Origin: Kiloniellaceae bacterium
GTDB lineage: Bacteria; Pseudomonadota; Alphaproteobacteria; Kiloniellales; Kiloniellaceae
DNA: 64,000 bases
Direction of reading: 5' to 3'
Assembly (NCBI GenBank): GCA_021776195.1
Contig: JAJFGK010000105.1
Coordinates: 1 to 64,000 of the forward strand
This document shows positions 1 through 64,000 of the stretch, piece by piece. Position 1 is the first letter of the stretch. Each line of letters starts with the position of its first letter. Position numbers and translations under genes: made by a program. Below the pieces are notes generated by a model. That model saw only the letters and a list, made by a program, of their open reading frames with translations, had not been told where the DNA came from and did not search any database.

Positions 1-1
1 C

Positions 2-736
2 GGCGTGATCTTCTTTCGCGATCAGACCTTGAGCCCCGAGCAGCATTTGGCATTTGCGCGACGCTGGGGCGAGGTCAACGTCAACCGCTTCTTTCAGCCG
101 GTCGAGGGCTATCCCGAGATCGCCGAGGTGCGCAAGGAGCCGCACCACAAGGAAAACATCGGCAGCACCTGGCACACCGATCATTCCTACGACCGGGTTC
201 CGGCGATGGGCTCGATCCTCTACGCCCATGCGGTTCCGGAAGTCGGTGGCGATACCCTCTTCGCCAGCATGACCCTAGCATTCGAAGCTCTGTCCGAGGG
301 GCTGCGAGAGACGCTTCAAGGTCTCCAGGCCCTGCACTCGAGCCGGCACATTTTCGGCGTCACCCGCGGCGGGGACGAAGAGGAGTGGGCCGGACGGATC
401 GGCAACCAGGAACAGGCCAGCCAAGACGCGGTCCATCGCGTGATCCTGACCCACCCTCGGACCGGCCGCAAAGGGCTCTACGTCAATCCTAACTTCACGG
501 TCCGGATTGACGGCTGGACCGACGAGGAGTCCAAGCCGCTGCTGGACTATCTCTATCGTCACGGCGCCCGCCCGGAGTTCACCTGCCGTTTCCACTGGGA
601 GAAGGGCTCGGTCGCTTTCTGGGACAACCGGGCGGTCTGGCACTACGCGATCAACGACTATCACGGCTATCGCCGCTACATGCACCGCATCACCATCGAG
701 GGCGGACCGCTGCCGGCGGCGCGGGCCGCCGCATGA
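2..736 (+). CDS. TauD/TfdA-family Fe(II)/2-oxoglutarate dioxygenase, 5' end outside the window
   Basis: The reading frame is open from base 2 and already inside the conserved GVIFFRDQ strand, so the true start lies upstream. The double-stranded beta-helix signature is visible: the metal-binding H-x-D in TWHTDHSY near residue 58 of the visible part, and a distal His/Arg region in VWHYAINDYHGYRRYMHR near the C-terminus. Members oxidise small acids such as taurine, aryloxyacetates or sulfate esters using 2-oxoglutarate, iron and oxygen; the substrate cannot be read here. The stop TGA originally overlapped an ATG (ATGA at 733-736), suggesting coupling with the SDR gene that follows. Family call is secure, substrate unknown. 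Confidence 0.88.
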   Translation, partial: GVIFFRDQTLSPEQHLAFARRWGEVNVNRFFQPVEGYPEIAEVRKEPHHKENIGSTWHTDHSYDRVPAMGSILYAHAVPEVGGDTLFASMTLAFEALSEGLRETLQGLQALHSSRHIFGVTRGGDEEEWAGRIGNQEQASQDAVHRVILTHPRTGRKGLYVNPNFTVRIDGWTDEESKPLLDYLYRHGARPEFTCRFHWEKGSVAFWDNRAVWHYAINDYHGYRRYMHRITIEGGPLPAARAAA

Positions 737-764
737 CGGGTACGATGGCATGACGGGTACGATG
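731..764 (+). repeat. 17-bp exact tandem duplication at a gene junction
   Basis: GCATGACGGGTACGATG occurs twice head to tail (731-747 and 748-764). The first copy holds the dioxygenase stop (TGA 734-736) inside an ATGA overlap. The second copy supplies the start used by the SDR gene. Translation from the first ATG (733) stops after six codons at 751-753, so the duplication separated what looks like an ancestral overlapped start. Confidence 0.9.
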
Positions 765-1514
765 ATCGTGACCGGCGGTAGCCGCGGCATCGGCGCCGCC
801 ATCGCCCGCTGCGCGGCGGCCGAGGGCTGGAAGGTGGCGGTCAACTACGCCGTCGCCGCCGATCGCGCCGAGGCGCTGGTGGCCGAGATCGCCGCGGCCG
901 GCGGCGAGGCCGTGGCCCTGCAGGGCGATGTCGCCGACCCCAAGACCGCGCCGGATCTCTTCACCCGAGCCGCCGCCGCCCTGGGCCCGGTCACGGCGCT
1001 GGTCAACAACGCCGGCATCGACAGCGAGAGCCTGGTGGCCGATCTCGAAGACGCCGATGTCGAGCGCATCTTCGCGGTGAATGCCCTGGGCCCGGTTTAT
1101 GCCTGCCGCGAGGCGGTGCGTCGCCTGGCAAAGTCGCGCGGCGGCCCCGGCGGGGTGATCGTCAATGTCTCCTCGATTTCGGCGCTCTACGGCGGCCTGC
1201 CCAAGGATGCGGTCTATGCCGGGACCAAGGGGGCGGTCGATTCCTTCACCCTCGGTCTCGCCCGGGAGGTCGCCGACGACGGCATCCGGGTCTGCGGCCT
1301 GCGCCCCGGCGTCACCCGCACCGAGATGTTCGACCAGGGTATCGGCCCGGAGGAATTGGTCAAGCTGGGCCGCCGCGCGGTACCGCTGGGCCGGGTCGGC
1401 GAGCCCGAAGAGGTCGCCCAGGTCGTGGTCTTCCTCTGTTCCGACAAGGCGAGCTACATGACCGGCGCCATCGTCAACGTGAGCGGCGGGCGCGAGACCT
1501 TCGTGCGGAACTGA
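750..1514 (+). CDS. SDR-family NAD(P)-dependent oxidoreductase
   Basis: A classical short-chain dehydrogenase of about 254 residues. The N-terminal TGGSRGIG dinucleotide-binding loop, the NNAG motif (LVNNAGID), the catalytic Ser region (NVSSISAL) and the YAGTK (Y-x3-K) motif are all present, and the C-terminus carries MTGAIVNVSGG. It probably oxidises or reduces a hydroxyl/keto group on a catabolic intermediate. The start at 750 (or 762, MIVTGG) is chosen because upstream in-frame codons overlap the dioxygenase. It forms a co-directional set with the dioxygenase before it and tryptophan dioxygenase 12 bp after it. Confidence 0.9.
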   Translation: MTGTMIVTGGSRGIGAAIARCAAAEGWKVAVNYAVAADRAEALVAEIAAAGGEAVALQGDVADPKTAPDLFTRAAAALGPVTALVNNAGIDSESLVADLEDADVERIFAVNALGPVYACREAVRRLAKSRGGPGGVIVNVSSISALYGGLPKDAVYAGTKGAVDSFTLGLAREVADDGIRVCGLRPGVTRTEMFDQGIGPEELVKLGRRAVPLGRVGEPEEVAQVVVFLCSDKASYMTGAIVNVSGGRETFVRN

Positions 1515-1526
1515 AGGGAGCGTGGC

Positions 1527-2402
1527 ATGAGCCCGCCGGGCGCCGACGATAGCCAGAACGACCAGAGCGACGACGATCGCGACCTCGACCAGGTGCTGCA
1601 GGCCCAGGACAGGGCGGCCGGGCCGACCTACGCCGAGTTCCTGAAGCTCGACGAACTGCTGGCGCTGCAGCCCGGCTTTCCGGGCAATTCGGACTCGCTG
1701 CTGTTCTTTACCGTGCACCAGAGCAAGGAGCTCTGGATGCGGGTCATGTACGTCGAGGCGGTCAAGGCGCGCGACAGCCTTTTCGCCGGCCAGATCCACA
1801 GCGCCCTGAAGACCATCGCGCGGGTCCGCTCGATCCAGCAGATCATGATCGATTCCTGGACCGCGCTGCAGTCCCTGACCCCGGTCGACTACCTCTCCTT
1901 TCGCGACAGGCTGGGGACCTCCTCGGGGTTCCAGTCGCCGGGCTACCGCAAGCTGGAGTTCGCCCTGGGCCAGAAGGACAAGCGCTATCTCGGCCCGCAT
2001 GCCCGCGACCCGGACCACCACCGCGAGCTGACCGAGGTGCTGGAGGCGCCCAGCCTCTATGACGCGGCACTGGCCTATCTGCAGCAGAGCGGCCTGGCGG
2101 TCCCGGCCGACCGCCTGGCCCGCGACTGGTCCGAGCCCTACCTATTCAGCCAGGGGGTGCTGGAAGCCTGGCAGGCGGTCTACGGCGACACCGAGCGCCA
2201 CTTCCACGCCTATCACCTGGCCGAGATCCTGGTCGACCTGGAGGCCGACTTCCAGCTCTGGCGCTTCAAGCACTACAAGACGGTCGAGCGCATCATCGGC
2301 GCCAAGGGCGGCACCGGCGGCTCCAGCGGCACCGCCTACCTGAAGCAGGCCATGGATCGCAGCTTCTACCCGGAGCTCTGGGCGCTGCGGACGGCGTTGT
2401 GA
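1527..2402 (+). CDS. kynA: Tryptophan 2,3-dioxygenase
   Basis: Heme enzyme that opens the indole ring of L-tryptophan to N-formylkynurenine, the first step of the kynurenine pathway. Family landmarks are present: YAEFLKLDELL near the N-terminus, the FFTVHQSKELWM segment with the distal His, the SSGFQSPGYRKLEF block, the WRFKHYKTVERIIG helix with the proximal heme His, and the GTGGSSGTAYL substrate loop. At 291 aa it has the usual bacterial length. A Gln/Asp-rich N-terminal tail (DDSQNDQSDDDRDLDQ) precedes the domain. No kynureninase or formamidase gene follows within the window, so the rest of the pathway must be elsewhere. Confidence 0.96.
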   Translation: MSPPGADDSQNDQSDDDRDLDQVLQAQDRAAGPTYAEFLKLDELLALQPGFPGNSDSLLFFTVHQSKELWMRVMYVEAVKARDSLFAGQIHSALKTIARVRSIQQIMIDSWTALQSLTPVDYLSFRDRLGTSSGFQSPGYRKLEFALGQKDKRYLGPHARDPDHHRELTEVLEAPSLYDAALAYLQQSGLAVPADRLARDWSEPYLFSQGVLEAWQAVYGDTERHFHAYHLAEILVDLEADFQLWRFKHYKTVERIIGAKGGTGGSSGTAYLKQAMDRSFYPELWALRTAL

Positions 2403-2462
2403 GGCGTGCCTCGATTCCGCCGACAATGCTCGCTTCCTAGGACTTTCTTGGTGTGAAGCCCA

Positions 2463-2978
2463 ATGCTCTACCGGCCGATAGACATCAATTGCCCCGACTG
2501 CGAGAGCCTGGCGAGATTCGAGGAGCCGTTTGAGTTTCGCTCCCTGGATGATCAGTCAGCCGAAGAACGCCCTTGTATCCAATGGGGTGGATGGCTGGTT
2601 GTCGAGCGTTACCCGACCCAGTTTCCGTGGAGAGCACCCACGGGGCCGCACCAGCATCTGCGGGGAGGAGGCGGAAGCGGGACCGGCTATCCCCTGTACA
2701 GCAACGGTCTGGTTTTGTGTTCCAACTGCCACGCGAACCGGAAACACAGGCTTACCTGGCCGCGAGACGCGCACTGGCAGTGGGCGGTTCGTGGCCAGTT
2801 GCTTTGGGCATGGGACCGACAACACGCGGCGGAAATTTTGGAGTTCGTGCGACTGACTAAGAGGCCTTCGCGTCATTCACCGGGTCTGCGCCACATCCCA
2901 TCGCATTTTCTTTCCGCCAAAAAATCGTTCCGATGTCGTTCGCAAGATCGAGGCGAGCCTGGCCGGAGCCGAGAATGA
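2463..2978 (+). CDS. Hypothetical protein with two CxxC pairs (zinc-ribbon-like)
   Basis: A 171-aa protein of unknown function. It starts MLYRPIDINCPDCESL and later has LVLCSNCHANRKHRL, giving two CxxC pairs about 85 residues apart, with histidines nearby (HQH, CHANRKH). This spacing could form a split zinc site or an HNH-like fold, but I do not see a complete nuclease motif. The C-terminal 40 residues are basic and Ser-rich. Its TGA overlaps the ATG of the acetyltransferase that follows (ATGA at 2975-2978), so the two are probably co-translated. I do not recognise the family. Confidence 0.6.
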   Translation: MLYRPIDINCPDCESLARFEEPFEFRSLDDQSAEERPCIQWGGWLVVERYPTQFPWRAPTGPHQHLRGGGGSGTGYPLYSNGLVLCSNCHANRKHRLTWPRDAHWQWAVRGQLLWAWDRQHAAEILEFVRLTKRPSRHSPGLRHIPSHFLSAKKSFRCRSQDRGEPGRSRE

Positions 2979-3457
2979 AAGCAGATAGCAAAACCGCCAT
3001 GCACAGAGAACTCGAGCCGAGCGACTACGACGATGCCTTCGCGCTCTACCGGGAACTCGTTGGCGACATACCGCTGGCCGAAGGCCCGGCGGGACGCGAA
3101 CGGTTCCGCGAAATTGTCGAACACCCCGGAACGACCATCTGGGGCGCCGAGCTGGGCGGCAAGGTGGTCTCGATGGCCACCCTGCATGTCCTGCCGAACC
3201 TGACCTTCGGCGGGCGGCCCTACTGTCTGATCGAGAACGTCGTCACCTTGCGTTCGCACCAGGGACAAGGCCTGGCGCGCGGCGTGATGAACGCGGTCGT
3301 CGAGGCGGCCTGGCGCGCCGGCGCCTACAAGATCATGCTGCTGACCGGCAAGGCCTTCGGCACCAAGGGCTTCTACGAGAAGCTCGGCTTCAGCGACGAT
3401 CAGAAGTTCGGCATGATGCTGCGCCGCGCCCCGCCGCGACAGCCAAGGGCCGGTTGA
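2975..3457 (+). CDS. GNAT-family N-acetyltransferase
   Basis: About 160 aa, single acetyltransferase domain. The acetyl-CoA pyrophosphate loop is RSHQGQGLARGVM (Q-x-x-G-x-G/A type) preceded by strand YCLIENVVTL, and motif B is YKIMLLTGKAFGTKGFYEKLGF. These proteins transfer acetyl to amines on small molecules or protein N-termini; the acceptor is not predictable. The start at 2975 uses the ATGA overlap with the upstream gene; an internal ATG at 2999 (MHRELEPSDYDD) is an alternative that also fits the domain edge. Linkage to the CxxC protein may mean a shared process, which is inference only. Confidence 0.85.
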   Translation: MKADSKTAMHRELEPSDYDDAFALYRELVGDIPLAEGPAGRERFREIVEHPGTTIWGAELGGKVVSMATLHVLPNLTFGGRPYCLIENVVTLRSHQGQGLARGVMNAVVEAAWRAGAYKIMLLTGKAFGTKGFYEKLGFSDDQKFGMMLRRAPPRQPRAG

Positions 3458-3552
3458 TCGGCGAGGCTCCGCAGGAACGATGGGTTCGTGATACACTGAA
3501 TCTCCTGCCCAACCTATCGTTCGACCAAGTGTGTTCTGGACTGGATTGGCAC

Positions 3553-4320
3553 ATGATAGGCGCAATTGCCGGCGACGTTATCGGATCGGTCTTCGAGCAG
3601 AGCAATGTGAAGTCGACGGACTTCGCGCTGTTCAGCAGGGAATCGCGCTTTACGGACGACACCGTCCTGTCGCTGGCCCTGGCCGATGCGTTGATTCACG
3701 AAAGGGACATCGCCGAAAGTTATCGGCGGTTTCACGATTGGTATCCCAAGGCGGGCTACGGCCACCTCTTCAGGAACTGGGCGCGCAACCGCGACCTGGG
3801 GCCCTACAACAGTTTTGGCAACGGCTCCGCGATGCGGGTCAGCGCCGTGGCCTGGGTCTTCGAGGACGAAGAGACTGTCCTGGCAAAGGCCCACGAGAGC
3901 GCGGTGGTCACCCATGATCATGAGGAGGGCATCAAGGGCGCCGAGGCGGTGGCGCTGGCGACCTTCCTGGCTCGGAAGCAACTGAGCAAGGACCGCATCC
4001 TGGCGGCCGTGATCGACCGGACCGGCTACGGCCTGGACTTCACCTTGGATCAGATCCGCCCCGGCTACAGTTTCGATGCGACCTGTCAGGGCTCGGTGCC
4101 GCAGGCCTTGGTGGCCTTTCGCGAAGGCGCGGACTTCGAGGACTCCCTGCGCCTGGCGATCTCGATTGGCGGCGACAGCGACACCATCGCCTGCATGACC
4201 GGGGCCATCGCCGCGGCCTTCCATGGCAGCGTCCCCCAATCGATCGACGAGGGAGTCCGCGGCCGCCTGGACGAACGGCTGGGTGGGGTCCTCGCGCTCT
4301 TCGAAGAGCGTTTTCTCTGA
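3553..4320 (+). CDS. ADP-ribosylglycohydrolase (DraG-type)
   Basis: A 255-aa all-alpha hydrolase of the DraG/ARH family, which removes ADP-ribose from proteins or small targets. Metal and substrate motifs are clear: MIGAIAGDVIGSVFE at the N-terminus, FTDDTVLSLALADAL (the T-D-D triad), NGSAMRV, HDHEEGIKGA, and GGDSDTIACMTGAIAAA with the second acidic cluster. The start at 3553 begins exactly at the conserved MIGAIAGD; a longer frame reaching upstream to 3454 lacks homology. No ADP-ribosyltransferase partner (DraT-like) is seen nearby, so it may process free or exogenous ADP-ribosylation. Confidence 0.92.
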   Translation: MIGAIAGDVIGSVFEQSNVKSTDFALFSRESRFTDDTVLSLALADALIHERDIAESYRRFHDWYPKAGYGHLFRNWARNRDLGPYNSFGNGSAMRVSAVAWVFEDEETVLAKAHESAVVTHDHEEGIKGAEAVALATFLARKQLSKDRILAAVIDRTGYGLDFTLDQIRPGYSFDATCQGSVPQALVAFREGADFEDSLRLAISIGGDSDTIACMTGAIAAAFHGSVPQSIDEGVRGRLDERLGGVLALFEERFL

Positions 4321-4339
4321 CCTCAAGACGGACTCTGGG

Positions 4340-5443
4340 TCACGGTGTGCCCAAGGCCTCGGGAAGGTGGTCGCACAGTAGTTGGGCGCTGGCCTGATCG
4401 ACGCCCAGATGGGTGACGATCCGGACCTTCCTTTCACCGAAGACGCCCAGTCTGATCCCCTTGGCCAGAAGCCGCTGCACCACGGTTGCCGCTGTCGGTC
4501 CGGAAGGATCGATCGAGAAGATCACGATGTTCGTTTCATAGGGCAGCACCTCGCTGACATGGGGCATGGTCTCCAGGTGCTTGCCAACTACGTCGGCGAG
4601 GGCATGGTCCTGCGCCAGGCGGTCGATATTGTGATCCAGGGCATAGAGCGCTGTCGCGGCGATGATCCCGGACTGGCGCAGCGCGCCGCCCCACTGTTGG
4701 GAATAGCGCCAGGCCTCATTGATCAGGTCGCGCGAGCCGGCCAGCGCGGCGCCGGCAAATCCGCCGAGCCCCTTGGTGAAGTCGACCCAGCAGGAATCGT
4801 AGCCCGCGACGAAATCGCGGGCGCTGGTCCCCGTGGCCACGCAGGCATTGAACAGCCGAGCGCCGTCCATATGGGTCGAGATGTCGGCCTCTTTCGCGGC
4901 CTCTGCGACCGCGCGAAGATCCTCCAGGGGCCAGATGCCGCCGCCGCCCAGGTTGGTCGTCTGCTCGACGCAGACCAGCCTTGTCTCGGGACTGTAGCGT
5001 GACCTTGGCCGGATCGCTGCCCGGACTTGATCGGCGCTGAAGCGCCCATGTTCACCATCCAGGGGGTGCATCATGACGCCACTCAAGGCGGCGGGGCCGC
5101 CGGCCTCGAAGTTGATGAGGTGGGACGATCGTTCGCAGATCACCTCCGAGCCCGGCGTGCAGTGGACCCGCAAGGCGATTTCATTGCACATGGTGCCCGA
5201 GGGCAGAAGCATCGCCGCCTCCTTGCCCAGCAGGTCGCAGACCCGCTCGCACAGCAGGTTCGTGGTCGGGTCCTCGCCCTTTTGAACATCCCCGACCGGC
5301 GCGGTCAGGACCGTTTCCAGCATGGCCCGGGTCGGCTTCGATTTCATGTCGCTATAGAAATCCGCGACGATCCCCTCGGTGCTGCTCGGCTCCGGCAGCC
5401 ACTGGTCGCCTGTCGCTTCTCCGGCCATCTCGAATCTCCGCAT
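4340..5443 (-). CDS. Low-specificity threonine aldolase
   Basis: PLP-dependent fold-type I lyase cleaving L-threonine or allo-threonine to glycine and acetaldehyde. Seen: FYSDMKSKPTRAM (the D-x-x-T-x-P-T-like N-terminus), GDVQKGEDPTTN, the THMDGARLFNA aspartate loop, and the PLP lysine in VDFTKGLGGFAG. Length 367 aa is normal. It is divergent from a MarR regulator with a paired palindrome in the 85-bp gap, so it is the likely regulated target. The start is MRRFEMAGEA; an alternative is the inner Met six codons in. It converges with the ADP-ribosylglycohydrolase, 19 bp apart. Confidence 0.9.
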   Translation of the reverse strand: MRRFEMAGEATGDQWLPEPSSTEGIVADFYSDMKSKPTRAMLETVLTAPVGDVQKGEDPTTNLLCERVCDLLGKEAAMLLPSGTMCNEIALRVHCTPGSEVICERSSHLINFEAGGPAALSGVMMHPLDGEHGRFSADQVRAAIRPRSRYSPETRLVCVEQTTNLGGGGIWPLEDLRAVAEAAKEADISTHMDGARLFNACVATGTSARDFVAGYDSCWVDFTKGLGGFAGAALAGSRDLINEAWRYSQQWGGALRQSGIIAATALYALDHNIDRLAQDHALADVVGKHLETMPHVSEVLPYETNIVIFSIDPSGPTAATVVQRLLAKGIRLGVFGERKVRIVTHLGVDQASAQLLCDHLPEALGTP

Positions 5444-5457
5444 TATGTCGTTAATAG

Positions 5458-5479
5458 CGAATCATTCGTAGAATACGAA
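5458..5479. promoter_or_regulatory. Candidate MarR operator: two overlapping palindromes
   Basis: In the divergent gap, CGAAT-C-ATTCG (5458-5468) overlaps TTCGTA-GAA-TACGAA (5465-5479, a perfect 6-bp inverted repeat with 3-nt spacer). The site sits between the aldolase start (5443) and the MarR start (5529), where an autoregulating MarR dimer would be expected to bind both promoters. Palindromes are seen; the binding role is inferred. Confidence 0.6.
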
Positions 5480-5528
5480 ACATCAGGAGTCAACTTATCA
5501 ATTTCCGCCGCGCTGCGGGAAGGCTATA

Positions 5529-6047
5529 GTGACGGCCGAAACGTCTCGCGCATCTTCACCCCGCGCCTCGGAGAACGATCGGACAATGGGACAGGGCATT
5601 GCCAGCAACGGGAAGCCCAGCAACGGGAAGCAGCAAGACCGGGTCGCCGATCTCAGCGATCTGCTGGCGTCGCTCTACTATGAAGCGCGACGGGAGTATC
5701 AAATCGATTTGTCGCATCGCGCCATCCGGCTGCTGCAACTGATCGCCTACGCCAGCACCCCGCCCCGGATCGACGACATCGCCAAGTTCATGGGATGCGC
5801 GGCCAGCACGGCCTCGGAACATATCAAGCGCCTGGAGAAAAAGGGTCTGCTGGCCCGGCAGCGATCCGACCATGACGAACGCGTGGTCCGGGTCAAGCTC
5901 ACGGAAGAAGGGCGAACCGCCCTGGTCGAGCACACCTCTCTCGACCCGGAGAAACTCGGCAAGGGGCTGAGCGCTCTGCCGGTTCGCGAGCAACGCGAAC
6001 TGCTCCGGTTGCTCAGGGCGATGACCGATCGATTGACGGCAAGGTAA
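5529..6047 (+). CDS. MarR-family transcriptional regulator
   Basis: A 172-aa winged-helix regulator. The helix-turn-helix is RIDDIAKFMGCAASTASEHIKRLEKKGLL and the wing is RQRSDHDERVVRVKLTEEG with the D-x-R signature typical of MarR. A GTG start at 5529 has a good ribosome site (GGAAGG, 5-nt spacing); an ATG at 5586 would remove a low-complexity 19-residue leader. It is transcribed away from the threonine aldolase gene and the palindromes at 5458-5479 lie between them, so it probably represses the aldolase and itself until a ligand binds. Confidence 0.9.
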   Translation: MTAETSRASSPRASENDRTMGQGIASNGKPSNGKQQDRVADLSDLLASLYYEARREYQIDLSHRAIRLLQLIAYASTPPRIDDIAKFMGCAASTASEHIKRLEKKGLLARQRSDHDERVVRVKLTEEGRTALVEHTSLDPEKLGKGLSALPVREQRELLRLLRAMTDRLTAR

Positions 6048-6072
6048 CGGCCTTTGGGCTCACCCCACCGCG

Positions 6073-6990
6073 CTACCCTGGCGGCCCCACCGCGTCGCGG
6101 CGCTCGGCCCGGCGGATCTGGCTTTCGCGGTAGGCCAGGTAGCTGCTGGAGACGAAGATGAGCGCGCCGCCGAGCCAAACGAAGAGGTCGGGGATCTCGG
6201 CGAAGAAGAGGTAACCGAGCCCGGCGGTCCAGATCAGGCGCAGGAAGTCGAAGGGCATGACCACGCCGGCCTCGGCCTCCTTCAGGGCCTGGGCGATGCC
6301 GAGCTGGGCCAGGGTTCCCAGGATGCCGATGAGCAGCAGCAGGCCCCAACTCTCCGCGCTCGGCCAGCGCCAGACCAACAGCGCCGGCACCAGGGAGAGC
6401 ACCGAGAGCATGATGTTCATGTAGCCGGTGATGGTGACCGCCGATTCCGTGCGCCCCAGCATCTTGATGACGACCAAGGTGGCGGCCCAGAGCAGGGCCG
6501 ATCCCAGGACCAGGAGCTGGCCCAGGGCCAGCTCCTGAAAGCCCGGGCGCAGGATCACCAGGGTGCCGAGGAAGGCACCGGCGATGGCGGCCCAGCGGCG
6601 CAGGCGAAAGCGCTCGCCGAGGAAGAACAGGGCCAGCAGGGCGGCGAAGATCGGCGCGGTAAAGCCCAGGGCCGTGACCTCGGCCAGGGGGACCAGGCTG
6701 AGACCGGTGAAGAAGGCGAACATGGCCGCCACGTTCATGACCGCGCGCAGGCAGTGTAGGGGCAGGCGGCGGGTCTTCAGGCTCTCCAGGCCGCTGCCCA
6801 GCATCCAGGGCAGGAAGACGACGAGGCCGAAGAAGGAGCGGAAGAAGGCGATCTGGATCGGGTCGAGGTCGGCCGCGACGTGGCGCACCAGGGCATGCAT
6901 CAGGGAAAAGCCGACCGTGGCCGTCAGCATCAAGGCGATCCCGCGCGTCGTCGCCGGCAGGGCGCGCCAAAAGATCAGAGCGGATTGCAA
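6073..6990 (-). CDS. EamA/DMT-family transporter
   Basis: A 305-aa inner-membrane protein with about ten hydrophobic segments arranged as two EamA repeats, beginning GIALMLTATVGFSLMHALVRH. The conserved PLAEVTALGFTAPIFAALLALFFLGER stretch and FDFLRLIWTAGLGYLFFAEIPD in the second half are typical of drug/metabolite transporters that export amino acids or metabolites. Two further paralogues lie at 12566 and 31592. It converges with the MarR gene, and no substrate can be assigned. Confidence 0.9.
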   Translation of the reverse strand: MQSALIFWRALPATTRGIALMLTATVGFSLMHALVRHVAADLDPIQIAFFRSFFGLVVFLPWMLGSGLESLKTRRLPLHCLRAVMNVAAMFAFFTGLSLVPLAEVTALGFTAPIFAALLALFFLGERFRLRRWAAIAGAFLGTLVILRPGFQELALGQLLVLGSALLWAATLVVIKMLGRTESAVTITGYMNIMLSVLSLVPALLVWRWPSAESWGLLLLIGILGTLAQLGIAQALKEAEAGVVMPFDFLRLIWTAGLGYLFFAEIPDLFVWLGGALIFVSSSYLAYRESQIRRAERRDAVGPPG

Positions 6991-7119
6991 GGTTGGGAAT
7001 CTCCGAAGCGGCGCCCAGCAGACAGCAAAGACAGGCCTGCCGCAAGGCGGCTGGTCAGGGTGATTTATCGCTGGCAGACTGCCCGCTCCGAACGACGGGG
7101 ATCGGCCCCGGGGGAGGCC

Positions 7120-7394
7120 TAGAGCCTTTCTTTGTCATATGGAATCATTTGATGGGTCATAGGCGATCATTCGGGAAGGCGCGCTGCGCAGCGCGATACG
7201 CGTATCGGGCAAGCGGCGGAACGCACCCCCATTGGGAGAGGGGGCTCGCCTATGGCCCACCGAAGGCCGGGTTCTTTTGCCTTCTGGCCGCGTTCCGCTT
7301 CTCGACCGATACGCGTATCGCTCTTCGAAGCGCGCCTTGCCAGAAGACAAAAGCATCCCGGTCAAATGGTTCCATATGACAAAGAAAGGCTCTA
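7120..7394 (+). repeat. Structured palindromic repeat, copy A (275 bp)
   Basis: Begins TAGAGCCTTTCTTTGTCATA and ends with its near-perfect inverse, so the outer arms pair over about 36 nt with 3 mismatches. Inside are a second stem (GGGTCATAGGCGA at 7154-7166 with TCGCCTATGGCCC at 7246-7258), a C5/G5 hairpin near 7226-7244, and two palindromic apices (GATACGCGTATC). The conserved core reads GGGAAGGCGCGCT on the + strand, as in the copies at 26795, 35371 and 47811. It ends five bases before the Rieske oxygenase ATG and supplies the purine-rich AAAGAAAGG in the leader. The 129 bp between the EamA gene and this repeat shows nothing recognisable. Confidence 0.85.
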
Positions 7395-7399
7395 GAGCC

Positions 7400-8797
7400 A
7401 TGGTCGAGCGCAGTAACCTCATCACCCGTCCTTTCGGCGCCTACGACCGGCGCCACGTGGAGGACCACGACCGCGAACTCACCGAAGTTGGCCGCGGTAC
7501 GCCCTGCGGCGAGTACCTGCGGCGCTTCTGGCAGCCGGTGGCGCGCGGCGCCGACCTGGGCGACCTGCCGCTCGCCATCCGCATCCTGGGCGAGGACCTG
7601 GTGCTGTTTCGCGACGGCGGCGGCCGGGTCGGGCTGCTGGAAAAGCACTGCTGTCACCGCGGCACCTCCCTGGAGTTCGGCAAGATCTGTGAGACCGGGA
7701 TCCGCTGCTGCTATCACGGCTGGCACTTCGATATCGACGGGACCATCCTGGAGACCCCCTTCGAGCCGCCGGAGAGCAAGGTCAGGACCCGCATGTTCCA
7801 GGGCGCCTATCCGACCCATGAGTACCGCGGCGCGATCTTCGCCTACCTGGGCCCGGCCGACCGGCGCCCGGCCTTCCCGGTCTTCGACGCCTTTGAGCGC
7901 GAGGCGACGACCTACGATCTGCGCAAGCGGGTCTCGCCCTGCAACTGGCTGCAGGTGCGCGAGAACGAGACCGACCCGCTGCACCTGGTCTTCCTGCACA
8001 CGCGGCTGTTCGGCGTGCAGTTTCGCGAGGTCTATGGCGGCATGCCGACCGTCGAGTGGCAGGAGACGCCGCTGGGTCTGCTCTACAAGGCGGTCTGGCG
8101 CTGGGGCGATCACCTCTACCTGCGCTGCAACGACATGATCATGCCGACCATCGTGCGGGTTGCCGGCATCGAGGACGGCGAGGGCGAGACCCTCTTCGAC
8201 CGGCGCGGCTCGGTGCTGAACTGGGTGGTGCCGATCGACGACACCACCACCATGAGCCTGAGCTGGAGCGATATCGACAAGGACCTGGCGGTGCCGGGCA
8301 ACGACGGCTACGCCGACCGTGCCCTGAAGACGGCTCAGCGCCGGGTCGGCTCGGGCGATGTCGGCCAGACCGGCGATGCGCCCTATGAAGAGCGCCAGCG
8401 CGCGCCCGGCGACTGGGATGCCTGGGCCTCGCAAGGGGCTCAGCACCACCACAGCCGGGAGAACCTGGCGACCTCGGACCGCGGCGTCTCGCTCTATCGC
8501 CGGATGCTGCGCGAGGGCATCCGCGCCGTGGCCCGCGGCGAGGACCCTCAGGGGCTGATCATCGAGGCGCCGGACAAACCGATCATGACCTACTGCCACA
8601 ACACCGTGCTGGCGGTGCCGCCGGGCGCCAGCGAGGACGAGGAGCGCGACCGCAAGCTGGCCTTCGGCCGCACCATCACCGAGGCGATTCTGTCGGGCGC
8701 GCTGCGCAAGACCCAGCCCGGGGCCGAGCCGCTATCGGCGGCGCCCCCGCTTTCCCTGCCCCCGCTTTCCCTGGCGACTGGAGATCAAGGATCATGA
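7400..8797 (+). CDS. Rieske non-heme iron aromatic ring-hydroxylating oxygenase, alpha subunit
   Basis: About 465 aa, of the phthalate/vanillate-type oxygenase group. The Rieske [2Fe-2S] ligands are C-x-H in KHCCHRG and C-x2-H in CCYHGW, and the mononuclear iron site is the D-x2-H-x4-H of NETDPLHLVFLH. It would hydroxylate or demethylate an aromatic acid using electrons from a separate reductase not encoded next to it. The start at 7400 follows the repeat directly. Its TGA overlaps the ATG of the RidA-like gene (ATGA 8794-8797), implying coupled translation, perhaps because the reaction yields a reactive enamine/imine. Confidence 0.92.
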   Translation: MVERSNLITRPFGAYDRRHVEDHDRELTEVGRGTPCGEYLRRFWQPVARGADLGDLPLAIRILGEDLVLFRDGGGRVGLLEKHCCHRGTSLEFGKICETGIRCCYHGWHFDIDGTILETPFEPPESKVRTRMFQGAYPTHEYRGAIFAYLGPADRRPAFPVFDAFEREATTYDLRKRVSPCNWLQVRENETDPLHLVFLHTRLFGVQFREVYGGMPTVEWQETPLGLLYKAVWRWGDHLYLRCNDMIMPTIVRVAGIEDGEGETLFDRRGSVLNWVVPIDDTTTMSLSWSDIDKDLAVPGNDGYADRALKTAQRRVGSGDVGQTGDAPYEERQRAPGDWDAWASQGAQHHHSRENLATSDRGVSLYRRMLREGIRAVARGEDPQGLIIEAPDKPIMTYCHNTVLAVPPGASEDEERDRKLAFGRTITEAILSGALRKTQPGAEPLSAAPPLSLPPLSLATGDQGS

Positions 8798-10053
8798 GCG
8801 ACACGACCTGGCAACTGCCCTTCGCCGGCCACCACTTCATTTCGGCCTCCGCCGCCCATCTGACCTTCGTCGGCGGGGCCGGCGACTTCGACGGCCAGGG
8901 GACGATCCGCCATCCCGGCGACCTGGAGGGGCAGGTCGAGGGCGCCATGAGCAATCTGGCCGCCGCCCTGGCGGCCGAGAGCTGCGGTCTGGGCGACGTG
9001 GTGCGCCTCAAGGTCTTCTACCGCAGCGCGGCGGACGATGGGGGGGCGGACCGCGATGACGGGGTCGCTGCGGAATGGGCCCTGCTGGCCCGGCTTGCCG
9101 CCGCCTTCGAGGACGACCCCCTGCCGGCGATTTCGCTGCTGCCGGTGCCGCTGCAGCCCTTCGCCGGCCAGGAACTCCAGGTCCAGGCCATCGCCCAGCG
9201 CGGCTGGCGCGGGTTCGACGATATCCGGGTGGTGAGCGAGCCGGCCCCGGAACGCCATGCCGCGGCCTTCCAGGGCCGCCCGGTGACCTGGGGCCTGCGT
9301 GCCGGCGAGCTGATTTCGGTGCCGCTGCGGACCGCGGCCGGCGACGACGCTGCAACCGCGGCGCTCGGCGAGGGCGTGCCCCAGACCCACGCCATCATGA
9401 CCCGCATGGGCGAGACCCTGGCCGCCCTGGGCGCGTCGTTCCAGGATTCCATCAAGAAGGAGGGCTACTACTTCGGCACCACCCGGCCCCAGTGGGCCGA
9501 GATGGCCGCGGTACGGGCCTCCTACTTCAAGGAGCCGGGGCCGGTCGCCACCATGGTGCCGGGGCATATCCTCTGGCCGGCCGGCTCGGTCACCAAGATC
9601 GAGCTCCTGGCCATGCGCCAGAAGCGCCTGACCTACGACAAGTATATTCCGCGCGACGACTCCTGGCCCGACCGGGTCTGGGACTGGCCGCTCAATTTGC
9701 CCTACCGCCAGGGCACCCGCCTGCGCGACACCATCTGGCTCGGCGGCCAGGTGCCGGCGCCGCCCTTCGCCCACGCCCTCGACCGGGTCCTGCCGGCCCA
9801 GCTGGTGCCGCAGACCCGGCTGACCATGTCCTATATCGAGGACCTGCTGCGCGGCTTCGGCCGGCGCCCGGCGGATCTGAAGCTGCTGATCGCCTACTTC
9901 ACCTCGGACGGCACGCCGGAGGCCACCGCGACCTTTCTCGATACGGTGGCGGCCTGCGTCGACGGCCCCCTGCCGCCGATCACCGTGGTGCCCCAGCCCC
10001 ACATGCACACCCCCGAGACCATGGTCGAAATCTGGGGCATCGCCCAGGGCTAG
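8794..10053 (+). CDS. Three-domain RidA/YjgF-like protein
   Basis: A 419-aa protein that appears to hold three consecutive Rid-fold units of roughly 130-140 residues: 1-135 (FVGGAGDFDGQGTIRHPGDLEGQ), about 140-275 (QTHAIMTRMGETLAALGASFQDSIKKEGYYF) and about 280-419 (TIWLGGQVPAPPFAH, ending PHMHTPETMVEIWGIA). Canonical RidA is a single-domain trimer that hydrolyses reactive enamines/imines, so a fused three-unit chain could form the trimer in one polypeptide. The catalytic Arg of RidA is not obvious in each unit. Coupled by ATGA overlap to the Rieske oxygenase. RidA relationship is fairly sure; the activity is inferred. Confidence 0.75.
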   Translation: MSDTTWQLPFAGHHFISASAAHLTFVGGAGDFDGQGTIRHPGDLEGQVEGAMSNLAAALAAESCGLGDVVRLKVFYRSAADDGGADRDDGVAAEWALLARLAAAFEDDPLPAISLLPVPLQPFAGQELQVQAIAQRGWRGFDDIRVVSEPAPERHAAAFQGRPVTWGLRAGELISVPLRTAAGDDAATAALGEGVPQTHAIMTRMGETLAALGASFQDSIKKEGYYFGTTRPQWAEMAAVRASYFKEPGPVATMVPGHILWPAGSVTKIELLAMRQKRLTYDKYIPRDDSWPDRVWDWPLNLPYRQGTRLRDTIWLGGQVPAPPFAHALDRVLPAQLVPQTRLTMSYIEDLLRGFGRRPADLKLLIAYFTSDGTPEATATFLDTVAACVDGPLPPITVVPQPHMHTPETMVEIWGIAQG

Positions 10054-10101
10054 CTAAAAAGGGGACTGTCCCCTTTAATTTTTCACTGTAAAAACAAAGG
10101 C
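10054..10101. repeat. REP palindrome downstream of the transposase
   Basis: AAAGGGGACTGTCCCCTTT (10058-10076), a 9-bp perfect inverted repeat with a single central base, followed by AATT and a run ending AAAAACAA. The same palindrome and tail occur at 10899-10945, so the pair brackets the Y1 transposase gene. It may also act as the terminator of the RidA gene that ends at 10053. Confidence 0.85.
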
Positions 10102-10125
10102 TGGTGGGCCTGAAATCCGATCATT

Positions 10126-10875
10126 CTAACGACCGGGAGTGCCGTCCCGGGCCGGGCGTCCGAGCGGCCAGAGGCTGGACTGGAGGTTGAGCCCGGCGGC
10201 GGTGGCCTCGACCCACCCGGCGCCGCCGAGAGGCCGTCCACGCTTGACGCACTGCCGCAGCGCGGCGAGTTCGGCGGCGCTTTGCGGGCGGTTCACCCAG
10301 GCCCGCCAGTCGGCCCGCTTGGGGACCGGGCTGGGATCGACCGCGACCCGGGTCGCCCCGGCCGTACGGCTCCCCCCTGCCGCGCGGCCCGCCCCCGGTG
10401 CGCGGGTCGCCCCCGCCGCGCGGGTCGCCCCTGCCACGCGGGTCCGGGTGAGACTGGACCAGGGCCAGTCCTCGGCGCGCTCGACCAGTCCCGCGCGCAG
10501 CGGGTTGCGTTCGACATAGCGCAGGACGGTCAGCAGGTGGCCGTCCTCTTGGATCGGGAAGGACTTGAAGCGGCCCTGCCAAAGGTGGCCGTCGCTGCCG
10601 TGGCGTTTGTGATGGCGCCGCACCTGGGCGGTCATGAGCCACTGCATCCAGCGGCCGAGATCGCCATCGCCCCGGGGCCGGACCACCAGATGAAAGTGGT
10701 TCGGCATCAGGCAATAGGCGAAGATCTCCAGGGGCAGGCGTGCCACGGCCTTGTTGAGCAAGATCGCAAAGGCCTCGTAATCCGCCTCGCCGTGAAACAC
10801 CGTGGCCCGCCCGTTGCCCCGGTTGATCACGTGATAGCAGAGACCGCCGGGCTGTGGGCGCGTGGCGCGCGGCAT
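10126..10875 (-). CDS. REP-associated tyrosine transposase (RAYT, IS200-like Y1)
   Basis: A 249-aa single-strand-specific HUH transposase. The HUH motif is MPNHFHLVV and the nucleophile tyrosine lies in YVERNPLRAGLV; LWQGRFKSFPI is also typical of RAYTs. The start at 10875 (MPRATRP) is set by GGAGAA eight bases upstream; a longer frame adds unsupported residues. Odd feature: about 40 residues after the catalytic tyrosine consist of Gly-Ala-Thr-Arg repeats (10365-10445, built from repeated GCGGGTCGCCCC-like units), an expansion absent from the core family. REP palindromes on both sides identify its likely substrate. Confidence 0.93.
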   Translation of the reverse strand: MPRATRPQPGGLCYHVINRGNGRATVFHGEADYEAFAILLNKAVARLPLEIFAYCLMPNHFHLVVRPRGDGDLGRWMQWLMTAQVRRHHKRHGSDGHLWQGRFKSFPIQEDGHLLTVLRYVERNPLRAGLVERAEDWPWSSLTRTRVAGATRAAGATRAPGAGRAAGGSRTAGATRVAVDPSPVPKRADWRAWVNRPQSAAELAALRQCVKRGRPLGGAGWVEATAAGLNLQSSLWPLGRPARDGTPGR

Positions 10876-10898
10876 GGCAAGTTCTCCTTCCAGCACCA

Positions 10899-10945
10899 AT
10901 AAAGGGGACTGTCCCCTTTTTAATTGTATAGCAAAAACAACGAAA
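10899..10945. repeat. REP palindrome upstream of the transposase
   Basis: AAAGGGGACTGTCCCCTTT at 10901-10919, then TTAATT and AAAAACAA, matching the 10054 copy in both palindrome and tail. With it, this frames an 890-bp unit (REP - transposase - REP) that could move or be copied as a block. Confidence 0.85.
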
Positions 10946-11056
10946 TGTGGAGGCTAATTTGGCTGACACGCCCTTGGCCGCTCGCTCGGGCGAGGGCCTG
11001 TCGCCTTTACCCGACCGGCCCCTTGGCCCCGCCGACCCCTCTATCCGGCCGGCCGC

Positions 11057-11986
11057 TTACCCCACCGCCGCGACCCGGTAGCCGACCCGGGGGAAGTGGA
11101 TGCAGACCTGGCCGACCCGGTCGTCGTCGCGCAGGACGGCGACGGTCTCGCGGCCGAGGACCTGGAGCCGCCCGGCGACCGCCGGGTCGCCGCCGTCGCC
11201 CAGGGGCTCGACCGTGACCGGTTGGCCGAGGACCAACGCCTGGCTGTCGTCGCTGTCCACCGCCGCGGCCGTGGCCGGTTCGGCGTCGCGCGCGACCGCC
11301 AGCGCCGCCGCCGCGGTCGTCTCCCGGGGCCGGCCGTGGCCGAGCGCCATCACCCGGTCTTCCCAGGCCGCCAGCGCGGGGTAGCCGGCGATCAGATCGG
11401 CACCGCCCACCCATCGGCCGCGCAGAAACCAGACCACATAGTAGGCCAGCAGATCCGGCAGGGCCGGTGCCGCGCCGAGGATGAAGGGCCGCCCGCCGGC
11501 CAGGCGCTGTTCGACCCAGCCAAGCTGGCCGCGCAACTGGGCGATGACGTGGGGCAGGTCGTCGTGCACCGTCGCCAGATCGAACTGCGGCCCGAGGTAG
11601 AGCCGCCCGCGGTCTTGGGCGAACTCGGGCGGCAGGCTGTCCGGCGCGGCGCCCAGAACCACCTTGATGGCGGCGCAGAAGAGCTCGCTGTCGATCCAGC
11701 GGCTCACCCCCCAGACCATGCCGTCGGCGCCGCCGGCCATGAAGCTGGGCGCGGGAAAGCGGCGCTCCAGCTCGCGCAGGATGCATTGGCTGTCGCAGTA
11801 GATGTCGGCGCCGAGCTGCATCACCGGGGTGCGGCGATAACCGCCGGTCAGCGGCATGAGGTCGGGCTTGGGCGGGATGCGCGGGATGATGACCGAGCGC
11901 CAGGCCAGGTCCTTGATGCCGAAGCCGACGCGGACTTTCTCGGAGACCGGCGACTGCGGATAGTGATGGAAGATGATGTCAGACAT
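11057..11986 (-). CDS. Glutathione S-transferase family protein with C-terminal extension
   Basis: The first 210 residues are GST-like: a thioredoxin-fold N-terminus (IIFHHYPQSPVSEKVRVGFGIKDL) with the cis-Pro region RRTPVMQLG and the CDSQCILRELE substrate-binding Ser/Asp, then an alpha-helical C-domain. The final 80 or so residues (from about 230) form an extra beta-rich segment ending HFPRVGYRVAAVG, not part of canonical GSTs. At 309 aa it is longer than usual. It lies 24 bp downstream of the RidA gene on the same strand, so they likely share a transcript. Substrate unknown. Confidence 0.82.
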   Translation of the reverse strand: MSDIIFHHYPQSPVSEKVRVGFGIKDLAWRSVIIPRIPPKPDLMPLTGGYRRTPVMQLGADIYCDSQCILRELERRFPAPSFMAGGADGMVWGVSRWIDSELFCAAIKVVLGAAPDSLPPEFAQDRGRLYLGPQFDLATVHDDLPHVIAQLRGQLGWVEQRLAGGRPFILGAAPALPDLLAYYVVWFLRGRWVGGADLIAGYPALAAWEDRVMALGHGRPRETTAAAALAVARDAEPATAAAVDSDDSQALVLGQPVTVEPLGDGGDPAVAGRLQVLGRETVAVLRDDDRVGQVCIHFPRVGYRVAAVG

Positions 11987-12010
11987 GGCGTCCCCCGCCC
12001 CGGTTGTCGG

Positions 12011-12439
12011 TCACGTAGCGCTGTCTTCGGCGCGGGCGGAGCCGGTTCCGCCCAGATAGGCGATGGCTTCGATCTCGACCAGCATCTCCGGCTCGGCCAG
12101 CGCCGCCAGCACCGTGGTGCGCGCCGGCGGGGCCTTTGGGAAGACCCTGGCGAAGACCGCGTTCATGGCTTGAAAGTAGCGCATGTCGGAAAGATAGACG
12201 TTGCACTTGACCACGTCCGACGGTGTCGCGCCGCCCTCGGCCAGGACCGCCACCACGTTGGCCAGGGTCTGCTCGGTCTGGCGGGCGATATCGCCGACGC
12301 CGACAACTTCGCCCTTGGAGTCCCAGGCCACCTGGCCCGAGGTGAAGATGAAATGGCCGGCCTTGGCGCCTGGCGAGTAGGGAAAAGCCGGGCGTGGCTG
12401 GAACGATAGACTCTCGGGCGTCAAAACCTCTTTCGGCAT
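12011..12439 (-). CDS. RidA-family protein
   Basis: A 142-aa single-domain RidA/YjgF/Rid protein: FPYSPGAKAGHFIFTSGQVAWDSKGEVVG, then IARQTEQTLANVVAVLAEGGATPSDVVKCNVYLSDM and the signature near PPARTTVLAALAEPEMLVEIEAIAYL with the Arg of the P-x-R-T motif that binds the imine carboxylate. Canonical RidA deaminates 2-aminoacrylate-type intermediates. The start (MPKEVLTPES) at 12439 has GGAG eight bases upstream; an open frame reading further upstream is antisense to the EamA gene. Probably first gene of a two-gene unit with the GST. Confidence 0.93.
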   Translation of the reverse strand: MPKEVLTPESLSFQPRPAFPYSPGAKAGHFIFTSGQVAWDSKGEVVGVGDIARQTEQTLANVVAVLAEGGATPSDVVKCNVYLSDMRYFQAMNAVFARVFPKAPPARTTVLAALAEPEMLVEIEAIAYLGGTGSARAEDSAT

Positions 12440-12565
12440 GGCTGGGCTCCCTTCATGATGCCGGCGGCGCGAGGGGCGCATCATAGGCCAAGGCGCGCCG
12501 GGGGAAACGCCCCTGACGGTTCTCGGTCCAGATTTTCGAGGGCGAGAGTTTCCCGGGAGGCTTTG

Positions 12566-13453
12566 GTGGCACTGGCGGCGGCGGATAGCGATCATCGCGT
12601 GGGGCTGGGCATCGCCTGTTCCCTGGTCGCGGTGCTGTTCTTTGCCACCTCCGACGGGGTCGCCAAGTGGCTCGGGCAGCTTGGCTACGGCGCCGGCGAG
12701 ATCGTCTTCCTGCGCTATGTCTTCGGCCTGCTGCCGGTCCTGGTCATGTTGCGGCGCTCGGGCCTGGGAGCGCTGCGCACCCGGCGGCCCGGCCTGCACC
12801 TGCTGCGCGCGCTGCTGATCGGCTCGGCCCTGATGCTCTTCTTCAGCGGCCTCAAGGTGCTGCCCCTGGCCGAGGCCATCGGCATCGCCTTTACCGCGCC
12901 GCTCTTCATCACCGCCCTGGCCGGGCCGGTCCTGGGCGAGAAGGTCGGGCCCCGGCGCTGGGCCGCCGTGCTGGTCGGCTTCCTCGGCGCGCTCATCATC
13001 CTGCGTCCCGGTACCGCCGCCTTTCAGCCCACCGCGCTTTTGATCGTCGGCTCGGCGCTCTGCTTTTCCTGCGCCATGCTGCTGACCCGGCGCATGGCGC
13101 CGAGCGAGACCAACGTGGCGATGTTCACCTACTCGACCCTCGGTGCCGGGATCACCGCCCTGCCCCTGGCGCTCTGGGACTGGCGCGCGCCGGCCCTGGC
13201 GCATCTCTGGGGCTTCGTCTTTCTCGGCATCGTCGGCGGCACCGCGGCCTTCCTGGTGATCAAGGCCTATCGCCATGCGCCGGCGGCGGTGGTCGCGCCC
13301 TTCGACTATACGGCGCTGATCTGGGGCGCCCTGATCGGCTGGTTCCTGTGGCAGGAGGAGCCGTCGGTCGCGGTTTGGATCGGCGCCGGCGTGGTCGCCG
13401 CCGCGGGGGTCTATATCACCCATCGCGAGACCCGCCCGTCGGGCAGGGACTAG
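12566..13453 (+). CDS. EamA/DMT-family transporter
   Basis: About 295 aa and ten hydrophobic segments in two EamA repeats. Conserved stretches PLAEAIGIAFTAPLFITALAGPVLGEK and VVAPFDYTALIWGALIGWFLW mark it as a paralogue of the transporters at 6073 and 31592. A GTG start at 12566 is preferred because GGGAGG lies five bases before it and the membrane domain begins 12 residues later; the open frame extends upstream to 12455 but encodes only low-complexity Arg/Gly there and runs into the divergent RidA leader. Inner membrane efflux, substrate unknown. Confidence 0.9.
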   Translation: MALAAADSDHRVGLGIACSLVAVLFFATSDGVAKWLGQLGYGAGEIVFLRYVFGLLPVLVMLRRSGLGALRTRRPGLHLLRALLIGSALMLFFSGLKVLPLAEAIGIAFTAPLFITALAGPVLGEKVGPRRWAAVLVGFLGALIILRPGTAAFQPTALLIVGSALCFSCAMLLTRRMAPSETNVAMFTYSTLGAGITALPLALWDWRAPALAHLWGFVFLGIVGGTAAFLVIKAYRHAPAAVVAPFDYTALIWGALIGWFLWQEEPSVAVWIGAGVVAAAGVYITHRETRPSGRD

Positions 13454-13479
13454 TCGCGCGGAGAGAGGAACTCACCACG

Positions 13480-14742
13480 ATGACCCCACTGGAACGCATG
13501 AACCGGATCTCCGAGGATGGCCTTTGCATCGGCTGCGGGCTCTGCCAGTCCCTGGCGGGCAAGGACCGGCTGGCGATGGCGGTGACGCCCGAGGGCTACG
13601 AGCGGCCGGTGCCCCTGGGCGATCTCGAGGCCGAGACGGTGGCGCGGATCTACGACGTCTGTCCCGGCACACGGGTCGAGGGCCTGCCCGAGGCCCTGAT
13701 CGACTCGGACACCAGAATCGATCCCGTCTGGGGCCCGACCCAAAGCATCCTGCTGGCCCATGCCGGCGACCCGCAAGTGCGCTTCGAGGCCTCCACGGGC
13801 GGCGTTCTGACGGCGCTGGCGCTCTATCTGCTGAGCTCGGGACGGGTGGATTTCATCTTGCACGCGCGCGCCTCCAAGACCCATCCGAGCTTTGGCGAAG
13901 CGCAGCTCTCCTTCGATGCGGCCAGCGTGCTGGAAGGCATGGGCTCGCGCTACGGCCCGACCGCGCCGCTGCTCGACATCCGCGGCGTGCTGGACCGCGG
14001 CCGGCCCTTCGCCTTCGTCGCCAAGCCTTGCGACGTCGCGGCCCTGCGCAACTATGCCCGGCTGGATGCCCGCGTCGATGAACTCTGCCGGATCATGATG
14101 GCACCGGTCTGCGGCGGCTTCATGGAGCCGCGCGGCATGCGCGATTTCCTGGCCGGCCTGGGCGTCGACCTGCGCGACGTGACGGCTCTGCGTTACCGCG
14201 GCCACGGCTGCCCCGGGCCGACCCGGATCGAGACCGCCGACGGTGCGGTGCGCGAGTTGAACTATCTCGACATGTGGGGCGAGGACGACTCGGCCTGGTC
14301 GCTGCCCTTTCGCTGCAAGATCTGTCCCGATGGGATCGGCGAGGCCGCCGACATCGCCGCCTCCGACAACTGGCCCGGCGGCGCGCCGGACCGCGAGGCG
14401 CAAAAGACCGACCCGGGGACCAACGCCGTGCTGGCGCGCAGCGCGGCTGGCCGCGAACTGCTGGAGGCGGCGGCCCGCGACGGCGCGCTGTCCCTCGAAG
14501 GCACCATCACCGCCCGCGACATGGACGGCTACCAGCCGCATCAGGTGAAGAAAAAGTATGCCGCCTGGGCCCGCCACCTGGGGCTCCGGATCGGCGGCTG
14601 CCTGGCGCCCCAGACCGCCCGCCTGCGCCTGGCCGAGCTGGCGCGGGAGGCCGGTGTCGGCGAGAACCTGCGCCAGGCCCGCGGCACCCGCCGCCGCGCC
14701 CGCGCCGGCCGCACCATCCAGCCGACGCCGCGGCGGGCGTGA
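13480..14742 (+). CDS. FrhB/FdhB-type (coenzyme F420 hydrogenase beta subunit family) iron-sulfur protein
   Basis: A 420-aa orphan member of the FrhB_FdhB family. An N-terminal [4Fe-4S] motif is formed by CIGCGLCQSL plus a later CP (DVCPGTR). The FrhB core follows, with STGGVLTALALYLL, AKPCDVAALRNYA, APVCGGFME, RGHGCPGPTRIE, and CKICPDGIGEAADI near residue 285. Relatives reduce F420-like flavins, ferredoxin, or hydroxymethyl-chlorophyll. Alphaproteobacteria generally lack F420-hydrogenases, so a flavin-linked reductase role is more likely. The basic C-terminal tail (RRRARAGRTIQPTPRRA) is not part of the domain. It lies 26 bp after the EamA gene. Confidence 0.85.
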   Translation: MTPLERMNRISEDGLCIGCGLCQSLAGKDRLAMAVTPEGYERPVPLGDLEAETVARIYDVCPGTRVEGLPEALIDSDTRIDPVWGPTQSILLAHAGDPQVRFEASTGGVLTALALYLLSSGRVDFILHARASKTHPSFGEAQLSFDAASVLEGMGSRYGPTAPLLDIRGVLDRGRPFAFVAKPCDVAALRNYARLDARVDELCRIMMAPVCGGFMEPRGMRDFLAGLGVDLRDVTALRYRGHGCPGPTRIETADGAVRELNYLDMWGEDDSAWSLPFRCKICPDGIGEAADIAASDNWPGGAPDREAQKTDPGTNAVLARSAAGRELLEAAARDGALSLEGTITARDMDGYQPHQVKKKYAAWARHLGLRIGGCLAPQTARLRLAELAREAGVGENLRQARGTRRRARAGRTIQPTPRRA

Positions 14743-15175
14743 CACAGGATCTGGCCCTGATCGCTTCGGGCGGGGCCGGGATAGATTGGCGCTGCTCGGC
14801 TTCTTCAACAGAGCCGGCAAGATCGACGAGGCGGATTAAAGCCGGGGCAACGCCGAGCCCAAAAGCCTTGTTGGCCGACGCCCTGTGGCAGATCGCGCTG
14901 TCGCGGCTACCGATTGTTCCAGCGCTGACATAGAGGTTTCTGTTCATCCTGCTTGGCTGCAAAAGCTACGGGAGAGGTGGGCCTAGATCACCACCGATTC
15001 AATCCATCTGCCCCGCCATGCCGCCTTTCGGCTCATGGAGGGAAGCTCGGGCCGGTGCTTGGCGGAGAACATTGTCAATAACACTTAGATCGCGCAGTCT
15101 GCGAGTGGGTCGCCGTTTCACATAGGCAATTCGGTTTAGAATTCATGGCGGACACAGCAGTGGGGTATTGGCGCC
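14743..15175. other. Non-coding stretch before the MscS gene
   Basis: 433 bp with no supportable gene. Short frames such as the one ending LGFFNRAGKIDEAD at 14837 lack ribosome sites and initiator codons. The part from 15080 has lower GC and is the likely MscS promoter region (AATTCGGTTTAGAATTCATG around 15127-15146), but no confident -35/-10 pair is seen. Confidence 0.5.
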
Positions 15176-16480
15176 ATGGAGTGGCTGACTGAATGGTTCG
15201 AGACGATCTCGCGGGTGGCGCTGACACTGCTGACCAGCCCGGATTTCTATATTCAGATTGTCATCGTCCTGGTGGCGCTGCCCCTGGCCTGGATCATCGC
15301 CTCCTATGCCCGCAAGCGCCTCAAGGTGTTTCGCGAGGAACCCCAGCCCGGGCCGCTTCAGGATCTGCGCGCGAAAATTTATCCGCTTCGGGAACTGCTG
15401 CTCCCGATAATGACCGCCGTCATTCTCGGTGTCGCCGCAGCGCTTAGTTCAGGTGTCGTTGGCGAGGCTTGGCTGGCCCGTGCCGCGCAAGGCGCCGCGT
15501 TCGTCTTTCTTGCCTTCAGCCTTGCCAAGCACTTCATCAAGAACGCCACGATTATCCTCGTCCTGAAATGGATAGGCGTGCCAATCGCCCTGCTCTACAT
15601 GATGGGCCTGCTCAGCGACGTCATTGAACATCTGGATGGCATTGCGTTCGAGGTGGGCAATATTCGGGTCACGCTCTACGCCGTTCTGCGCACTTTCGTT
15701 TTCGGCGTCATCCTGTTCTGGCTCGGCCGCTTGTCCAACACGACCGGGCAGCGCGTTATCCGGACCCAAACGGCCCTTGGTGCCGGCACGCGCGAAGTCG
15801 TCGCAAAGCTCTTCGAGATCGGCGTTTTCATTCTGATCTTCCTGTTACTGCTAAACGTGATGGGCATCGATTTGACGGCGCTGGCGGTGTTCGGCGGTGC
15901 ACTCGGCGTCGGTCTCGGCTTTGGGCTGCAGCAGATCGCCTCGAACTTCATATCCGGCATCATCATTCTGCTCGACCGTACCATCACCATCGGCGACTTC
16001 ATTGAACTAGAGGACGGCCGCTCCGGCACCCTGCGGGAGCTGACCATGCGCTCGGCGACCTTGGAGACATATGACGGCAAGGACATCATGGTGCCGAACG
16101 AACGCTTCATCACCACGGCCTTTGTCAACTGGACCCACAACAACAAGAAACAGCGATACTCCATACACTTCCAGGTGGCCTACAAGACCGACCTTGAGAA
16201 GATGTTCGAGATCGTCCGCGAAACCACCGCCAGCCATCCGAAAGTGCTCAGCGGTGACGATCTGCCGATCGCCGAGCGGCCCGATGCCGAAATCGAAGGC
16301 TTTGGTGACTCCGGTATCGATATACTGGTCGAATTCTGGATGGAAGGCATCGATGACGGCGACAACAGAGTCGGGGGCGACCTGATGCTGATGATCTGGT
16401 TGGCGCTCAAGGCCAACGGCATCGAGATCCCCTTCCCGCAACGCGAGGTCAAAGTCTTGGGCGAGCCGAATCTTTCCTGA
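15176..16480 (+). CDS. MscS-family small-conductance mechanosensitive channel
   Basis: A 434-aa membrane channel with about six transmembrane helices before the conserved pore. TM3 is the Gly/Ala-rich ALAVFGGALGVGLGFGLQQIASNFISGIIILLDRTITIGDFIELE (about residues 238-283), followed by the beta domain (SGTLRELTMRSATLETYDGKDIMVPN) and the mixed C-terminal cage. These channels open on membrane tension and release solutes during osmotic downshock. It is a larger MscS relative (MscS of E. coli is about 286 aa) with an extended N-terminus. It stands alone, with a CCGCGG inverted pair (16484-16520) just after the stop. Confidence 0.94.
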   Translation: MEWLTEWFETISRVALTLLTSPDFYIQIVIVLVALPLAWIIASYARKRLKVFREEPQPGPLQDLRAKIYPLRELLLPIMTAVILGVAAALSSGVVGEAWLARAAQGAAFVFLAFSLAKHFIKNATIILVLKWIGVPIALLYMMGLLSDVIEHLDGIAFEVGNIRVTLYAVLRTFVFGVILFWLGRLSNTTGQRVIRTQTALGAGTREVVAKLFEIGVFILIFLLLLNVMGIDLTALAVFGGALGVGLGFGLQQIASNFISGIIILLDRTITIGDFIELEDGRSGTLRELTMRSATLETYDGKDIMVPNERFITTAFVNWTHNNKKQRYSIHFQVAYKTDLEKMFEIVRETTASHPKVLSGDDLPIAERPDAEIEGFGDSGIDILVEFWMEGIDDGDNRVGGDLMLMIWLALKANGIEIPFPQREVKVLGEPNLS

Positions 16481-16661
16481 AACCGCGGATGAAGGTCCTT
16501 CGGGCCAGGGACCGCGGCGGCCTTTGGCGATCTGGCGGCAACAGGAGGCGCATAGAGAGCGATTGAACCGCGCCACCACCGACCGTCATAGGGCTTGATC
16601 GGACCGGGCGGGACGGGAGTAGAGTGGGGCCGATTGTTGCAACAGTATCCGGCGAGATCCC

Positions 16662-17525
16662 ATGACCACCCTGACCATCGAAAAGCTTCATCCCGACTTC
16701 GGCGCGCGGGTCACCGGCGCGGATCTGGCCGGCCCGCTGACCGAGAGCCTGCTGGAGGAAATCCGCGAGGCCATCGACCTCCATTCCTTCCTCTGCTTTC
16801 CGGGTCAGCGCCTCGACGACGCGACACAGCTGGCCTTCACCCAGGCCCTGGGCGAGCCGGAGGCCGAGCATGTCACCTTGGGGCGCGAGGGCCGGGTGGT
16901 CTTTTTCGGCACCATCGGCAACCTCGACGAGGCCGGCAACAAGCAGGGCAACGCCCATCCCGACACCAAGCACGCGCTCGGCAACAACATGTGGCATTCG
17001 GACTCCTCCTTCCGGGAGGTCCCGACCTATGTGACCATTACCCGCGCCGAGCAGGTGCCGGACGAGGGCGGCGAGACGGCCTTCATCAGCGGCCGGGCAG
17101 CCCACGCCCGGCTGTCGGCGGCGGATCAGGCTCGTATCGAGCCGCTCCGGGTGGTGCACGACTATGTCTATTCCCGCAGCAAGGTGGCCCAGGTTCATCC
17201 CGCTCACGCCGCATCGCTGCCGCCGGTCGAACAGAAACTGGTGCGACGCAACCCGCGAACCGGGGCCAGGAACTATTTCGTCGGCTCCCACGCCAAGTCC
17301 GTGGTCGGCTGGGGCGAGGCCGAGAGCCGTGAGCTGCTCGAGGACCTGCTGGCCCGGGCGACCCGGCCGGAGGATATCTACGCCCACCGCTGGCAGGCCG
17401 GGGATCTGGTGATCTGGGACAACCGCTGCCTGCTGCACCGCGGCCTGGGCTACGACGCCGACAAGTACCGCCGTTACATGCGCCAGACCCGGGTCCGCGG
17501 TGTCGGCTCTTCGCTGGTCGAGTGA
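16662..17525 (+). CDS. TauD/TfdA-family Fe(II)/2-oxoglutarate dioxygenase
   Basis: 287 aa, complete. The facial triad is visible as H-x-D in WHSDSSFREVP (about residue 110) and His in LLHRGLGYDADKYRRYMRQTRVRG with the 2-oxoglutarate Arg. The N-terminus TLTIEKLHPDFGARVTGADL is typical of the family, including TfdA/alkyl-sulfatase-like members. An unusual segment, RKV-like LVRRNPRTGARNYFVGSHAKSV, matches the 2,4-D/TauD side of the family. It is followed closely by the DUF309 gene (12 bp), suggesting a shared transcript. Confidence 0.92.
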   Translation: MTTLTIEKLHPDFGARVTGADLAGPLTESLLEEIREAIDLHSFLCFPGQRLDDATQLAFTQALGEPEAEHVTLGREGRVVFFGTIGNLDEAGNKQGNAHPDTKHALGNNMWHSDSSFREVPTYVTITRAEQVPDEGGETAFISGRAAHARLSAADQARIEPLRVVHDYVYSRSKVAQVHPAHAASLPPVEQKLVRRNPRTGARNYFVGSHAKSVVGWGEAESRELLEDLLARATRPEDIYAHRWQAGDLVIWDNRCLLHRGLGYDADKYRRYMRQTRVRGVGSSLVE

Positions 17526-17537
17526 GGGAGTGGCGTG

Positions 17538-18131
17538 ATGCAGGGTGACGGAGCCGCCCCATCAGCGCGTCTGGTGCCGGCACGCCTGCTGCCAGCCCGC
17601 TTGTTGCCAGATCGTCCACTGCCGCCCTACGCCTACCGGCCCGGCCACAACCCCCATCCGACCCGCGACCCGGGCGGCCATAGCCACCAAGCCAACCCCG
17701 AAGCGCCGACGCCGCTTGACCCGCCCGAGCCGGAGAACTGGCGCGCCAGCCCCGACTACCTCTACGGCATCGACCTCTTCAATAGGGGCTACTATTGGGA
17801 GGCGCACGAGGCCTGGGAAGGCCTCTGGGTCGCCTGCGGCCGCCAGGGCCCGACCGCGACCTACCTGCAGGCCCTGATCAACCTGGCCGCCGCCGGCTTC
17901 AAGGCGCGCTGGGGCAGCGACCGCGGCCTGAGGGCCAACGCCGGGACTGCCGCCCGCCTGTTCAAGAGCTTCGCCGCCCTGCGCGGGCCAGATGGCGGGC
18001 GCTTCATGGGCCTGGACGTCGCGGTGCTGGCCGCCTTCGCCGATCGGATGGCCAAGGGGCCGGCGTCTGGTGCCGCCAAGGCGGACGCAGGCGCGCCGCT
18101 GGGCTTCGACCTTCTCCTGCGGCCGGCGTAG
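17538..18131 (+). CDS. DUF309-family protein
   Basis: 198 aa. The C-terminal 115 residues carry the DUF309 signature: GIDLFNRGYYWEAHEAWEGLW, then TYLQALINLAAAGFKARWG. The H-E-x-W-E core is conserved across bacteria but no biochemical function is known. The N-terminal 70 residues are Pro/Ala/Arg-rich and start with a short reiteration (VPARLLPARLLPDRPLP), probably disordered. The ATG at 17538 is chosen over the GTG three bases earlier because GAGGGA lies upstream at usual spacing. Confidence 0.85.
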   Translation: MQGDGAAPSARLVPARLLPARLLPDRPLPPYAYRPGHNPHPTRDPGGHSHQANPEAPTPLDPPEPENWRASPDYLYGIDLFNRGYYWEAHEAWEGLWVACGRQGPTATYLQALINLAAAGFKARWGSDRGLRANAGTAARLFKSFAALRGPDGGRFMGLDVAVLAAFADRMAKGPASGAAKADAGAPLGFDLLLRPA

Positions 18132-18238
18132 GGCCATGGCGGGGTGACGCTAGAATGAGTGACATCAGATTGAGTTTCGTCGAACTCGGCCGCCCCGTCG
18201 GCACCCGAACGGGTGCTGGCTTCGGCGAGAGCTGAGCC

Positions 18239-18874
18239 ATGCCGCTGCAAAATCGCGTCACCCCCTTCGGCGAAATCGTGGTCGACCCGGCGCGCGGTCT
18301 TTTCACCGGCAACCGGGGCTGCCTTTGCGACTTGGCCGGCCAATTGGCGCGCCGTCGCTGGCGGCTCAAGGCCTGGATCACCTGCCGGCTGAGCTACAAG
18401 GGCGCGTGGCGCAAGGTGATGCAGCCCCGGGTCTGGACCGAGCTTTTCTTCCTCGACGAGGCCACGGCCCTGGCGGCAGGTCACCGGCCCTGCGCCTACT
18501 GCCGCCGGGACGACTACAACCGCTATCGCGAGGCCTGGGCCCGTGCCGAGGGTCTCGCCGCGCCGCCACGGGCTCCCGAGATGGACGCGCGGCTGCAGGG
18601 CGAGCGTCTGGCGCCCGACGGCGGCAAGGTCACCTATCGCGCCGCCCTGGCCGACCTGCCGGACGGCGCCATGGTGTGCCTGCCCGGATCGCCGGGCCGG
18701 GCCGCGTTGATCCAGGACGGGCGCCTGCTGGCCTGGTCGCCGGCGGGTTACGGGGAGCCGCGGGAGACGACGGCTGACACCGTCGAAGTGCTGACCCCGA
18801 AGTCCAGCGTCGCTGTCCTGGCGGCTGGCTACCGTCCCCTGCTGCATCCTATCGCCGTCGAGGAGCGACCATGA
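18239..18874 (+). CDS. Conserved hypothetical protein (MPLQNRVTPFGEI family)
   Basis: 211 aa, cytoplasmic. The N-terminus MPLQNRVTPFGEIVVDPARGLFTGNRG, the segment WTELFFLDEATALAAGHRPCAYCRRDDYNRY and the closing LTPKSSVAVLAAGYRPLLHP are strongly conserved-looking blocks that I associate with an uncharacterised alphaproteobacterial family. The C-A-Y-C pair near residue 84 followed by RRDDYNRYREAW could bind zinc. Its TGA overlaps the M24 gene start by four bases (18871-18874), so it heads the peptidase-like operon. Function unknown. Confidence 0.75.
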   Translation: MPLQNRVTPFGEIVVDPARGLFTGNRGCLCDLAGQLARRRWRLKAWITCRLSYKGAWRKVMQPRVWTELFFLDEATALAAGHRPCAYCRRDDYNRYREAWARAEGLAAPPRAPEMDARLQGERLAPDGGKVTYRAALADLPDGAMVCLPGSPGRAALIQDGRLLAWSPAGYGEPRETTADTVEVLTPKSSVAVLAAGYRPLLHPIAVEERP

Positions 18875-20043
18875 CCATGACCGAACCGAACGCCCCCTTT
18901 TCCCGCGCCGAGTACGAGGCGCGCCTGACCCGGCTGCGCGCCGGCCTGGCGGAGGCAGGCTTCGATGCCATGGTGCTCTTCGCCCAGGAGAGCCTCTACT
19001 ACCTGACCGGGTTCGACACCGGGGGCTATGTCTTCTTCCAGTGCGCGGTGGTGCCGGCCGACGGCGGGCCGATCACCCTGCTGACCCGACGCCCCGACCG
19101 CGACCAGGCGCGGGCGACCTCGATCATCCCCGATATTCGCCTCTGGTACGATGCCGAGACTGCCGACCCGGCGGGCGACCTGAAGGCGATCCTCGCGGAG
19201 AAGGGCCTGGAGGGTCGCCGGGTCGCGCTCGAGCTCGACACCTTCGGCCTGACCGGGGCCAACCACGAGAAGGTCCGATTGGCGCTGTCCGGCTTTTGCG
19301 CGACGGGGGACGGTTCGGCCATCACCCGGCGCCTGCGGCTGGTGAAATCGGCCGGCGAGATCGCCCTGATCCGTCAGGCCGCCGGGCTTTGCGACCGCGC
19401 CCTTGAGGCGATGATCGAGGCCGCCGAGCCGGGCATTCCCGATGCGACCCTGACGGCGATCTGCCTGCGCGAGATCCTGGAGGGCGGCGGCGACATGCCG
19501 CCGGCCGGGCCGCTGGTGAACTCCGGGTCGCGCTCGCCCTATGGCCGTGGCGTCGCCGGCACGCGCCGCCTCGAGGCCCGCGATCAGGTCGTTGTCGAGT
19601 TCGCCGCCACGGTGCGGCGCTACAACGTCTGCGTCGAGCGGACCATCGTGCTGGGCGAGCCGCCGGCCGCCTTGGTCGCCATGTACGAGGCGGCCAGCGA
19701 AGCGCTCGCCGCCATGACCGCCGCGGCCCGGCCGGGCAGTCCCCTGGGCCGGATCGACGAGGAGCACCGCCGGGTCTTCGATGCCGCGGGCTACCGTGAC
19801 AATCGCTTCGAGGCCTGCGGCTACTCCCTGGGCGCGACCTACCGGCCCTCCTGGATGGACGTGCCGCCGATGCTCTACAGCGGCAACCCCCTGCCGGCCG
19901 AGGCCGGCATGGTGCTCTTCCTCCACGCCATCGTCGGCGACGCCGAGGCCGGCCTTGCCGTCGGCCTGGGGCACACGCTCTTGATCACCGAAGGGGGCTG
20001 CGAGGTGCTGAACAAGGTGCCGCTGGCGCTGCACCGGCGCTAG
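18871..20043 (+). CDS. M24-family (creatinase/ectoine hydrolase-like) protein, metal ligands absent
   Basis: 390 aa with the two-part creatinase architecture: an N-terminal domain (SLYYLTGFDTGGYVFFQCAVV) and a C-terminal pita-bread domain from about residue 165. In Xaa-Pro peptidases five ligands bind two metals; here they are replaced (VVEFAATVRRYNVCVERT for the D-x-G/D segment, CGYSLG for GHG, MVLFLHAIV for the E-P-G). This matches creatinase and DoeA-type ectoine hydrolase, which act without metal on C-N bonds of small solutes. A close paralogue follows at 20287. The stop TAG is the first triplet of a TAGAGC repeat end. Confidence 0.85.
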   Translation: MTMTEPNAPFSRAEYEARLTRLRAGLAEAGFDAMVLFAQESLYYLTGFDTGGYVFFQCAVVPADGGPITLLTRRPDRDQARATSIIPDIRLWYDAETADPAGDLKAILAEKGLEGRRVALELDTFGLTGANHEKVRLALSGFCATGDGSAITRRLRLVKSAGEIALIRQAAGLCDRALEAMIEAAEPGIPDATLTAICLREILEGGGDMPPAGPLVNSGSRSPYGRGVAGTRRLEARDQVVVEFAATVRRYNVCVERTIVLGEPPAALVAMYEAASEALAAMTAAARPGSPLGRIDEEHRRVFDAAGYRDNRFEACGYSLGATYRPSWMDVPPMLYSGNPLPAEAGMVLFLHAIVGDAEAGLAVGLGHTLLITEGGCEVLNKVPLALHRR

Positions 20044-20073
20044 AGCGCTTCCATGTACCAAAGAAGTGCTCTC
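20041..20073 (+). repeat. Collapsed copy of the structured repeat (ends only)
   Basis: TAGAGCGCTT followed directly by CCATGTACCAAAGAAGTGCT: the outer 10 bases of the left arm joined to the right arm of the repeats at 35371 and 47811, leaving a small hairpin. The interior (about 240 bp) is missing. It supplies the TAG stop codon of the upstream M24 gene. Confidence 0.65.
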
Positions 20074-20119
20074 GGAAGCGAGGTTTCGCGTTTGCTTGGA
20101 GGTGGTGGAGAAGCCGCCC

Positions 20120-20235
20120 CACCCCTACCCGGCGCTGTCGCGCCGACCTCCCCCGTCAAGGGTGAGGTAAAGAAGAAGAGTGAAGACGTCCTCATGTCCC
20201 TTCCCCCTCGACGGGGGAAGGCTAGGATGGGGGTG
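20120..20235. repeat. Imperfect palindromic intergenic repeat
   Basis: A 116-bp segment running from CACCCCTACCC to ATGGGGGTG, in which CTCCCCCGTCAAGGG on the left is the inverse-type partner of CCTTCCCCCTCGACGGGG on the right. It is Pyr-rich on one half and Pur-rich on the other. Such sequences recur between genes in many alphaproteobacteria. No gene in it; a spacer or RNA-stability role is possible. Confidence 0.6.
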
Positions 20236-20286
20236 ACTCTCCGGCCTTGCGCGAGCAAGGGCGGAGCAAGCGTGGGGCCCTAGATT

Positions 20287-21456
20287 ATGACTGATCGGCA
20301 CGGATTCAAAACCTTCGAGGATGCCGAGCACCGCGGCCGCCTGGCCCGCGCGCAAGCGGCCCTGCAGGGAGCCGGTTTGGACGCCGTGGTCTGTGTCGGC
20401 CCGGAACTGCTCTATTACTTCACCGGTTACGACGCCCACACCCACTTCAGCCAGCAGGCCCTGATAATCGGCGCCAGGGACGCCGAACCGACCCTGATCC
20501 ACCGCGATGTCGATGAAGGCAACGCGCTGGAGTCCGCCTGGGCGCGCGACCGCCGGGTCTATCATCACGGCCCAGACGATCCGGCCCAACTGGTCGCCCA
20601 AGCCTGCCGCGAGCGGGCGGCGGGCGGCGGGCGCATCGGGCTCTGCCTGAATAGCTATGCCCTGCCGGCGTCCAACGGTCTGGCCCTCCTGGAGGCCCTG
20701 AAACCGCTGGAGGTGGCCGATGCCTCCGCCCTGATGGAAGGTCTGCGGCTGGTCAAGTCGCCGGCCGAGGTCGCTCTGATTCGCGAGGCCGGGCGTTTCG
20801 CCGAGGCGGGCTTGGACGCGGCGCGATCAAGCCTGCGTCCCGGTATCACCGAGATCCAGGCGGCCGGGGCGATTGAAAAGACGATGCGCGAGCTTGGCTC
20901 GGAATACCCCGCCATGCCGGTTTGGCTGGCCGGCGGGCCGCGCGCCAGGGGCGCTCACAAGACGCCCAGAGACCGGGTCATCGAGGCCGGCGAGCGGGTG
21001 AAGATGGAGTTCGCCGGGGTCAAGGCGCGCTACCACGCGGTCACCATGCAGACCCTCTGGGTCGGCGGCGAACCCGCAGCCGGCGGACGCCGAGCCTATG
21101 AGGCCGCCGCCGAATCGCTCCGGACAGGGAGCGCGGCCATCGCCGTCGGGGCGCCGGTTGCCGCCGCCGAGGATGCGGCCTTTGCCGTGCTGGCGGCGGC
21201 AGGCTTCGACGTGGCGACCCATTCGCGCTTTGGCTACGGCGTCGGCATCGCCTACCCGCCGACCTGGCTCGAGTCTCTCGACATCACCCGCGCCTCGGAC
21301 GCTCGATTCGAGAGCGGCATGAGCTTTGTGCTGCACGCCTCGGTCCGCGATCCGGAGGAAAACCTTGGATTGCTGATCGGCGGCGCCTATTTGCTTACCG
21401 CGGAGAAGGGTCTCGAGTGCCTCTCTGGCGGGCCGCTGGCGCTGGCGGTAGTTTAG
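20287..21456 (+). CDS. M24-family (creatinase/ectoine hydrolase-like) protein, second copy
   Basis: 389 aa, tandem paralogue of the preceding M24 gene. The N-domain has ELLYYFTGYDAHTHFSQQALII; the catalytic domain has VKMEFAGVKARYHAVTMQTLWVG, SRFGYGVGIAYPPTWLESLDI and MSFVLHASVRD. As in the first copy the metal-binding Asp, His and Glu are missing. The SRFGYGVGIAYPP-W stretch resembles DoeA ectoine hydrolase (SR-GY-IGL-YPPDW) more than the first copy does. The two may form a heteromer or act on related amide substrates; inferred. Confidence 0.86.
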   Translation: MTDRHGFKTFEDAEHRGRLARAQAALQGAGLDAVVCVGPELLYYFTGYDAHTHFSQQALIIGARDAEPTLIHRDVDEGNALESAWARDRRVYHHGPDDPAQLVAQACRERAAGGGRIGLCLNSYALPASNGLALLEALKPLEVADASALMEGLRLVKSPAEVALIREAGRFAEAGLDAARSSLRPGITEIQAAGAIEKTMRELGSEYPAMPVWLAGGPRARGAHKTPRDRVIEAGERVKMEFAGVKARYHAVTMQTLWVGGEPAAGGRRAYEAAAESLRTGSAAIAVGAPVAAAEDAAFAVLAAAGFDVATHSRFGYGVGIAYPPTWLESLDITRASDARFESGMSFVLHASVRDPEENLGLLIGGAYLLTAEKGLECLSGGPLALAVV

Positions 21457-21461
21457 GGCCG

Positions 21462-22004
21462 ATGGCCGGCCCGATCCTAAAGACCGAACGTCTGACCTTG
21501 GAGCCCATGGCCGCCCGACATTTCGAGGCCCTGGCAACCCTGCGCGCCGACCCGGCGGTCATGGCCGCGATGCAGTTCGGCGCCGAGACACGCGAGCAGA
21601 CGCAAGAGACCCTGGAAGCCTACCGGGCCTCGTGGCGCGACGAGGGCTTCGGGGCCTGGGCCATCCTCGATGCCGCCAGCGGCGCTTTTCTCGGCGAGAC
21701 CGGCCTCAGGCGGCGCCCGGCGGGAGTCCCGGGGGGCGGTAGCGTGGCACTGCGCATCGCGCTCGCAAAAGGCGCCCAAGGCCGCGGGCTGGCCGGCGAG
21801 GCGGTGGCCGCCGTGCTCGCCTTTGCCTTCGAGCAGTTGGGCCTGGCGCGAGTCACCGCGGCATCGCGCCGGGACAACGCCGCCTCGGTGCATCTGCTTC
21901 GGCGGGCCGGTTTCGCGGCCGAGAACGACACGACCGATGCCGGCCTGGCGCGCTTTGCCATCGCCACGGCGGACTGGCGGGAAAGGACAAGAAACCATGA
22001 GTGA
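21462..22004 (+). CDS. GNAT-family acetyltransferase (RimJ/RimL-like)
   Basis: 180 aa. Starts MAGPILKTERLTLEPMAARHFEALATL, the classic RimJ/RimL N-terminus; the CoA loop is LAKGAQGRGLAGEAVAAVLAFAF and motif B is RVTAASRRDNAASVHLLRRAGF. Members acetylate N-termini, amino sugars or small amines; in this operon a role in processing an amine released by the M24 enzymes is conceivable but only inference. It starts five bases after the M24 stop, and its 3' end overlaps the next gene by eight bases. Confidence 0.9.
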   Translation: MAGPILKTERLTLEPMAARHFEALATLRADPAVMAAMQFGAETREQTQETLEAYRASWRDEGFGAWAILDAASGAFLGETGLRRRPAGVPGGGSVALRIALAKGAQGRGLAGEAVAAVLAFAFEQLGLARVTAASRRDNAASVHLLRRAGFAAENDTTDAGLARFAIATADWRERTRNHE

Positions 22005-22875
22005 GGAACGAGATCTGGAGACCTGCCTGGCGCCGCTTCGGGACCTGCAACCGCCCGCGGCACCCCTGCCGGCCGGTGCCTGCGACAGCCACGCCCATGT
22101 CATCGGCCCGCTCGCCGACTATCCCTTGACCCCGGCGCGCAGCTACGAACCGGCGCTCTGCCCGCCTGCGGCCTACGACGCCATGCTCGATCACTTGGGG
22201 CTCGGCCGGGGTGTCCTGGTGCAGCCGAGCGTCTACGGCACCGATAACCGGCTCTGCCTGGAGACCGTGTCCGGCGATCTGGACCGGCTGCGCGCCGTCG
22301 TGGTTGTCGATCCGGAAGTTTCCGACAGGGCCCTGAAGGCGATGCACCTCCAGGGCGCCCGTGGATTTCGCCTCAACCTGCTGTTCGGCGGCGGCGTCGG
22401 TCTGGCGGCCTTGGAGCGTCTCGCCGCCAAGACCGCGGCGCTGGGCTGGCACGCCCAACTGCTGATCGACCTGCGCGGCCTGGCGGAGTTGCGCCCTCGG
22501 ATCGAGGCCCTGCCGGTGCCCGTGGTGTTCGACCACATGGGCCACTTCCCGGCCGAGCTGGGAACCGATTGGGAGGGTTTCGCGGCCATGGTCGAGCTGG
22601 CCCGGGCCGGCAAGGCCTGGATCAAGGTCTCGGGCGCCTACCGACTTGCCGCCGGCGGGGTGCCTCACGACGCGGTCAGACCCCTTGCCGAGGCGCTGTT
22701 CGATCGGGTTCCCGAACGGCTGGTGTGGGGCTCCGACTGGCCCCATGTCGGGCTCAGCGAGGCGATGCCCGACACCGGCGCGCTGCTGAACGAGTTCCTC
22801 GCCTGGTGTCCCGACGAGGCGCTGCGCGCCCGCATCCTGCGGGACAATCCGGTGGAACTCTACGGGTTCGCGTGA
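21997..22875 (+). CDS. Amidohydrolase-2 family hydrolase (LigI / 2-pyrone-4,6-dicarboxylate lactonase-like)
   Basis: 292 aa TIM-barrel hydrolase. The metal-site H-x-H is CDSHAHVIGP at about residue 30; VFDHMGHF supplies the mid-barrel His, and LVWGSDWPHVG the catalytic Asp. The arrangement matches the LigI group, which opens cyclic lactones of aromatic degradation, usually with one or no metal. It ends the operon 18239-22875. The substrate may instead be a cyclic amide or lactone linked to the M24 substrates. Confidence 0.87.
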   Translation: MSEERDLETCLAPLRDLQPPAAPLPAGACDSHAHVIGPLADYPLTPARSYEPALCPPAAYDAMLDHLGLGRGVLVQPSVYGTDNRLCLETVSGDLDRLRAVVVVDPEVSDRALKAMHLQGARGFRLNLLFGGGVGLAALERLAAKTAALGWHAQLLIDLRGLAELRPRIEALPVPVVFDHMGHFPAELGTDWEGFAAMVELARAGKAWIKVSGAYRLAAGGVPHDAVRPLAEALFDRVPERLVWGSDWPHVGLSEAMPDTGALLNEFLAWCPDEALRARILRDNPVELYGFA

Positions 22876-22910
22876 CTGGGGCGAGACCAAGGCAAGGCCG
22901 GCACGGAAGG

Positions 22911-22971
22911 CACAGAGACGACACGGAGGGCAGGGAGAAGAGATTTTCTTTTATGCCCTGTTCTCTCTGTG
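22911..22971. repeat. Intergenic nested inverted repeat
   Basis: CACAGAGA (22911-22918) pairs with TCTCTGTG (22964-22971) and, inside, GGGCA (22928-22932) with TGCCC (22954-22958) around an AT-rich loop AGATTTTCTTTT. It lies between two convergent genes and could serve as a bidirectional terminator. The sequence resembles widespread CACAGAGA-type intergenic repeats. Confidence 0.5.
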
Positions 22972-23012
22972 CAGTCCTCTCTGCGTTCTGTGTCGAGCTT
23001 CCTTAGGTCGGC

Positions 23013-24122
23013 CTATTCCGCCGCCGCGGCGATGCCCTGGGCCGGGCGCTGTTCGATCGGCGGGTCGGTGACGCCCTTGGCGGCCAGTTCCCTTTGCACC
23101 GCCGGGATGATCTCGCCGCCCAGGGCCTCCAGGGAGCGCATCACCCGCGCGCTGGGCACGCCGCCGAGCTGCAGGTTACAGAGCACATGGGAGTGCGCCA
23201 TCACGGCCTGGTCCTCCAGCAGCGTTTCGATGCAGTGCTCGACCGGCCCGATGATGTAGTTCGCGACCATCTCCTCGATGGTCGGCTCGCCCTCGGAGGG
23301 GATGTCGTCGATGTAGATGCCCTGGCCGGTGGCGTGGCCGAGGCGAAAGGCGAGCGAGACCCGCGAGGAGTAGCGCGCCCGCTCCGCCGCGTCGATCGCC
23401 TCGGCCTTGTCGTCGGTGACGTGAAGGAAGCGCATCAGGCCCAGCGGCATGGCGGCCGGGTCGCGGCCGGCGGCGGCCCACTTGTCGGCCAGGGCCTGGC
23501 GTGCCGGCAGGACCGAGGCGGTCGGTTTCCACGACGGCGTCATCATCGGCACATAGCCGCAGTGGGCCATGCGGTCCAGCAGGGTCGGGTGCATGCCGGC
23601 GATCCAGATCTCCGGCATCGGCTGCTGTAGGGCGCGGCTGGCGATCGGCGTTTCCGGGTAGTCGTAGAAGCGCCCGTGATACTCGAAGGACTCCTGGGTC
23701 AGGCCCAGCTCGATGACGTCCAGCGCCTCCATGGTGCGCGCCATCACGTCGCCGTCGAGGACGGTGCGGAAACGCTCGAACTCGTAGGCCTGATAGCCGC
23801 TGCCGATGCCCAGCACCAGACGGCCGCCGGAGAGCTGGTCGACCATGCCGATCTCCTGCACCAGCCGGGTCGGCTCATAGAGCGGCAGAACCACGACCGA
23901 GGACCCCAGGCGAATCCGGTTGGTCTGGCCGGCGAAGTAGGCCGCCGCCATCAGCGGCGAGGGGCAAAGGGAATAGTTGGTGAAGTGGTGCTCGGCGAAC
24001 CAGGCGGTCTCGAAGCCGGCTTGCTCGGCCAGACGGACCTGATCCGCCGTATCGGCGAAGACCCTGGCCGGGGTCCAGCTCGCGTCGCGCGCCTGCATCA
24101 GATTGAAGAGATCGAACTTCAT
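23013..24122 (-). CDS. LLM-class (luciferase-like) flavin-dependent oxidoreductase
   Basis: 369 aa TIM-barrel monooxygenase of the bacterial luciferase superfamily. Seen: MKFDLFNLMQARD, ETAWFAEHHFTNYSLCPSPLMAAAYFAGQTNRIRLGSSVVVLPLYEPTRLVQEIGMVDQLSGGRLVLGIGSGY (the conserved E-H-H and G-x-G-x-G flavin segments), and the IEEMVANYIIGPVEHCIETL region. It uses reduced FMN from a separate reductase to oxidise an unknown substrate. No flavin reductase is adjacent. It is convergent with the amidohydrolase operon. Confidence 0.92.
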   Translation of the reverse strand: MKFDLFNLMQARDASWTPARVFADTADQVRLAEQAGFETAWFAEHHFTNYSLCPSPLMAAAYFAGQTNRIRLGSSVVVLPLYEPTRLVQEIGMVDQLSGGRLVLGIGSGYQAYEFERFRTVLDGDVMARTMEALDVIELGLTQESFEYHGRFYDYPETPIASRALQQPMPEIWIAGMHPTLLDRMAHCGYVPMMTPSWKPTASVLPARQALADKWAAAGRDPAAMPLGLMRFLHVTDDKAEAIDAAERARYSSRVSLAFRLGHATGQGIYIDDIPSEGEPTIEEMVANYIIGPVEHCIETLLEDQAVMAHSHVLCNLQLGGVPSARVMRSLEALGGEIIPAVQRELAAKGVTDPPIEQRPAQGIAAAAE

Positions 24123-24350
24123 GGTGAGACCTTCCCGCGGATATCTTCCCTATGGCGGCAAACGCTACCAGCCTGGGGACCGGCTTGTCACCGCCGGCGT
24201 CCCGCGACCCCTTTTTGATCAGCCCCGGCCCTCCGGCCTCAATCCTCCCGCGAAAAGAATTGCGCGGGCAGCCACCCCTATTGCCGGGCGACTGCGTGGA
24301 AGAGGCCATTGCAACGCTTCGTGTAGACCAATCAAAAAAGGGGAAGACCC

Positions 24351-25913
24351 GTGAAACAGACAACACTGACCTCAGTCCTCGCACTTACTTTGGCGCTGAC
24401 CGTCGCCGCCGGATCGGCGGACGCGGCCGGGGGCAAAACCGTGACTTTCAACAGCACGCCGCAGATTCGCACTTTCGACAAGACCGCACCGGCCAACACC
24501 GTGGCTCCGGCCCGGCCCACATCCCGTGCGGCCAGTTCCAGCTTCAAGAGCGGTAATACCTTCAAAAGCGGGCCGGCCTTCAAGGGCGGCCAGATCGGCG
24601 GCGCGCGGCTCGGCTCCGTCCAGGCGCGCCCCGGCGCGGCAAGCCACGCGAACCCAACCTTTGGTTCGACCCGTACGGCCAAGGCGCCCACTTCAAAGTC
24701 CGGCGGCAAGCTGGCCTTCAAGGGCGGCAAGGTGGGCGACGCCCAGCTCGGCAGCGTGAAGAAGCGCCCCGGTGCCGCGACCCATGCTTCGCCCAAGCTG
24801 GGTACGACCAAGGCGACCAAGGTTGCCAAGGCCCCCACCTCAAAGTCCAGGGCCTCGAAATCCGGCGGCAAGCTGGCCTTCAAGGGCGGCAAGGTCGGCG
24901 ATGCCCAGCTCGGCAGCGTGAAGAAGCGGCCCGGCGCCGCGACCCATGCCACGCCCAAGCTGGGCAAGACCGGTGCGGTCGCCAAGACGACACGGACGAC
25001 GGCAAAGACCACCAAGCTGGCGGCCAAGTCGAGCAAAGCCGGCACAAAACTGGCCAAGACCGGCAAGACCCTGAAAACGGTCAAGAAGGGCAGGAAGGTC
25101 GGCAAGCTGCTCGCCGGCGGTGCCACGGGCCTGGTGGCCGGTGCGGCGCTGGGGGTCGACACGCCCGATATCTTCGATGCCGCGGAGTTCGGCGTCGGCC
25201 TGGTCAAGGATCCGGGCAACGCCGACAAGAAGATCGCCGGCCTGGTCACGGGTGGCCACAAGATGGCCTTCCAGATGGCCGACTCGCTGACCGATCCGGG
25301 CAAGATGGCGAACAACCTGAAGAACGCTGGCAAGGGCCTGGCCAAGTCGGTTTCCAATACCAAGACCTACAAGGCGATCGCCAGGACCAAGACCGGCAAG
25401 GCCATCGGCAAGGCGGCGACCGCCGTCGGCGGTACGCTCTCAAAGGGCGCCAAGGCCTTTGCCAAGACCAAGACCGGCAAGGCCATCGGCTCGGTCGCCA
25501 AGGCTGTGGACAAGACCGTTTTCAAGAACGCCAACAAGGCGGTGAAGCTGGTCGGCAAGGCCTCCGGCAAGGTCGTCGGCGCGGTCACCGAGGGCGCCCG
25601 CAAGGGCGTACGCAAGACGGTCCAGGGCGTCGGCAAGGCGGCCAAGAAGACCGGCCAGGCGGTCAACAAGGCGGCCAAGGCGACCGGCAAGGCCGTGAGT
25701 GGCGCCGCGAAGACCGCCGGCAAGGCGGTGGCCGGTACCGCCAAGAAAGAGGTCGCCAAGCTCGCCAAGACCAAAACCGGCAAGGCGGTCACCAAGCAGG
25801 TCGCCAAGATCGCCAAGACCAAGACAGGCAAGGCCGTCACCAAGACCGCCAAGAAGGCTGGCAAGACCGTCAAGAAAGCCGGCAAGACCCTGAAGAAGAT
25901 CTTCAAGTTCTAG
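24351..25913 (+). CDS. Exported, highly basic Lys/Ala/Gly repeat protein
   Basis: 520 aa. A Sec signal peptide (MKQTTLTSVLALTLALTVAAGSADA) is followed by three copies of a roughly 45-residue unit built around FKGGKVGDAQLGSVKKRPGAATH (first copy from residue ~75 diverged, the next two nearly identical), then a short hydrophobic patch LLAGGATGLVAGAALG around residue 255, a less repetitive middle (GVDTPDIFDAAEFGVGLVKDPGN), and a 230-residue tail of T-K-T-G-K-A-I/V-G-K reiterations. The composition looks like histone H1 but the signal peptide argues for a surface or periplasmic polycation, perhaps binding LPS, peptidoglycan or DNA. GTG start, with GGGGAAG before it. It precedes the sigma-factor cluster and has its own strong terminator. 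Confidence 0.8.
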   Translation: MKQTTLTSVLALTLALTVAAGSADAAGGKTVTFNSTPQIRTFDKTAPANTVAPARPTSRAASSSFKSGNTFKSGPAFKGGQIGGARLGSVQARPGAASHANPTFGSTRTAKAPTSKSGGKLAFKGGKVGDAQLGSVKKRPGAATHASPKLGTTKATKVAKAPTSKSRASKSGGKLAFKGGKVGDAQLGSVKKRPGAATHATPKLGKTGAVAKTTRTTAKTTKLAAKSSKAGTKLAKTGKTLKTVKKGRKVGKLLAGGATGLVAGAALGVDTPDIFDAAEFGVGLVKDPGNADKKIAGLVTGGHKMAFQMADSLTDPGKMANNLKNAGKGLAKSVSNTKTYKAIARTKTGKAIGKAATAVGGTLSKGAKAFAKTKTGKAIGSVAKAVDKTVFKNANKAVKLVGKASGKVVGAVTEGARKGVRKTVQGVGKAAKKTGQAVNKAAKATGKAVSGAAKTAGKAVAGTAKKEVAKLAKTKTGKAVTKQVAKIAKTKTGKAVTKTAKKAGKTVKKAGKTLKKIFKF

Positions 25914-25939
25914 CCGCAACCAGGCCCCTCCCCCAACTC

Positions 25940-25975
25940 GGGCGCCACGGGAACTCCCCGGGCGCCCCTTTTTTT
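25940..25975 (+). terminator. Rho-independent terminator
   Basis: Stem GGGCGCC (25940-25946) with GGCGCCC (25961-25967), an inner GGG/CCC extension, an AACT loop, and seven Ts from 25969. It ends transcription of the basic repeat protein and separates it from the sigma-factor gene. Confidence 0.88.
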
Positions 25976-25989
25976 CGTCCAGCGCGGCC

Positions 25990-26014
25990 AAAAAGGGGAC
26001 TGTCCCCTTTTTTT
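25990..26014. repeat. Solo REP palindrome
   Basis: A further AAAGGGGACTGTCCCCTTT copy extended by A and T runs on each side, 15 bp after the terminator. Identical to the palindromes flanking the Y1 transposase at 10054 and 10899, so probably mobilised in trans by that enzyme. Confidence 0.85.
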
Positions 26015-26148
26015 CCATTTCCGGTCGCCCTGCATTGGCCCGCGCGTTGGGCCCGGGCGGACTGGGGCGCGACAGACGGGCTCGGCTGCATCTGACGGGC
26101 CGGCTTGTCGCGGCCCCGGCGAAGCCGGTAACATGGCCGCCTCGTGGG

Positions 26149-26166
26149 GGGAAACGGGGGTTTCCC
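26149..26166. promoter_or_regulatory. Short inverted repeat upstream of the sigma gene
   Basis: GGGAAAC (26149-26155) pairs with GTTTCCC (26160-26166) across a GGGG loop, about 50 bp before the sigma-factor start. Could be an operator or a leader hairpin; nothing else supports a role. Confidence 0.35.
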
Positions 26167-26186
26167 AGAGCGCTGAAACAAAACTA

Positions 26187-26213
26187 ACCCCTTTGGCGGG
26201 CCGGCGTCGTGTG
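26187..26213 (+). promoter_or_regulatory. Candidate ECF-type promoter motif, site 1
   Basis: ACCCCTTT (26187-26194), 13 bases, then CGTGTG (26208-26213). The same arrangement occurs before the OmpA-like gene (28365) and the lipoprotein gene (29207). ACCCC to CGTGT spacing is 16 bases, the usual distance for ECF sigma factors. Here the -10-like box touches the annotated ATG, which either makes this a chance match or means translation begins further in (ATG at 26259, preceded by GAGGAG). Confidence 0.45.
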
Positions 26214-26816
26214 ATGGATCAGAGACAAGATCTTCATTCTCTGTCTGACGAGGAGCTGATGAGGCTTTATCTCAACGGCCACGGGTCCGCTTTCGAGATC
26301 GTCTACGAACGGCGCCGCGAGGGCCTGAGGCGCTATTTCGTGCGCCAGACCCGCTCGCCGGAACTGGGCAGCGACCTGGCCCAGGAGACCTGGTTCAAGC
26401 TGCTGCGGGCCTGCGAGAACGGCGGCTACACGGCAGAGGCCAAGTTCACCACCTTTCTTTACAAGATCGGGAACAACCTCTTTATCGACTGGTTCCGCAA
26501 ACATGGCGGCAACCGGGCCATGGCCCAGGAAGAGGACATGGACAGCGTCGGCAACGACGAGGAATTCTGGGGTCAAAGCAGCCCCGACCCGGAACGCCAG
26601 CTGGCGGAAAAGGAGCGGGATCAAGCCGTACAGGCGGCCATCGGGTCGCTCTCGCCGGAGCAGCGCGAGACCCTTTTAATGCAGCTCGAGGGCGATTTGA
26701 GCTACGACGAAATCGCCGAGGCCATGAACACCAACCGCGAGACGGTAAAGACCAGGCTGCGCTACGCGCGCGCCCACTTGAAGAAGCGGTTGTTAGTGGC
26801 ATGGCACAGGGATTAG
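26214..26816 (+). CDS. ECF-subfamily RNA polymerase sigma factor
   Basis: 200 aa with only regions 2 and 4. Region 2: ELMRLYLNGHGSAFEIVYERRREGLRRYFVR, the DLAQETWFKLLRA core-binding helix and FTTFLYKIGNNLFIDWFRKHGG. Region 4: LSPEQRETLLMQLEGDLSYDEIAEAMNTNRETVKTRLRYARAHLKKRL. The linker is acidic (EEDMDSVGNDEEF). It should direct polymerase to a small regulon, most likely the envelope genes that follow. The following membrane protein is the probable anti-sigma. The last codons (ending WHRD) lie inside the left arm of a structured repeat. An alternative start is 26259. Confidence 0.93.
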   Translation: MDQRQDLHSLSDEELMRLYLNGHGSAFEIVYERRREGLRRYFVRQTRSPELGSDLAQETWFKLLRACENGGYTAEAKFTTFLYKIGNNLFIDWFRKHGGNRAMAQEEDMDSVGNDEEFWGQSSPDPERQLAEKERDQAVQAAIGSLSPEQRETLLMQLEGDLSYDEIAEAMNTNRETVKTRLRYARAHLKKRLLVAWHRD

Positions 26817-27059
26817 GGCCGGTTTCATGGGGGCCAATAGGTCCTCTGGGAAGGCGCGCTGTGCGGCGCGATGCCGAAGCATCGGGCAAACAGCGGAACG
26901 CACCCAGAGGACCTATTGGCCCCACCGAAGGCCGCGATGTTTCGCCCGCTGGCGGTGTTGCGCGCTGCTTGTGGTACTCGCACCACGGCGCAGCACGCGC
27001 CGTGCCAGCGGACGAAACCTTCGCGGTGAAACCTGCCCTAATCCCTGTGCCCTGCCACT
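26795..27059 (+). repeat. Structured palindromic repeat, copy D (265 bp, divergent arms)
   Basis: Shares the core (GGGAAGGCGCGCTGTGCGGC at 26848 onward, ending AGCGGAACGCACCC) with the copies at 7120, 35371 and 47811, but the arms are different. The outer arms pair over 33 nt (26795-26827 with 27027-27059, two mismatches) and an inner stem is a perfect 21-bp inverted repeat (26830-26850 with 26903-26923). A third long hairpin spans about 26939-27018. The left arm is the end of the sigma-factor gene, so the right arm is an inverted copy of host coding sequence. The gap to the next gene (27111) shows nothing else. Confidence 0.8.
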
Positions 27060-27110
27060 CGGAACCGCCTGACAGTTTGGGGGTCGAGGACAGACCTTAG
27101 GACAAAGCCG

Positions 27111-28328
27111 ATGACGGACGACAAGAAAGCCTATCGTGAAGACGACTTGACCGAGGCCGATCGCCAGGTCCTGCGTCTCTACGAGCAGACCCAAGAGCCG
27201 ATCCCCTGGGACGCCTCGGACGATGCCGTGCTGGCCTTCGCGCGGCAAATCAGGCCGCCCCAGATAGGTTCCGACGAGTCAGGTTCCGATGAGGCGGGGC
27301 CGCGCCAGGCAGGCGAGGATCAGGCGGAAAAGACCCTGGTACCAGGCGGCCCGGCGCCGCTCGGCAGGACCTCGATGGACGATCTGCTGGGCGGCGACGA
27401 GACCTCGAGCGAAGCCGAAAATCAGCCTCCCCAGGATGAAAAGGTCGTGCCTTTCGCGCGGCCCAAGCGGTCGTTTGTCGGCCGCATCGTCCATTCGCCC
27501 CTGACCGGCCTGGCCATGGCCGCGAGCCTGGTCCTGGGCGTCTTCATCGGTCAGGGGATCGACCCGATCCTCGGGCCCAAGGAGCCGGTTTTCCGCACCG
27601 TCGAGCCGCGCGCGACCGTCGATCCGCCGCCCGCCCTGGCCGAGCCCCGGGGGCTCGACCGGCTGGCCGAGCAGGTCGCCGCCCTGAACTGCGCCGATGT
27701 GTCCCTGGGCGTGCTGCCGGGCAGCGATCTGCAGCTCGAGGGTTTCGTCGCCAGCGACGAGGATCTGGCCAGCCTGCGCGGCCTCCTGGCCGACCTGCCC
27801 AAGCAGTACAAGGCCATCACCACCAACATCGCGGTCCGGCCCTGGCCCTTCTGCGAGGCCCTGACCCTGCTGAACAGCCATGCGGGGGGCGCCCGCAGCG
27901 GCAGCGAGGCGCCGGTGATCCGGCCGCTGCGCCACGGCATCGAATTCAAGAACGGCGAGCCGATCGTCCTCGAGGCTTCGGCGGCGGCGGCCGGCGGCGG
28001 CTACCTCTACGTCGACTATCTGCAGCGCGACGGCACGGTCATCCACATGCTGCCGACCCTGGTGAAGCCGGACAACCGGGCCGAGGCCAACGGCCGCATC
28101 GTGATCGGCGAGGGTGCGCGCCAGTATCTGGCCGGCGAGCCCTACGGCACCGATCTGGTGATCATGGTGCAGAGCCCCGAGCCGCTGTTCGCCAAGCCGC
28201 GCCCGGAGATCGAGCCGGCCCGGCCCTACCTTGCCGCCTTGCGCCAGGCGCTGGCGGCCCAGGCCGAGGCCGGTCTGAGCGGTCAGATCCTGAGCGCCCA
28301 CAGCTTTCTCGGCAGCAGCCCGGACTAG
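27111..28328 (+). CDS. Single-pass membrane protein with C-terminal DUF4384; probable anti-sigma factor
   Basis: 405 aa. N-terminal cytoplasmic part (LTEADRQVLRLYEQTQEPIPWDASDDAVLAFARQ, then an acidic low-complexity stretch), one transmembrane segment near residues 129-150 (PLTGLAMAASLVLGVFIGQGI), and a periplasmic part ending with a DUF4384 domain (GGYLYVDYLQRDGTVIHMLPT, YLAGEPYGTDLVIMVQSPEPLF). Position directly after an ECF sigma gene and this topology fit a membrane anti-sigma that senses the envelope; no zinc (ZAS) motif is present, so the sigma-binding fold would be a different class. DUF4384 also ends the lipoprotein at 29301, hinting at a shared ligand. Confidence 0.7.
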   Translation: MTDDKKAYREDDLTEADRQVLRLYEQTQEPIPWDASDDAVLAFARQIRPPQIGSDESGSDEAGPRQAGEDQAEKTLVPGGPAPLGRTSMDDLLGGDETSSEAENQPPQDEKVVPFARPKRSFVGRIVHSPLTGLAMAASLVLGVFIGQGIDPILGPKEPVFRTVEPRATVDPPPALAEPRGLDRLAEQVAALNCADVSLGVLPGSDLQLEGFVASDEDLASLRGLLADLPKQYKAITTNIAVRPWPFCEALTLLNSHAGGARSGSEAPVIRPLRHGIEFKNGEPIVLEASAAAAGGGYLYVDYLQRDGTVIHMLPTLVKPDNRAEANGRIVIGEGARQYLAGEPYGTDLVIMVQSPEPLFAKPRPEIEPARPYLAALRQALAAQAEAGLSGQILSAHSFLGSSPD

Positions 28329-28364
28329 GCGATCCGGCGGATGGAGGTTTTTCCAACGCCCCTG

Positions 28365-28391
28365 ACCCCTTTATCCTCCTTAGCCCGTGTC
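28365..28391 (+). promoter_or_regulatory. Candidate ECF-type promoter motif, site 2
   Basis: ACCCCTTT (28365-28372), 13 bases, CGTGTC (28386-28391), 68 bp before the OmpA-like start. Downstream it continues with AGAAGG and GAAA at nearly the same offsets as site 3. This is a good position for a promoter with a normal leader. Confidence 0.6.
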
Positions 28392-28458
28392 ATCTTGTAA
28401 GAAGGCGGCGAAATCACCGATCAAGCCCGCCAGGAGCCGAAGACCGCAGGAGGATAGA

Positions 28459-29094
28459 ATGCGTAAGGCACTGATTAAAATGGGTTTCGCCGCAGTGACC
28501 GCGATCAGCGCGAGCCTGGCCGCCACCGGTGCCACCCAGGCCCAGAGCGCCACCTACTTGACCGCGGACAGCGATAGCTGCGCGATTTTCCGCGCCATCA
28601 GCGCCGAAATCCCCCAGGCCTGCTCCACCGAGCCGGCGACCCGCGGCCTGGTGACCTTCGTGAACCAGCCGGCTGGCGTGGCGAAAACCCGGTCGGTGGT
28701 CTTTGCCGGCCAGGAACAGGCGACGGTCCAGCAGTCCGCGCCGCCCAGCGATATGGCCGTCGCCATGCAGGTCCACTTCGAGTACGACTCGGCCCGCCTG
28801 TCGCCCCAGGCCCACCAGCTGCTCGATCAGGTCGGGGCCGTGCTTTCCAACGAGATCATGCAAGAGGCGCGCTTTCGCATCGAAGGCCACGCCGATCAAC
28901 GCGGCGACGACGCCTACAACATGACCCTGTCCGACAAGCGTGCCCAGGCGGTGGCCGACTATCTGATCCAGCGCCACAATGTCGATCCCTACCGGCTCTT
29001 CATCACGGGCAAGGGCGAGACTGTGCCCTTCGATCCGGCCAACCCGGACTCCGCGGTGAACCGTCGCGTCGAATTCTGGAACCTCGGCGGCTAA
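28459..29094 (+). CDS. OmpA-family outer-membrane/peptidoglycan-associated protein
   Basis: 211 aa. Signal peptide MRKALIKMGFAAVTAISASLAATGATQAQ, a unique 80-residue region with two Cys (SCAIFRAI and QACSTEP, likely a disulfide), and a C-terminal OmpA_C domain: VHFEYDSARLSPQAHQLLDQVGAVL, then FRIEGHADQRGDDAYNMTLSDKRAQAVADYLI and NRRVEF, with the Asp and Arg that bind diaminopimelate. It would anchor an outer-envelope function to peptidoglycan; there is no beta-barrel. GGAGGA lies six bases before the ATG. It probably belongs to the sigma-factor regulon. Confidence 0.9.
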   Translation: MRKALIKMGFAAVTAISASLAATGATQAQSATYLTADSDSCAIFRAISAEIPQACSTEPATRGLVTFVNQPAGVAKTRSVVFAGQEQATVQQSAPPSDMAVAMQVHFEYDSARLSPQAHQLLDQVGAVLSNEIMQEARFRIEGHADQRGDDAYNMTLSDKRAQAVADYLIQRHNVDPYRLFITGKGETVPFDPANPDSAVNRRVEFWNLGG

Positions 29095-29126
29095 CACCCA
29101 AGAATAGTGGAGCTTTTAGGCTCACA

Positions 29127-29166
29127 CGCCACCGGGCGGCCCGCTGGGCCGCCCGCTTGGCGTTTC
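29127..29166 (+). terminator. Strong GC hairpin, likely terminator
   Basis: CGGGCGGCCC (29133-29142), loop GCT, GGGCCGCCCG (29146-29155), extended by GCCA/TGGC outside and followed by GTTTCT. The T-run is weak, but it lies between the OmpA-like gene and the next promoter motif at 29207, as expected for separate transcription. Confidence 0.65.
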
Positions 29167-29206
29167 TGGCAAGAATCTGCGCCGACGGAAATCTCCCCCG
29201 GCCATC

Positions 29207-29233
29207 ACCCCTCTGGCGGCGATCGCCCGTGTG
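29207..29233 (+). promoter_or_regulatory. Candidate ECF-type promoter motif, site 3
   Basis: ACCCCTCT (29207-29214), 13 bases, CGTGTG (29228-29233), then AGAAGG and GAAA as at site 2. It lies 68 bp before the lipoprotein ATG at 29301. Sites 2 and 3 agree in motif, spacing and distance to the gene. Confidence 0.6.
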
Positions 29234-29300
29234 TAACTCCAGAAGGGGCCGAAAAGGCGCCAAACAAGTGATGAAACGCACAGTTCGAGGGGAAGACAAA

Positions 29301-30932
29301 ATGTTCAAGACACTGAAAGCGACCGCCGCCATCGCCGCCGTCGCCACGCTGGCGGCCTGCGCCGCGCCCACCACCCACAAGGTCGCCGTGACCGCGCAGC
29401 CCAGCGCCGCGCCGGCGCGCACGATCACGAACTTCAGCGCCTCGCTGCGCTGCATGGACGACCTCTTCCTGTCCAGCGGGGCCGGCAACATCGTTCTGAC
29501 CACCGCCGGCATACCCGACGCCACCGGCCGCATCGGCGGCGGCACCAAGGACATGCTGATCTCGTCCATTCTGGCCATGTCGGCCCGCAGCGGCGCGCTG
29601 ACCTATGTCGATTTCGATCCGGCCGCCGCCGACGTGGCGCTGCTGCAGGAAAATCTCGGCTTCACCGAATCCTTCCGCTTCCCCGATTTCTATATCCGCG
29701 GTGCCGTGACCCAGCTCGACGAGTCGGTGGTCGGCCAGTCCGCCGGCGGCGGCGTGTCCTTCATGGGCAACAGCCTGGGGGCCTCGGCCGAACAGATCAG
29801 CTCGGTGATCGCGATCGACATGAACGTCGGCGAACTGGCGAGCCGCCAGATCATTCCCGGCATCACCGCCAACAACTCCATCGTCATCACCCAGCAGGGC
29901 GCCAACGGCGAGCTGGGCGCCTCCATTGGCTCTGTCGGGGTGGTCTTCAACATCGCCATGAACCAGGCCGACGGCCCGCACCAGGCCCTGCGCACCCTGA
30001 TCGAGCTTTCCGCCATCGAGCTGGTCGGCAAGCTGATGCAGGTGCCCTATTGGACCTGCCTCGAGGTCGATGCGACCAATCCCAAGGTGATGGTCGAGGC
30101 CCGCGACTGGTTCGACTCCAAAGGCGACAAGGACCGCGTGACCTTTGTCCAGCAGGCCCTGGCCGGCAACGGCTACTATGCCGGCGAAGCGTCGGGTCAG
30201 ATCGACGAGGCGACTCGCAACGCGGTCATCCAGTATCAGCTCGACAACGATCTCATCACCTCGGGTCAGATCGATTTCGATACCTACTTTCGGCTGATCA
30301 GCGCCGGCAACGGCGGCGGTGCGACCGCGGCGAGCCGGCCGGCCCCGCAGCCCGCCGCAGCCCAGCCCGCCGCAGCCCAGCCCGCCGCAGTCCAGCCCGC
30401 CGCAGCCCAGCCTGCCGCAGCCCAGCCTGCCGGCCAAGCAGCGGAATACGTGACTGCCGAAGCGCAACCCGCCGCCTATGTGCCGGCAGCAGAGCAGCAG
30501 GTGCCGCCGCAGCTCAGCCTCATCGCGCTCGCCGACGGTGCCGGGATCTACCAGGTCGGCGACAAGCTGCAAGCCGCGCTCTCGCTCGACGACGATGCCT
30601 TCGTCTATTGCTACTACCAGGACGGTCAGGGCCAGGTGGTGCGGCTCTTCCCGAACCGCTTCAGCCCCAACGCCTTCGTTCCCGCCGGCAGCGGCTTCGT
30701 GTTGCCGGACAACAGCTGGCCTTTCTCCCTGGTGCTCGACCGCGCCGGCGCCACAGAGCAGTTGGCCTGCATGGCCTCCAAGCAGGAGATCGGCCTGGAT
30801 CTGCCCGAGGCGTTGAAGGTCGAAGACCTGACCCCCATGCCCGTGGCGTCGATCATGGATCTCTACGAACTCTACAACCAGATCGACCCCGCGACCTTGG
30901 CCGCGGTCGGGATCGAGGCCCGGGTTTACTGA
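29301..30932 (+). CDS. Lipoprotein: CsgG-like domain, peptidoglycan-binding domain, repeat linker, DUF4384
   Basis: 543 aa. Lipobox LAAC follows MFKTLKATAAIAAVAT, so the start at 29301 is preferred over 29271. Residues ~25-255 resemble CsgG/curli-assembly-type periplasmic proteins (TNFSASLRCMDDLFLS, FYIRGAVTQLDESV, GVVFNIAMNQADGPHQALRTLIELSAIELVGKLMQVPYW). Next is a PG_binding_1-like unit (DRVTFVQQALAGNGYYAGEASGQIDEATRNAVIQYQ), a QPAAA repeat linker, and a C-terminal DUF4384 domain (GIYQVGDKLQAALSLDDDAFVYCYYQDGQGQVVRLFPN). It could be an outer-membrane pore or assembly factor tied to the wall. The domain combination is unusual; the CsgG call is by resemblance. Confidence 0.75.
   Translation: MFKTLKATAAIAAVATLAACAAPTTHKVAVTAQPSAAPARTITNFSASLRCMDDLFLSSGAGNIVLTTAGIPDATGRIGGGTKDMLISSILAMSARSGALTYVDFDPAAADVALLQENLGFTESFRFPDFYIRGAVTQLDESVVGQSAGGGVSFMGNSLGASAEQISSVIAIDMNVGELASRQIIPGITANNSIVITQQGANGELGASIGSVGVVFNIAMNQADGPHQALRTLIELSAIELVGKLMQVPYWTCLEVDATNPKVMVEARDWFDSKGDKDRVTFVQQALAGNGYYAGEASGQIDEATRNAVIQYQLDNDLITSGQIDFDTYFRLISAGNGGGATAASRPAPQPAAAQPAAAQPAAVQPAAAQPAAAQPAGQAAEYVTAEAQPAAYVPAAEQQVPPQLSLIALADGAGIYQVGDKLQAALSLDDDAFVYCYYQDGQGQVVRLFPNRFSPNAFVPAGSGFVLPDNSWPFSLVLDRAGATEQLACMASKQEIGLDLPEALKVEDLTPMPVASIMDLYELYNQIDPATLAAVGIEARVY
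30348..30435 (+). repeat. 15-bp coding tandem repeat (QPAAA linker)
   Basis: Unit CAGCCCGCCGCAGCC, five full copies plus a partial one, with a few synonymous or single-residue changes. In frame, so copy-number change would lengthen or shorten the flexible linker between the wall-binding and DUF4384 domains without frameshift. Confidence 0.85.
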
Positions 30933-30996
30933 GGCCCAGGTTTACTGAGGTCCAGGTCTACTGAGCCCCAGGCCTGCCGAGCCCCAGGTCTAACGG
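30917..30996 (+). repeat. 16-bp minisatellite spanning the lipoprotein stop codon
   Basis: Five units of the type GGCCCAGGTTTACTGA (30917, 30933, 30949, 30965, 30981), the first containing the last codons and stop. The unit length is not a multiple of three and the first three copies end in TGA. Later copies have diverged. Confidence 0.85.
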
Positions 30997-31078
30997 GACC
31001 AGCCTGGCTCGACACCGCCCGGGCGCTCCATCTGCCCGGGCGGCAGTCCGGGTGGCGACAGATAGAGGAGACGAACCG

Positions 31079-31468
31079 ATGATTACCTTCGCGAGACTGC
31101 TTTTCTGCCTGGCCGTGGCCGGCCTGATTTTCGGCGCCGCCGCGGTTTCCGCCGAAGTCCAGATTTCGCCTCAGGCGCACAGCCCCGCCAGCCTGTCGGC
31201 TCCAAACATGTCGGCTCCCAGCATGTCGAGCCCGGCCCTGGTGGTGGACGAAACCGTCACGCTGCAGTGCTGGCAGGGCGGCGGTCTGGTCTTCGAGGAG
31301 GCCGGGCTGACCGAGGCCAGCGTGGTGCCTCTGCTGCCCGCGACCGCCCAGGCGGCCGCCAGCGGCAACATCGGCCTAAAGGCCCGCGATGCGAGCGGGG
31401 CACAGGTCACGCTGGTTCCCCTGGGTGACGGCCTTTGCCTGATTCGAGGCCTCGCCAACGGGTCCTGA
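31079..31468 (+). CDS. Small exported protein of unknown function
   Basis: 129 aa. Signal peptide MITFARLLFCLAVAGLIFGAAAVSA, then a Ser/Ala/Pro-rich stretch with short reiterations (SAPNMSAPSMSSP), and a compact C-terminal region with two Cys (TLQCWQGG and GLCLIRGL) that could pair. GAGGAG lies upstream at good spacing. It follows the lipoprotein by about 150 bp on the same strand and no promoter motif of the sigma type is visible, so it may be co-transcribed. No recognised family. Confidence 0.65.
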   Translation: MITFARLLFCLAVAGLIFGAAAVSAEVQISPQAHSPASLSAPNMSAPSMSSPALVVDETVTLQCWQGGGLVFEEAGLTEASVVPLLPATAQAAASGNIGLKARDASGAQVTLVPLGDGLCLIRGLANGS

Positions 31469-31591
31469 GGGCCCGGATCGGCGATCGGAAAAACCAATCG
31501 GTAAGGCGCAAAAATGTCGTTATGCAAGGGGGGTTAAAGGCAGCTAAAGGGAAAGGGTCGGGCGAACGGGGATCCGGCAGAGGAGGCGCGC

Positions 31592-32623
31592 ATGACGACC
31601 GTCTGGGGCTCCGGCCCGGCCGAGAGGAGCGTGACGCCACAAGCACCGCCGTCCGGTGCCGCGGCCGATGAACAAAACCGGCCCTACAGGGGCATCTTGT
31701 TCCTGATTGCCGGCGTGACGCTCTTTTCCGTTCAGGACGTCGTCATCAAGTCGCTGAGCGGCGCCTACGCGGTCCACGAGATCGTCTTCTTCCGCAGCAT
31801 CGGCGCCTTCCTGCCGGTGATCCTGCTGATCTACCTGGAGGGCGGACCCAGCCTGTTTCGTTCGCAAAACCTTTCCCTGTCGCTGTTGCGGGGCTTTCTC
31901 GCCTTCCTCTCTTACAGCACCTACTACCTGGCGCTGGCGGTGCTCTCCATGGCCGAGGTCGTCACGCTGTTTTACTCCAGCCCGCTCTTCATCACCGCGC
32001 TTTCCGTCTGGGTGCTGCGCGAGCGGGTCGGGCCGCATCGCTGGCTGGCGGTGGCGTTGGGCTTTGTCGGGGTTCTGGTCGTGATCCAGCCCGGCTCGGT
32101 CGGCTTCGAGCCGGCCATGATCCTGGCGATCCTGGCAGCGCTCTTCTATGCCTTTTCGATCCTCATCACCCGGCACCTGGGCAAGACCGAGCGTGGCTCG
32201 ACCATGTCTTTCTACTCCATTGTCGCCTTCCTGATCGCCAGCGCCCTGGCCGGGCTCCTGTTCGGCGACGGCCGCTTCGAGGGCCAGGGCCACGAAAGCC
32301 TCGACTTCCTGTTCCGCGCCTGGGTCGTGCCGCCGCCGCAAGACCTCGGCCTGCTGCTCCTCCTGGGACTGATCGCCGGGCTTGGCTTTTACTGCCTGAC
32401 CCAGGCCTACCGGGTCTCGGCCACGGCCACCGTGGCGCCCTTCGAGTACGCCTCGCTGCCCTGGGCGGTGCTCTGGGGCTATGTCTTCTGGGGCGACATT
32501 CCTGGTATCAACACCCTGGCCGGTATCGCCCTGATCGTCGGCGGCGGGCTCTACATCATCCACCGCGAAAGCGTACGCGGCCGCAAGGTGGTGACCCTGC
32601 GCTCGCTCCGGCCCCGGGTTTGA
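31592..32623 (+). CDS. EamA/DMT-family transporter
   Basis: 343 aa with ten predicted transmembrane helices in two EamA halves. Characteristic segments: VVIKSLSGAYAVHEIVFFRSIGAFLPVILL, MAEVVTLFYSSPLFITALSVWVLRERVG, and TATVAPFEYASLPWAVLWGYVFWGDIPG. An N-terminal 30-residue hydrophilic tail precedes the first helix. GAGGAGG stands eight bases before the ATG. Third member of this family in the window; substrate unknown. It is not obviously part of the envelope cluster before it or the polyol operon after it. Confidence 0.9.
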   Translation: MTTVWGSGPAERSVTPQAPPSGAAADEQNRPYRGILFLIAGVTLFSVQDVVIKSLSGAYAVHEIVFFRSIGAFLPVILLIYLEGGPSLFRSQNLSLSLLRGFLAFLSYSTYYLALAVLSMAEVVTLFYSSPLFITALSVWVLRERVGPHRWLAVALGFVGVLVVIQPGSVGFEPAMILAILAALFYAFSILITRHLGKTERGSTMSFYSIVAFLIASALAGLLFGDGRFEGQGHESLDFLFRAWVVPPPQDLGLLLLLGLIAGLGFYCLTQAYRVSATATVAPFEYASLPWAVLWGYVFWGDIPGINTLAGIALIVGGGLYIIHRESVRGRKVVTLRSLRPRV

Positions 32624-32814
32624 GCAGGCGGTCACGAAACCTAAGGGCAAGGTCGGTCCTTAACGGCTTTTCTCGGCAGTTGGCGTCTGAAAGCTGACTT
32701 GTAGGTGAGGTCAGACGTTCGTCTGGATATGACCAGGTGCGCTCAAAAGCCATGGCGTCAGGGTTGATCCAGGTTTTGGTCCGCGGCCGGATTGGAGCAA
32801 TTGTTTGCTTGGTG

Positions 32815-32828
32815 GGCAAATGCTTGCC
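32815..32828. promoter_or_regulatory. Candidate SorC-regulator operator before its own gene
   Basis: GGCAA-ATGC-TTGCC, a perfect 5-bp inverted repeat 41 bp before the regulator start. The 9-mer GCAAATGCT inside it also occurs before the substrate-binding protein gene (33973-33981). Another palindrome, CAGACG-TT-CGTCTG, lies at 32712-32725 within the same 245-bp gap, which otherwise shows nothing. Confidence 0.45.
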
Positions 32829-32868
32829 ATTCTCGGCCTTGCTGCCTTGAACTATCTAGCGATCCACG

Positions 32869-33822
32869 ATGCCCAGATATCCCAATAGTGACAGCAGTCG
32901 CCTTGACGACGCCGCACGCGCCGCGTGGCTCTATTACGTTGCCGAGAACACGCAAGACGAGATTGCCGAGAAGATGGGCGTGTCGCGCCAGTCGGCCCAA
33001 CGACTGGTCGCCTTGGCGATGCGCGAACGGCTCGTCAAGTTCCGGCTGGACCATCCAATTGCCCGATGCATGGACCTTGCCCAGAGCTTGAAGGACCGCT
33101 TTGGCCTCGAATTTTGTGAGGTAACGCTCGTCGATCCCTCCTCGGACGACCCGGCGCTTGGCATCGCACAGGTCGCGGCAGCCGAAATCGAAAAGTATCT
33201 TCAGTCGAAGGATCCGATCGTCATGGGGTTCGGGACCGGACGCGAAATTCGTGGTGCCGTCGAGCAGATGTCGCGCATGAATTGCCCCCACCACAAAGTG
33301 GTTTCTCTCGTCGGCAACATCGCACCTGATGGGTCGGCCAGTTTCAACGATGTCATCATGCGAGTTGGCGATGGGACCCGTGCCCCCCATTACCCAATGG
33401 CCGTTCCGGTGGTCGCGACGTCGAAGGAAGAACGCGACGTCTTGTGTGCGCAAAAACCCATCCGGAGCAATATCACCTTGGCGCAGTCCGCCGACATCGT
33501 GTTCGTCGGTATCGGTGAACTCGACAACGCCCCGCCTCTCTTAACGGACGGGTTTGTTACCAAGACGGAGTTACGCGATCTCATTGCAGCTGGCGGCATC
33601 GGCGAGATTGTCGGTTGGGCCTACGACAAGACTGGCGTCATGATACCCGGTCAAACCAACGACCGGGTTGCCAGTGTGCCATTGGCCCAGCCGCCAACGC
33701 ATCCTGTTGTTGGCGTCGCAAGAGGCGCCAAAAAACTAAAGGCCATTCGCGGGGCGCTCGTCGGGCATTGGATCACGGGACTGATCACCGACGAATCCAC
33801 CGCCGAAGCTCTGTTGTCCTAG
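32869..33822 (+). CDS. SorC-family (DeoR-like) sugar-binding transcriptional regulator
   Basis: 317 aa. N-terminal helix-turn-helix (AAWLYYVAENTQDEIAEKMGVSRQSAQRLVALAMRERLVKF) and a C-terminal sugar-phosphate-binding domain (PIVMGFGTGREIRGAVEQM, VSLVGNIAPDGSASFNDVIMR, DIVFVGIGELDNAPPLL). This type controls polyol operons such as the sorbitol/mannitol genes of purple bacteria, responding to the sugar alcohol or its phosphate. It precedes and is co-directional with the transport genes; the shared GCAAATGCT motif suggests it binds both its own promoter and that of the operon. Confidence 0.92.
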   Translation: MPRYPNSDSSRLDDAARAAWLYYVAENTQDEIAEKMGVSRQSAQRLVALAMRERLVKFRLDHPIARCMDLAQSLKDRFGLEFCEVTLVDPSSDDPALGIAQVAAAEIEKYLQSKDPIVMGFGTGREIRGAVEQMSRMNCPHHKVVSLVGNIAPDGSASFNDVIMRVGDGTRAPHYPMAVPVVATSKEERDVLCAQKPIRSNITLAQSADIVFVGIGELDNAPPLLTDGFVTKTELRDLIAAGGIGEIVGWAYDKTGVMIPGQTNDRVASVPLAQPPTHPVVGVARGAKKLKAIRGALVGHWITGLITDESTAEALLS

Positions 33823-33928
33823 CTCGACCGATCAAATTCCTAGGTCCGAATCGGCGGCGCCGCGGTTCGATACTGCCTCCGACAGACACTTTCCGGGCCC
33901 CGTTTTAGGCAGTCAGAAACATTGCCTC

Positions 33929-33984
33929 TTGACTCACCGTGGCTTATTTGTGAATAATTGCTCAAGCATATAGCAAATGCTCAA
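33929..33984 (+). promoter_or_regulatory. Candidate promoter and operator of the polyol operon
   Basis: TTGACT (33929-33934) and AATAAT (33953-33958) are separated by 18 bases, a sigma-70-like pair. Overlapping and downstream are direct repeats TGCTCAA (33959-33965 and 33978-33984) and GCAAATGCT (33973-33981), which recurs before the regulator gene. AT-rich compared with surroundings. Confidence 0.5.
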
Positions 33985-34048
33985 TAAAATAGTGAAACGT
34001 CAACTGGGGTGTAACGCGAGGACTTCTGACGCAAATCGGAGACGCATC

Positions 34049-35365
34049 ATGCTTAAATCGACACTAATCACGATGACAGGAGCAGCGCTTGCTCTCCTGA
34101 TTGCAGGGCCGGCGGCGGCCCAGGACAAGCTGACGATTGCGACGGTCAACAACGGTGACATGATCCGGATGCAAAAGCTGACGGACGACTTCACGTCGCA
34201 AAACCCGGGCATCGAATTGGAATGGGTCACCTTGGAGGAGAATGTCCTTCGTCAGCGCGTCACCACCGATGTCGCAACGAAGGGTGGTCAATACGACGTC
34301 ATGACCATCGGCACCTATGAGGTTCCGATCTGGGGCAGCAAAGGATGGCTGGTATCGCTCAACGATCTGCCGGCCTCCTACGAAGTTGACGATCTTCTGC
34401 CCGCCATTCGTGGAGGCCTGACCGTCGAAGGTGAACTGCTCGCCGCACCATTCTACGGTGAAAGCTCCATGGTCATGTATCACACCGGCCTTATGTCGAA
34501 GGCTGGCCTCACGATGCCGTCCGCGCCGACATGGGATTTCATTGCGACGGCGGCGCGGGCCATGACGGACAAGGATAATGAGATCTACGGCATTTGCCTG
34601 CGTGGCAAAGCAGGTTGGGGCGAGAACATGGCGTTCCTCACCGCAACAGCCAACTCGTTCGGCGCCAGGTGGTTCGACATGGAATGGAACCCGCAGTTCA
34701 ATGGCGATGCCTGGAAGAATACGCTGAAGTTCTATGTCGACCTGATGAACGACGCGGGGCCTCCGGGCGCTTCTTCCAACGGTTTCAACGAAAACCTCGC
34801 ATTGTTCCAGTCGGGCAAATGCGGGATGTGGATCGATGCAACGGTCGCGGCGTCCTTTGTGACCAACCCGCAAGATAGCAAGGTCGCCGATCAAGTCGGC
34901 TTCGCTCTCGCGCCTGATACCGGACTCGGCAAGCGCGGAAATTGGCTTTGGGCCTGGAGTCTGGCAATTCCGGCCGGCTCCCAGAAGATCGAGAGCGCCA
35001 AGAAGTTCGTCGCATGGGCGACCTCGAAAGACTACCTGGCGCTGGTTGCATCAAAGGAAGGTTGGCCGAGCGTACCGCCGGGCACACGCACGTCGCTATA
35101 TGAGAATCCGGAGTATGCCAAGGTTTCCTTCGCTCAAATGACGCTGGACAGCATCAACTCGGCGGACCCGAACAATCCGACTGTCGACCCGGTTCCTTAT
35201 GTCGGTGTTCAGTTTGTCGCCATACCCGAGTTCCAGGGCATTGCGACATCCGTCGGGCAGCAGTTTTCCGCTGCGCTTGCAGGCTCGATTTCGGTCGATC
35301 AGGCGCTGGACAGCGCGCAAAAGCTGACCGAGCGCGCCATGAAAAAGGCTGGGTACATAAAATAG
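34049..35365 (+). CDS. smoE: ABC transporter periplasmic polyol-binding protein (SmoE/MtlE-like)
   Basis: 438 aa family 1 extracellular solute-binding protein. Signal peptide MLKSTLITMTGAALALLIAGPAAAQ, then DKLTIATVNNGDMIRMQKLTDDFTSQNPGIELEWVTLEENVLRQRVTTDVA, highly typical of sorbitol/mannitol receptors, and conserved GKCGMWIDATVAASFV and GKRGNWLWAWSLAIP. It captures sugar alcohol in the periplasm for the permeases downstream. The start at 34049 is set by the signal peptide; 24 upstream in-frame codons would prevent export. A structured repeat separates it from the permease genes. Confidence 0.92.
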   Translation: MLKSTLITMTGAALALLIAGPAAAQDKLTIATVNNGDMIRMQKLTDDFTSQNPGIELEWVTLEENVLRQRVTTDVATKGGQYDVMTIGTYEVPIWGSKGWLVSLNDLPASYEVDDLLPAIRGGLTVEGELLAAPFYGESSMVMYHTGLMSKAGLTMPSAPTWDFIATAARAMTDKDNEIYGICLRGKAGWGENMAFLTATANSFGARWFDMEWNPQFNGDAWKNTLKFYVDLMNDAGPPGASSNGFNENLALFQSGKCGMWIDATVAASFVTNPQDSKVADQVGFALAPDTGLGKRGNWLWAWSLAIPAGSQKIESAKKFVAWATSKDYLALVASKEGWPSVPPGTRTSLYENPEYAKVSFAQMTLDSINSADPNNPTVDPVPYVGVQFVAIPEFQGIATSVGQQFSAALAGSISVDQALDSAQKLTERAMKKAGYIK

Positions 35366-35370
35366 CGCTC

Positions 35371-35636
35371 TAGAGCACTTCTTTGTTACGTGGAGTCATT
35401 TGATGGGTCATAGGCGATCATTCGGGAAGGCGCGCTGTGCGGCGCGATGCCAAAGCATCGGGCAAGCAGCGGAACGCACCCGATGTTCGCCTAGGGCCCA
35501 CCGAAGGCCGGGTTCTTTTGCCTTCTGGCCGCGTTCCGCTCCTCGACCGATGCTCGGCATCGCTCTTCGAAGCGCGCCTTGCCAGAAGACAAAATCATCC
35601 CGGTCAAATGGTTCCACGTAACAAAGAAGTGCTCTA
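35371..35636 (+). repeat. Structured palindromic repeat, copy B (266 bp), inside the polyol operon
   Basis: Begins TAGAGCACTTCTTTGTTACG, ends with the inverse; outer arms pair over about 36 nt with few mismatches. Arm bases that differ from copies A and C (ACGTGG) are matched on the other side (CCACGT). The core hairpin reads GATGC/GCATC, as does the apex of the third hairpin. It lies between the binding-protein gene and the first permease gene. Confidence 0.85.
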
Positions 35637-35643
35637 GGCGCGC

Positions 35644-35669
35644 GGGGCCGGCCTCGCTTGGCCGGCCCC
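35644..35669 (+). terminator. Perfect 10-bp GC hairpin in the polyol operon
   Basis: GGGGCCGGCC, loop TCGCTT, GGCCGGCCCC, with no T-run after it. It could partly terminate or protect the binding-protein mRNA, giving more binding protein than permease, a common pattern in ABC operons. Confidence 0.5.
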
Positions 35670-35707
35670 TCTCTCCACTGCCGACTTCTTTAGTGAGAGT
35701 ACTGCAG

Positions 35708-36580
35708 ATGGCTACCGACCATTCACGCGTCGCTGCTCGATTCATGATCTCGCCGGCCGTTCTATTGCTGCTCGGCTGGATGATCGTGCCTCTGAGCATG
35801 ACGATCTACTTCTCGTTCCTCAGCTACAACCTCCTGTCTCCCGGCACGGAAGAATGGATAGGTCTGCTGAATTACGAGTTCTTCTTGACCGACCCGGCAT
35901 TCTTCGCGGCCATCGGCAACACTCTTTTGCTGGTCCTCGGCGTCCTGTTGGTCACCATTGTCGGCGGCGTCGGACTGGCCGTCCTCCTCGATCAACCCAT
36001 GTGGGGTCAGGGCATCGTGCGCATCCTGGTGATCGCGCCGTTTTTCGTCATGCCCACGGTATCGGCGTTGGTCTGGAAGAACATGTTCATGAACCCGGTC
36101 AATGGGCTCTTCGCCCATGCAGCCAAGGCGCTCGGCCTTGCCCCGTTCGATTTCTTTGCGCACGCGCCGTTGATGTCAATCATTGGCATCGTCGCATGGC
36201 AATGGCTGCCGTTCGCCACGCTCATCTTGCTGACGGCAATGCAATCGCTCGACCAAGAACAGCTCGAAGCCGCGAAGATGGATGGCGCGCGCAAGTTTAG
36301 CCGCTTCTATCACATCGTCCTCCCGCATATGTCCCGAGCCATCACCGTCGTCATATTGATCCAGACGATCTTCCTGCTTTCGATCTTCGCGGAAATACTG
36401 GTCACCACCAATGGCGGGCCCGGTTACGCATCCACCAATCTTACCTATCTGGTCTACATCCAATCGCTCCTTCAGTTTGATGTCGGCGGCGGATCCGCCG
36501 GAGGTATCGTCGCCATCGTCCTAGCCAACATCGTCGCCATCTTCCTGATGCGGATGATCGGCAAGAACCTGGAGGCTTGA
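35708..36580 (+). CDS. smoF: ABC transporter permease (SmoF-like)
   Basis: 290 aa with six transmembrane helices. The ATPase-contacting EAA loop is EAAKMDGARKFSRFYHIVLP. The N-terminus (RFMISPAVLLLLGWMIVPLSMTIYFSFLSYNLL) is typical of MalF-type sugar permeases of the polyol subgroup. It forms the membrane channel together with the next gene. The start at 35708 is the ATG after the hairpin; a longer in-frame extension reads back into the repeat and is rejected. Confidence 0.92.
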   Translation: MATDHSRVAARFMISPAVLLLLGWMIVPLSMTIYFSFLSYNLLSPGTEEWIGLLNYEFFLTDPAFFAAIGNTLLLVLGVLLVTIVGGVGLAVLLDQPMWGQGIVRILVIAPFFVMPTVSALVWKNMFMNPVNGLFAHAAKALGLAPFDFFAHAPLMSIIGIVAWQWLPFATLILLTAMQSLDQEQLEAAKMDGARKFSRFYHIVLPHMSRAITVVILIQTIFLLSIFAEILVTTNGGPGYASTNLTYLVYIQSLLQFDVGGGSAGGIVAIVLANIVAIFLMRMIGKNLEA

Positions 36581-36583
36581 TCG

Positions 36584-37414
36584 ATGGCCCTTGAAGCAAA
36601 AACCAGAGCGAAGGCCGCCTACACCCTTGTCGCATGGTCGGTCGGCCTGCTCATTTTCTTCCCGATCCTCTGGACCGTCTTGACGAGCTTCAAGACCGAG
36701 GCCGATGCGATCGCATCGCCTCCCGTGTTCCTTGGTTTCGACTGGACGCTCGAGAACTACGGGGAGGTCCAGGAGCGATCGAACTACTTCCACCACTTTT
36801 TGAACTCTGTGATCATATCTCTCGGTTCGACGCTGCTTGGCTTGGTGATCGCCATTCCCGCGGCCTGGTCGATGGCTTTCGTGCCCAGCAAACGAACCAA
36901 ACACATTTTGATGTGGATGCTGTCGACGAAGATGCTTCCGCCTGTCGGCGTCCTCATTCCCATTTACCTGATGTACCGCGACGGCGGGCTGCTTGATACT
37001 CGCACCGGATTGGTGCTCGTCCTCACCATGATCAACCTGCCAATCATCGTTTGGATGCTCTACACCTACTTCAAGGAAATCCCCGGCGAGATTCTCGAAG
37101 CCGCCAGGATGGATGGGGCCACGCTCTGGTCGGAGATCGTTCACGTTCTGACCCCGATGGCCGTGCCCGGGATCGCCTCGACGCTCCTGCTAAACATTAT
37201 TCTCGCCTGGAACGAAGCGTTCTGGACGCTCAACCTGACGGCGGCCAAGGCAGCGCCACTCACCGCCTTCATCGCCAGCTACTCGAGCCCGGAAGGATTG
37301 TTCTATGCCAAACTTTCCGCGGCCTCGACTATGGCCATCGCGCCAATCCTCATCATGGGCTGGTTCAGCCAGAAGCAACTGGTGCGCGGCCTGACATTCG
37401 GCGCTGTGAAATAG
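36584..37414 (+). CDS. smoG: ABC transporter permease (SmoG-like)
   Basis: 276 aa, MalG-type partner of the previous permease, three bases after it. Six helices; EAA motif [21 protein letters not shown]-terminal [32 protein letters not shown] is a hallmark of the group, and the ending [15 protein letters not shown] is the standard MalG-like tail. It completes the transmembrane channel for polyol uptake. Confidence 0.93.
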
Positions 37415-37424
37415 GGGGCTCATC

Positions 37425-38426
37425 ATGGGAAGCATCCGACTCGAGCAGGTTACAAAGAGCTTTGGCCCGGTCGACGTAATCAGGCCATTGGACCTCGATA
37501 TCAACGATGGCGAATTCGTGGTGTTCGTCGGCCCCTCCGGATGCGGTAAATCGACGCTCCTGCGGCTCATCGCCGGTTTGGAAGACGTATCGTCGGGTAT
37601 GATTTCCATCGACGGGGCGGACGCGACTCACGTTCGGCCTGCTCGCCGCGGATTGGCGATGGTGTTCCAGTCCTATGCCCTCTATCCGCATATGACGGTG
37701 CGTAAGAACATCGCTTTCCCGCTGAAGATGGCGAAAATGAACCAGGCCGATATCGATGCGAAGATTTCCAACGCCGCCGATGTGCTCAACCTGACGAGTT
37801 ACCTGGACCGCCGGCCCGGCCAGCTATCGGGTGGCCAACGTCAGCGTGTGGCAATCGGCCGCGCGATCGTTCGGGAACCAAAGGCCTTCTTGTTCGACGA
37901 ACCTTTGTCCAACCTCGACGCCGCGCTGCGCGTGAACATGCGCCTCGAGATATCGGAACTTCACCAGAACTTGGGTACGACCATGATCTACGTGACCCAC
38001 GATCAAATCGAGGCCATGACAATGGCTGATAAGATCGTGGTGCTGCACGACGGTCGGATCGAACAGGTGGGCTCCCCCCTGGAGCTGTATCGGAACCCGG
38101 ACAACTTGTTCGTTGCCGGGTTTATCGGTTCGCCCAAGATGAACTTCATCAATGGTGCCGAGGCAAGAAAACACGACGCCCATACGATCGGCGTGCGCCC
38201 CGAACACCTTTCCCTATCGCACGATGCCGGAATGTGGAAGGGCACTATCAACGTCGCGGAGCACCTCGGCTCCGACACGTTTTTCTATGTCACGGTGGAA
38301 AACGGTGCCCAGCTGACCGTACGGGCGGAGGGCGAGGTCGGCCTCGGACACGGCGACCCAGTCTTTGTCTCCGCCGAGCCGGACAAGATCTATCGGTTCG
38401 CCGAGGACGGTCAGACGATCCGATGA
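37425..38426 (+). CDS. smoK: ABC transporter ATPase, sn-glycerol/polyol type (SmoK/UgpC-like)
   Basis: 333 aa. Walker [11 protein letters not shown]-loop [13 protein letters not shown], signature [14 protein letters not shown], Walker [14 protein letters not shown], switch His in YVTHDQ. The C-terminal TOBE domain ([24 protein letters not shown]) places it in the CUT1 group that energises sugar and polyol import. Ten bases after the permease gene. A 147-bp gap with no evident gene follows before mannitol dehydrogenase. Confidence 0.95.
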
Positions 38427-38573
38427 GTTGGCTGGCGGGCAGGACCGCCGTGATGTCTGACAATGACGAGTCGAATGTCCATCGGATCGCAGACGATCCG
38501 AGCGCCGACAGGTCCGCCATCGGTTTCGACAATTTGGTCTGACTTCCAACGTAGACGGTGGGAATTGCCTGAA

Positions 38574-40058
38574 TTGACGAACAGCATCAAGCTAAGCAAC
38601 GAAACCCTGGGCCGTCTTCCGACAAGCGTCTCGATCCCGCGCTACGACCGCACGGCCATCAAGCCTGGCATTCTCCACGTTGGAGTCGGCAATTTTCACC
38701 GCGCGCACCAGGCGGCCTACCTCGACCGCCTGTTTCAGGCAGGCAACGACCATGATTGGGGGATCATCGGCTCCGGGGTGCGGGCAGACGACATCCCCAG
38801 GCGCAAGATCCTGATCGATCAGGATTGCCTCACAACAGTCGTGGAGCTTGATCCCGCCGGCTATAAGGCGTCGATCTGCGGCTCCATGATCGACTACCTA
38901 CCGGTCGAGGCGAATGCGATCATTGCGACGCTCGCCCGGCCAGAAGTGCGAATCGTGTCTCTGACAATAACGGAGGGCGGCTACTACATTGATGATCAAA
39001 ACGGTGGCTTCGACGTCGAGCATCCCGACATCAGATCGGATATCGAGCATCCGCAAAACCCCAAGACCGTATTCGGCATTTTGCTCGCGGGGCTGAAGGC
39101 CCGTCACGACCTTAAACTGCCGCCCTTTACGGTCCTCTCCTGCGACAACATACCGCAAAATGGCGATGCTACACGCCAAACGTTGGTTGGCCTTGCCGAA
39201 TGCATCGATCGTGATGTGGCTGATTGGATCAGCCACGAAACAGACACGCCGAATGGCATGGTCGACTGCATCACGCCTGCCGTGGGTGCTCGGGAACTGG
39301 CGCTCGTCGAGAAGGAGTTCGGCATTTTGGATGCGTCGCCCGTCGTCTGCGAACCGTTTCGCCAATGGGTCCTGGAGGACAGCTTCTCGGCGGGTCGACC
39401 GGCCCTGGAGACGGTGGGTGTCGATTTCGTCAACTATGTTGCTCCCTATGAGCTGATGAAGCTTCGCATTCTGAACGGTGGACACGCGGCCGTCGCCTAC
39501 GCGGGCGCCCTCCTCGGGTACCACTTTGTCCACGACGCCATGCGCGACAAAAGTGTCAGGGCGTTTGTCGACCGGCTCGTTCGTCACGAGATCATCCCCA
39601 CCCTCACACCGATCTTTGGGGTCGAATTCCATGCCTATCTGGCTTCGGTGCTGGAACGTTTCTCCAACCCGAGTATTGGCGACACGATTGCAAGGCTCTG
39701 CCTCGACGGGTCCAACCGGCAACCGAAGTTCATCCTGCCCCCGCTGATCGAACGGCTAGCGGATCACCAGCCGGTGGGTGGGTTGGCGCTAGAGGTCGCG
39801 CTCTGGTGCCGCTTTTGCTCTGGATCACGCGACGACGGCAGCCCCCTCGCCGTCGAAGACGAGGATGCCGAACGTCTTATGAACAGCGCGCGCAGAGCGG
39901 AATCGGATCCAATCGCATTTCTCGCAATGCCCGATATCTTTGGATCGCTCGGCAGCAACCAGGTATTCGCAGAGAGTTTCATGCTTGCGCTTGAGACGCT
40001 CAAACGTCGAGGTGTCGTGGGGGCGCTCGAGTCGTATGTCAGTGGAGACCTCTCATGA
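38574..40058 (+). CDS. mtlK: Mannitol 2-dehydrogenase (polyol dehydrogenase)
   Basis: 494 aa, long-chain polyol dehydrogenase family, oxidising D-mannitol (also arabitol or sorbitol) to fructose with NAD. Key blocks: GILHVGVGNFHRAHQAAYLDRLFQ, LTITEGGYYID, DNIPQNGDATRQ, PNGMVDCITPA, the catalytic segment KLRILNGGHAAVAYAG (K-x5-N-x2-H). I chose the TTG at 38574 because the family N-terminus (LPTSVSIPRYDRT) begins just after and total length then matches; an ATG at 38463 would add 37 unsupported residues. Its stop overlaps the fructokinase ATG (40055-40058). Confidence 0.92.
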   Translation: MTNSIKLSNETLGRLPTSVSIPRYDRTAIKPGILHVGVGNFHRAHQAAYLDRLFQAGNDHDWGIIGSGVRADDIPRRKILIDQDCLTTVVELDPAGYKASICGSMIDYLPVEANAIIATLARPEVRIVSLTITEGGYYIDDQNGGFDVEHPDIRSDIEHPQNPKTVFGILLAGLKARHDLKLPPFTVLSCDNIPQNGDATRQTLVGLAECIDRDVADWISHETDTPNGMVDCITPAVGARELALVEKEFGILDASPVVCEPFRQWVLEDSFSAGRPALETVGVDFVNYVAPYELMKLRILNGGHAAVAYAGALLGYHFVHDAMRDKSVRAFVDRLVRHEIIPTLTPIFGVEFHAYLASVLERFSNPSIGDTIARLCLDGSNRQPKFILPPLIERLADHQPVGGLALEVALWCRFCSGSRDDGSPLAVEDEDAERLMNSARRAESDPIAFLAMPDIFGSLGSNQVFAESFMLALETLKRRGVVGALESYVSGDLS

Positions 40059-40999
40059 TCCTGTGTTGCGGCGAGGCCCTGTTCGATGTGTTCTTCAATG
40101 GCGAAGAGGACGCTGGGGCCATCAATCTGGTGGCGCAGGCTGGAGGTTCGCCGTTCAATGTCGCGGTCGGCATGGCTCGACTGGGCGGCGGGTCCGCGTT
40201 GCTGACGGGGGTGTCCCAAGATCTGCTGGGCGTGCGTCTCCATCGCATTTTGGAGAATGAGGGCGTTGAAACCCGATATCTGGTCCGTTCGGGAAACAGG
40301 ACGACGATCAGCCTCGTCGGCGTCGACGACATGGGACAGCCTGCCTATGTCTTTTACGGCCTCGGTTCGGCGGACTGCAGTGTGACGCCGAACGACCTGC
40401 CGGCGATTGGACCGGAAGTTACAGGCTTTCATTTCGGCTCCTATTCCCTGGTGGCGCGTCCGGTCGCCGACGCCTTTGCGACCCTGCTCCGTGCCGTGGG
40501 AGATCGCTTCGTTTCCCTCGACCCGAACGTGCGCCCGACGGTCGAGCCCGACCTGGATGTTTGGCGCGAGCGGATCGATGAATATGTTCCCAGAGCCGAC
40601 CTCATCAAGATCAGCGCCGAAGACATGCGCATCCTCTATCCGAAGACTGCCGCGGAGACACTTGCGTCCGATTGGCTGACAAGGGGCGTGCAGCTGGTCG
40701 TCGTTACCGACGGCGGCGAGAAGGTCTCGGCCTGGACACATCATGGATACGTTGTTCGCATCGCTCCGCCCGACACGAAGGTCGTCGATACCGTGGGTGC
40801 CGGTGACAGTTTTCAGGCTGCATTGCTGGCGAAACTCACTCGAGGCAAGCAGGATGACGCCCGCGCCGCGGTCGCGGCCTTGGATGCCACCAGTCTCGAA
40901 GAACTCGTGAACTTCGCGGTATCGGCCGCAAGATTGACCTGCAGTCGCCGCGGCGCCGACCTGCCGCACCTGGGCGAGCTCGCGGGCGAGGTCCTTTAG
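40055..40999 (+). CDS. Fructokinase (PfkB-family carbohydrate kinase)
   Basis: 314 aa ribokinase-fold enzyme. N-terminal MILCCGEALFDVF, the glycine-rich substrate segment AGGSPFNVAVGMARLG, and the C-terminal DTVGAGDSFQAALLAKL with the catalytic Asp are diagnostic. It should phosphorylate the fructose made by mannitol dehydrogenase to fructose 6-phosphate, joining the pathway to glycolysis. Translationally coupled by ATGA to mtlK. Genes equivalent in role are mtlZ in pseudomonads. Confidence 0.9.
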   Translation: MILCCGEALFDVFFNGEEDAGAINLVAQAGGSPFNVAVGMARLGGGSALLTGVSQDLLGVRLHRILENEGVETRYLVRSGNRTTISLVGVDDMGQPAYVFYGLGSADCSVTPNDLPAIGPEVTGFHFGSYSLVARPVADAFATLLRAVGDRFVSLDPNVRPTVEPDLDVWRERIDEYVPRADLIKISAEDMRILYPKTAAETLASDWLTRGVQLVVVTDGGEKVSAWTHHGYVVRIAPPDTKVVDTVGAGDSFQAALLAKLTRGKQDDARAAVAALDATSLEELVNFAVSAARLTCSRRGADLPHLGELAGEVL

Positions 41000-41064
41000 T
41001 CCATGGAGACGCTCGGTCGGACGCGCGGACGCCGGGCCTGGGATGGCGCGGGGACCAGTTTCAA

Positions 41065-42156
41065 ATGAAAGCGATCACCATCGGGTCCGCGATGACGGAC
41101 ATCATCGTATTGGTCGGCAATGACGATGTCGAACGCATGACCATGCACAACGCGACGTCGTCATTTCTATTGCTCGAACAGGGGCGCAAGATCGAGGCCT
41201 TGTCCATCACCAGTCATATCGGCGGCGGTGCGGTCAATGCGGCCGTCTCTCTGTCCAGGTTAGGGTGCGAAACGTCGACACTGATCAAGATTGGCTGCGA
41301 CGCGAACGGAGAGCGGGTCCTCGAGAGACTGGCGAGCGAGGGCGTCCTTTCGGACTGCGTGGTTCAGACTTCGGAGCTGCCGACGGGCACAGCCGTCATG
41401 GTCTCCTCACACGACAAGAACGCGACGATTTTCACCCAGCGGGGCGCGAACACGCTTTTCAGGTCGAGCGATCTTGCGGCAAATATGTTCGACGGTCTCG
41501 GTCTCGTCTATGTCACCAATCTATCGGACCGCTCAGCCGAATGCTTTCCCGAGATCGTCGGGCGCGGACGCGCGGCGGGCGCATTTGTCGCTGCCAACCC
41601 TGGTATCAGGCAGCTGAAATCCAAAACATCGCCGTTTCTCGATAGCCTTCAAAACGTCGACCTCCTCGCCATCAATCGCGAGGAGGCCGAGGCTCTCGTC
41701 CCTGTCATCGTTTCACGGTTCTCCGAAGGCGATGACGCGGTTCCTTCGGTCGGCGCCGATTTGCCAAGACTGCTGCGTTCCGGGCTAAAACACGGGGACT
41801 TTTCGATAGGCCTCCGGCACTTCATCAATTCTGTCCGAAAAATGGGTGTCGAGAAGGTGCTGATAACGGATGGCCTTCACGGTTCCTATCTCGCTACTGC
41901 TCGTGGACTGCATCACTGCCCGACAAGGAATGTCGATGTCATGGGCACTGCCGGAGCCGGCGATAGCTTCAATTCGACCTTGAGCATGTTTCTCGCCTCC
42001 GGCCGGCCCGAAGACGAGGCACTCATGGCTGCGACATTGAATGCAGGATCGGTCGTCTCTCAAATTGATACACAATCCGGCCTACTCCGCTTTGCCGAGA
42101 TGGAAAGGCTGCTCGCAAGCCTCGGCGACGAGATTTCGGTCGCCGTGATTGACTAG
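41065..42156 (+). CDS. PfkB-family sugar kinase, second copy, substrate unknown
   Basis: 363 aa. Ribokinase fold with MKAITIGSAMTDIIV, the SHIGGGAVNAAVSLSRLG substrate loop, and GTAGAGDSFNSTLSMFLASG with the catalytic Asp. It is longer than fructokinase because of an insert around residues 215-265 (EGDDAVPSVGADLPRLLRSGLKHGDFSIG). It lies 65 bp after the fructokinase gene and closes the operon. Candidate substrates include a second ketose from another polyol (for example xylulose from arabitol), which is inference. Confidence 0.82.
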   Translation: MKAITIGSAMTDIIVLVGNDDVERMTMHNATSSFLLLEQGRKIEALSITSHIGGGAVNAAVSLSRLGCETSTLIKIGCDANGERVLERLASEGVLSDCVVQTSELPTGTAVMVSSHDKNATIFTQRGANTLFRSSDLAANMFDGLGLVYVTNLSDRSAECFPEIVGRGRAAGAFVAANPGIRQLKSKTSPFLDSLQNVDLLAINREEAEALVPVIVSRFSEGDDAVPSVGADLPRLLRSGLKHGDFSIGLRHFINSVRKMGVEKVLITDGLHGSYLATARGLHHCPTRNVDVMGTAGAGDSFNSTLSMFLASGRPEDEALMAATLNAGSVVSQIDTQSGLLRFAEMERLLASLGDEISVAVID

Positions 42157-42198
42157 ATTGGCAGCGACGTTGATGAAGCCGGCGCAGAGGCTGGCGCC

Positions 42199-43089
42199 TC
42201 AGCCATCCTGGCCAAAGTACACCACCAGATGGTCGATGAGGGCCCGGACCCGTGCGGTGAGATGTCGATTGGGGGGATAGAGGGCGTAGAGGCCGAATCC
42301 CTCTGTCTGGTATTCCGCGAAGAGCTGCTCCAAGCGACCGTCGTCGAGCGCCTGCGCCACCACGTAGCGGGGACAACGGGCAACGCCGAGACCGCCGAGG
42401 GCCATGTTCGCGATCGCGGCCGGCGAGTTGGCATGAACGCGTCCGGCGACTTTGACGACGAAGTCGCGGGCGCCGGTGCGAAACTGCCAGGAGGTCGCAT
42501 CGGTATGGTTCTCGTCGATCAGACAGTGGTGCGTGGCCAGGGCCTTGGGGTCGCCCGGTTTGCCATGGGCCGCGAGGTAGGCAGGCGCGGCACAAACGAT
42601 AAGCGGCATGTCCGCGAGCTTCCGGGCGATCAGCGTCGAGTCCCGCAGCCGGCCGACCCTGACGGCAAGGTCGAAGCCCTCCTCGACCAGGGCCACCCGA
42701 TGGTCGGTGAGTTTGAGATCGATCTCGACCTGAAGATGGGCCTGCAGGAAGGGAACCAGGGCTTGGGTCAGATTGATGCTGCCGAACCCGGTCGGCGCCG
42801 TGATCCGGATCGAGCCTGTGAGCGACGACTGCCGCTCCTGAACCAGGGCCTCCAACTCATCGATTTGCTCGACGATGGGCCGGCAGCGTTCGAGGTAGGC
42901 CGTGCCGACCTCGGTCAGGGCGACGCTCCGGGTGGTCCGGTTGAAGAACTGCGTGGAGAGCCGGTCCTCCAGCCGGGCGACATACTTGCTCACCAGTTTC
43001 GTCGACAGGCCAAGCCGCCGCGCCGCGCCGGTGAATGAACCCTCCTGCGCGACGGCCATGAAGGCCCGCATCGTTTCGATCTTGTCCAT
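42199..43089 (-). CDS. LysR-family transcriptional regulator
   Basis: 296 aa. N-terminal winged helix (METMRAFMAVAQEGSFTGAARRLGLSTKLVSKYVARLEDRLSTQFFNRTTRSVALTEVG-type, starting MDKIETMRAF), then the periplasmic-binding-like effector domain (GSIRITAPTGFGSINLTQALVPFLQ). It belongs to the AaeR/DmlR-like group that usually controls a divergent oxidoreductase gene. It is transcribed away from the GST operon with a TGTAC-N7-GTACA site in between, so it probably regulates that operon and itself. Confidence 0.93.
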   Translation of the reverse strand: MDKIETMRAFMAVAQEGSFTGAARRLGLSTKLVSKYVARLEDRLSTQFFNRTTRSVALTEVGTAYLERCRPIVEQIDELEALVQERQSSLTGSIRITAPTGFGSINLTQALVPFLQAHLQVEIDLKLTDHRVALVEEGFDLAVRVGRLRDSTLIARKLADMPLIVCAAPAYLAAHGKPGDPKALATHHCLIDENHTDATSWQFRTGARDFVVKVAGRVHANSPAAIANMALGGLGVARCPRYVVAQALDDGRLEQLFAEYQTEGFGLYALYPPNRHLTARVRALIDHLVVYFGQDG

Positions 43090-43123
43090 CCGGTCCGTCC
43101 CAAGCGGGATAGGGGCGTTCTAT

Positions 43124-43140
43124 TGTACCCATAATGTACA
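43124..43140. promoter_or_regulatory. Candidate LysR box in a divergent promoter
   Basis: TGTAC (43124-43128), seven bases, GTACA (43136-43140), with a second palindrome ATGTACAT overlapping its right half (43134-43141). AT-rich, between the LysR start (43089) and the GST gene (43260). Fits the T-N11-A form of LysR targets. Confidence 0.6.
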
Positions 43141-43259
43141 TAATAATTGAACGAAAAGCACCATTATCGTCGTTATTCGGCTGTGCCATATAGGAGCGAC
43201 CAGGCGTCGGTGGGATCCGGCGCCCCCCAGACAAGACCCCGCTCAGAAAGGACAGCACC

Positions 43260-43880
43260 ATGTCGAACGCGATCCGCATTCACCGCCACCCGCTCTCCGG
43301 TCACGCGCACCGCATCGAACTCCTTGCCAAGCTTGCCGGCATCAATCACGAGCTCGTCGAGGTCGACCTTTTGGCGGGCGAGCATAAGAAGCCGCCCTTC
43401 CTGTCGCTCAACCCCGCCGGACAGGTCCCGGTGATCGAAGACGGGCAGACGGTGGTTTCCGATTCGAACGCGATCCTGGTCTACCTTGCCCGGAAGTATG
43501 CGCCGGATTGGCTGCCGGGCGATCCGGTGCTCGAGGCCGAGACGCAAAGGTTCCTCTCGCTGGCGGCCGGGCCGATCGCCTATGGCCCGGCCAGTGCGCG
43601 CCTCGTCACTGTCTTCGGTGCCCCCTTGGACGCGGAGCGGGCCAAGGCCATTGCCAAGTCCGCGTTCGACGGCCTGGAAGCCCATCTTGAAGGGCGCGAT
43701 TGGCTGGTCGCCAACCGTCCGACCATCGCCGACGTGGCGATCTACAGCTACACCGCCCACGCCCCGGAAGGGAACGTCTCGCTCGAGGGCTACCCGAACA
43801 TTCGCCGGCTGCTCGGCAAGATCGAGGCACTGCCCGGCTTCGTTGCCATGCAGAGCACCAAAGTGGGGCTGGCAGCCTGA
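43260..43880 (+). CDS. Glutathione S-transferase
   Basis: 206 aa, standard two-domain GST: thioredoxin fold IRIHRHPLSGHAHRIELLAKLAGINHELVEVDLL with the active-site Ser/His region, cis-Pro in NPAGQVPVIED, S-D-S-N for the glutathione gamma-Glu, and helical C-domain with DWLVANRPTIADVAIYSY. It conjugates glutathione to an electrophile or acts as a peroxidase. AAAGGA lies before the ATG. First gene of the LysR-linked set with a flavin reductase fusion, a GR-like flavoprotein and an SDR, suggesting electrophile or quinone detoxification. Confidence 0.93.
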   Translation: MSNAIRIHRHPLSGHAHRIELLAKLAGINHELVEVDLLAGEHKKPPFLSLNPAGQVPVIEDGQTVVSDSNAILVYLARKYAPDWLPGDPVLEAETQRFLSLAAGPIAYGPASARLVTVFGAPLDAERAKAIAKSAFDGLEAHLEGRDWLVANRPTIADVAIYSYTAHAPEGNVSLEGYPNIRRLLGKIEALPGFVAMQSTKVGLAA

Positions 43881-43963
43881 CGCGGTGAAGCGCCTGGACA
43901 AGATGTCCGGACGCCTTTTGGTGCCGACCCATGCGCCGGCAAACAGCTCCGATGGAGGTCAAG

Positions 43964-45649
43964 ATGTCGACGAACCAGGAAAGCGACCGCGAAGCATCGC
44001 CCTTTCATCGAGGCGAACAGCTCGTGCAGGGCCGGCTTGGCGCGCGCGATATCGAATTTTGGGCGCGGAAGGTGGTCAGAGACCACCTTCCGGACCAACA
44101 CCGGGACTTTCACACGTCGCTCCCCTTCTTGGTGGTTGCCGCGCGCGACGGGCAAGGGCGGCCCTGGGTCACCCTGCTGGAGGGGCCGGAGGGTTTTGTC
44201 CGCGCGCCGGACAGCAAGACCCTCGCCATCGAGGCGCTGCCGGCGCGTGGCGACGCCCTGGGCGATTCAGTCCGGCCCAATAGCGATATCGGCATTCTGG
44301 GCATCGAGCTGGCCACCCGGCGCCGCAACCGGGTCAATGGGCGCGCCTTGGAAACCGATTCGACCGGCTTCACCTTCCAGGTCGACCAGGCCTTCGGCAA
44401 CTGCCCGCAATACATCCGCGAGCGCGAATGGCACCGCGTCGACGACGAAATCCGCGGACAGGCGAAGAGAGGCCATCGACTGACCGCCGCGCAGCGTGCG
44501 TGGATCGCCGCGGCGGATACATTTTTCATTGCCAGCGGCTACCGCGGCGAAGGCGCGAGTCCGACCTTCGGCATGGACGCCTCCCACCGAGGGGGCGACC
44601 GCGGCTTCGTTCAGGTTGTCAGCGAGACCAAGCTGAGGTTCCCGGACTATGCCGGCAACAATCACTACAACACGATCGGCAACCTGGTTCTCGATCCGAG
44701 GGCGGGATACCTTTTTGTCGATTTCGAAAGCGGAAGCCTGCTTCAACTCACCGGAAGGGCCGCCATCGAGTGGGACCCCGATGACCTGGCGCTCTTTCCC
44801 GGGGCCCGGCGTCTGGTGGTTCTGGAGATCGACGAGATCGTGGAGAACCGTTCCGCGGTCGGCCTCCGCTGGGCGGCCGAGGCCGACACGGTGCGCTCTT
44901 TGAGACTGATCGACAAGGTTGCCGAAAGCGATGACGTGACGTCCTTCATCTTCGAGGCCCGCGATGGCGGTCCCTTGGCGAACTTCGAGCCGGGCCAGCA
45001 TCTTCCGATCGAACTCGACATTGCCGGTGTCGCCGGTCCGGTACGGCGAACCTACTCGCTCTCCAATGCGCCTGGCTCCAACGCGTTGGGCCCCGATGCA
45101 ACGGGCCAGGATCGCTATCGAATCTCGGTGAAACGCGAGCCTCGAGGGCTTGCCTCCCGGTTTCTCCACGATCGGCTCGAAGTGGGCGCGATTATCGACA
45201 GCCGAAAGCCGGCCGGCAACTTCATGATGACCTGCAACAAATGCCCCCTGGTCCTGGTCAGCGCCGGAGTCGGCGTCACGCCCATGGTGAGCATCCTGGG
45301 GTCCGTCGCCAACGAGGCTGGCAACCGGCCGGTCTGGTTCGTGCAGGGCGCCAGAAATCGCCGCCATCATCCGCTGGCCCGTGACGTGCGCGACCTGGCC
45401 GCAAGGCGGTCGAACATCGTCGCTCATATAGTCTATAGCCAGCCTGAACCGGACGACCGGAAAGGCGCCGATTATGATTCGCTGGGACGGATTGACGGGG
45501 CGCTCCTGCGGCGACTTGTCGACCGCCCCGATGCCCACTATTTCCTCTGCGGGCCCAGCCGCTTCATGGCCGATGTTCAGGCCGCTATTGAAAGTCAGAA
45601 GATTCCCCTAAACCAGATCCACACGGAAACCTTCGGCCCGGTAGGGTGA
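43964..45649 (+). CDS. Fusion of a PNPOx-like flavin domain and a ferredoxin reductase-type FAD/NAD(P) domain
   Basis: 561 aa. Residues ~1-300 form a pyridoxamine-phosphate-oxidase-like split barrel (SLPFLVVAARDGQGRPWVTLLEG, NNHYNTIGNLVLDPRAGYLFVDFESGSLLQLTGRA). Residues ~310-561 form a flavohemoglobin/phthalate-reductase-like unit (RRTYSLSNAP for FAD, VLVSAGVGVTPMVSILG and YFLCGPSRFM for NAD(P)). Related proteins add a C-terminal [2Fe-2S] ferredoxin domain; here the chain ends TETFGPVG just where it would begin. The start at 43964 has GGAGG upstream. It probably shuttles electrons from NAD(P)H to a flavin-bound oxidant. Confidence 0.85.
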   Translation: MSTNQESDREASPFHRGEQLVQGRLGARDIEFWARKVVRDHLPDQHRDFHTSLPFLVVAARDGQGRPWVTLLEGPEGFVRAPDSKTLAIEALPARGDALGDSVRPNSDIGILGIELATRRRNRVNGRALETDSTGFTFQVDQAFGNCPQYIREREWHRVDDEIRGQAKRGHRLTAAQRAWIAAADTFFIASGYRGEGASPTFGMDASHRGGDRGFVQVVSETKLRFPDYAGNNHYNTIGNLVLDPRAGYLFVDFESGSLLQLTGRAAIEWDPDDLALFPGARRLVVLEIDEIVENRSAVGLRWAAEADTVRSLRLIDKVAESDDVTSFIFEARDGGPLANFEPGQHLPIELDIAGVAGPVRRTYSLSNAPGSNALGPDATGQDRYRISVKREPRGLASRFLHDRLEVGAIIDSRKPAGNFMMTCNKCPLVLVSAGVGVTPMVSILGSVANEAGNRPVWFVQGARNRRHHPLARDVRDLAARRSNIVAHIVYSQPEPDDRKGADYDSLGRIDGALLRRLVDRPDAHYFLCGPSRFMADVQAAIESQKIPLNQIHTETFGPVG

Positions 45650-45682
45650 AGGCCCGAAACGAACAGACAAGGAGTGACGACA

Positions 45683-47029
45683 ATGCGCGATTCTTATGAC
45701 GTGGTGATCGTCGGCGGCGGCAATGCCGGGTTCGGCGTGTCCGCTGTTGCCCACGAGGCGGGAAAATCGATCGCCTTCATCGAATCGCGGGACTTCGGCG
45801 GGACCTGTCCCAATCGTGGCTGTACGCCGAAGAAGGTCCTGGTCGCCGCCGCCCATGCCCTGCACGAGATCGAGCTGGCCCCGGTCCACGGCATCGAGGT
45901 CGGTCCGGTCAAGCTCGATTGGGCCAAGCTGATCGAGCGGGAAAAACAGATGATCGGCTTTATCCCGGACGCCATGCTGGGCGTGGCCGAGAAACGCGGC
46001 GATGTCTTTCGCGGTCACGCGAAGTTCGTCGGACCGAACAGCGTCGAGGTCGATGGCAAGGTGGTTCGTGGCGACAATATCGTCATCGCCACGGGCTCGA
46101 CACCGAGACCGCTACCGATTCCCGGCGCGGAACATATGATCATCTCGGACGATGTCCTCTCGGACCCCACCTTGCCCAAGGAGGTCGTGTTCATCGGCGG
46201 TGGCGTGATCGCCATGGAATTCAGCCACGTCTATGCGCGCGCCGGTGTGCAGGTGACCATTTTGGAGGCGCTGCCTCAACTGCTGCCGCGCATGGACGCC
46301 GATGCGGTTGCCGTCATCCAGGCCGAAACGGAGCGCCTCGGCGTAACCGTGAAGACCGGCGTGCGAGTCAAGCAGATCACCAAATCGAATGGACGACTGG
46401 GCGTCCTTTACGATCATGAGGACAGTGAACAGACCGTCGAGGCGGACCGGGTCGTCAACGGGGCGGGCCGTATCGCGAATATCGAGACTTTGGATCTGGA
46501 GGCGGGGGGGATCGAACACGACGGGCTGCGCATTCTCATCGACGACTACCTGCGCTCGACGTCCAATCCTTCGGTGTGGGTGGCCGGCGACGCCCTGGTG
46601 CAGTCGGCGCAGCTGTCGCCCGTGGCCACCTATGAAGGTCGGATCGTCGGCCAGAATATCGTCAAAGGCGCCACGGAAAAGCCCGACTACAGCGTCATAC
46701 CGAGCGCCGTCTACACGGTGCCGGCCTTGAGCACCCTGGGTTTGAGCGAAAAGGAGGCCCGCGAGAAGGGCATCGACCTGGCCGTGACGACAGCGGACAT
46801 GTCCGGCTGGTTCTCGACCAAGACCTACGCCGAGACGGTGGCCTGGTCCAAGGTGCTGGTGGACAAGCAAAGCGATCAGGTTGTCGGCGCCCACATCGTC
46901 GGACATCAGGGCGAAGATCTGATCCACCTTTTCGCGCTGGCCATGCGTCACGGCATCACGGCGAGCGATCTCAAGAACTCGTTCTATGCCTTCCCGACCT
47001 TTTCGGCCGACATGAAGAGCCTGCTCTAG
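45683..47029 (+). CDS. Class I pyridine nucleotide-disulfide oxidoreductase (GR/MerA-like)
   Basis: 448 aa. FAD motif VVIVGGGNAGFGVSAVAHEAG, redox pair in GGTCPNRGCTPKK (C-x4-C), NAD(P) motif VVFIGGGVIAMEFSHVYARAG, and VWVAGDAL near the FAD ribityl. The C-terminal dimer segment reads FYAFPTFSADMKSLL, where glutathione reductase and lipoamide dehydrogenase have an H-P-T with the catalytic His; here it is F-P-T, so the usual acid-base His is missing. This suggests a non-thiol acceptor such as a quinone. AAGGAG precedes the ATG at 45683. Member of the LysR-linked operon. Confidence 0.9.
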   Translation: MRDSYDVVIVGGGNAGFGVSAVAHEAGKSIAFIESRDFGGTCPNRGCTPKKVLVAAAHALHEIELAPVHGIEVGPVKLDWAKLIEREKQMIGFIPDAMLGVAEKRGDVFRGHAKFVGPNSVEVDGKVVRGDNIVIATGSTPRPLPIPGAEHMIISDDVLSDPTLPKEVVFIGGGVIAMEFSHVYARAGVQVTILEALPQLLPRMDADAVAVIQAETERLGVTVKTGVRVKQITKSNGRLGVLYDHEDSEQTVEADRVVNGAGRIANIETLDLEAGGIEHDGLRILIDDYLRSTSNPSVWVAGDALVQSAQLSPVATYEGRIVGQNIVKGATEKPDYSVIPSAVYTVPALSTLGLSEKEAREKGIDLAVTTADMSGWFSTKTYAETVAWSKVLVDKQSDQVVGAHIVGHQGEDLIHLFALAMRHGITASDLKNSFYAFPTFSADMKSLL

Positions 47030-47061
47030 CCCTCCGGGCTGAAGGCGAAGGGAGCAACGAC

Positions 47062-47766
47062 ATGACGAGCAAGGTTTGTCTCATCACCGGCGTAGGCGAC
47101 GGCACCGGTGCGTCGCTCGCCCGGCGCTTTGCCCGGGACGGCTACCGAGTCGCCCTCCTGGCGAGAAACCGCGAGCGACTGTCCGAGCTGCAGCGGGAAC
47201 TGCCCGGCGCCAGGGCCTTCGCCTTCGACCTGGAAGACCTCGACTGTCTGGTCGCGGTTTGCCGCCGGGTGAAGGACGAGATGGGTTTGCCGGAAGTCGT
47301 CGTGCACAACGCGGTACGCGCGACCTTCCGGGGGTTTCTCGAGGCGGAGCCGGAGGAACTCGAACGGAACTTTCGCGTCAACACCACCAGCCTGCTCCAC
47401 CTGGCCCGGGAGTTCGCGCCGGCCATGGCGGACCGCGGGTCCGGCACCATCGTGGTCACGGGCAACACGGCGGCTCTGCGGGGCGTGCCCAGTTATGCGC
47501 TCTTTGCTCCCACGAAGGCGGCCCAGCGCATCCTCGCCCAATCGCTGGCGCGGGAGTTGGGACCCAAGGGCATCCATGTGGCTTACGTGGTCATCGACGC
47601 GGCCATCGACACGCCCTGGACGCGCGTTCCCTTCAATCCCGATAAGCCTGAGGATTTCTTCAGCAAGCCCGACGCGATCGCGGACGAGGTCTATCACGTC
47701 GCGCACCAGAATCGCTCGACCTGGTCGTTCGACGTCGAGCTTCGGCCCTTCGGGGAGCGTTGGTGA
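47062..47766 (+). CDS. SDR-family oxidoreductase with Phe at the catalytic Tyr position
   Basis: 234 aa Rossmann-fold protein: CLITGVGDGTGASLARRFARDGYRVALLARN, VVHNAVRATFRGF, and YALFAPTKAAQRILAQSLARELGPKGIHVAYVVIDAAIDTP. In the Y-x3-K motif the tyrosine is replaced by phenylalanine (F-A-P-T-K), as in a recognisable SDR subfamily with FAxAK and HVVIDGxID. It may bind NAD(P) for regulation or use another acid. Last gene of the LysR-linked group; ends 44 bp before the structured repeat. Confidence 0.88.
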   Translation: MTSKVCLITGVGDGTGASLARRFARDGYRVALLARNRERLSELQRELPGARAFAFDLEDLDCLVAVCRRVKDEMGLPEVVVHNAVRATFRGFLEAEPEELERNFRVNTTSLLHLAREFAPAMADRGSGTIVVTGNTAALRGVPSYALFAPTKAAQRILAQSLARELGPKGIHVAYVVIDAAIDTPWTRVPFNPDKPEDFFSKPDAIADEVYHVAHQNRSTWSFDVELRPFGERW

Positions 47767-47810
47767 AGGAGCGCCGGGACGGCCGCGGGCCGTTAGGCGG
47801 TTGCTTGGCC

Positions 47811-48087
47811 TAGAGCACTTCTTTGTTACACGGAACCATTTGATGGGTCATAGGCGATCATTCGGGAAGGCGCGCTGTGCGGCGCGATGCTAAAGCATCG
47901 GGCAAGCAGCGGAACGCACCCCCATTGGGAGAGGGGGTTCGCCTATGGCCCACCGAAGGCCGGGTTCTTTTGTCTTCTGGCCGCGTTCCGCTTCTCGACC
48001 GATACGCGTATCGCTCTTCGAAGCGCGCCTTGCCAGAAGACAAAATAATCCCGGTCAAATACTTCCGTGTAACAAAGAAGTGCTCTA
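47811..48087 (+). repeat. Structured palindromic repeat, copy C (277 bp)
   Basis: Starts TAGAGCACTTCTTTGTTACA and ends with the inverse; bases ACACGG on the left are matched by CCGTGT on the right, differing from copies A (ATATGG) and B (ACGTGG). The core hairpin is GATGC/GCATC and the third-hairpin apex GATACGCGTATC. The right end supplies the TAG stop codon of the convergent DUF882 gene. Confidence 0.85.
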
Positions 48088-48666
48088 GCTGCCCCATTGA
48101 CGCACGCGGCCGGTGTCGATGTGGATGAAGCCGGAGCCGGAATAAAGGCCGACGCCGCCGGCGCGCAGCGCCAGGGCCTCCTTGTGCAGGCGGCCCAGCG
48201 GGCAGCCCGGCAGGCTGATGTCGATCGCCATGCCGCGCATATGCAGGCTGCGCTTGGCGACGCCGTTGCTCTTGGACGCGAGCTTGGCGTTGGTCTTTGG
48301 CGAGCGATAGGCCGAGATCACGTGGAAGGGCGCCTCGCTGCCGATCCGCCCGCGCAGCGCCGACAGGAAGTCGAGCAGGCCGCGGTCCATCTCGTAGACC
48401 TCGTCGGTGCGCCAGTCGCGCAGGATCTCGTTGATCTTGCCGAAGGCCTCGGGCACCAGGCGGCCGTTCTTCAGGTAAGTCGCCTGCAGCTCCTCGCCGG
48501 TGTGCAAGGAGTGGAAGGCCAGTTCACGGGTCGCGGCCGGTGCCGTGCTGGCCCGGGCCGTTCCGCCGGCGGTCCCGACCAGGGTCGCCGAGGCTGCGGT
48601 CAATCCGACGAGAAAGCTCCGCCGCGTCCAGTGACTGGACGATAGAGTGTGCTGAACCCTGCGCAT
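48085..48666 (-). CDS. DUF882 (YcbK-like) peptidoglycan peptidase, Tat-exported
   Basis: 193 aa. A twin-arginine signal RRSFLVGLTAASATLVG at residues ~15-31 precedes a Peptidase M15-like DUF882 domain: AFHSLHTGEELQATYLKNGRLV, then SAYRSPKTNAKLASKSNGVAKRSLHMRGMAIDI (the S-x-H-M-x-G-x-A-x-D zinc motif) and GFIHIDTG with the second His. It is likely a murein DD- or LD-endopeptidase, as E. coli MepK cleaves mDap-mDap links. It lies just downstream of an L,D-transpeptidase that makes such links. Its stop is inside copy C of the repeat. Confidence 0.92.
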   Translation of the reverse strand: MRRVQHTLSSSHWTRRSFLVGLTAASATLVGTAGGTARASTAPAATRELAFHSLHTGEELQATYLKNGRLVPEAFGKINEILRDWRTDEVYEMDRGLLDFLSALRGRIGSEAPFHVISAYRSPKTNAKLASKSNGVAKRSLHMRGMAIDISLPGCPLGRLHKEALALRAGGVGLYSGSGFIHIDTGRVRQWGS

Positions 48667-48825
48667 GTCAGCCTTTCCGTTCCGGTGTGCTTGGCCTCGG
48701 CGTCGTTCAAACCGCGCCGATTTCATGATCCCACGGATTTAGGAAAGGCTTGGTTAACCCGCGAATCGCCGGAATGGAAGCATTTTCGTACCTGGGGGCC
48801 GCGGAGCGCCCGCGCGTGGACCGGC

Positions 48826-50493
48826 TCAGTCGGCGATCTGCGTCGCGCGGGTCCCCAGCAGAACCTCGGCCAGCCGGGCGTCGCGGCCATAGATGTCGTC
48901 TCGGAAATGGACCGATCCGTCCTTGTTCACGAAGGCGGTCAGATAGCTGATATGAACCGGCAGAGGCGCTGCCAGGGAGACGACCTGGCGCTGGCCCGAC
49001 GCGATGGCGTCGTGAATTCGCTCCGCCGTCCAGCCCTGGGTCTTGGCCAGCACCACGGCGGCCAGGCCGGGCGGATCCTCGACCCGGATGCAGCCGTGGG
49101 AGAAGCTGCGCTTGGCCTTCTTGAACAGCGACTTGGCCGGCGTGTCGTGAAGATAGACGTTGAAGCGATTGGGGAACATGAATTTGATCCGACCCAGCGC
49201 ATTGCCGTCCCCCGGTCCCTGGCGCAGCTTGTAGGCGAAGGTCTTGCGGGTGATCCGCGCCCAGTCGATCGCCAAGGGATCGAGGGTCTGCGCGCTGGCG
49301 CCCCAGTCACTGAAGAGCGTAAAGTTTTTTTCCGTCAGATAGTTGGCGTTTTCTTTCAGTTTGGGCAGGATTTCGCCGCCTGCGATGCTGGGCGGAACGT
49401 TCCAATAGGGATTGATTTCGACGTAGGTCATCTTCTCGCTGAAGACCGGTGTCTTGTGATAGGTCTTGCCGATCACCACGCGCATGTCGAGCAGGGTCTT
49501 GGGCTCGTCGACCAGCTTGAGCACGAAATCTGCGAGATTGACGAAGATATAGCGCTGGCCGAAGTCGTCGGCCATCCAGCGCCGGCGCTCCAGGTTCAAG
49601 ACCAACTGCTCGATGCGCCGCTCGACGGGAATGTTGAGCGCCGCCAGGGTCGCCTTGCCGATCACGCCATCCCGGTCCAGGCCGTGGCGCCGCTGCATCT
49701 CCTTGACCGCCTGGACGAGGCCTTCGTCGTAAAGCGTCGGATCGCCGCCGCTGCGGGTCAGGTCATCCTCGTCCTGCAGGTCGCCCCACAGTTTCAGGCG
49801 GGCGCGCAGCGCGGCGACACGCGGCTGCGTCATATCCGGTTTCAGCACCGGCCCCTCGGCAAGGGGCTCCCAGCCGCCCGCCGCCGCCAGTGCGCGGTAG
49901 TCGGCGAGGGTGGCGACCATCCGGTCGTAGCGCGGGGTCTGGGGACGGTAGCCATCGATGTAGGCGGCGAGATCGGCAGCCTCGGCCACCCCGGCGATGA
50001 CCTCGGCCTTGTCGACCTCGTCGCGAAGGGGGAAAAGCGCCGGATCGGCGATGTTGGGCGCCGTGCGTCCCTCGCCAAGGTCCGAGGCCAACTGAATTAG
50101 CCCGAGTGAGAGCCGCAGCTCGAGTTCGGCCAGAAGGTCGGCCCGTACCGCTTTGAGCAGGGGGGTGATCGCCTGGGCGCCATAGTCGTCTGGATCAAGA
50201 CCGTCGAGATTGGCCTCGCTCAGCAGGCGGGAGAGTTGACGGGCCCGGTCGCTGGCGCCCTCTTGGTTGACCCACAGGGGCTTCATCGAGCGACCGCGAT
50301 AGAAGGGCTCCAGCAAGACCAGGGATTCGGCCTGATCGTCCGTGGCGGCCGTCCCGGCGCCCTGGACCAGCTGTGCAGCCAGCTCCTCGGCGAAAGTGGC
50401 GGCCTTGGCCGGCCCGCCGACCAGGCAAATCAGCAGGAGGGTCGAGAAGAGTCGCTTCAGCACCGCATTGGTCCTCTTGTCGCTAGAGTTCAA
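48826..50493 (-). CDS. YcbB/LdtD-type L,D-transpeptidase
   Basis: 555 aa periplasmic enzyme. Signal sequence VLKRLFSTLLLICLVGGPAKA, an N-terminal scaffold region, a peptidoglycan-binding unit (LYDEGLVQAVKEMQRRHGLDRDGVIGKATLAALNI) around residue 250, and the YkuD catalytic domain with H-x-x-x...SHGCIR (catalytic Cys at about residue 468) and KAKRSF before it. It forms 3-3 (mDap-mDap) crosslinks or attaches lipoproteins. It probably shares a transcript with the DUF882 peptidase 3' of it on the same strand. Confidence 0.94.
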   Translation of the reverse strand: MNSSDKRTNAVLKRLFSTLLLICLVGGPAKAATFAEELAAQLVQGAGTAATDDQAESLVLLEPFYRGRSMKPLWVNQEGASDRARQLSRLLSEANLDGLDPDDYGAQAITPLLKAVRADLLAELELRLSLGLIQLASDLGEGRTAPNIADPALFPLRDEVDKAEVIAGVAEAADLAAYIDGYRPQTPRYDRMVATLADYRALAAAGGWEPLAEGPVLKPDMTQPRVAALRARLKLWGDLQDEDDLTRSGGDPTLYDEGLVQAVKEMQRRHGLDRDGVIGKATLAALNIPVERRIEQLVLNLERRRWMADDFGQRYIFVNLADFVLKLVDEPKTLLDMRVVIGKTYHKTPVFSEKMTYVEINPYWNVPPSIAGGEILPKLKENANYLTEKNFTLFSDWGASAQTLDPLAIDWARITRKTFAYKLRQGPGDGNALGRIKFMFPNRFNVYLHDTPAKSLFKKAKRSFSHGCIRVEDPPGLAAVVLAKTQGWTAERIHDAIASGQRQVVSLAAPLPVHISYLTAFVNKDGSVHFRDDIYGRDARLAEVLLGTRATQIAD

Positions 50494-50607
50494 CCCGTCA
50501 CATATGGATCGGTGAGAAATCTAGCGTGTTTTGCGGGCGTTGATAAGTCCGTCGTGCCAGCCGCCATCCTTGTCGCCGTCCTTGTCGCGTCGTGATGGGA
50601 CGGCGAC

Positions 50608-51078
50608 CTATGACGCTTCCGCGGCCCTGGCACTGGAGGCGAGGAAGGTCGAAAGAGCGCCGTACTGGTAGAGCACCGCGGCGATGTGATTGCCGAAGGC
50701 CTCGATATCCGCCTCGGTCTCGACCCAGCGGGCACAGTCGCGCAGCCAATGTCCGATACCGGGACCAACCGGATTGCTTGTCGCCCGGGCCGTGGATTCG
50801 ATGGCCTCTTCCACGACCAGCCGGATGCGCTCCGAGGCGGGTTCATCGTGGCGCGCCAGGACTTGCTGCATTGCCTCATGGACCCGCTGGAGGACCCGGG
50901 GCGAGGCCTCGGTCCGCAACAGCTGGGTCGCGGCGGCGGTTGCGAAGAGCCCGATGAGTTCGGGCCGCGGCTCGCCGGACTCGCTGTGGAATCCCTTCGA
51001 GAGATAAAAGTCGGGCGTCAGCTTCGGCAAGATTGCTTGAGCGGGCATCGGCTTGGTTTCGATCTGCGTGGTGGTCAT
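50608..51078 (-). CDS. Conserved hypothetical protein
   Basis: 156 aa, mostly helical, no signal peptide or transmembrane segment. Text of note: LTPDFYLSKGFHSESGEPRPELIGLFATAAATQLLRTEASP, then a helix-rich core with RLVVEEAIESTARA and ENHIAAVLYQYGAL-like ending (FGNHIAAVLYQYGALSTFL). AGGGGAA stands before the ATG. It diverges from the histidine kinase gene with a CRP-type palindrome between them. I do not recognise the family. Confidence 0.6.
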   Translation of the reverse strand: MTTTQIETKPMPAQAILPKLTPDFYLSKGFHSESGEPRPELIGLFATAAATQLLRTEASPRVLQRVHEAMQQVLARHDEPASERIRLVVEEAIESTARATSNPVGPGIGHWLRDCARWVETEADIEAFGNHIAAVLYQYGALSTFLASSARAAEAS

Positions 51079-51202
51079 GATGCGTTCCCCTGTTTCACCC
51101 GGCTCTGGTGTTGCCGGATCTGGTCTTGCAGGACCTGGGAGGCACCGGCCTCCATCCTCAAAACCATCCTAGCCTTTCATCTGGGCGGGGTCGTGCGAGG
51201 TG

Positions 51203-51222
51203 ACTGTGAGGGCTCTCACAGT
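51203..51222. promoter_or_regulatory. Perfect CRP/Vfr-type palindrome
   Basis: ACTGTGAG-GGCT-CTCACAGT, an 8-bp inverted repeat that contains exactly TGTGA-N6-TCACA (51205-51220), the canonical target of CRP-like cAMP receptors. It lies about 125 bp from the hypothetical gene start and 165 bp from the kinase start in the 307-bp divergent gap. The remainder of the gap shows no other structure. Confidence 0.65.
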
Positions 51223-51385
51223 TCGGCGGTGGCCGTCGGCGGGCAGGACCGGTGCCTGTGGAAAAGTCACCGGGCGGACTGGCGGCACAAGAGCCCTTCC
51301 CGCGCCTCCCCAGAGGCAGTGAAGCCTGCTATGCTGGTCCCGTTACAATGGTCGATTTCGTTTCGCGGCGACCGGAGAAGAAACG

Positions 51386-54301
51386 ATGCGCAACAGCGAG
51401 GACGCTCTCGCCCTTCTGGCGGGCAAGGGCGTATCGGGAGTCGAGTTTTTCGAAGTTGCCGCCCTTGCCTTGGCGGTCGGCATCGGCTGTCGCTGGGCGG
51501 GGGTGGTCAGGCGCAGCGACGACGGCACGGACGCGGTCCTGATGGCCCTGGCGGCTGACCAGAAACTGGTCGACGTCTTCACCTATCCGCTCGACGGCAC
51601 GCCCTGCTACGAAATCTACCGGCAGGCTTCCAAGACCCGCCCGAGGTGTTTCTTCGCGGACAACCTGCCGAGCCGGTTCCCCGATGACCGGATGCTCGAT
51701 GACCTCGGCGCCAGTTCCTACCTGGGAGAGATGTTCTTCGATGCCGAGGGTTTGCCGGCCGGCCATGTCTTCGTCATGGACGACGAGGCCATGGCCGACG
51801 ATGCGACGGACCAGGCCTTTTTTCAGCTGGTGACCCAGCGTGTCGGCTCGGAATTCAACCGCTGGCAAGCCGAGCAGGCGCTGCGGGAGCACCGCACCCG
51901 TCTGGAACATGCCGCCCGCTTGGCCAACCTGGGCTATTGGGTCTGGGACGAGATAGAGGACCGCCCTGTCTATTGTTCGGACGAGGCCGGGCGCATCTTC
52001 GGATTTCCCGACGGCGCGACCTACACGGCCCATCTGCAAAACCTCTCGACCTTCATCGAGGCCGTCCTGCCGGACGACCAGGAGCGCTATTTCACGGTCA
52101 CCGAAGAGGCGAAGGCGCGCAACGAAGGCTATGAGATCGAGTACAGGATGCGGGCCCAGGATGGCTCGATCCGCTGCCTGCTCGAGGTCGCCGAGGCCGT
52201 GCTCGACAAGGAGGGCCGGATCGTCCAGTCCAATGGCGTGGTGCAGGACGTCACCGACCAACGCCGCGCCCAGGACGCCCTACAGGAAATGGAAGAACGC
52301 TTCCGGGCCTTCACCGAACACAGTCCGGCGGTTATCTGCATGAAGGACAGCGAGGGCCGCTACATCTTTGTCAACCGACAGTGGGAGCGGATGAACCAGG
52401 TGCCGTCCAGCTGGTTCCTCGACAAGACCACCTATGAGGTCTTTCCGCAGGACATGGCGGATCGTTTTGTCGCCCATGACCGTTTGGTGATGGAGTCGGG
52501 CGAAGCCGTGGCGATGGAGCAGTGGACCCCCAGCGCCAACGGGGACCGCTTGCACATGGAGTACAAGTTCCCGATCTTCGATAAGGACGGCAAGATGCTT
52601 GGCGTCGGACTGATCGGCACCGACATTACCGAACAGAAAGAGGCCGAGAAGGCCAGGCGGCGCAGCGAGCAACGGCTCATCGACGCGATCGAGAGCATCT
52701 CGGAGGGCTTTTCGCTCTATGACGCGCAGGACAGGCTGGTCATCTGCAACAGCCGCTTTCGCGAGTTTTATCCCAGTGTCGCCGACGAGGCCCGGCCCGG
52801 GATTACCTTCGAGGACCTGGTGCGGCGCGTGGCGGCAAATGGCTCGCTTGCCGATCCGTTGGTCGACCTCGAGGCCTGGGTCGCCGAGCGCCTGGCGCGG
52901 CACCGCGACCCGCGGGGCAGCTTTCTGCAAGAACAGAGCGACGGCCGCTGGATCCAGATCAACGAACACAAGACCCAGGAAGGCGGCCGGGTGGCGATCT
53001 TCACCGACATCACCGACCTGAAGCGCCGGGAACAGGAACTGGACCGTCTGATCGCCGAGAAGGACGGGCTGCTGGCCGAGCTGAACGCGGTGCTGGACAA
53101 CATTCAGTATGGCATCGTCTTTATGGACGAGGCTCTGAACATTCGCATGCACAATCGGGCCTACCGCGATATCTGGGGCATCCCCGAAAGCTTCTTTCGG
53201 GACAATCCCAACTTCCGCGACGACATGGCTCTGACCAAGGACAGCGAACTCTGTGCCGAGGGCGAGGCGGAGTGGGCCGCTTTCGTCGACCGGCGCATTG
53301 CCGAGATCAAGGCCGGCGACAACTCCAAGCCCGACCTGACGCTCCGCGATGGCCGAAGCCTCACGGTACAGTGCGTCTCGCTGCCCAAGGGCGGTCGCAT
53401 GCTAACCTACTTCGACATCACCGAGCTCAAGCAGCGCGAGGCGGCGATGCGCATGGCCATGGAGCAGGCCGAGGAGGCGACCCGTGCCAAGAGCCGCTTC
53501 CTGGCCAATATGAGCCACGAGCTGCGGACGCCGATGAACGCCATCATCGGTTTCTCGCGCTTGGTTTTGCGCAAGACCAGGGGCGAGATTTCAGAGCGCC
53601 AGAGCGGGAACCTGGAGAAGATTTTGACCAGCGCCGAACACCTCTTGGCGCTGATTGACGAACTGCTCGACCTGGCCAAGATCGAAGCCGGCAAGATGGA
53701 GCTGCACATCGAGCGCTTCGACGTCGGCGCGCTGATCGACGAACTGGTCGCCACGGCGCGGCCGCTGGCCCAGCAGAACGGCAACCGGCTGGCCGCCGAC
53801 GGGGCGCTTCATGGCACGGCAATGGTCGCCGATCCGGTGCGCTTGCGCCAGATCGTGCTCAACCTCCTGAGCAATGCCTGCAAGTTCACCAAGGCCGGCG
53901 AGGTTGGCCTGTCGGCCGCCCTGGAGCCGGCTGGCGACGACAGGGGTGGCCGTGACTGGATTTCCTTTACGGTGACCGACAGCGGTATCGGCATCGAGGC
54001 GGCGCAACTCGCGACGCTTTTCGAGGAGTTCACCCAGGCCGATGGCGCCACCACCCAGCGCTACGGCGGCACCGGGCTTGGCCTCGCCATCTCGCGGCGG
54101 CTGAGCGAGATGATGGGCGGCACCATCCGGGTCGAGAGCACGCGTGGTGTCGGTTCGCGCTTCACCCTGCTCTTGCCGCTCGTCGTCACCCCGGCGGACG
54201 TGGTCCAAGCGGGGGCGGGCCAAGCGGGGGCGGGCCAAGCGGGGGTGGCGCAGGCGGAATCAAAGGCGGAGGTCAACCTCGGCTTGGCGGCCAAGGCCTG
54301 A
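51386..54301 (+). CDS. Multi-PAS soluble sensor histidine kinase
   Basis: 971 aa without a transmembrane segment. Domains in order: GAF-like sensor (~1-165), PAS (~175-295), PAS (~300-425, [20 protein letters not shown]), PAS-7-like (~430-560, [24 protein letters not shown]), PAS (~575-700, [27 protein letters not shown]), HisKA with phospho-His in SHELRTP (residue 711) and HATPase (N-box [25 protein letters not shown]). The C-terminus is a GAGQ repeat tail, with no receiver domain. No response regulator is adjacent. Cytoplasmic sensing of redox or ligand via PAS is inferred. Confidence 0.93.
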
Positions 54302-54401
54302 AGGCCGCGACGGGGGCGAACCACGTCCCGCCGGCGGATGACCGCGCTTGACCGCCCGAGCCGGCCGGCTACCATGGCGTCTTCCGCGACAGGAGACAGG
54401 C

Positions 54402-55283
54402 ATGAGCAAGACGGTGGCGGGTGAGGCTGCGTCGGGCAAGACTACGGCGGGCAAGGCGCTGAGCGAAAGCGCCATCGCCCAGTACCACGACCAGGGTTTT
54501 TACTCGCCTGTCGATGTCCTCGGCACCGAGGAGGCCGCCGCCTGTCGGGCACGGCTCGAGGCCTTCGAGGCGACCCAGGGCGGCCGATTGGAGCAGACCC
54601 AGCGCAACAAGGCGCACCTGCTGTTCAAGTGGGTCGACGATCTGGTCCGCGACCCCCGGGTGCTCGATCCAATCGCCGATCTGATCGGCCCCGATATTCT
54701 GTGCTGGAACACGCTCTTCTGGATCAAGGAGCCGAACAGCCGGGCCTTCGTTTCCTGGCATCAGGACAGCCACTACTGGGGCCTGGCCGGCGGCGAGGTC
54801 GTCTCCGCCTGGATCGCCCTGTCGCCGGCCAGCGAGGCGGCCGGCTGCATGCGGGTGCTGCCAGGCAGCCATGCGGCCGAGGCCCTGGCCCATGAAGACC
54901 GCTATCATGACGACAACATGCTGACCCGGGGCCAGGAGGTGGCCGAGACGATCGACGAAAGCCGGACGGTCGCCATGCCCCTCGAGCCCGGTCAGATGTC
55001 GCTCCATTCGACCCGCACGGCCCATGCCTCGGGCGCCAACCGGTCGGCCGACCGGCGCATCGGCCTCTCCCTGCACTTCATGCCGCCGCAGACCCGGCAG
55101 ATCGTGAGCGATTGGGATTCGGCGGCCCTGGTGCGCGGTCAGGACCGCTATGGCCATTTCGAGCACACGCCGCGCCTGGCCGGCGATTTCGACGCGACCG
55201 CCCTGGCCTTCCACGTCCGCGCCAGCCAGGCCGTGCGCGACATTCTCTACCACGGCGCCGAACTGCGGACCGGGCGGCTCTAA
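54402..55283 (+). CDS. Phytanoyl-CoA dioxygenase (PhyH) family protein
   Basis: 293 aa Fe(II)/2-oxoglutarate oxygenase. Metal H-x-D in SWHQDSHYWGL, third His in TAHASGANRSADRRIGLSLHF with the 2-oxoglutarate Arg; the GCMRVLPGSH strand is standard. Members hydroxylate phytanoyl-CoA, ectoine or other metabolites. The N-terminal 20 residues (TVAGEAASGKTTAGKALS) are low complexity. AGGAGA precedes the ATG. It stands alone between the kinase and a convergent SYLF gene; the substrate cannot be read. Confidence 0.92.
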   Translation: MSKTVAGEAASGKTTAGKALSESAIAQYHDQGFYSPVDVLGTEEAAACRARLEAFEATQGGRLEQTQRNKAHLLFKWVDDLVRDPRVLDPIADLIGPDILCWNTLFWIKEPNSRAFVSWHQDSHYWGLAGGEVVSAWIALSPASEAAGCMRVLPGSHAAEALAHEDRYHDDNMLTRGQEVAETIDESRTVAMPLEPGQMSLHSTRTAHASGANRSADRRIGLSLHFMPPQTRQIVSDWDSAALVRGQDRYGHFEHTPRLAGDFDATALAFHVRASQAVRDILYHGAELRTGRL

Positions 55284-55302
55284 CTGATTTCCCCGGGTAT
55301 GG

Positions 55303-56223
55303 CTACTGCTGGCCGGTCAGTCTGGCCTGCAGTGCGCCCGAGCCCTGGCCGGTGACCGTGATGCCGGCATCCTTCTCGTACTGGCGAATTGCCTCGCGGG
55401 TCTTCGGGCCGGCGACGCCGTCGGCGGGGCCGGGGTCGTAGCCGCGCTTGGTCAGTTCGCGCTGGATGACGGCCATGTCGAAGGGAGCCGGAGGTTGGGT
55501 CGGGGCCGTTGTCGAGCCGCCGCCGGTCGAGACCGCGCGGGCCTGCCCGATCGCGGCCCGCAGCGGATCGGCGTGACTGTTGCTGGCTATCTGCCGGACC
55601 AGAATATCTTTGGGGGTCAGGGGCTGCCCATAGTAGGCCTCGTTGTATTCTTCCTGGGTGCCGACCGCCGCGCCCTCGACCGAGATGCCACCGTAGAGCC
55701 CTTGATTCTTGGAAAAGGCGATGACATCGGCGGTCTGCGCCTTGGCGCCGGCGCCCACCGGGCCGGCGGCGACCGAGATATCGGCGCCCAGCTTGAACTC
55801 CAGCGACAAGAAGGCATCGCGGCCGCGATCGGTCATGACCATCAGGATGATCTGCGAGGCCTCGCCGCCGATCTGCAGACCGACGGACAACGAGCTCATG
55901 AAATAGAAGGCGGGATAACTCCAGTTGCCGGTCGCCTCGTCGCGCCACATGAGAACCCCGCCGCCGCCCGAGCCGCCGATGATGAAGCCGCCGCGCAGCA
56001 TGGTCGGCACCACCAGGACCGCCTTGGCCTTGGGCAGGTTGTCGCGGAACCAGGTCAGGTCCGGATCCGTCTTGAACTCGTCGATCGTGGCTTTCGCCTT
56101 CTCCACGTTCTGCTCGGCTTCGGCCCGGTTGCCGGCCTGGGCCGGCCCGAAGGCCGCGGCGAGAAGAATCAACAGCGCCACGGTCAGGGGCGCCGTGGTC
56201 GTGCGGTGAAGCAGTCTGGACAT
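55303..56223 (-). CDS. SYLF/Ysc84-domain protein with C-terminal peptidoglycan-binding domain
   Basis: 306 aa. Signal peptide APLTVALLILLAAAFGPAQAG, then the SYLF (Ysc84-actin-binding-like) lipid-binding domain: AVLVVPTMLRGGFIIGGSGGGGVLMWRD, NWSYPAFYFMSSLSVGLQIGGEASQIILMVM, KLGADISVAAGPVGAGAKAQTADVIAFSKNQGLYGGISVEGA. A Pro/Thr linker leads to PG_binding_1 (MAVIQRELTKRGYDPGPADGVAGPKTREAIRQYEKDAGI). It likely bridges a membrane lipid to the wall. It converges with the PhyH gene 19 bp away. Confidence 0.9.
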   Translation of the reverse strand: MSRLLHRTTTAPLTVALLILLAAAFGPAQAGNRAEAEQNVEKAKATIDEFKTDPDLTWFRDNLPKAKAVLVVPTMLRGGFIIGGSGGGGVLMWRDEATGNWSYPAFYFMSSLSVGLQIGGEASQIILMVMTDRGRDAFLSLEFKLGADISVAAGPVGAGAKAQTADVIAFSKNQGLYGGISVEGAAVGTQEEYNEAYYGQPLTPKDILVRQIASNSHADPLRAAIGQARAVSTGGGSTTAPTQPPAPFDMAVIQRELTKRGYDPGPADGVAGPKTREAIRQYEKDAGITVTGQGSGALQARLTGQQ

Positions 56224-56563
56224 CCGTTGCCTCCAGTTGGTCGGTCCTGCCGAATAGCTCGATCCGATAGTCTGAATCTTTCACCTGGCCAGCGCAAGCG
56301 GGCCCAGTGACGCCGGTCACAGCGATCCGTTTCCTTGCGCCGCCGGCGCCAAGGCCTAAATAACAACTAAAATACCGGGCAAATTGTTATTTGTCGATTG
56401 TTCCTCTATATTTTCTATAATCCAAGTATTCATAATTTTGAAAGATATAATTCTGTTACTATGTAAGTCGACTGGAATAGTGGCTGATATATTCAGCGCC
56501 ATGGTGGCGAAGTGAAGGATAGGTCCACCGATTTGTCGGTTCGACAGTTTGGGAGTCTGAGAG
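56224..56563. other. Non-coding gap containing an AT-rich island and inverted repeat
   Basis: From about 56355 to 56510 the sequence becomes AT-rich, unlike anything else in the window. AAATAACAA (56358-56366) and TTGTTATTT (56384-56392) form a perfect 9-bp inverted repeat. No gene; likely the promoter and operator region of the ABC genes that follow, possibly acquired with them. Confidence 0.55.
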
Positions 56564-57136
56564 ATGGAACGTGCTGCCCTCGCCTTTGGTCCGGCCTCGG
56601 AGAACCTGCTGGCCCACCCTTTGCGCAGCGGTTTGGCCGCCTTGGCCGTCGCCATCGGGCTGGCCACCCTGATCACCCTCTGGGCGGTCGCGTTGGGGCT
56701 GGGCTTGGGGCTTGATTTCTCCGCCCTCGGCCAGCCCGTTGCCGCGGGATCCGTGGTTTGGCTGCTCGGCGCCGTGGCCACGATCTGTCTACTGCTGTCG
56801 GGGATCAGTGTCGCCAACACGCTGCTCCTTTCGGTTCAGCAGCGCTGCAACGAAATCGGCCTGCGCCTGGCCATGGGCGCCGGCCGGGGCGACATCCTGG
56901 CGCAGTTCCTCGCCGAATCCGGCCTGCTTTGCAGCCTCGGCGCGTTGCTCGGCATCCCCCTGGGCCTGGCCGCGATCGGTGTGGTCGGCAGGATCTTGAG
57001 CTGGCATATCGAGGTCAGCCACCTTTCGCTGCTGATTGCGGCGGGCTTCGCTGCCCTCCTCGCCGTCCTCTTCGGCATCTGGCCGGCGCTGCAGGCGGCA
57101 CGGCTCGACCCGGTGCGGGCGCTCAGAGGCGACTGA
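56564..57136 (+). CDS. Pared-down MacB/FtsX-type ABC permease
   Basis: 190 aa. It contains TM1 (HPLRSGLAALAVAIGLATLITLWAVALGLGLGL), then at once TM2 and the coupling region (SGISVANTLLLSVQQRCNEIGLRLAMGAGRGDILAQFLAESGLLCSLGALLGIPLG) and final TMs ending FGIWPALQAARLDPVRALRGD. In MacB-like permeases about 200 residues of periplasmic domain separate TM1 and TM2; here only around ten do. Either a natural minimal form or an internal deletion that preserved the frame. The ATPase partner follows. Confidence 0.78.
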   Translation: MERAALAFGPASENLLAHPLRSGLAALAVAIGLATLITLWAVALGLGLGLDFSALGQPVAAGSVVWLLGAVATICLLLSGISVANTLLLSVQQRCNEIGLRLAMGAGRGDILAQFLAESGLLCSLGALLGIPLGLAAIGVVGRILSWHIEVSHLSLLIAAGFAALLAVLFGIWPALQAARLDPVRALRGD

Positions 57137-57140
57137 ACCC

Positions 57141-58136
57141 TTGCCCGGGCAGCTCATCGATCTCGACGGCGTGACCAAGGTCTTCCCTCTCGAGGGCGGA
57201 CCGCGGGACGGCTTTCGCGACCGGACGATCCTCAACAGGGTGTCGCTGCTGTCCTGCCGCGACCATTTCCTGGGTATCGTCGGGCCCTCGGGATCGGGGA
57301 AGTCCACGCTGCTCAACATTCTTGGCTGCCTGGAGCGCCCGACCAGCGGCCACTACCGGTTCGATGGGATCGAGGTCACGGCGCTCGACGAGCGGCGCCG
57401 CAGCGCTCTGCGCCGCGAGAAGATCGGCTTCATCTTCCAGAACCACCAACTGTTGCCGCGCCTGACGTTGCTGGAGAACGTGGCGCTGCCCCTGGCTTAC
57501 CGTCGGGTCCCACGCGCGGCGCGCGAGGCCCGGGCCCGCGAGGCGCTGGCCCGCGTCGATCTGGCCGATCGCGCGGAGGCGCGGCCCCGCCTGCTGTCCG
57601 GCGGCGAACAGCAGCGCGGGGCCATCGCCCGGGCCCTCGTTCATCGCCCCCAACTGCTGCTGGCCGACGAGCCGACCGGTGCATTGGACGAGATCGGCAG
57701 CCGGGCCATGCTGGAGTTGCTGCGCGAGCTGGCCGGCCCCGATCACGGCGTGATCATGGTGACCCATGACGCCGCCCTGGCGCGGCGCTATGTCGACCGT
57801 ATGCTGACGCTCAGCAACGGGACCCTGGCCAACGACCTGACCCTGGCCCGCGGCGACCGGGTGCTGCCCCACGGCAGCGCGCCGCCGCGCGCCCGCATCC
57901 TGCCGCGGCCCCTGCGCGCGCCCCTGGTGTCAGGCGGTCTCCCGCAGGATTTCGCTCAGGGCCTCGGCGAAGAGGCGGCGCTCGTCGGGCCGGCCGATCG
58001 AGACCCGAATGCAACGGTCCTGGGGCGCCACCCCCGGCATCCGAATGAAAATGCGCCGGTCTTCCATCCGCTTGAGGATCTCCCGCGCCCGGGCACCGCT
58101 GTCGGCCCCGGCCCCGGCTGGCTCCTGCCCGACTGA
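57141..58136 (+). CDS. ABC transporter ATPase (LolD/MacB-type) with read-through C-terminus
   Basis: 331 aa from a TTG start four bases after the permease stop. ATPase motifs are complete: GPSGSGKST, Q-loop FQNHQLLPRLTL, LSGGEQQRGAIARAL, LLLADEPTGALD, VMVTHD. The domain ends near 57850, but no stop occurs until 58136; the last 70 residues (LPQDFAQGLGEEAALVG... WLLPD) read the antisense of the aminotransferase gene. The true product could be this long form, or the stop could have been lost recently. Function is in lipoprotein or macrolide-type export with the minimal permease. Confidence 0.82.
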   Translation: MPGQLIDLDGVTKVFPLEGGPRDGFRDRTILNRVSLLSCRDHFLGIVGPSGSGKSTLLNILGCLERPTSGHYRFDGIEVTALDERRRSALRREKIGFIFQNHQLLPRLTLLENVALPLAYRRVPRAAREARAREALARVDLADRAEARPRLLSGGEQQRGAIARALVHRPQLLLADEPTGALDEIGSRAMLELLRELAGPDHGVIMVTHDAALARRYVDRMLTLSNGTLANDLTLARGDRVLPHGSAPPRARILPRPLRAPLVSGGLPQDFAQGLGEEAALVGPADRDPNATVLGRHPRHPNENAPVFHPLEDLPRPGTAVGPGPGWLLPD

Positions 58137-59147
58137 TCCCCCGCCGGCCCGCCCGCTTGGCCCTCCACCTGGCCCTCCAGCTGGCCCATGGGGCGAGACG
58201 TCGATGGCGACGAAGTTCGTGGCCGAGGGGATCGCCGCCAGGCCCAGGCCCTGGGCCAGGGCATAGGTCTCGCGCCGGCCCGCGTCGACCGCGGCGATCA
58301 CGCCCTGTAGAAAGTCCTCGTCTTCGAGCGACGCCAGGGCGCCGGCCTGGGCTATGCGGTTGACGCCGAAGTGGTTGCGGATCTTGCCGAGCCCGGTCAC
58401 CAGGTCGCGGTGGGCGATGCAATAGCCGATGCGCGCGCCGGCCATGCCGTAGGCCTTGGAGAAGGTGCGCATGCGCAAGACCCGGGGATCGCTGGTGTCG
58501 ATCGGCGCGCGGGCCTCCTGCGGCGCGAACTCGATGTAGGCCTCGTCGTAGACGAAGAGGCATCGCTCGGGCAGGCGTTCGATGAAACGCTGCAGAACCT
58601 CGCCGCGCTGCCAGGTGCCCATGGGGTTGTCCGGGTTGGCGAGGAAGACCAGCGGCGCGCCGGTTTCGTGAACCGCCTCGAGCAGCGCCTCGGGATCCTC
58701 CCGGTCGTCGCGGTAGGGCACGGTGTGGAGCCGGCCGCCGAAGCCGGCGACATGGTAGTTGAAGGTCGGATAGGCGCCCCGGGAGGTCACTACCGGGCTG
58801 CCTGGTGTCACCACCATGCGCACGATGTTGCCGAGGATCTCGTCGATTCCGGCGCCGAGACAGATCTCGTCCATGGCGACCCCATGCTTGACCGCCAGGG
58901 CGGCGCGCAGGTCGTGGCCCTCCGGGTCGTTGTAGTAGGCCACCTCGGAGATCGCCCGGGTCATGGCGGCGCGGGCCTTGGGCGAGATGCCAAAGGCGCT
59001 TTCGTTGGCACCGATGCGGGCCTCAAAGGCGGCCGCATTTCTCCGCTCGATGGTTTCCGGTCCGACGAAGGGGATCGCGGCCGGCAGGCCCCGCACGAGC
59101 TCGGTGAAGGGAATCGATCCGGCGGGCTGGTCCTTGGGGTCCGTCAT
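57930..59147 (-). CDS. HisC-like PLP-dependent aminotransferase with glycine-rich insert
   Basis: 405 aa class I/II aminotransferase, closest in look to histidinol-phosphate aminotransferases (GANESAFGISPKARAAM, YYNDPEGHDLRAALA, GAGIDEILGNIVRMV, NPDNPMGTW, VYDEAYIEFAP). The PLP lysine is in RTFSKAYGMAGARIGY. Odd: a 30-residue Gly/Pro-rich insert (HGPAGGPGGGPSGRAGGG-like, near residue 325) interrupts the small domain. The start MTDPKDQPAG at 59147 is chosen; an open frame running much further upstream is antisense to the SDR gene. Near a hydantoinase, so a catabolic role is as likely as histidine synthesis. Confidence 0.88.
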   Translation of the reverse strand: MTDPKDQPAGSIPFTELVRGLPAAIPFVGPETIERRNAAAFEARIGANESAFGISPKARAAMTRAISEVAYYNDPEGHDLRAALAVKHGVAMDEICLGAGIDEILGNIVRMVVTPGSPVVTSRGAYPTFNYHVAGFGGRLHTVPYRDDREDPEALLEAVHETGAPLVFLANPDNPMGTWQRGEVLQRFIERLPERCLFVYDEAYIEFAPQEARAPIDTSDPRVLRMRTFSKAYGMAGARIGYCIAHRDLVTGLGKIRNHFGVNRIAQAGALASLEDEDFLQGVIAAVDAGRRETYALAQGLGLAAIPSATNFVAIDVSPHGPAGGPGGGPSGRAGGGSVGQEPAGAGADSGARAREILKRMEDRRIFIRMPGVAPQDRCIRVSIGRPDERRLFAEALSEILRETA

Positions 59148-59231
59148 GCTTGGTTTGCTCCTCGATTCGCACCTGTGCCAGACTACCCGAGAAAGTATCG
59201 CCCGAAAGGGTGCAGGCAAGAGGAGCAGAAT

Positions 59232-60017
59232 ATGGGCGGGAGACTCGAAGGCAAGGCGGCCGTCGTGACCGGCGGCGCATCGGGGTTTGGCGCCGGTATC
59301 GCCACCGCCTTCGCCCGCGAGGGCGCCAAGGTGCTGATCGCCGATCTCAACGAACCGGGGGCCGAGGCGCAGGCCGCCGCGATCGCGGCGAACGGCGGCA
59401 CGGCCAGCGCCCGGCAGGTCGACGTGACCGACCGGGCCTCGGTCGAGGCCATGGTAGCGGCCTGCGAGGCACGCTACGGCGCGGCCGAAATTCTGGTCGC
59501 CAATGCCGGCCTCGGACAGCGCCCGACACCCCTGGCCGAGGTCAGCGACGAAGAGTTCGAGCGCCAGTTCGCGGTCAATGTGCGCGGCGTCTTCAACTGC
59601 TGCCGGGCGGTCTTGCCGGCCTTTCGCCGGCAGGGCCGCGGCAATATCGTGGTGACCGCCTCGGGGATCGCTTTGAGGCCGCGCCCGAACCTGCTGGTCT
59701 ACGGCGCCACCAAGGGCGCGGTGCTGAACTTCACGAAGGGTCTGGCCGAGGAACTGGCGCCCGAGGGCTTTCGGGTCAACGCGCTCTGCCCGGCGGTCGG
59801 CGACACGCCGATGCTGGCCGAGTTTCTCGGCGGCGCCGAGACCATGAGCGTGGCCGACAGCGAGGTCGCGCGCGAACGCTTCCGCAGCGCCCTGCCGCTG
59901 GGCCGGCTGATCACCCCCGACGATATGGGCCATGCGGCGGTCTTCCTTGCCTCCGACGTGGAGGCCGCGACCCTGACCGGCTGCGCCCTGCCGGTGGACA
60001 GCGGGCGTTGCATCTAG
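59232..60017 (+). CDS. SDR-family NAD(P)-dependent oxidoreductase
   Basis: 261 aa. TGGASGFGAGIATAFAREG dinucleotide loop, NAGLGQRPTPLAE, VTASGIALRPRPNLLVYGATKGAVLNFTKGLAEELAP with Ser and Y-x3-K, and TLTGCALPVDSGRCI at the C-terminus in place of the usual V-D-G-G. AGGAGCAG precedes the ATG. It is divergent from the HisC-like gene, 84 bp apart. The final codons are repeated beyond the REP cluster at 60194. Confidence 0.91.
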   Translation: MGGRLEGKAAVVTGGASGFGAGIATAFAREGAKVLIADLNEPGAEAQAAAIAANGGTASARQVDVTDRASVEAMVAACEARYGAAEILVANAGLGQRPTPLAEVSDEEFERQFAVNVRGVFNCCRAVLPAFRRQGRGNIVVTASGIALRPRPNLLVYGATKGAVLNFTKGLAEELAPEGFRVNALCPAVGDTPMLAEFLGGAETMSVADSEVARERFRSALPLGRLITPDDMGHAAVFLASDVEAATLTGCALPVDSGRCI

Positions 60018-60044
60018 GTCGAGTAATTCTAAGGAAGGTGAGTG

Positions 60045-60180
60045 AAAAGGGGACTGGCTCACATTCGCTGCAGGCGAATGGGTGCCTGTCCCCTTTTCGC
60101 TGGTGGGCAAGATGCGGTGGCAAGGCCGGAGCCAGACCCGGGACAGGCACCTTTTCCCTCGGAAAACGAGCCAGTCCCGG
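60045..60180. repeat. Compound REP (REPIN-like) cluster
   Basis: An outer stem GGGACTGGCTC (60050-60060) pairs with GAGCCAGTCCC (60168-60178), an inner stem GGTGCCTGTCCC (60081-60092) with GGGACAGGCACC (60140-60151), and a small hairpin CATTCGC/GCGAATG (60062-60080) lies inside. The half-site AAAAGGGGACTG is that of the REP palindromes at 10058 and 25990, but the central part is expanded. Confidence 0.8.
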
Positions 60181-60193
60181 ACCGCCGACGTTC

Positions 60194-60219
60194 GCCCTGG
60201 CGGTGGACAGCGGGCGCTG
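60194..60219 (+). pseudogene. Duplicate of the SDR gene 3' end beyond the REP cluster
   Basis: 26 bases match the end of the SDR gene (59985-60010) at 24 positions; in frame it reads FALAVDSGR then TGA. So the REP cluster is bracketed by direct copies of a gene terminus, from a duplication at insertion or a remnant of a second SDR gene. Confidence 0.7.
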
Positions 60220-60222
60220 AGT

Positions 60223-61299
60223 TTAGCGGCTTGAGGCCACCACGGCTTCGTCGTCGAGACCAAAGACGATCTCGACCGTGCCGTCGCGGTCCAGGTCGAC
60301 AGCGAACACCCCCGCCGTGACCCGGCCGGGGAAGATCAGCCGGTCGATCTCGCGCCAGAGGCCGGCGGCGCCGGTAATCACCGTCAGCGCGCCGCCGCCC
60401 TGGGCCGGCAGGACCAGATCGGGCAGGCCGTCGCGGTTCCAGTCGAGCACCGCGGCCAGGTCCTGGGCGCGGCTGCCATTGCGGTGGTTGGTGACGCCGG
60501 GCAGCGCGGCCTCGAGAACGAGCTGGCCTTGACGCAGGCTGACGACTTTCAGAATGCCGCCGATGTGCGGCGTCTCGACATAGGCGATCTCGACCTCGCC
60601 GTCGCCGTCGAAGTCGGCGGCGGCCGCCGGATTGAGCCAGCGGTAGGCCCGGCCGATGGGCGCTGTCGTGGCGATCTCGATGACGGTGCGGTCGGCCACG
60701 CCATAGACCGCCAGCGCGGCCCCGCCGGCGAACCCGGAGCGCACCACGACCAGCTCGGGCCGTTCGTCGCCGGTCAGCTCGATCAGCCGCACCCGGCGAT
60801 CCTCGAAGACCGCCTCGGCCGGCAGGCTGTAGGTCAGGTGGTCGCCCGCCCGGGTCTCGAGGGCGAGACCGCCGGCCTCGATGGCGTCGCCCAGCACGCC
60901 GTGGTCGTAGCGCTGCGTCGGATCGGTGAGCCAGGCTTGGCGCAGGGTTCCCACGGGGCCTGTGACCAGGCCGTCGGGCAGGGCAGAGCGGAAGGGCGCG
61001 GCGGCGGCGCCCAAGCCCGGTTCCTCGGCCTCGTAGGTCGCCAGAACCAGGGCGCCATCCTGGCGGAGCAATCGGAAGACCCCGCCCTTGCCGGACTTCA
61101 GCAGAAGGTGCCCGTCCGCCGGACCGGTCGCGATGCCGCCGGGCGGCGGGCTTTCGAGCCAGAGGGCGGCGAGGCCGCCGGGAATTTTCATGGCTTCGAG
61201 CTCGGCGGCGCCGGCCGGCGCCAGCGCCAGGCCGAGCCAGATCGACAGGGCCGGCAGGGCGCGCGCGACGAACCGGCCGGGCTTGGTGGTTGCCATCAT
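60223..61299 (-). CDS. Exported FG-GAP/VCBS-type repeat protein
   Basis: 358 aa. Signal peptide RFVARALPALSIWLGLALAPAGAAE after MMATTKPG. The mature part has beta-propeller-like repeats with Ca-binding D-x-D/N-x-D-G signatures: AAADFDGDGEVEIAYVET, LAAVLDWNRDGLPDLVLPA, FAVDLDRDGTVEIVFGL, and a related LTGDERPELVVVR. Such proteins bind carbohydrates or adhere; function unknown. GGGGGA stands before the double ATG. It faces the hydantoinase gene divergently. Confidence 0.88.
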   Translation of the reverse strand: MMATTKPGRFVARALPALSIWLGLALAPAGAAELEAMKIPGGLAALWLESPPPGGIATGPADGHLLLKSGKGGVFRLLRQDGALVLATYEAEEPGLGAAAAPFRSALPDGLVTGPVGTLRQAWLTDPTQRYDHGVLGDAIEAGGLALETRAGDHLTYSLPAEAVFEDRRVRLIELTGDERPELVVVRSGFAGGAALAVYGVADRTVIEIATTAPIGRAYRWLNPAAAADFDGDGEVEIAYVETPHIGGILKVVSLRQGQLVLEAALPGVTNHRNGSRAQDLAAVLDWNRDGLPDLVLPAQGGGALTVITGAAGLWREIDRLIFPGRVTAGVFAVDLDRDGTVEIVFGLDDEAVVASSR

Positions 61300-61489
61300 T
61301 CGATCCCCCGTTCTTCGACGAACCAGAGGATAGCGCCTTTCCGCCCTTGGAACAGGCGGCGCTTTTTGAAATAGTTGCGGTTGCGCCGGGGCAAATCCGG
61401 CCCCCATGCTAATCACGGCATCAATCAGGGCCCTTGTCGGGGGCCGCAATCAGGAGCGCCGTCAGCGGCGCCGGGCAGGGAGAGCATCT

Positions 61490-62956
61490 ATGGCGGACTT
61501 TGATCTCGTGATACGTGGCGGCCGGGTGGTGACCGCGGGCGATTCGGTGATCTGCGACGTCGGCGTGAAGGACGGCCGGGTCGCGGCCCTGGGCGAGAGT
61601 CTGGCCGCCGGGTCCCAGGAGGTCGACGCCCGGGGCCTGCTGGTCATGCCCGGCGGGGTCGACAGCCACTGTCACATCGACCAGGAGGGCGGCGCCGGGG
61701 TGACCTGCGCCACGGACTTTCAGGCCGGCACCGTCTCCGCGGCCATCGGCGGCACCACCACCATCATTCCCTTCGCGGCCCAGAAGAAAGGCCAGTCCCT
61801 GCGCGAGGCGGTCAAGGCCTACCACGCCCTGGCCGAGCCCAAGGCGGTCTGCGACTACGCCTTCCACCTGATCCTGACCGACCCCACCGAACAGGTTCTG
61901 GGCCAGGAGCTGCCGGCCCTGATCAAGGACGGCTACACCTCCTTCAAGGTCTACATGACCTACGACGCCTTGAAGGTGGACGACCGCCAGCTCCTCGACA
62001 TCCTCGCCCTGGCGCGCCACGAGCAGGCCATGGTCATGGTCCACGCGGAAAACCACGAGGTGATCGGCTGGATGACCGACCGCCTGCTGGCCGGGGGTCA
62101 TGTCGAGCCGCGCTATCACGCCGTGGCCCATGCCCGGCTCGCCGAGGGCGAAGCGACCCACCGGGCGATCTGCCTGGCCGAGCTGCTCGACACGCCGCTG
62201 CTGATCGTTCATGTCTCGGCGCCCGAGGCGATCGACCAGATCGCCCGGGCCCAGTCCCGCGGCCTCAAGATCTACGGCGAGACCTGTCCGCAGTACCTTT
62301 TCCTGACCGCCGACGACCTGAATCGCGACGGCATGGAGGGCGCCAAGTACTGCTGCAGCCCGCCGCCGCGCGATGCCGCCGGCCAGGAGGCGGTCTGGCA
62401 TGGCTTGGCCACCGGCACCTTTCAGGTCTTTTCCTCCGACCACGCGCCCTATCGTTTCGACGAGACCGGCAAGCTGGCGGCCGGACCCAAGGCCTCCTTC
62501 GACAAGATCGCCAACGGGGTGCCGGGGCTCGCCATCCGCCTGCCGCTGCTGTTCTCCGAGGGTGTCGGCAAGGGCCGCATCGACATCAACCAGTTCGTCC
62601 AGCTGACCGCATCCAATGCCGCCCGGCTCTACGGTCTCTATCCGCGCAAGGGCACCATCGCGGTCGGCGCCGACGCCGACATCGCGATCTGGGACCCCAA
62701 GAAAGAGGTCACCATCACCTGGGAGATGCTGCAGGACGATGTCGGCTATTCGCCCTACGAGGGCCGGCAGGTGACCGGCTGGCCGATCAAGGTCTATTCG
62801 CGCGGCCGCCTGGCGATGGAAGACGGCCAGGTCTTGGTCGGGCCCGGCTCGGGCGAATTCCTGCGCTGCGAGCTGCCGGAGACCGCGCGGGCCCTGGGCC
62901 GCAGCGCGCCTGAGTTGGACCCGGCGCGCAACTTCGGCGCGGCGCTCCAGGGCTAG
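61490..62956 (+). CDS. hydA: Dihydropyrimidinase / D-hydantoinase
   Basis: 488 aa cyclic amidohydrolase. Metal H-x-H in GVDSHCHIDQ, carboxylated Lys in YTSFKVYMTYD, downstream His in VMVHAEN and LIVHVSA, catalytic Asp in SSDHAPYRFDE, and KIANGVPGLAIRLPLLFSEG. It hydrolyses dihydropyrimidines or 5-substituted hydantoins to N-carbamoyl amino acids. GGGAGAGC lies before the ATG. Twelve bases later an SDR gene begins and then another amidohydrolase, suggesting a pathway for a cyclic imide or pyrimidine-like compound. Confidence 0.94.
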   Translation: MADFDLVIRGGRVVTAGDSVICDVGVKDGRVAALGESLAAGSQEVDARGLLVMPGGVDSHCHIDQEGGAGVTCATDFQAGTVSAAIGGTTTIIPFAAQKKGQSLREAVKAYHALAEPKAVCDYAFHLILTDPTEQVLGQELPALIKDGYTSFKVYMTYDALKVDDRQLLDILALARHEQAMVMVHAENHEVIGWMTDRLLAGGHVEPRYHAVAHARLAEGEATHRAICLAELLDTPLLIVHVSAPEAIDQIARAQSRGLKIYGETCPQYLFLTADDLNRDGMEGAKYCCSPPPRDAAGQEAVWHGLATGTFQVFSSDHAPYRFDETGKLAAGPKASFDKIANGVPGLAIRLPLLFSEGVGKGRIDINQFVQLTASNAARLYGLYPRKGTIAVGADADIAIWDPKKEVTITWEMLQDDVGYSPYEGRQVTGWPIKVYSRGRLAMEDGQVLVGPGSGEFLRCELPETARALGRSAPELDPARNFGAALQG

Positions 62957-62968
62957 GCGGCCCCGTCC

Positions 62969-63715
62969 ATGGGCGACACGATCGTCCTCGTCACCGGCGC
63001 AGCCTCGGGTATCGGCCGGGCCGCGGCGGACCTGCTGGGCCGGCAGGGGCGCATGGTGATCGCCGCCGACCGCGACGACGCCGAACCGGTGGCCAGGGCG
63101 ATTAGGGAGGCGGGAGGCCGGGCGCTGGCCCGGCGGCTCGATGTCGGCGAGGAGGCCGAAGTCGACGCCCTGGTGGCCGAGATCGAGCGCGACCAGGGCG
63201 GTCTCGATCAGCTGATCTGCGCCGCCGGCGTCGCCGCGCGCACGCCGGTCGAGTTCATGACCGGCGCCGAATGGGATGATCTGATGGCGGTCAATTTGAA
63301 GGGCGTGTTCCTGTGCTGCCGCGCCGCCCTGGCGCCGCTGCGCCGGCGCGGTGGCGGCGCCATCGTCACCCTGGCCTCGGACCTCGCCCTGGTGACCACC
63401 GACCATCTGGCGGCCTATGGCGCCAGCAAGGCCGGTGTGGTTCAGTTCACCCGCGGGCTGGCCCGCGATCACGCACAAGATGGGATCCGCGTCAACGTGA
63501 TCTGCCCGGGCCCGACGGAAACGGCGATGCTTTTGGACGGCCTTGGCCGCCGCGACGACCCGGCCGCCGCGCGCGCGGCCATGGAGGCGGCCATCCCCTT
63601 GGGCCGCCTCGGCCGGCCGGAAGAGATCGCCGCGGTAATTGCTTTTGTCGCCTCCGAGGCCGCGTCCTTTATGACCGGCTCGGTGGTGACGGTGGACGGA
63701 GGAGTAACGATCTAA
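62969..63715 (+). CDS. SDR-family NAD(P)-dependent oxidoreductase
   Basis: 248 aa. VLVTGAASGIGRAAADLLG, the AAGVA motif (CAAGVAARTPVEF), LASDLALVTTDHLAAYGASKAGVVQFTRGLARDHAQDGIRVNVICPGPTETAM with Y-x3-K, and FMTGSVVTVDGGVTI at the end. Standard 3-oxoacyl-type SDR length and motifs. Its TAA overlaps the following ATG (TAATG), so the next gene is translationally coupled. Substrate unknown but linked to the hydantoinase. Confidence 0.92.
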   Translation: MGDTIVLVTGAASGIGRAAADLLGRQGRMVIAADRDDAEPVARAIREAGGRALARRLDVGEEAEVDALVAEIERDQGGLDQLICAAGVAARTPVEFMTGAEWDDLMAVNLKGVFLCCRAALAPLRRRGGGAIVTLASDLALVTTDHLAAYGASKAGVVQFTRGLARDHAQDGIRVNVICPGPTETAMLLDGLGRRDDPAAARAAMEAAIPLGRLGRPEEIAAVIAFVASEAASFMTGSVVTVDGGVTI

Positions 63716-64000
63716 TGGCAGAGAGCCCGATGGCAGAGGACCAGTTTCAAATTCTGCGCGGCGGGCGCCTGCTCGATGCCCGCGCCCGCACCCTGGAGCC
63801 GCGCGATATCCTGCTGGAGGGCGATGTCATCCGCGAGGTCGGACCGCCCGGGCTGGCGGCGCCCGAGGCGGCGGCGGTGGTCGAGGCCGGCCAGGCCATG
63901 CTGATGCCGGGCCTGATCAATGCCCACACCCACTCCCACGGCGCGCTGGGCAAGGGGCGCGGCGACCTCTGGACCTTGGAGTTGTTGCTGAATGCCGGCT
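63715..64000 (+). CDS. Amidohydrolase-family protein, 3' end outside the window
   Basis: Open frame of 95 codons to the window end. It reads MAESPMAEDQFQILRGGRLLDAR, DILLEGDVIREVGPP, then MLMPGLINAHTHSHGALGKG, the P-G-x-x-N-x-H-x-H metal motif of cytosine deaminase/chlorohydrolase-type enzymes. A second Met six codons in is an alternative start. It overlaps the SDR stop by one base (TAATG). It likely hydrolyses a ring amide or amine in the same pathway as the hydantoinase. Confidence 0.83.
   Translation, partial: MAESPMAEDQFQILRGGRLLDARARTLEPRDILLEGDVIREVGPPGLAAPEAAAVVEAGQAMLMPGLINAHTHSHGALGKGRGDLWTLELLLNAG

Follow-up and report, generated by a model that had tools for sequence, protein, structure and literature searches.

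Palindromic repeats are common between bacterial genes and are mostly unexplained. Some bacterial repeats have been proposed to terminate transcripts, to be processed by RNase III or to protect mRNA; others move, including the REPINs of the REPIN/RAYT systems, whose mobile unit is a pair of inverted hairpins, and Nezha, a bacterial MITE comparable in kind to those considered next. Bacterial MITEs (RUP, Correia/NEMIS and QMITE among them) are short, have inverted ends that form a 5'-3' stem, duplicate their target, often with a terminal TA, and occur in many intergenic copies with a stable predicted fold (PMC2229807, PMC10969869). The CcrM-associated CIR repeats of Caulobacter, Brucella and their relatives are described as repeats of about 110 bp that form two hairpins without an enclosing stem and carry GANTC in a loop (PMC2229807). 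RIME and Sm-repeats are intergenic repeats of rhizobia whose function is given as unknown (PMC2573895). The IS427 group of the IS5 family has short inverted ends, and of 11 Paracoccus members compared, 10 make a 2-bp target duplication (PMC3281130).

Here we describe a family of structured intergenic repeats represented by four copies, A to D, in a 64,000-nucleotide stretch of a Kiloniellaceae contig, referred to below as the window. The family has the features of a MITE in its small size, its inverted terminal repeats and a precise empty site with a target duplication, and it is like the bacterial MITEs above in its many intergenic copies and stable predicted fold. It differs from them in possessing an inverted pair of structured modules that is common to two proteobacterial classes while the arms and stems differ, and in that a parent insertion sequence was not found for it. 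CIR is likewise a structured intergenic repeat of Alphaproteobacteria with two hairpins and a linker, but the present element is about 265 bp long with an enclosing 5'-3' stem; R1, the covariance model of its module (see below), did not match four CIR-resembling repeats (L228, L229, L234 and L235), and GANTC is found in two of the four window copies. RIME and Sm-repeats are comparable as intergenic repeats found in rhizobia (PMC2573895). The TAG-ended copies, with YTAR targets and a probable 2-bp duplication, resemble the IS427 group in these respects (PMC3281130). No account in the open-access literature searched was recognised as this family. A single family that is recognisable by its fold across two classes, despite the replacement of most of its stem sequence, and whose insertion sites are readable, makes it possible to test selection for mobility, RNA function and copying between inverted arms against one another.

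Architecture of the elements

Each element spans about 250-277 bp and consists of outer arms around two inverted hairpin modules of about 85 nt and a small central hairpin; the whole is a large quasi-palindrome (Table 1). The first-pass annotation had placed four copies on the + strand, and all four were recovered at its positions, with the arms of copy D reaching 26786-27068 rather than the 26795-27059 assigned to it. The differences in arms and core that it listed between copies are correct, as is its observation that the arms of copy D are unrelated to those of A, B and C yet complementary to each other (88% over 42 nt). Its "core" and "third long" hairpins are one module, inverted: copy A and its reverse complement match at 70.6% across 282 columns.

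Table 1. Elements and element parts identified in the window, with scores against covariance model R1
Feature	Position	Strand	Remarks
Copy A, whole element (TAGAGCC..GGCTCTA)	7120-7394	+	
Copy A, left outer arm (P1)	7120-7152	+	partner 7362-7394, 97% complementary
Copy A, right outer arm	7362-7394	+	
Copy A, hairpin 1	7154-7258	+	stem 7154-7166/7246-7258; module core 7173-7228
Copy A, central linker CCACCGAAGGCCG (small hairpin)	7257-7269	+	defines element orientation
Copy A, hairpin 2 (hairpin-1 module inverted)	7272-7355	-	R1 94.3 bits
Module-free remnant or mini-palindrome TAGAGCGCTTC..GAAGTGCTCT	20041-20072	+	TAG is stop of Peptidase_M24 ORF (18871-20043)
Copy D, whole element with unrelated arms	26786-27068	+	arms 26786-26827 / 27027-27068
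Copy D, module 1	26834-26919	+	R1 98.6 bits
Copy D, module 2, core diverged	26937-27020	-	R1 73.3 bits
Copy B, whole element	35371-35636	+	arms 35371-35403 / 35604-35636
Copy B, module 1	35409-35495	+	R1 78.6 bits
Copy B, module 2	35513-35597	-	R1 94.8 bits
Copy C, whole element	47811-48087	+	arms begin at 47811 and finish at 48087
Copy C, module 1 core	47864-47921	+	R1 61.2 bits
Copy C, module 2	47965-48048	-	R1 94.3 bits
Copy C, terminal TAG	48085-48087	-	stop codon of Peptidase_M15_2 ORF (48085-48726, -)

Copies A, B and C align by BLAST over their whole length, A with C at 90.6% (277 columns), A with B at 85.3% (278 columns) and B with C at 88.8% (278 columns), whereas only the core of copy D aligns with copy B (83.2% over 119 columns). 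A gapped pattern of the core matched four times in the window, against no matches in 100 shuffles. The arms of copy D reach over the end of a sigma-70 ORF. ORFs of at least 60 amino acids lying over copy C (79-213 amino acids) extend beyond it or are flanking genes, and an element of this length would be too short to carry a transposase gene of its own.

We collected 46 inverted module pairs; module starts within a pair are mostly 102-106 nt apart (range 101-118). In the arms, 1339 of 1458 locally aligned positions are Watson-Crick pairs (43 elements, the flanks of the other 3 being too short). Across lineages the arms and stems are mostly without common sequence, with their complementarity retained: when 27 elements from different lineages were compared, the arms of 25 paired with their own partner above the 99th percentile of between-element arms, and for each inner stem 20 of the 27 exceeded the corresponding percentile. 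An element on a plasmid of Agrobacterium sp. MA01 has the identical architecture and arms unrelated to those of the window copies. Two single-module forms were also seen: one on a plasmid of Rhizobium sp. SSA_523, immediately 3' of a stop codon, whose module scores 20.9 bits (E 0.016), and a derivative at locus L223 that is chimeric in appearance.

Distribution

Copies were gathered and modelled, as the first-pass annotation had suggested, and turned up in many proteobacterial genomes. The model, R1, was built from ten modules. With 15 candidates scored per genome, matches were obtained in 27 of 289 genomes from the class of genome G003, Alphaproteobacteria; G003 contains a contig of Rhodoplanes serenus, a member of that class. 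In the class of genome G001, which is probably Gammaproteobacteria, 21 of 185 genomes had matches. Identification by 16S gave a match for only 2 of 18 genomes; for one of this class, G366, the nearest plasmid-borne rRNAs to a partial 16S sequence were those of Halomonas (87.2%), Methylomagnum (86.1%) and Acinetobacter (85.8%). Among six loci from the class of G001, both modules are present at L153, L155, L156 and L152, the second being cut by the contig end at L152, and R1 reported one module each at L154 and L157. A closer search of eight element-bearing genomes gave 8 to 53 module matches per genome.

As a negative control, 200 kb of Sinorhizobium meliloti pSymB gave no R1 match at E<=1; a search for repeats in 50 kb of this stretch turned up no family of at least 40 nt, so RIMEs may be absent there. 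Rfam 15 had no match above a family's gathering threshold in the window and none at E<=0.5 in four element-bearing loci. The exact core pattern was absent from the viral contig set and matched the genome contig set four times by chance, at unrelated sites; it proved too strict, and the covariance model was used instead. BLAST searches of plasmids with copy D and with three further elements, and a search of phages with copy B, gave no match. A window protein searched for in viral contigs was not found there, and one window gene is closest to Azospirillum genes, at about 72%.

Insertion sites and flanking genes

The element of MA01 is absent from plasmids of Agrobacterium sp. RAC06 (flanks 97.3% identical) and Rhizobium rosettiformans (91.0%). 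The empty site reads AATGC-TGA-AGCCC and the filled site AATGC-TGA-[TACC...GGTA]-TGA-AGCCC, an exact insertion with a 3-bp duplication of TGA. Four of the eight TACC-ended elements that were read out have identical 3-bp flanks. The TAG-ended elements differ in their duplication: when intact they have TA at each end, and the bases just outside the terminal TA, read outward, are purines at 73 of 80 ends (40 BLAST-found copies, all ends being kept, including 10 that no longer show the terminal TA), which makes Y-TA-R their target. In relatives of the same genus, empty sites were found at two more loci, where the flanks are 79-93% identical and do not match exactly on both sides; at one of them the alignment of the left flank stops short of the element, and at both the empty relative has a TAA stop codon in the place that the TAG of the element takes in the filled locus. 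From the end sequence and these two diverged sites we infer a TA duplication for the TAG-ended kind. The copies insert as discrete units. The first-pass annotation held the family to be something beyond a MITE, a view that is not supported: the empty sites, the duplicated targets and the scatter of the copies mark a MITE-like mobile element. It had named an encoded transposon with terminal repeats and standard target duplications as an explanation that would refute its reading; this is borne out in part, by the empty sites and duplications, although an encoded or partner transposase was not found.

The TAG-ended elements are often inserted exactly at a stop codon, with the TAG of the element replacing it. 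Of 138 element ends passed through a coding-frame filter, 26 had a gene that ran into the element; at 99 no such frame reached it, at 12 the frame was on the opposite strand, and 1 end was too short. One of the 26, an end of copy B, was dropped because it had been placed at the stop TAG of the gene, six bases upstream. The element TAG is in frame at 21 of the remaining 25 gene-facing ends (p ~3e-7 against one third, calculated by hand), and two of the four out-of-frame ends (copy D in the window, and L194) lack the terminal TAG. A looser test, admitting any 100-codon open frame, gave 26, 18 and 10 ends by phase. Stop-codon histograms with a peak at offset 0 (17 and 19 ends) were superseded by the coding-frame test, since frames in that phase necessarily stop at the element TAG and the peak is thus partly built in. 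With respect to the open frames of at least 100 codons that stop at the element TAG, element orientation is even (12 vs 14). Insertion at stop codons, with a new stop supplied, shows how such an element can multiply in compact genomes while doing them little harm.

Fold and covariation

Folded as single-stranded RNA, all four window copies are more stable than each of 200 shuffles, with z-scores of -12.8 (A), -15.5 (D), -11.9 (B) and -13.7 (C). C and D have branched minimum-energy folds, whereas those of A and B are single long rods formed by pairing between the two modules. A structure of 34 pairs was drawn from the modules of A-D and MA01 in both orientations, ten in all. Of its pairs, 22 have changed on both sides, and 91.7% of cells are paired against 75.0% after shuffling; these figures are descriptive rather than an independent test because the structure was drawn from those same modules.

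A larger alignment draws on 73 searched sources and comprises 130 module matches, 125 of them distinct rows. Locus L058 was dropped as a duplicate of L019. Here 91.7% of cells are paired, against 61.9% when shuffled. The covariation score reaches 0.724, compared with 0.174 for the shuffled alignment and no more than 0.128 when the structure is slid; it comes from an alignment fitted to the model and includes kinship between rows. All 17 pairs of the outer stem vary on both sides and 15 of them take at least four standard pair types, while in one short helix just 69.0% of cells are paired. Three unpaired internal-loop positions are near-invariant (A in 122, G in 127 and A in 124 of the 130 rows), the remaining loop positions being variable. 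These results uphold the first-pass suggestion of a maintained fold beyond a plain palindrome. The GATAC/GTATC change that it cited as compensatory is a real difference between copies, but the core of module 1 of copy A is identical to that of module 2, and the change is therefore likely to be a single copying event. Copying between inverted modules accounts for part of the matched changes. Taken as a whole, the earlier interpretation is partly supported.

Search for a partner transposase

A limited search found no autonomous partner, and we use the term MITE-like because no autonomous transposon with matching ends was found. Targets of the TA type fit the IS427 group and also other TA-duplicating families such as IS630. 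The IS630-type domain PF13358 is present in 17 of 27 element-bearing genomes and 63 of 262 others, the Y1 domain PF01797 in 10 of these 27, among which are many draft assemblies, and 48 of 262 others, and the IS5-type domain PF13340 in 10 of 17 element-bearing genomes tested, all counts being uncontrolled for genome size. None of the three co-occurs with the elements in every element-bearing genome, and the copy-rich genome G063 shows none of them; each was rejected as an obligatory partner. Among 23 IS5-type loci of 10 genomes, clear inverted ends were readable in 5, and these differ from the element arms. An inverted pair of TAGAGC sequences 3.7 kb apart on contig C50 of genome G285 was also rejected; it encloses a gene for an AMP-binding enzyme, and one of its ends is another repeat family.

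Proposed mechanism and alternatives

We consider it most probable, at about 0.6, that the copies are widespread non-autonomous MITE-like elements whose fold is kept because it is needed for their spread, probably as DNA. Short size, empty sites and target duplications together point to a MITE-like element, and the conserved module pair exceeds what terminal repeats require. Weighing against this reading are the failure of the limited search to find an autonomous partner, the different duplications made by the TAG-ended and TACC-ended kinds, the variability of the other loop positions and the weaker pairing of one short helix. The arms may be the cleavage ends for transposases that the element borrows from resident insertion sequences, and they would be exchanged or re-made between lineages, leaving the module pair as the conserved part. 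The pair would fold into two hairpins, most likely in DNA that is extruded or single-stranded while being replicated or transferred, and a putative factor needed for spread may recognise the internal loops, in which case only copies that still fold would multiply. Template switching between the inverted arms could help to keep the stems matched. More tentatively, the family might be regarded as a mobile element defined by its fold and not by its ends or a protein, spread through Alphaproteobacteria and probably Gammaproteobacteria, with arms exchanged or rewritten to fit different transposases and with its survival owed to recognition of a cruciform or single-strand fold by the putative factor.

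A role in RNA appears unlikely, though it would suit the frequent location of copies at stop codons: a module in transcripts from either flank might form its hairpin close to the mRNA 3' end, leading to termination, RNase III processing or protection, and a transcript from either side does first meet a module in its own orientation. In copies found with the model, the inner stems have more own-strand G.T than A.C (27 vs 6 and 20 vs 4; by genome, 14 for, 1 against and 5 ties), an excess that may stem from the choice of best-scoring model hits. First-stem cells of BLAST-found copies lean to G.T as well (43 vs 16), but second-stem cells do not (16 vs 21), and own-strand G.T and A.C events counted per column are even (13 vs 13 and 9 vs 12). 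Nor do the outer arms have a strand bias (30 vs 36), and the even orientation to open frames at the element TAG and the lack of an Rfam match likewise speak against an RNA function. The even gene orientation, the unbiased outer arms and the absence of event-level bias in BLAST-found copies favour a DNA fold, though not decisively. It is quite unlikely that the family is an ordinary MITE with an unselected fold, its arms and stems complementary solely through template-switch (quasi-palindrome) correction. Template switching is described as homogenising inverted repeat arms, the identity of the two cores of copy A is what copying between inverted modules would produce, and the chimeric look of the L223 derivative fits as well. 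Palindrome repair, however, would tend to erase asymmetric loops, and these have been kept, which argues that repair is not the whole story; template switching alone would not maintain the three near-invariant, asymmetric internal-loop bases, and the architecture recurs in two classes even though every outer-stem pair varies on both sides.

It is very improbable that a Y1 (HUH) transposase moves the unit as single-stranded DNA through recognition of each hairpin, in the way that RAYTs act on REPs. The unit does hold two inverted hairpins, and the window contains a Y1_Tnp gene (10126-10899). The hairpin modules are, however, far larger than those of REPINs and are accompanied by complementary arms and target duplications, neither of which is known as a feature of the Y1/RAYT mechanism. 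Y1_Tnp was also found in only the minority of element-bearing genomes given above, and the Y1_Tnp gene of the window is flanked by different repeats of its own.

Size variants and a related repeat

Two loci from other genomes, L174 and L170, carry variants of the MITE-like element that have a larger version of the small central hairpin; the whole element measures about 393 bp and about 320 bp, respectively. Derivatives of 141, 161 and 184 bp (L222, L223 and L224) have intact arms, between which lies a single hairpin module, or a reduced or chimeric one. Because several elements sit at contig ends (e.g. G127:C11:108-192, G127:C13:108-192, G251:C115:4-91 and G294:C7:1-265), element numbers counted in draft genomes are probably too low.

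A distinct two-hairpin repeat of roughly 110 bp, found at L228, L229, L234 and L235 (about 181-330), has the same TAGAGCATTTCCG terminus as the present family and contains a GANTC site. As judged by description, it resembles the published CcrM-associated intergenic repeats (CIR). The same genus hosts both this repeat and the TAGAGC-ended elements of the present family.

Other features of the window

The Y1 transposase gene is flanked on either side by AAAGGGGACTGTCCCC repeats in direct orientation (10058-10097 and 10901-10940). The later part of the 36-117 nt repeats, read by eye, encodes a lysine-rich repeat (AKTKTGKA..); the ORF containing them had no match in Pfam.

Transposase gene and repeats within ORFs of the window
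Feature	Position	Strand	ORF
Y1_Tnp (IS200-like/RAYT-like) transposase gene	10126-10899	-	
Repeats, 36-117 nt	24555-25908		24351-25913
15-bp repeat CAGCCCGCCGCAGCC	30333-30432		29157-30932
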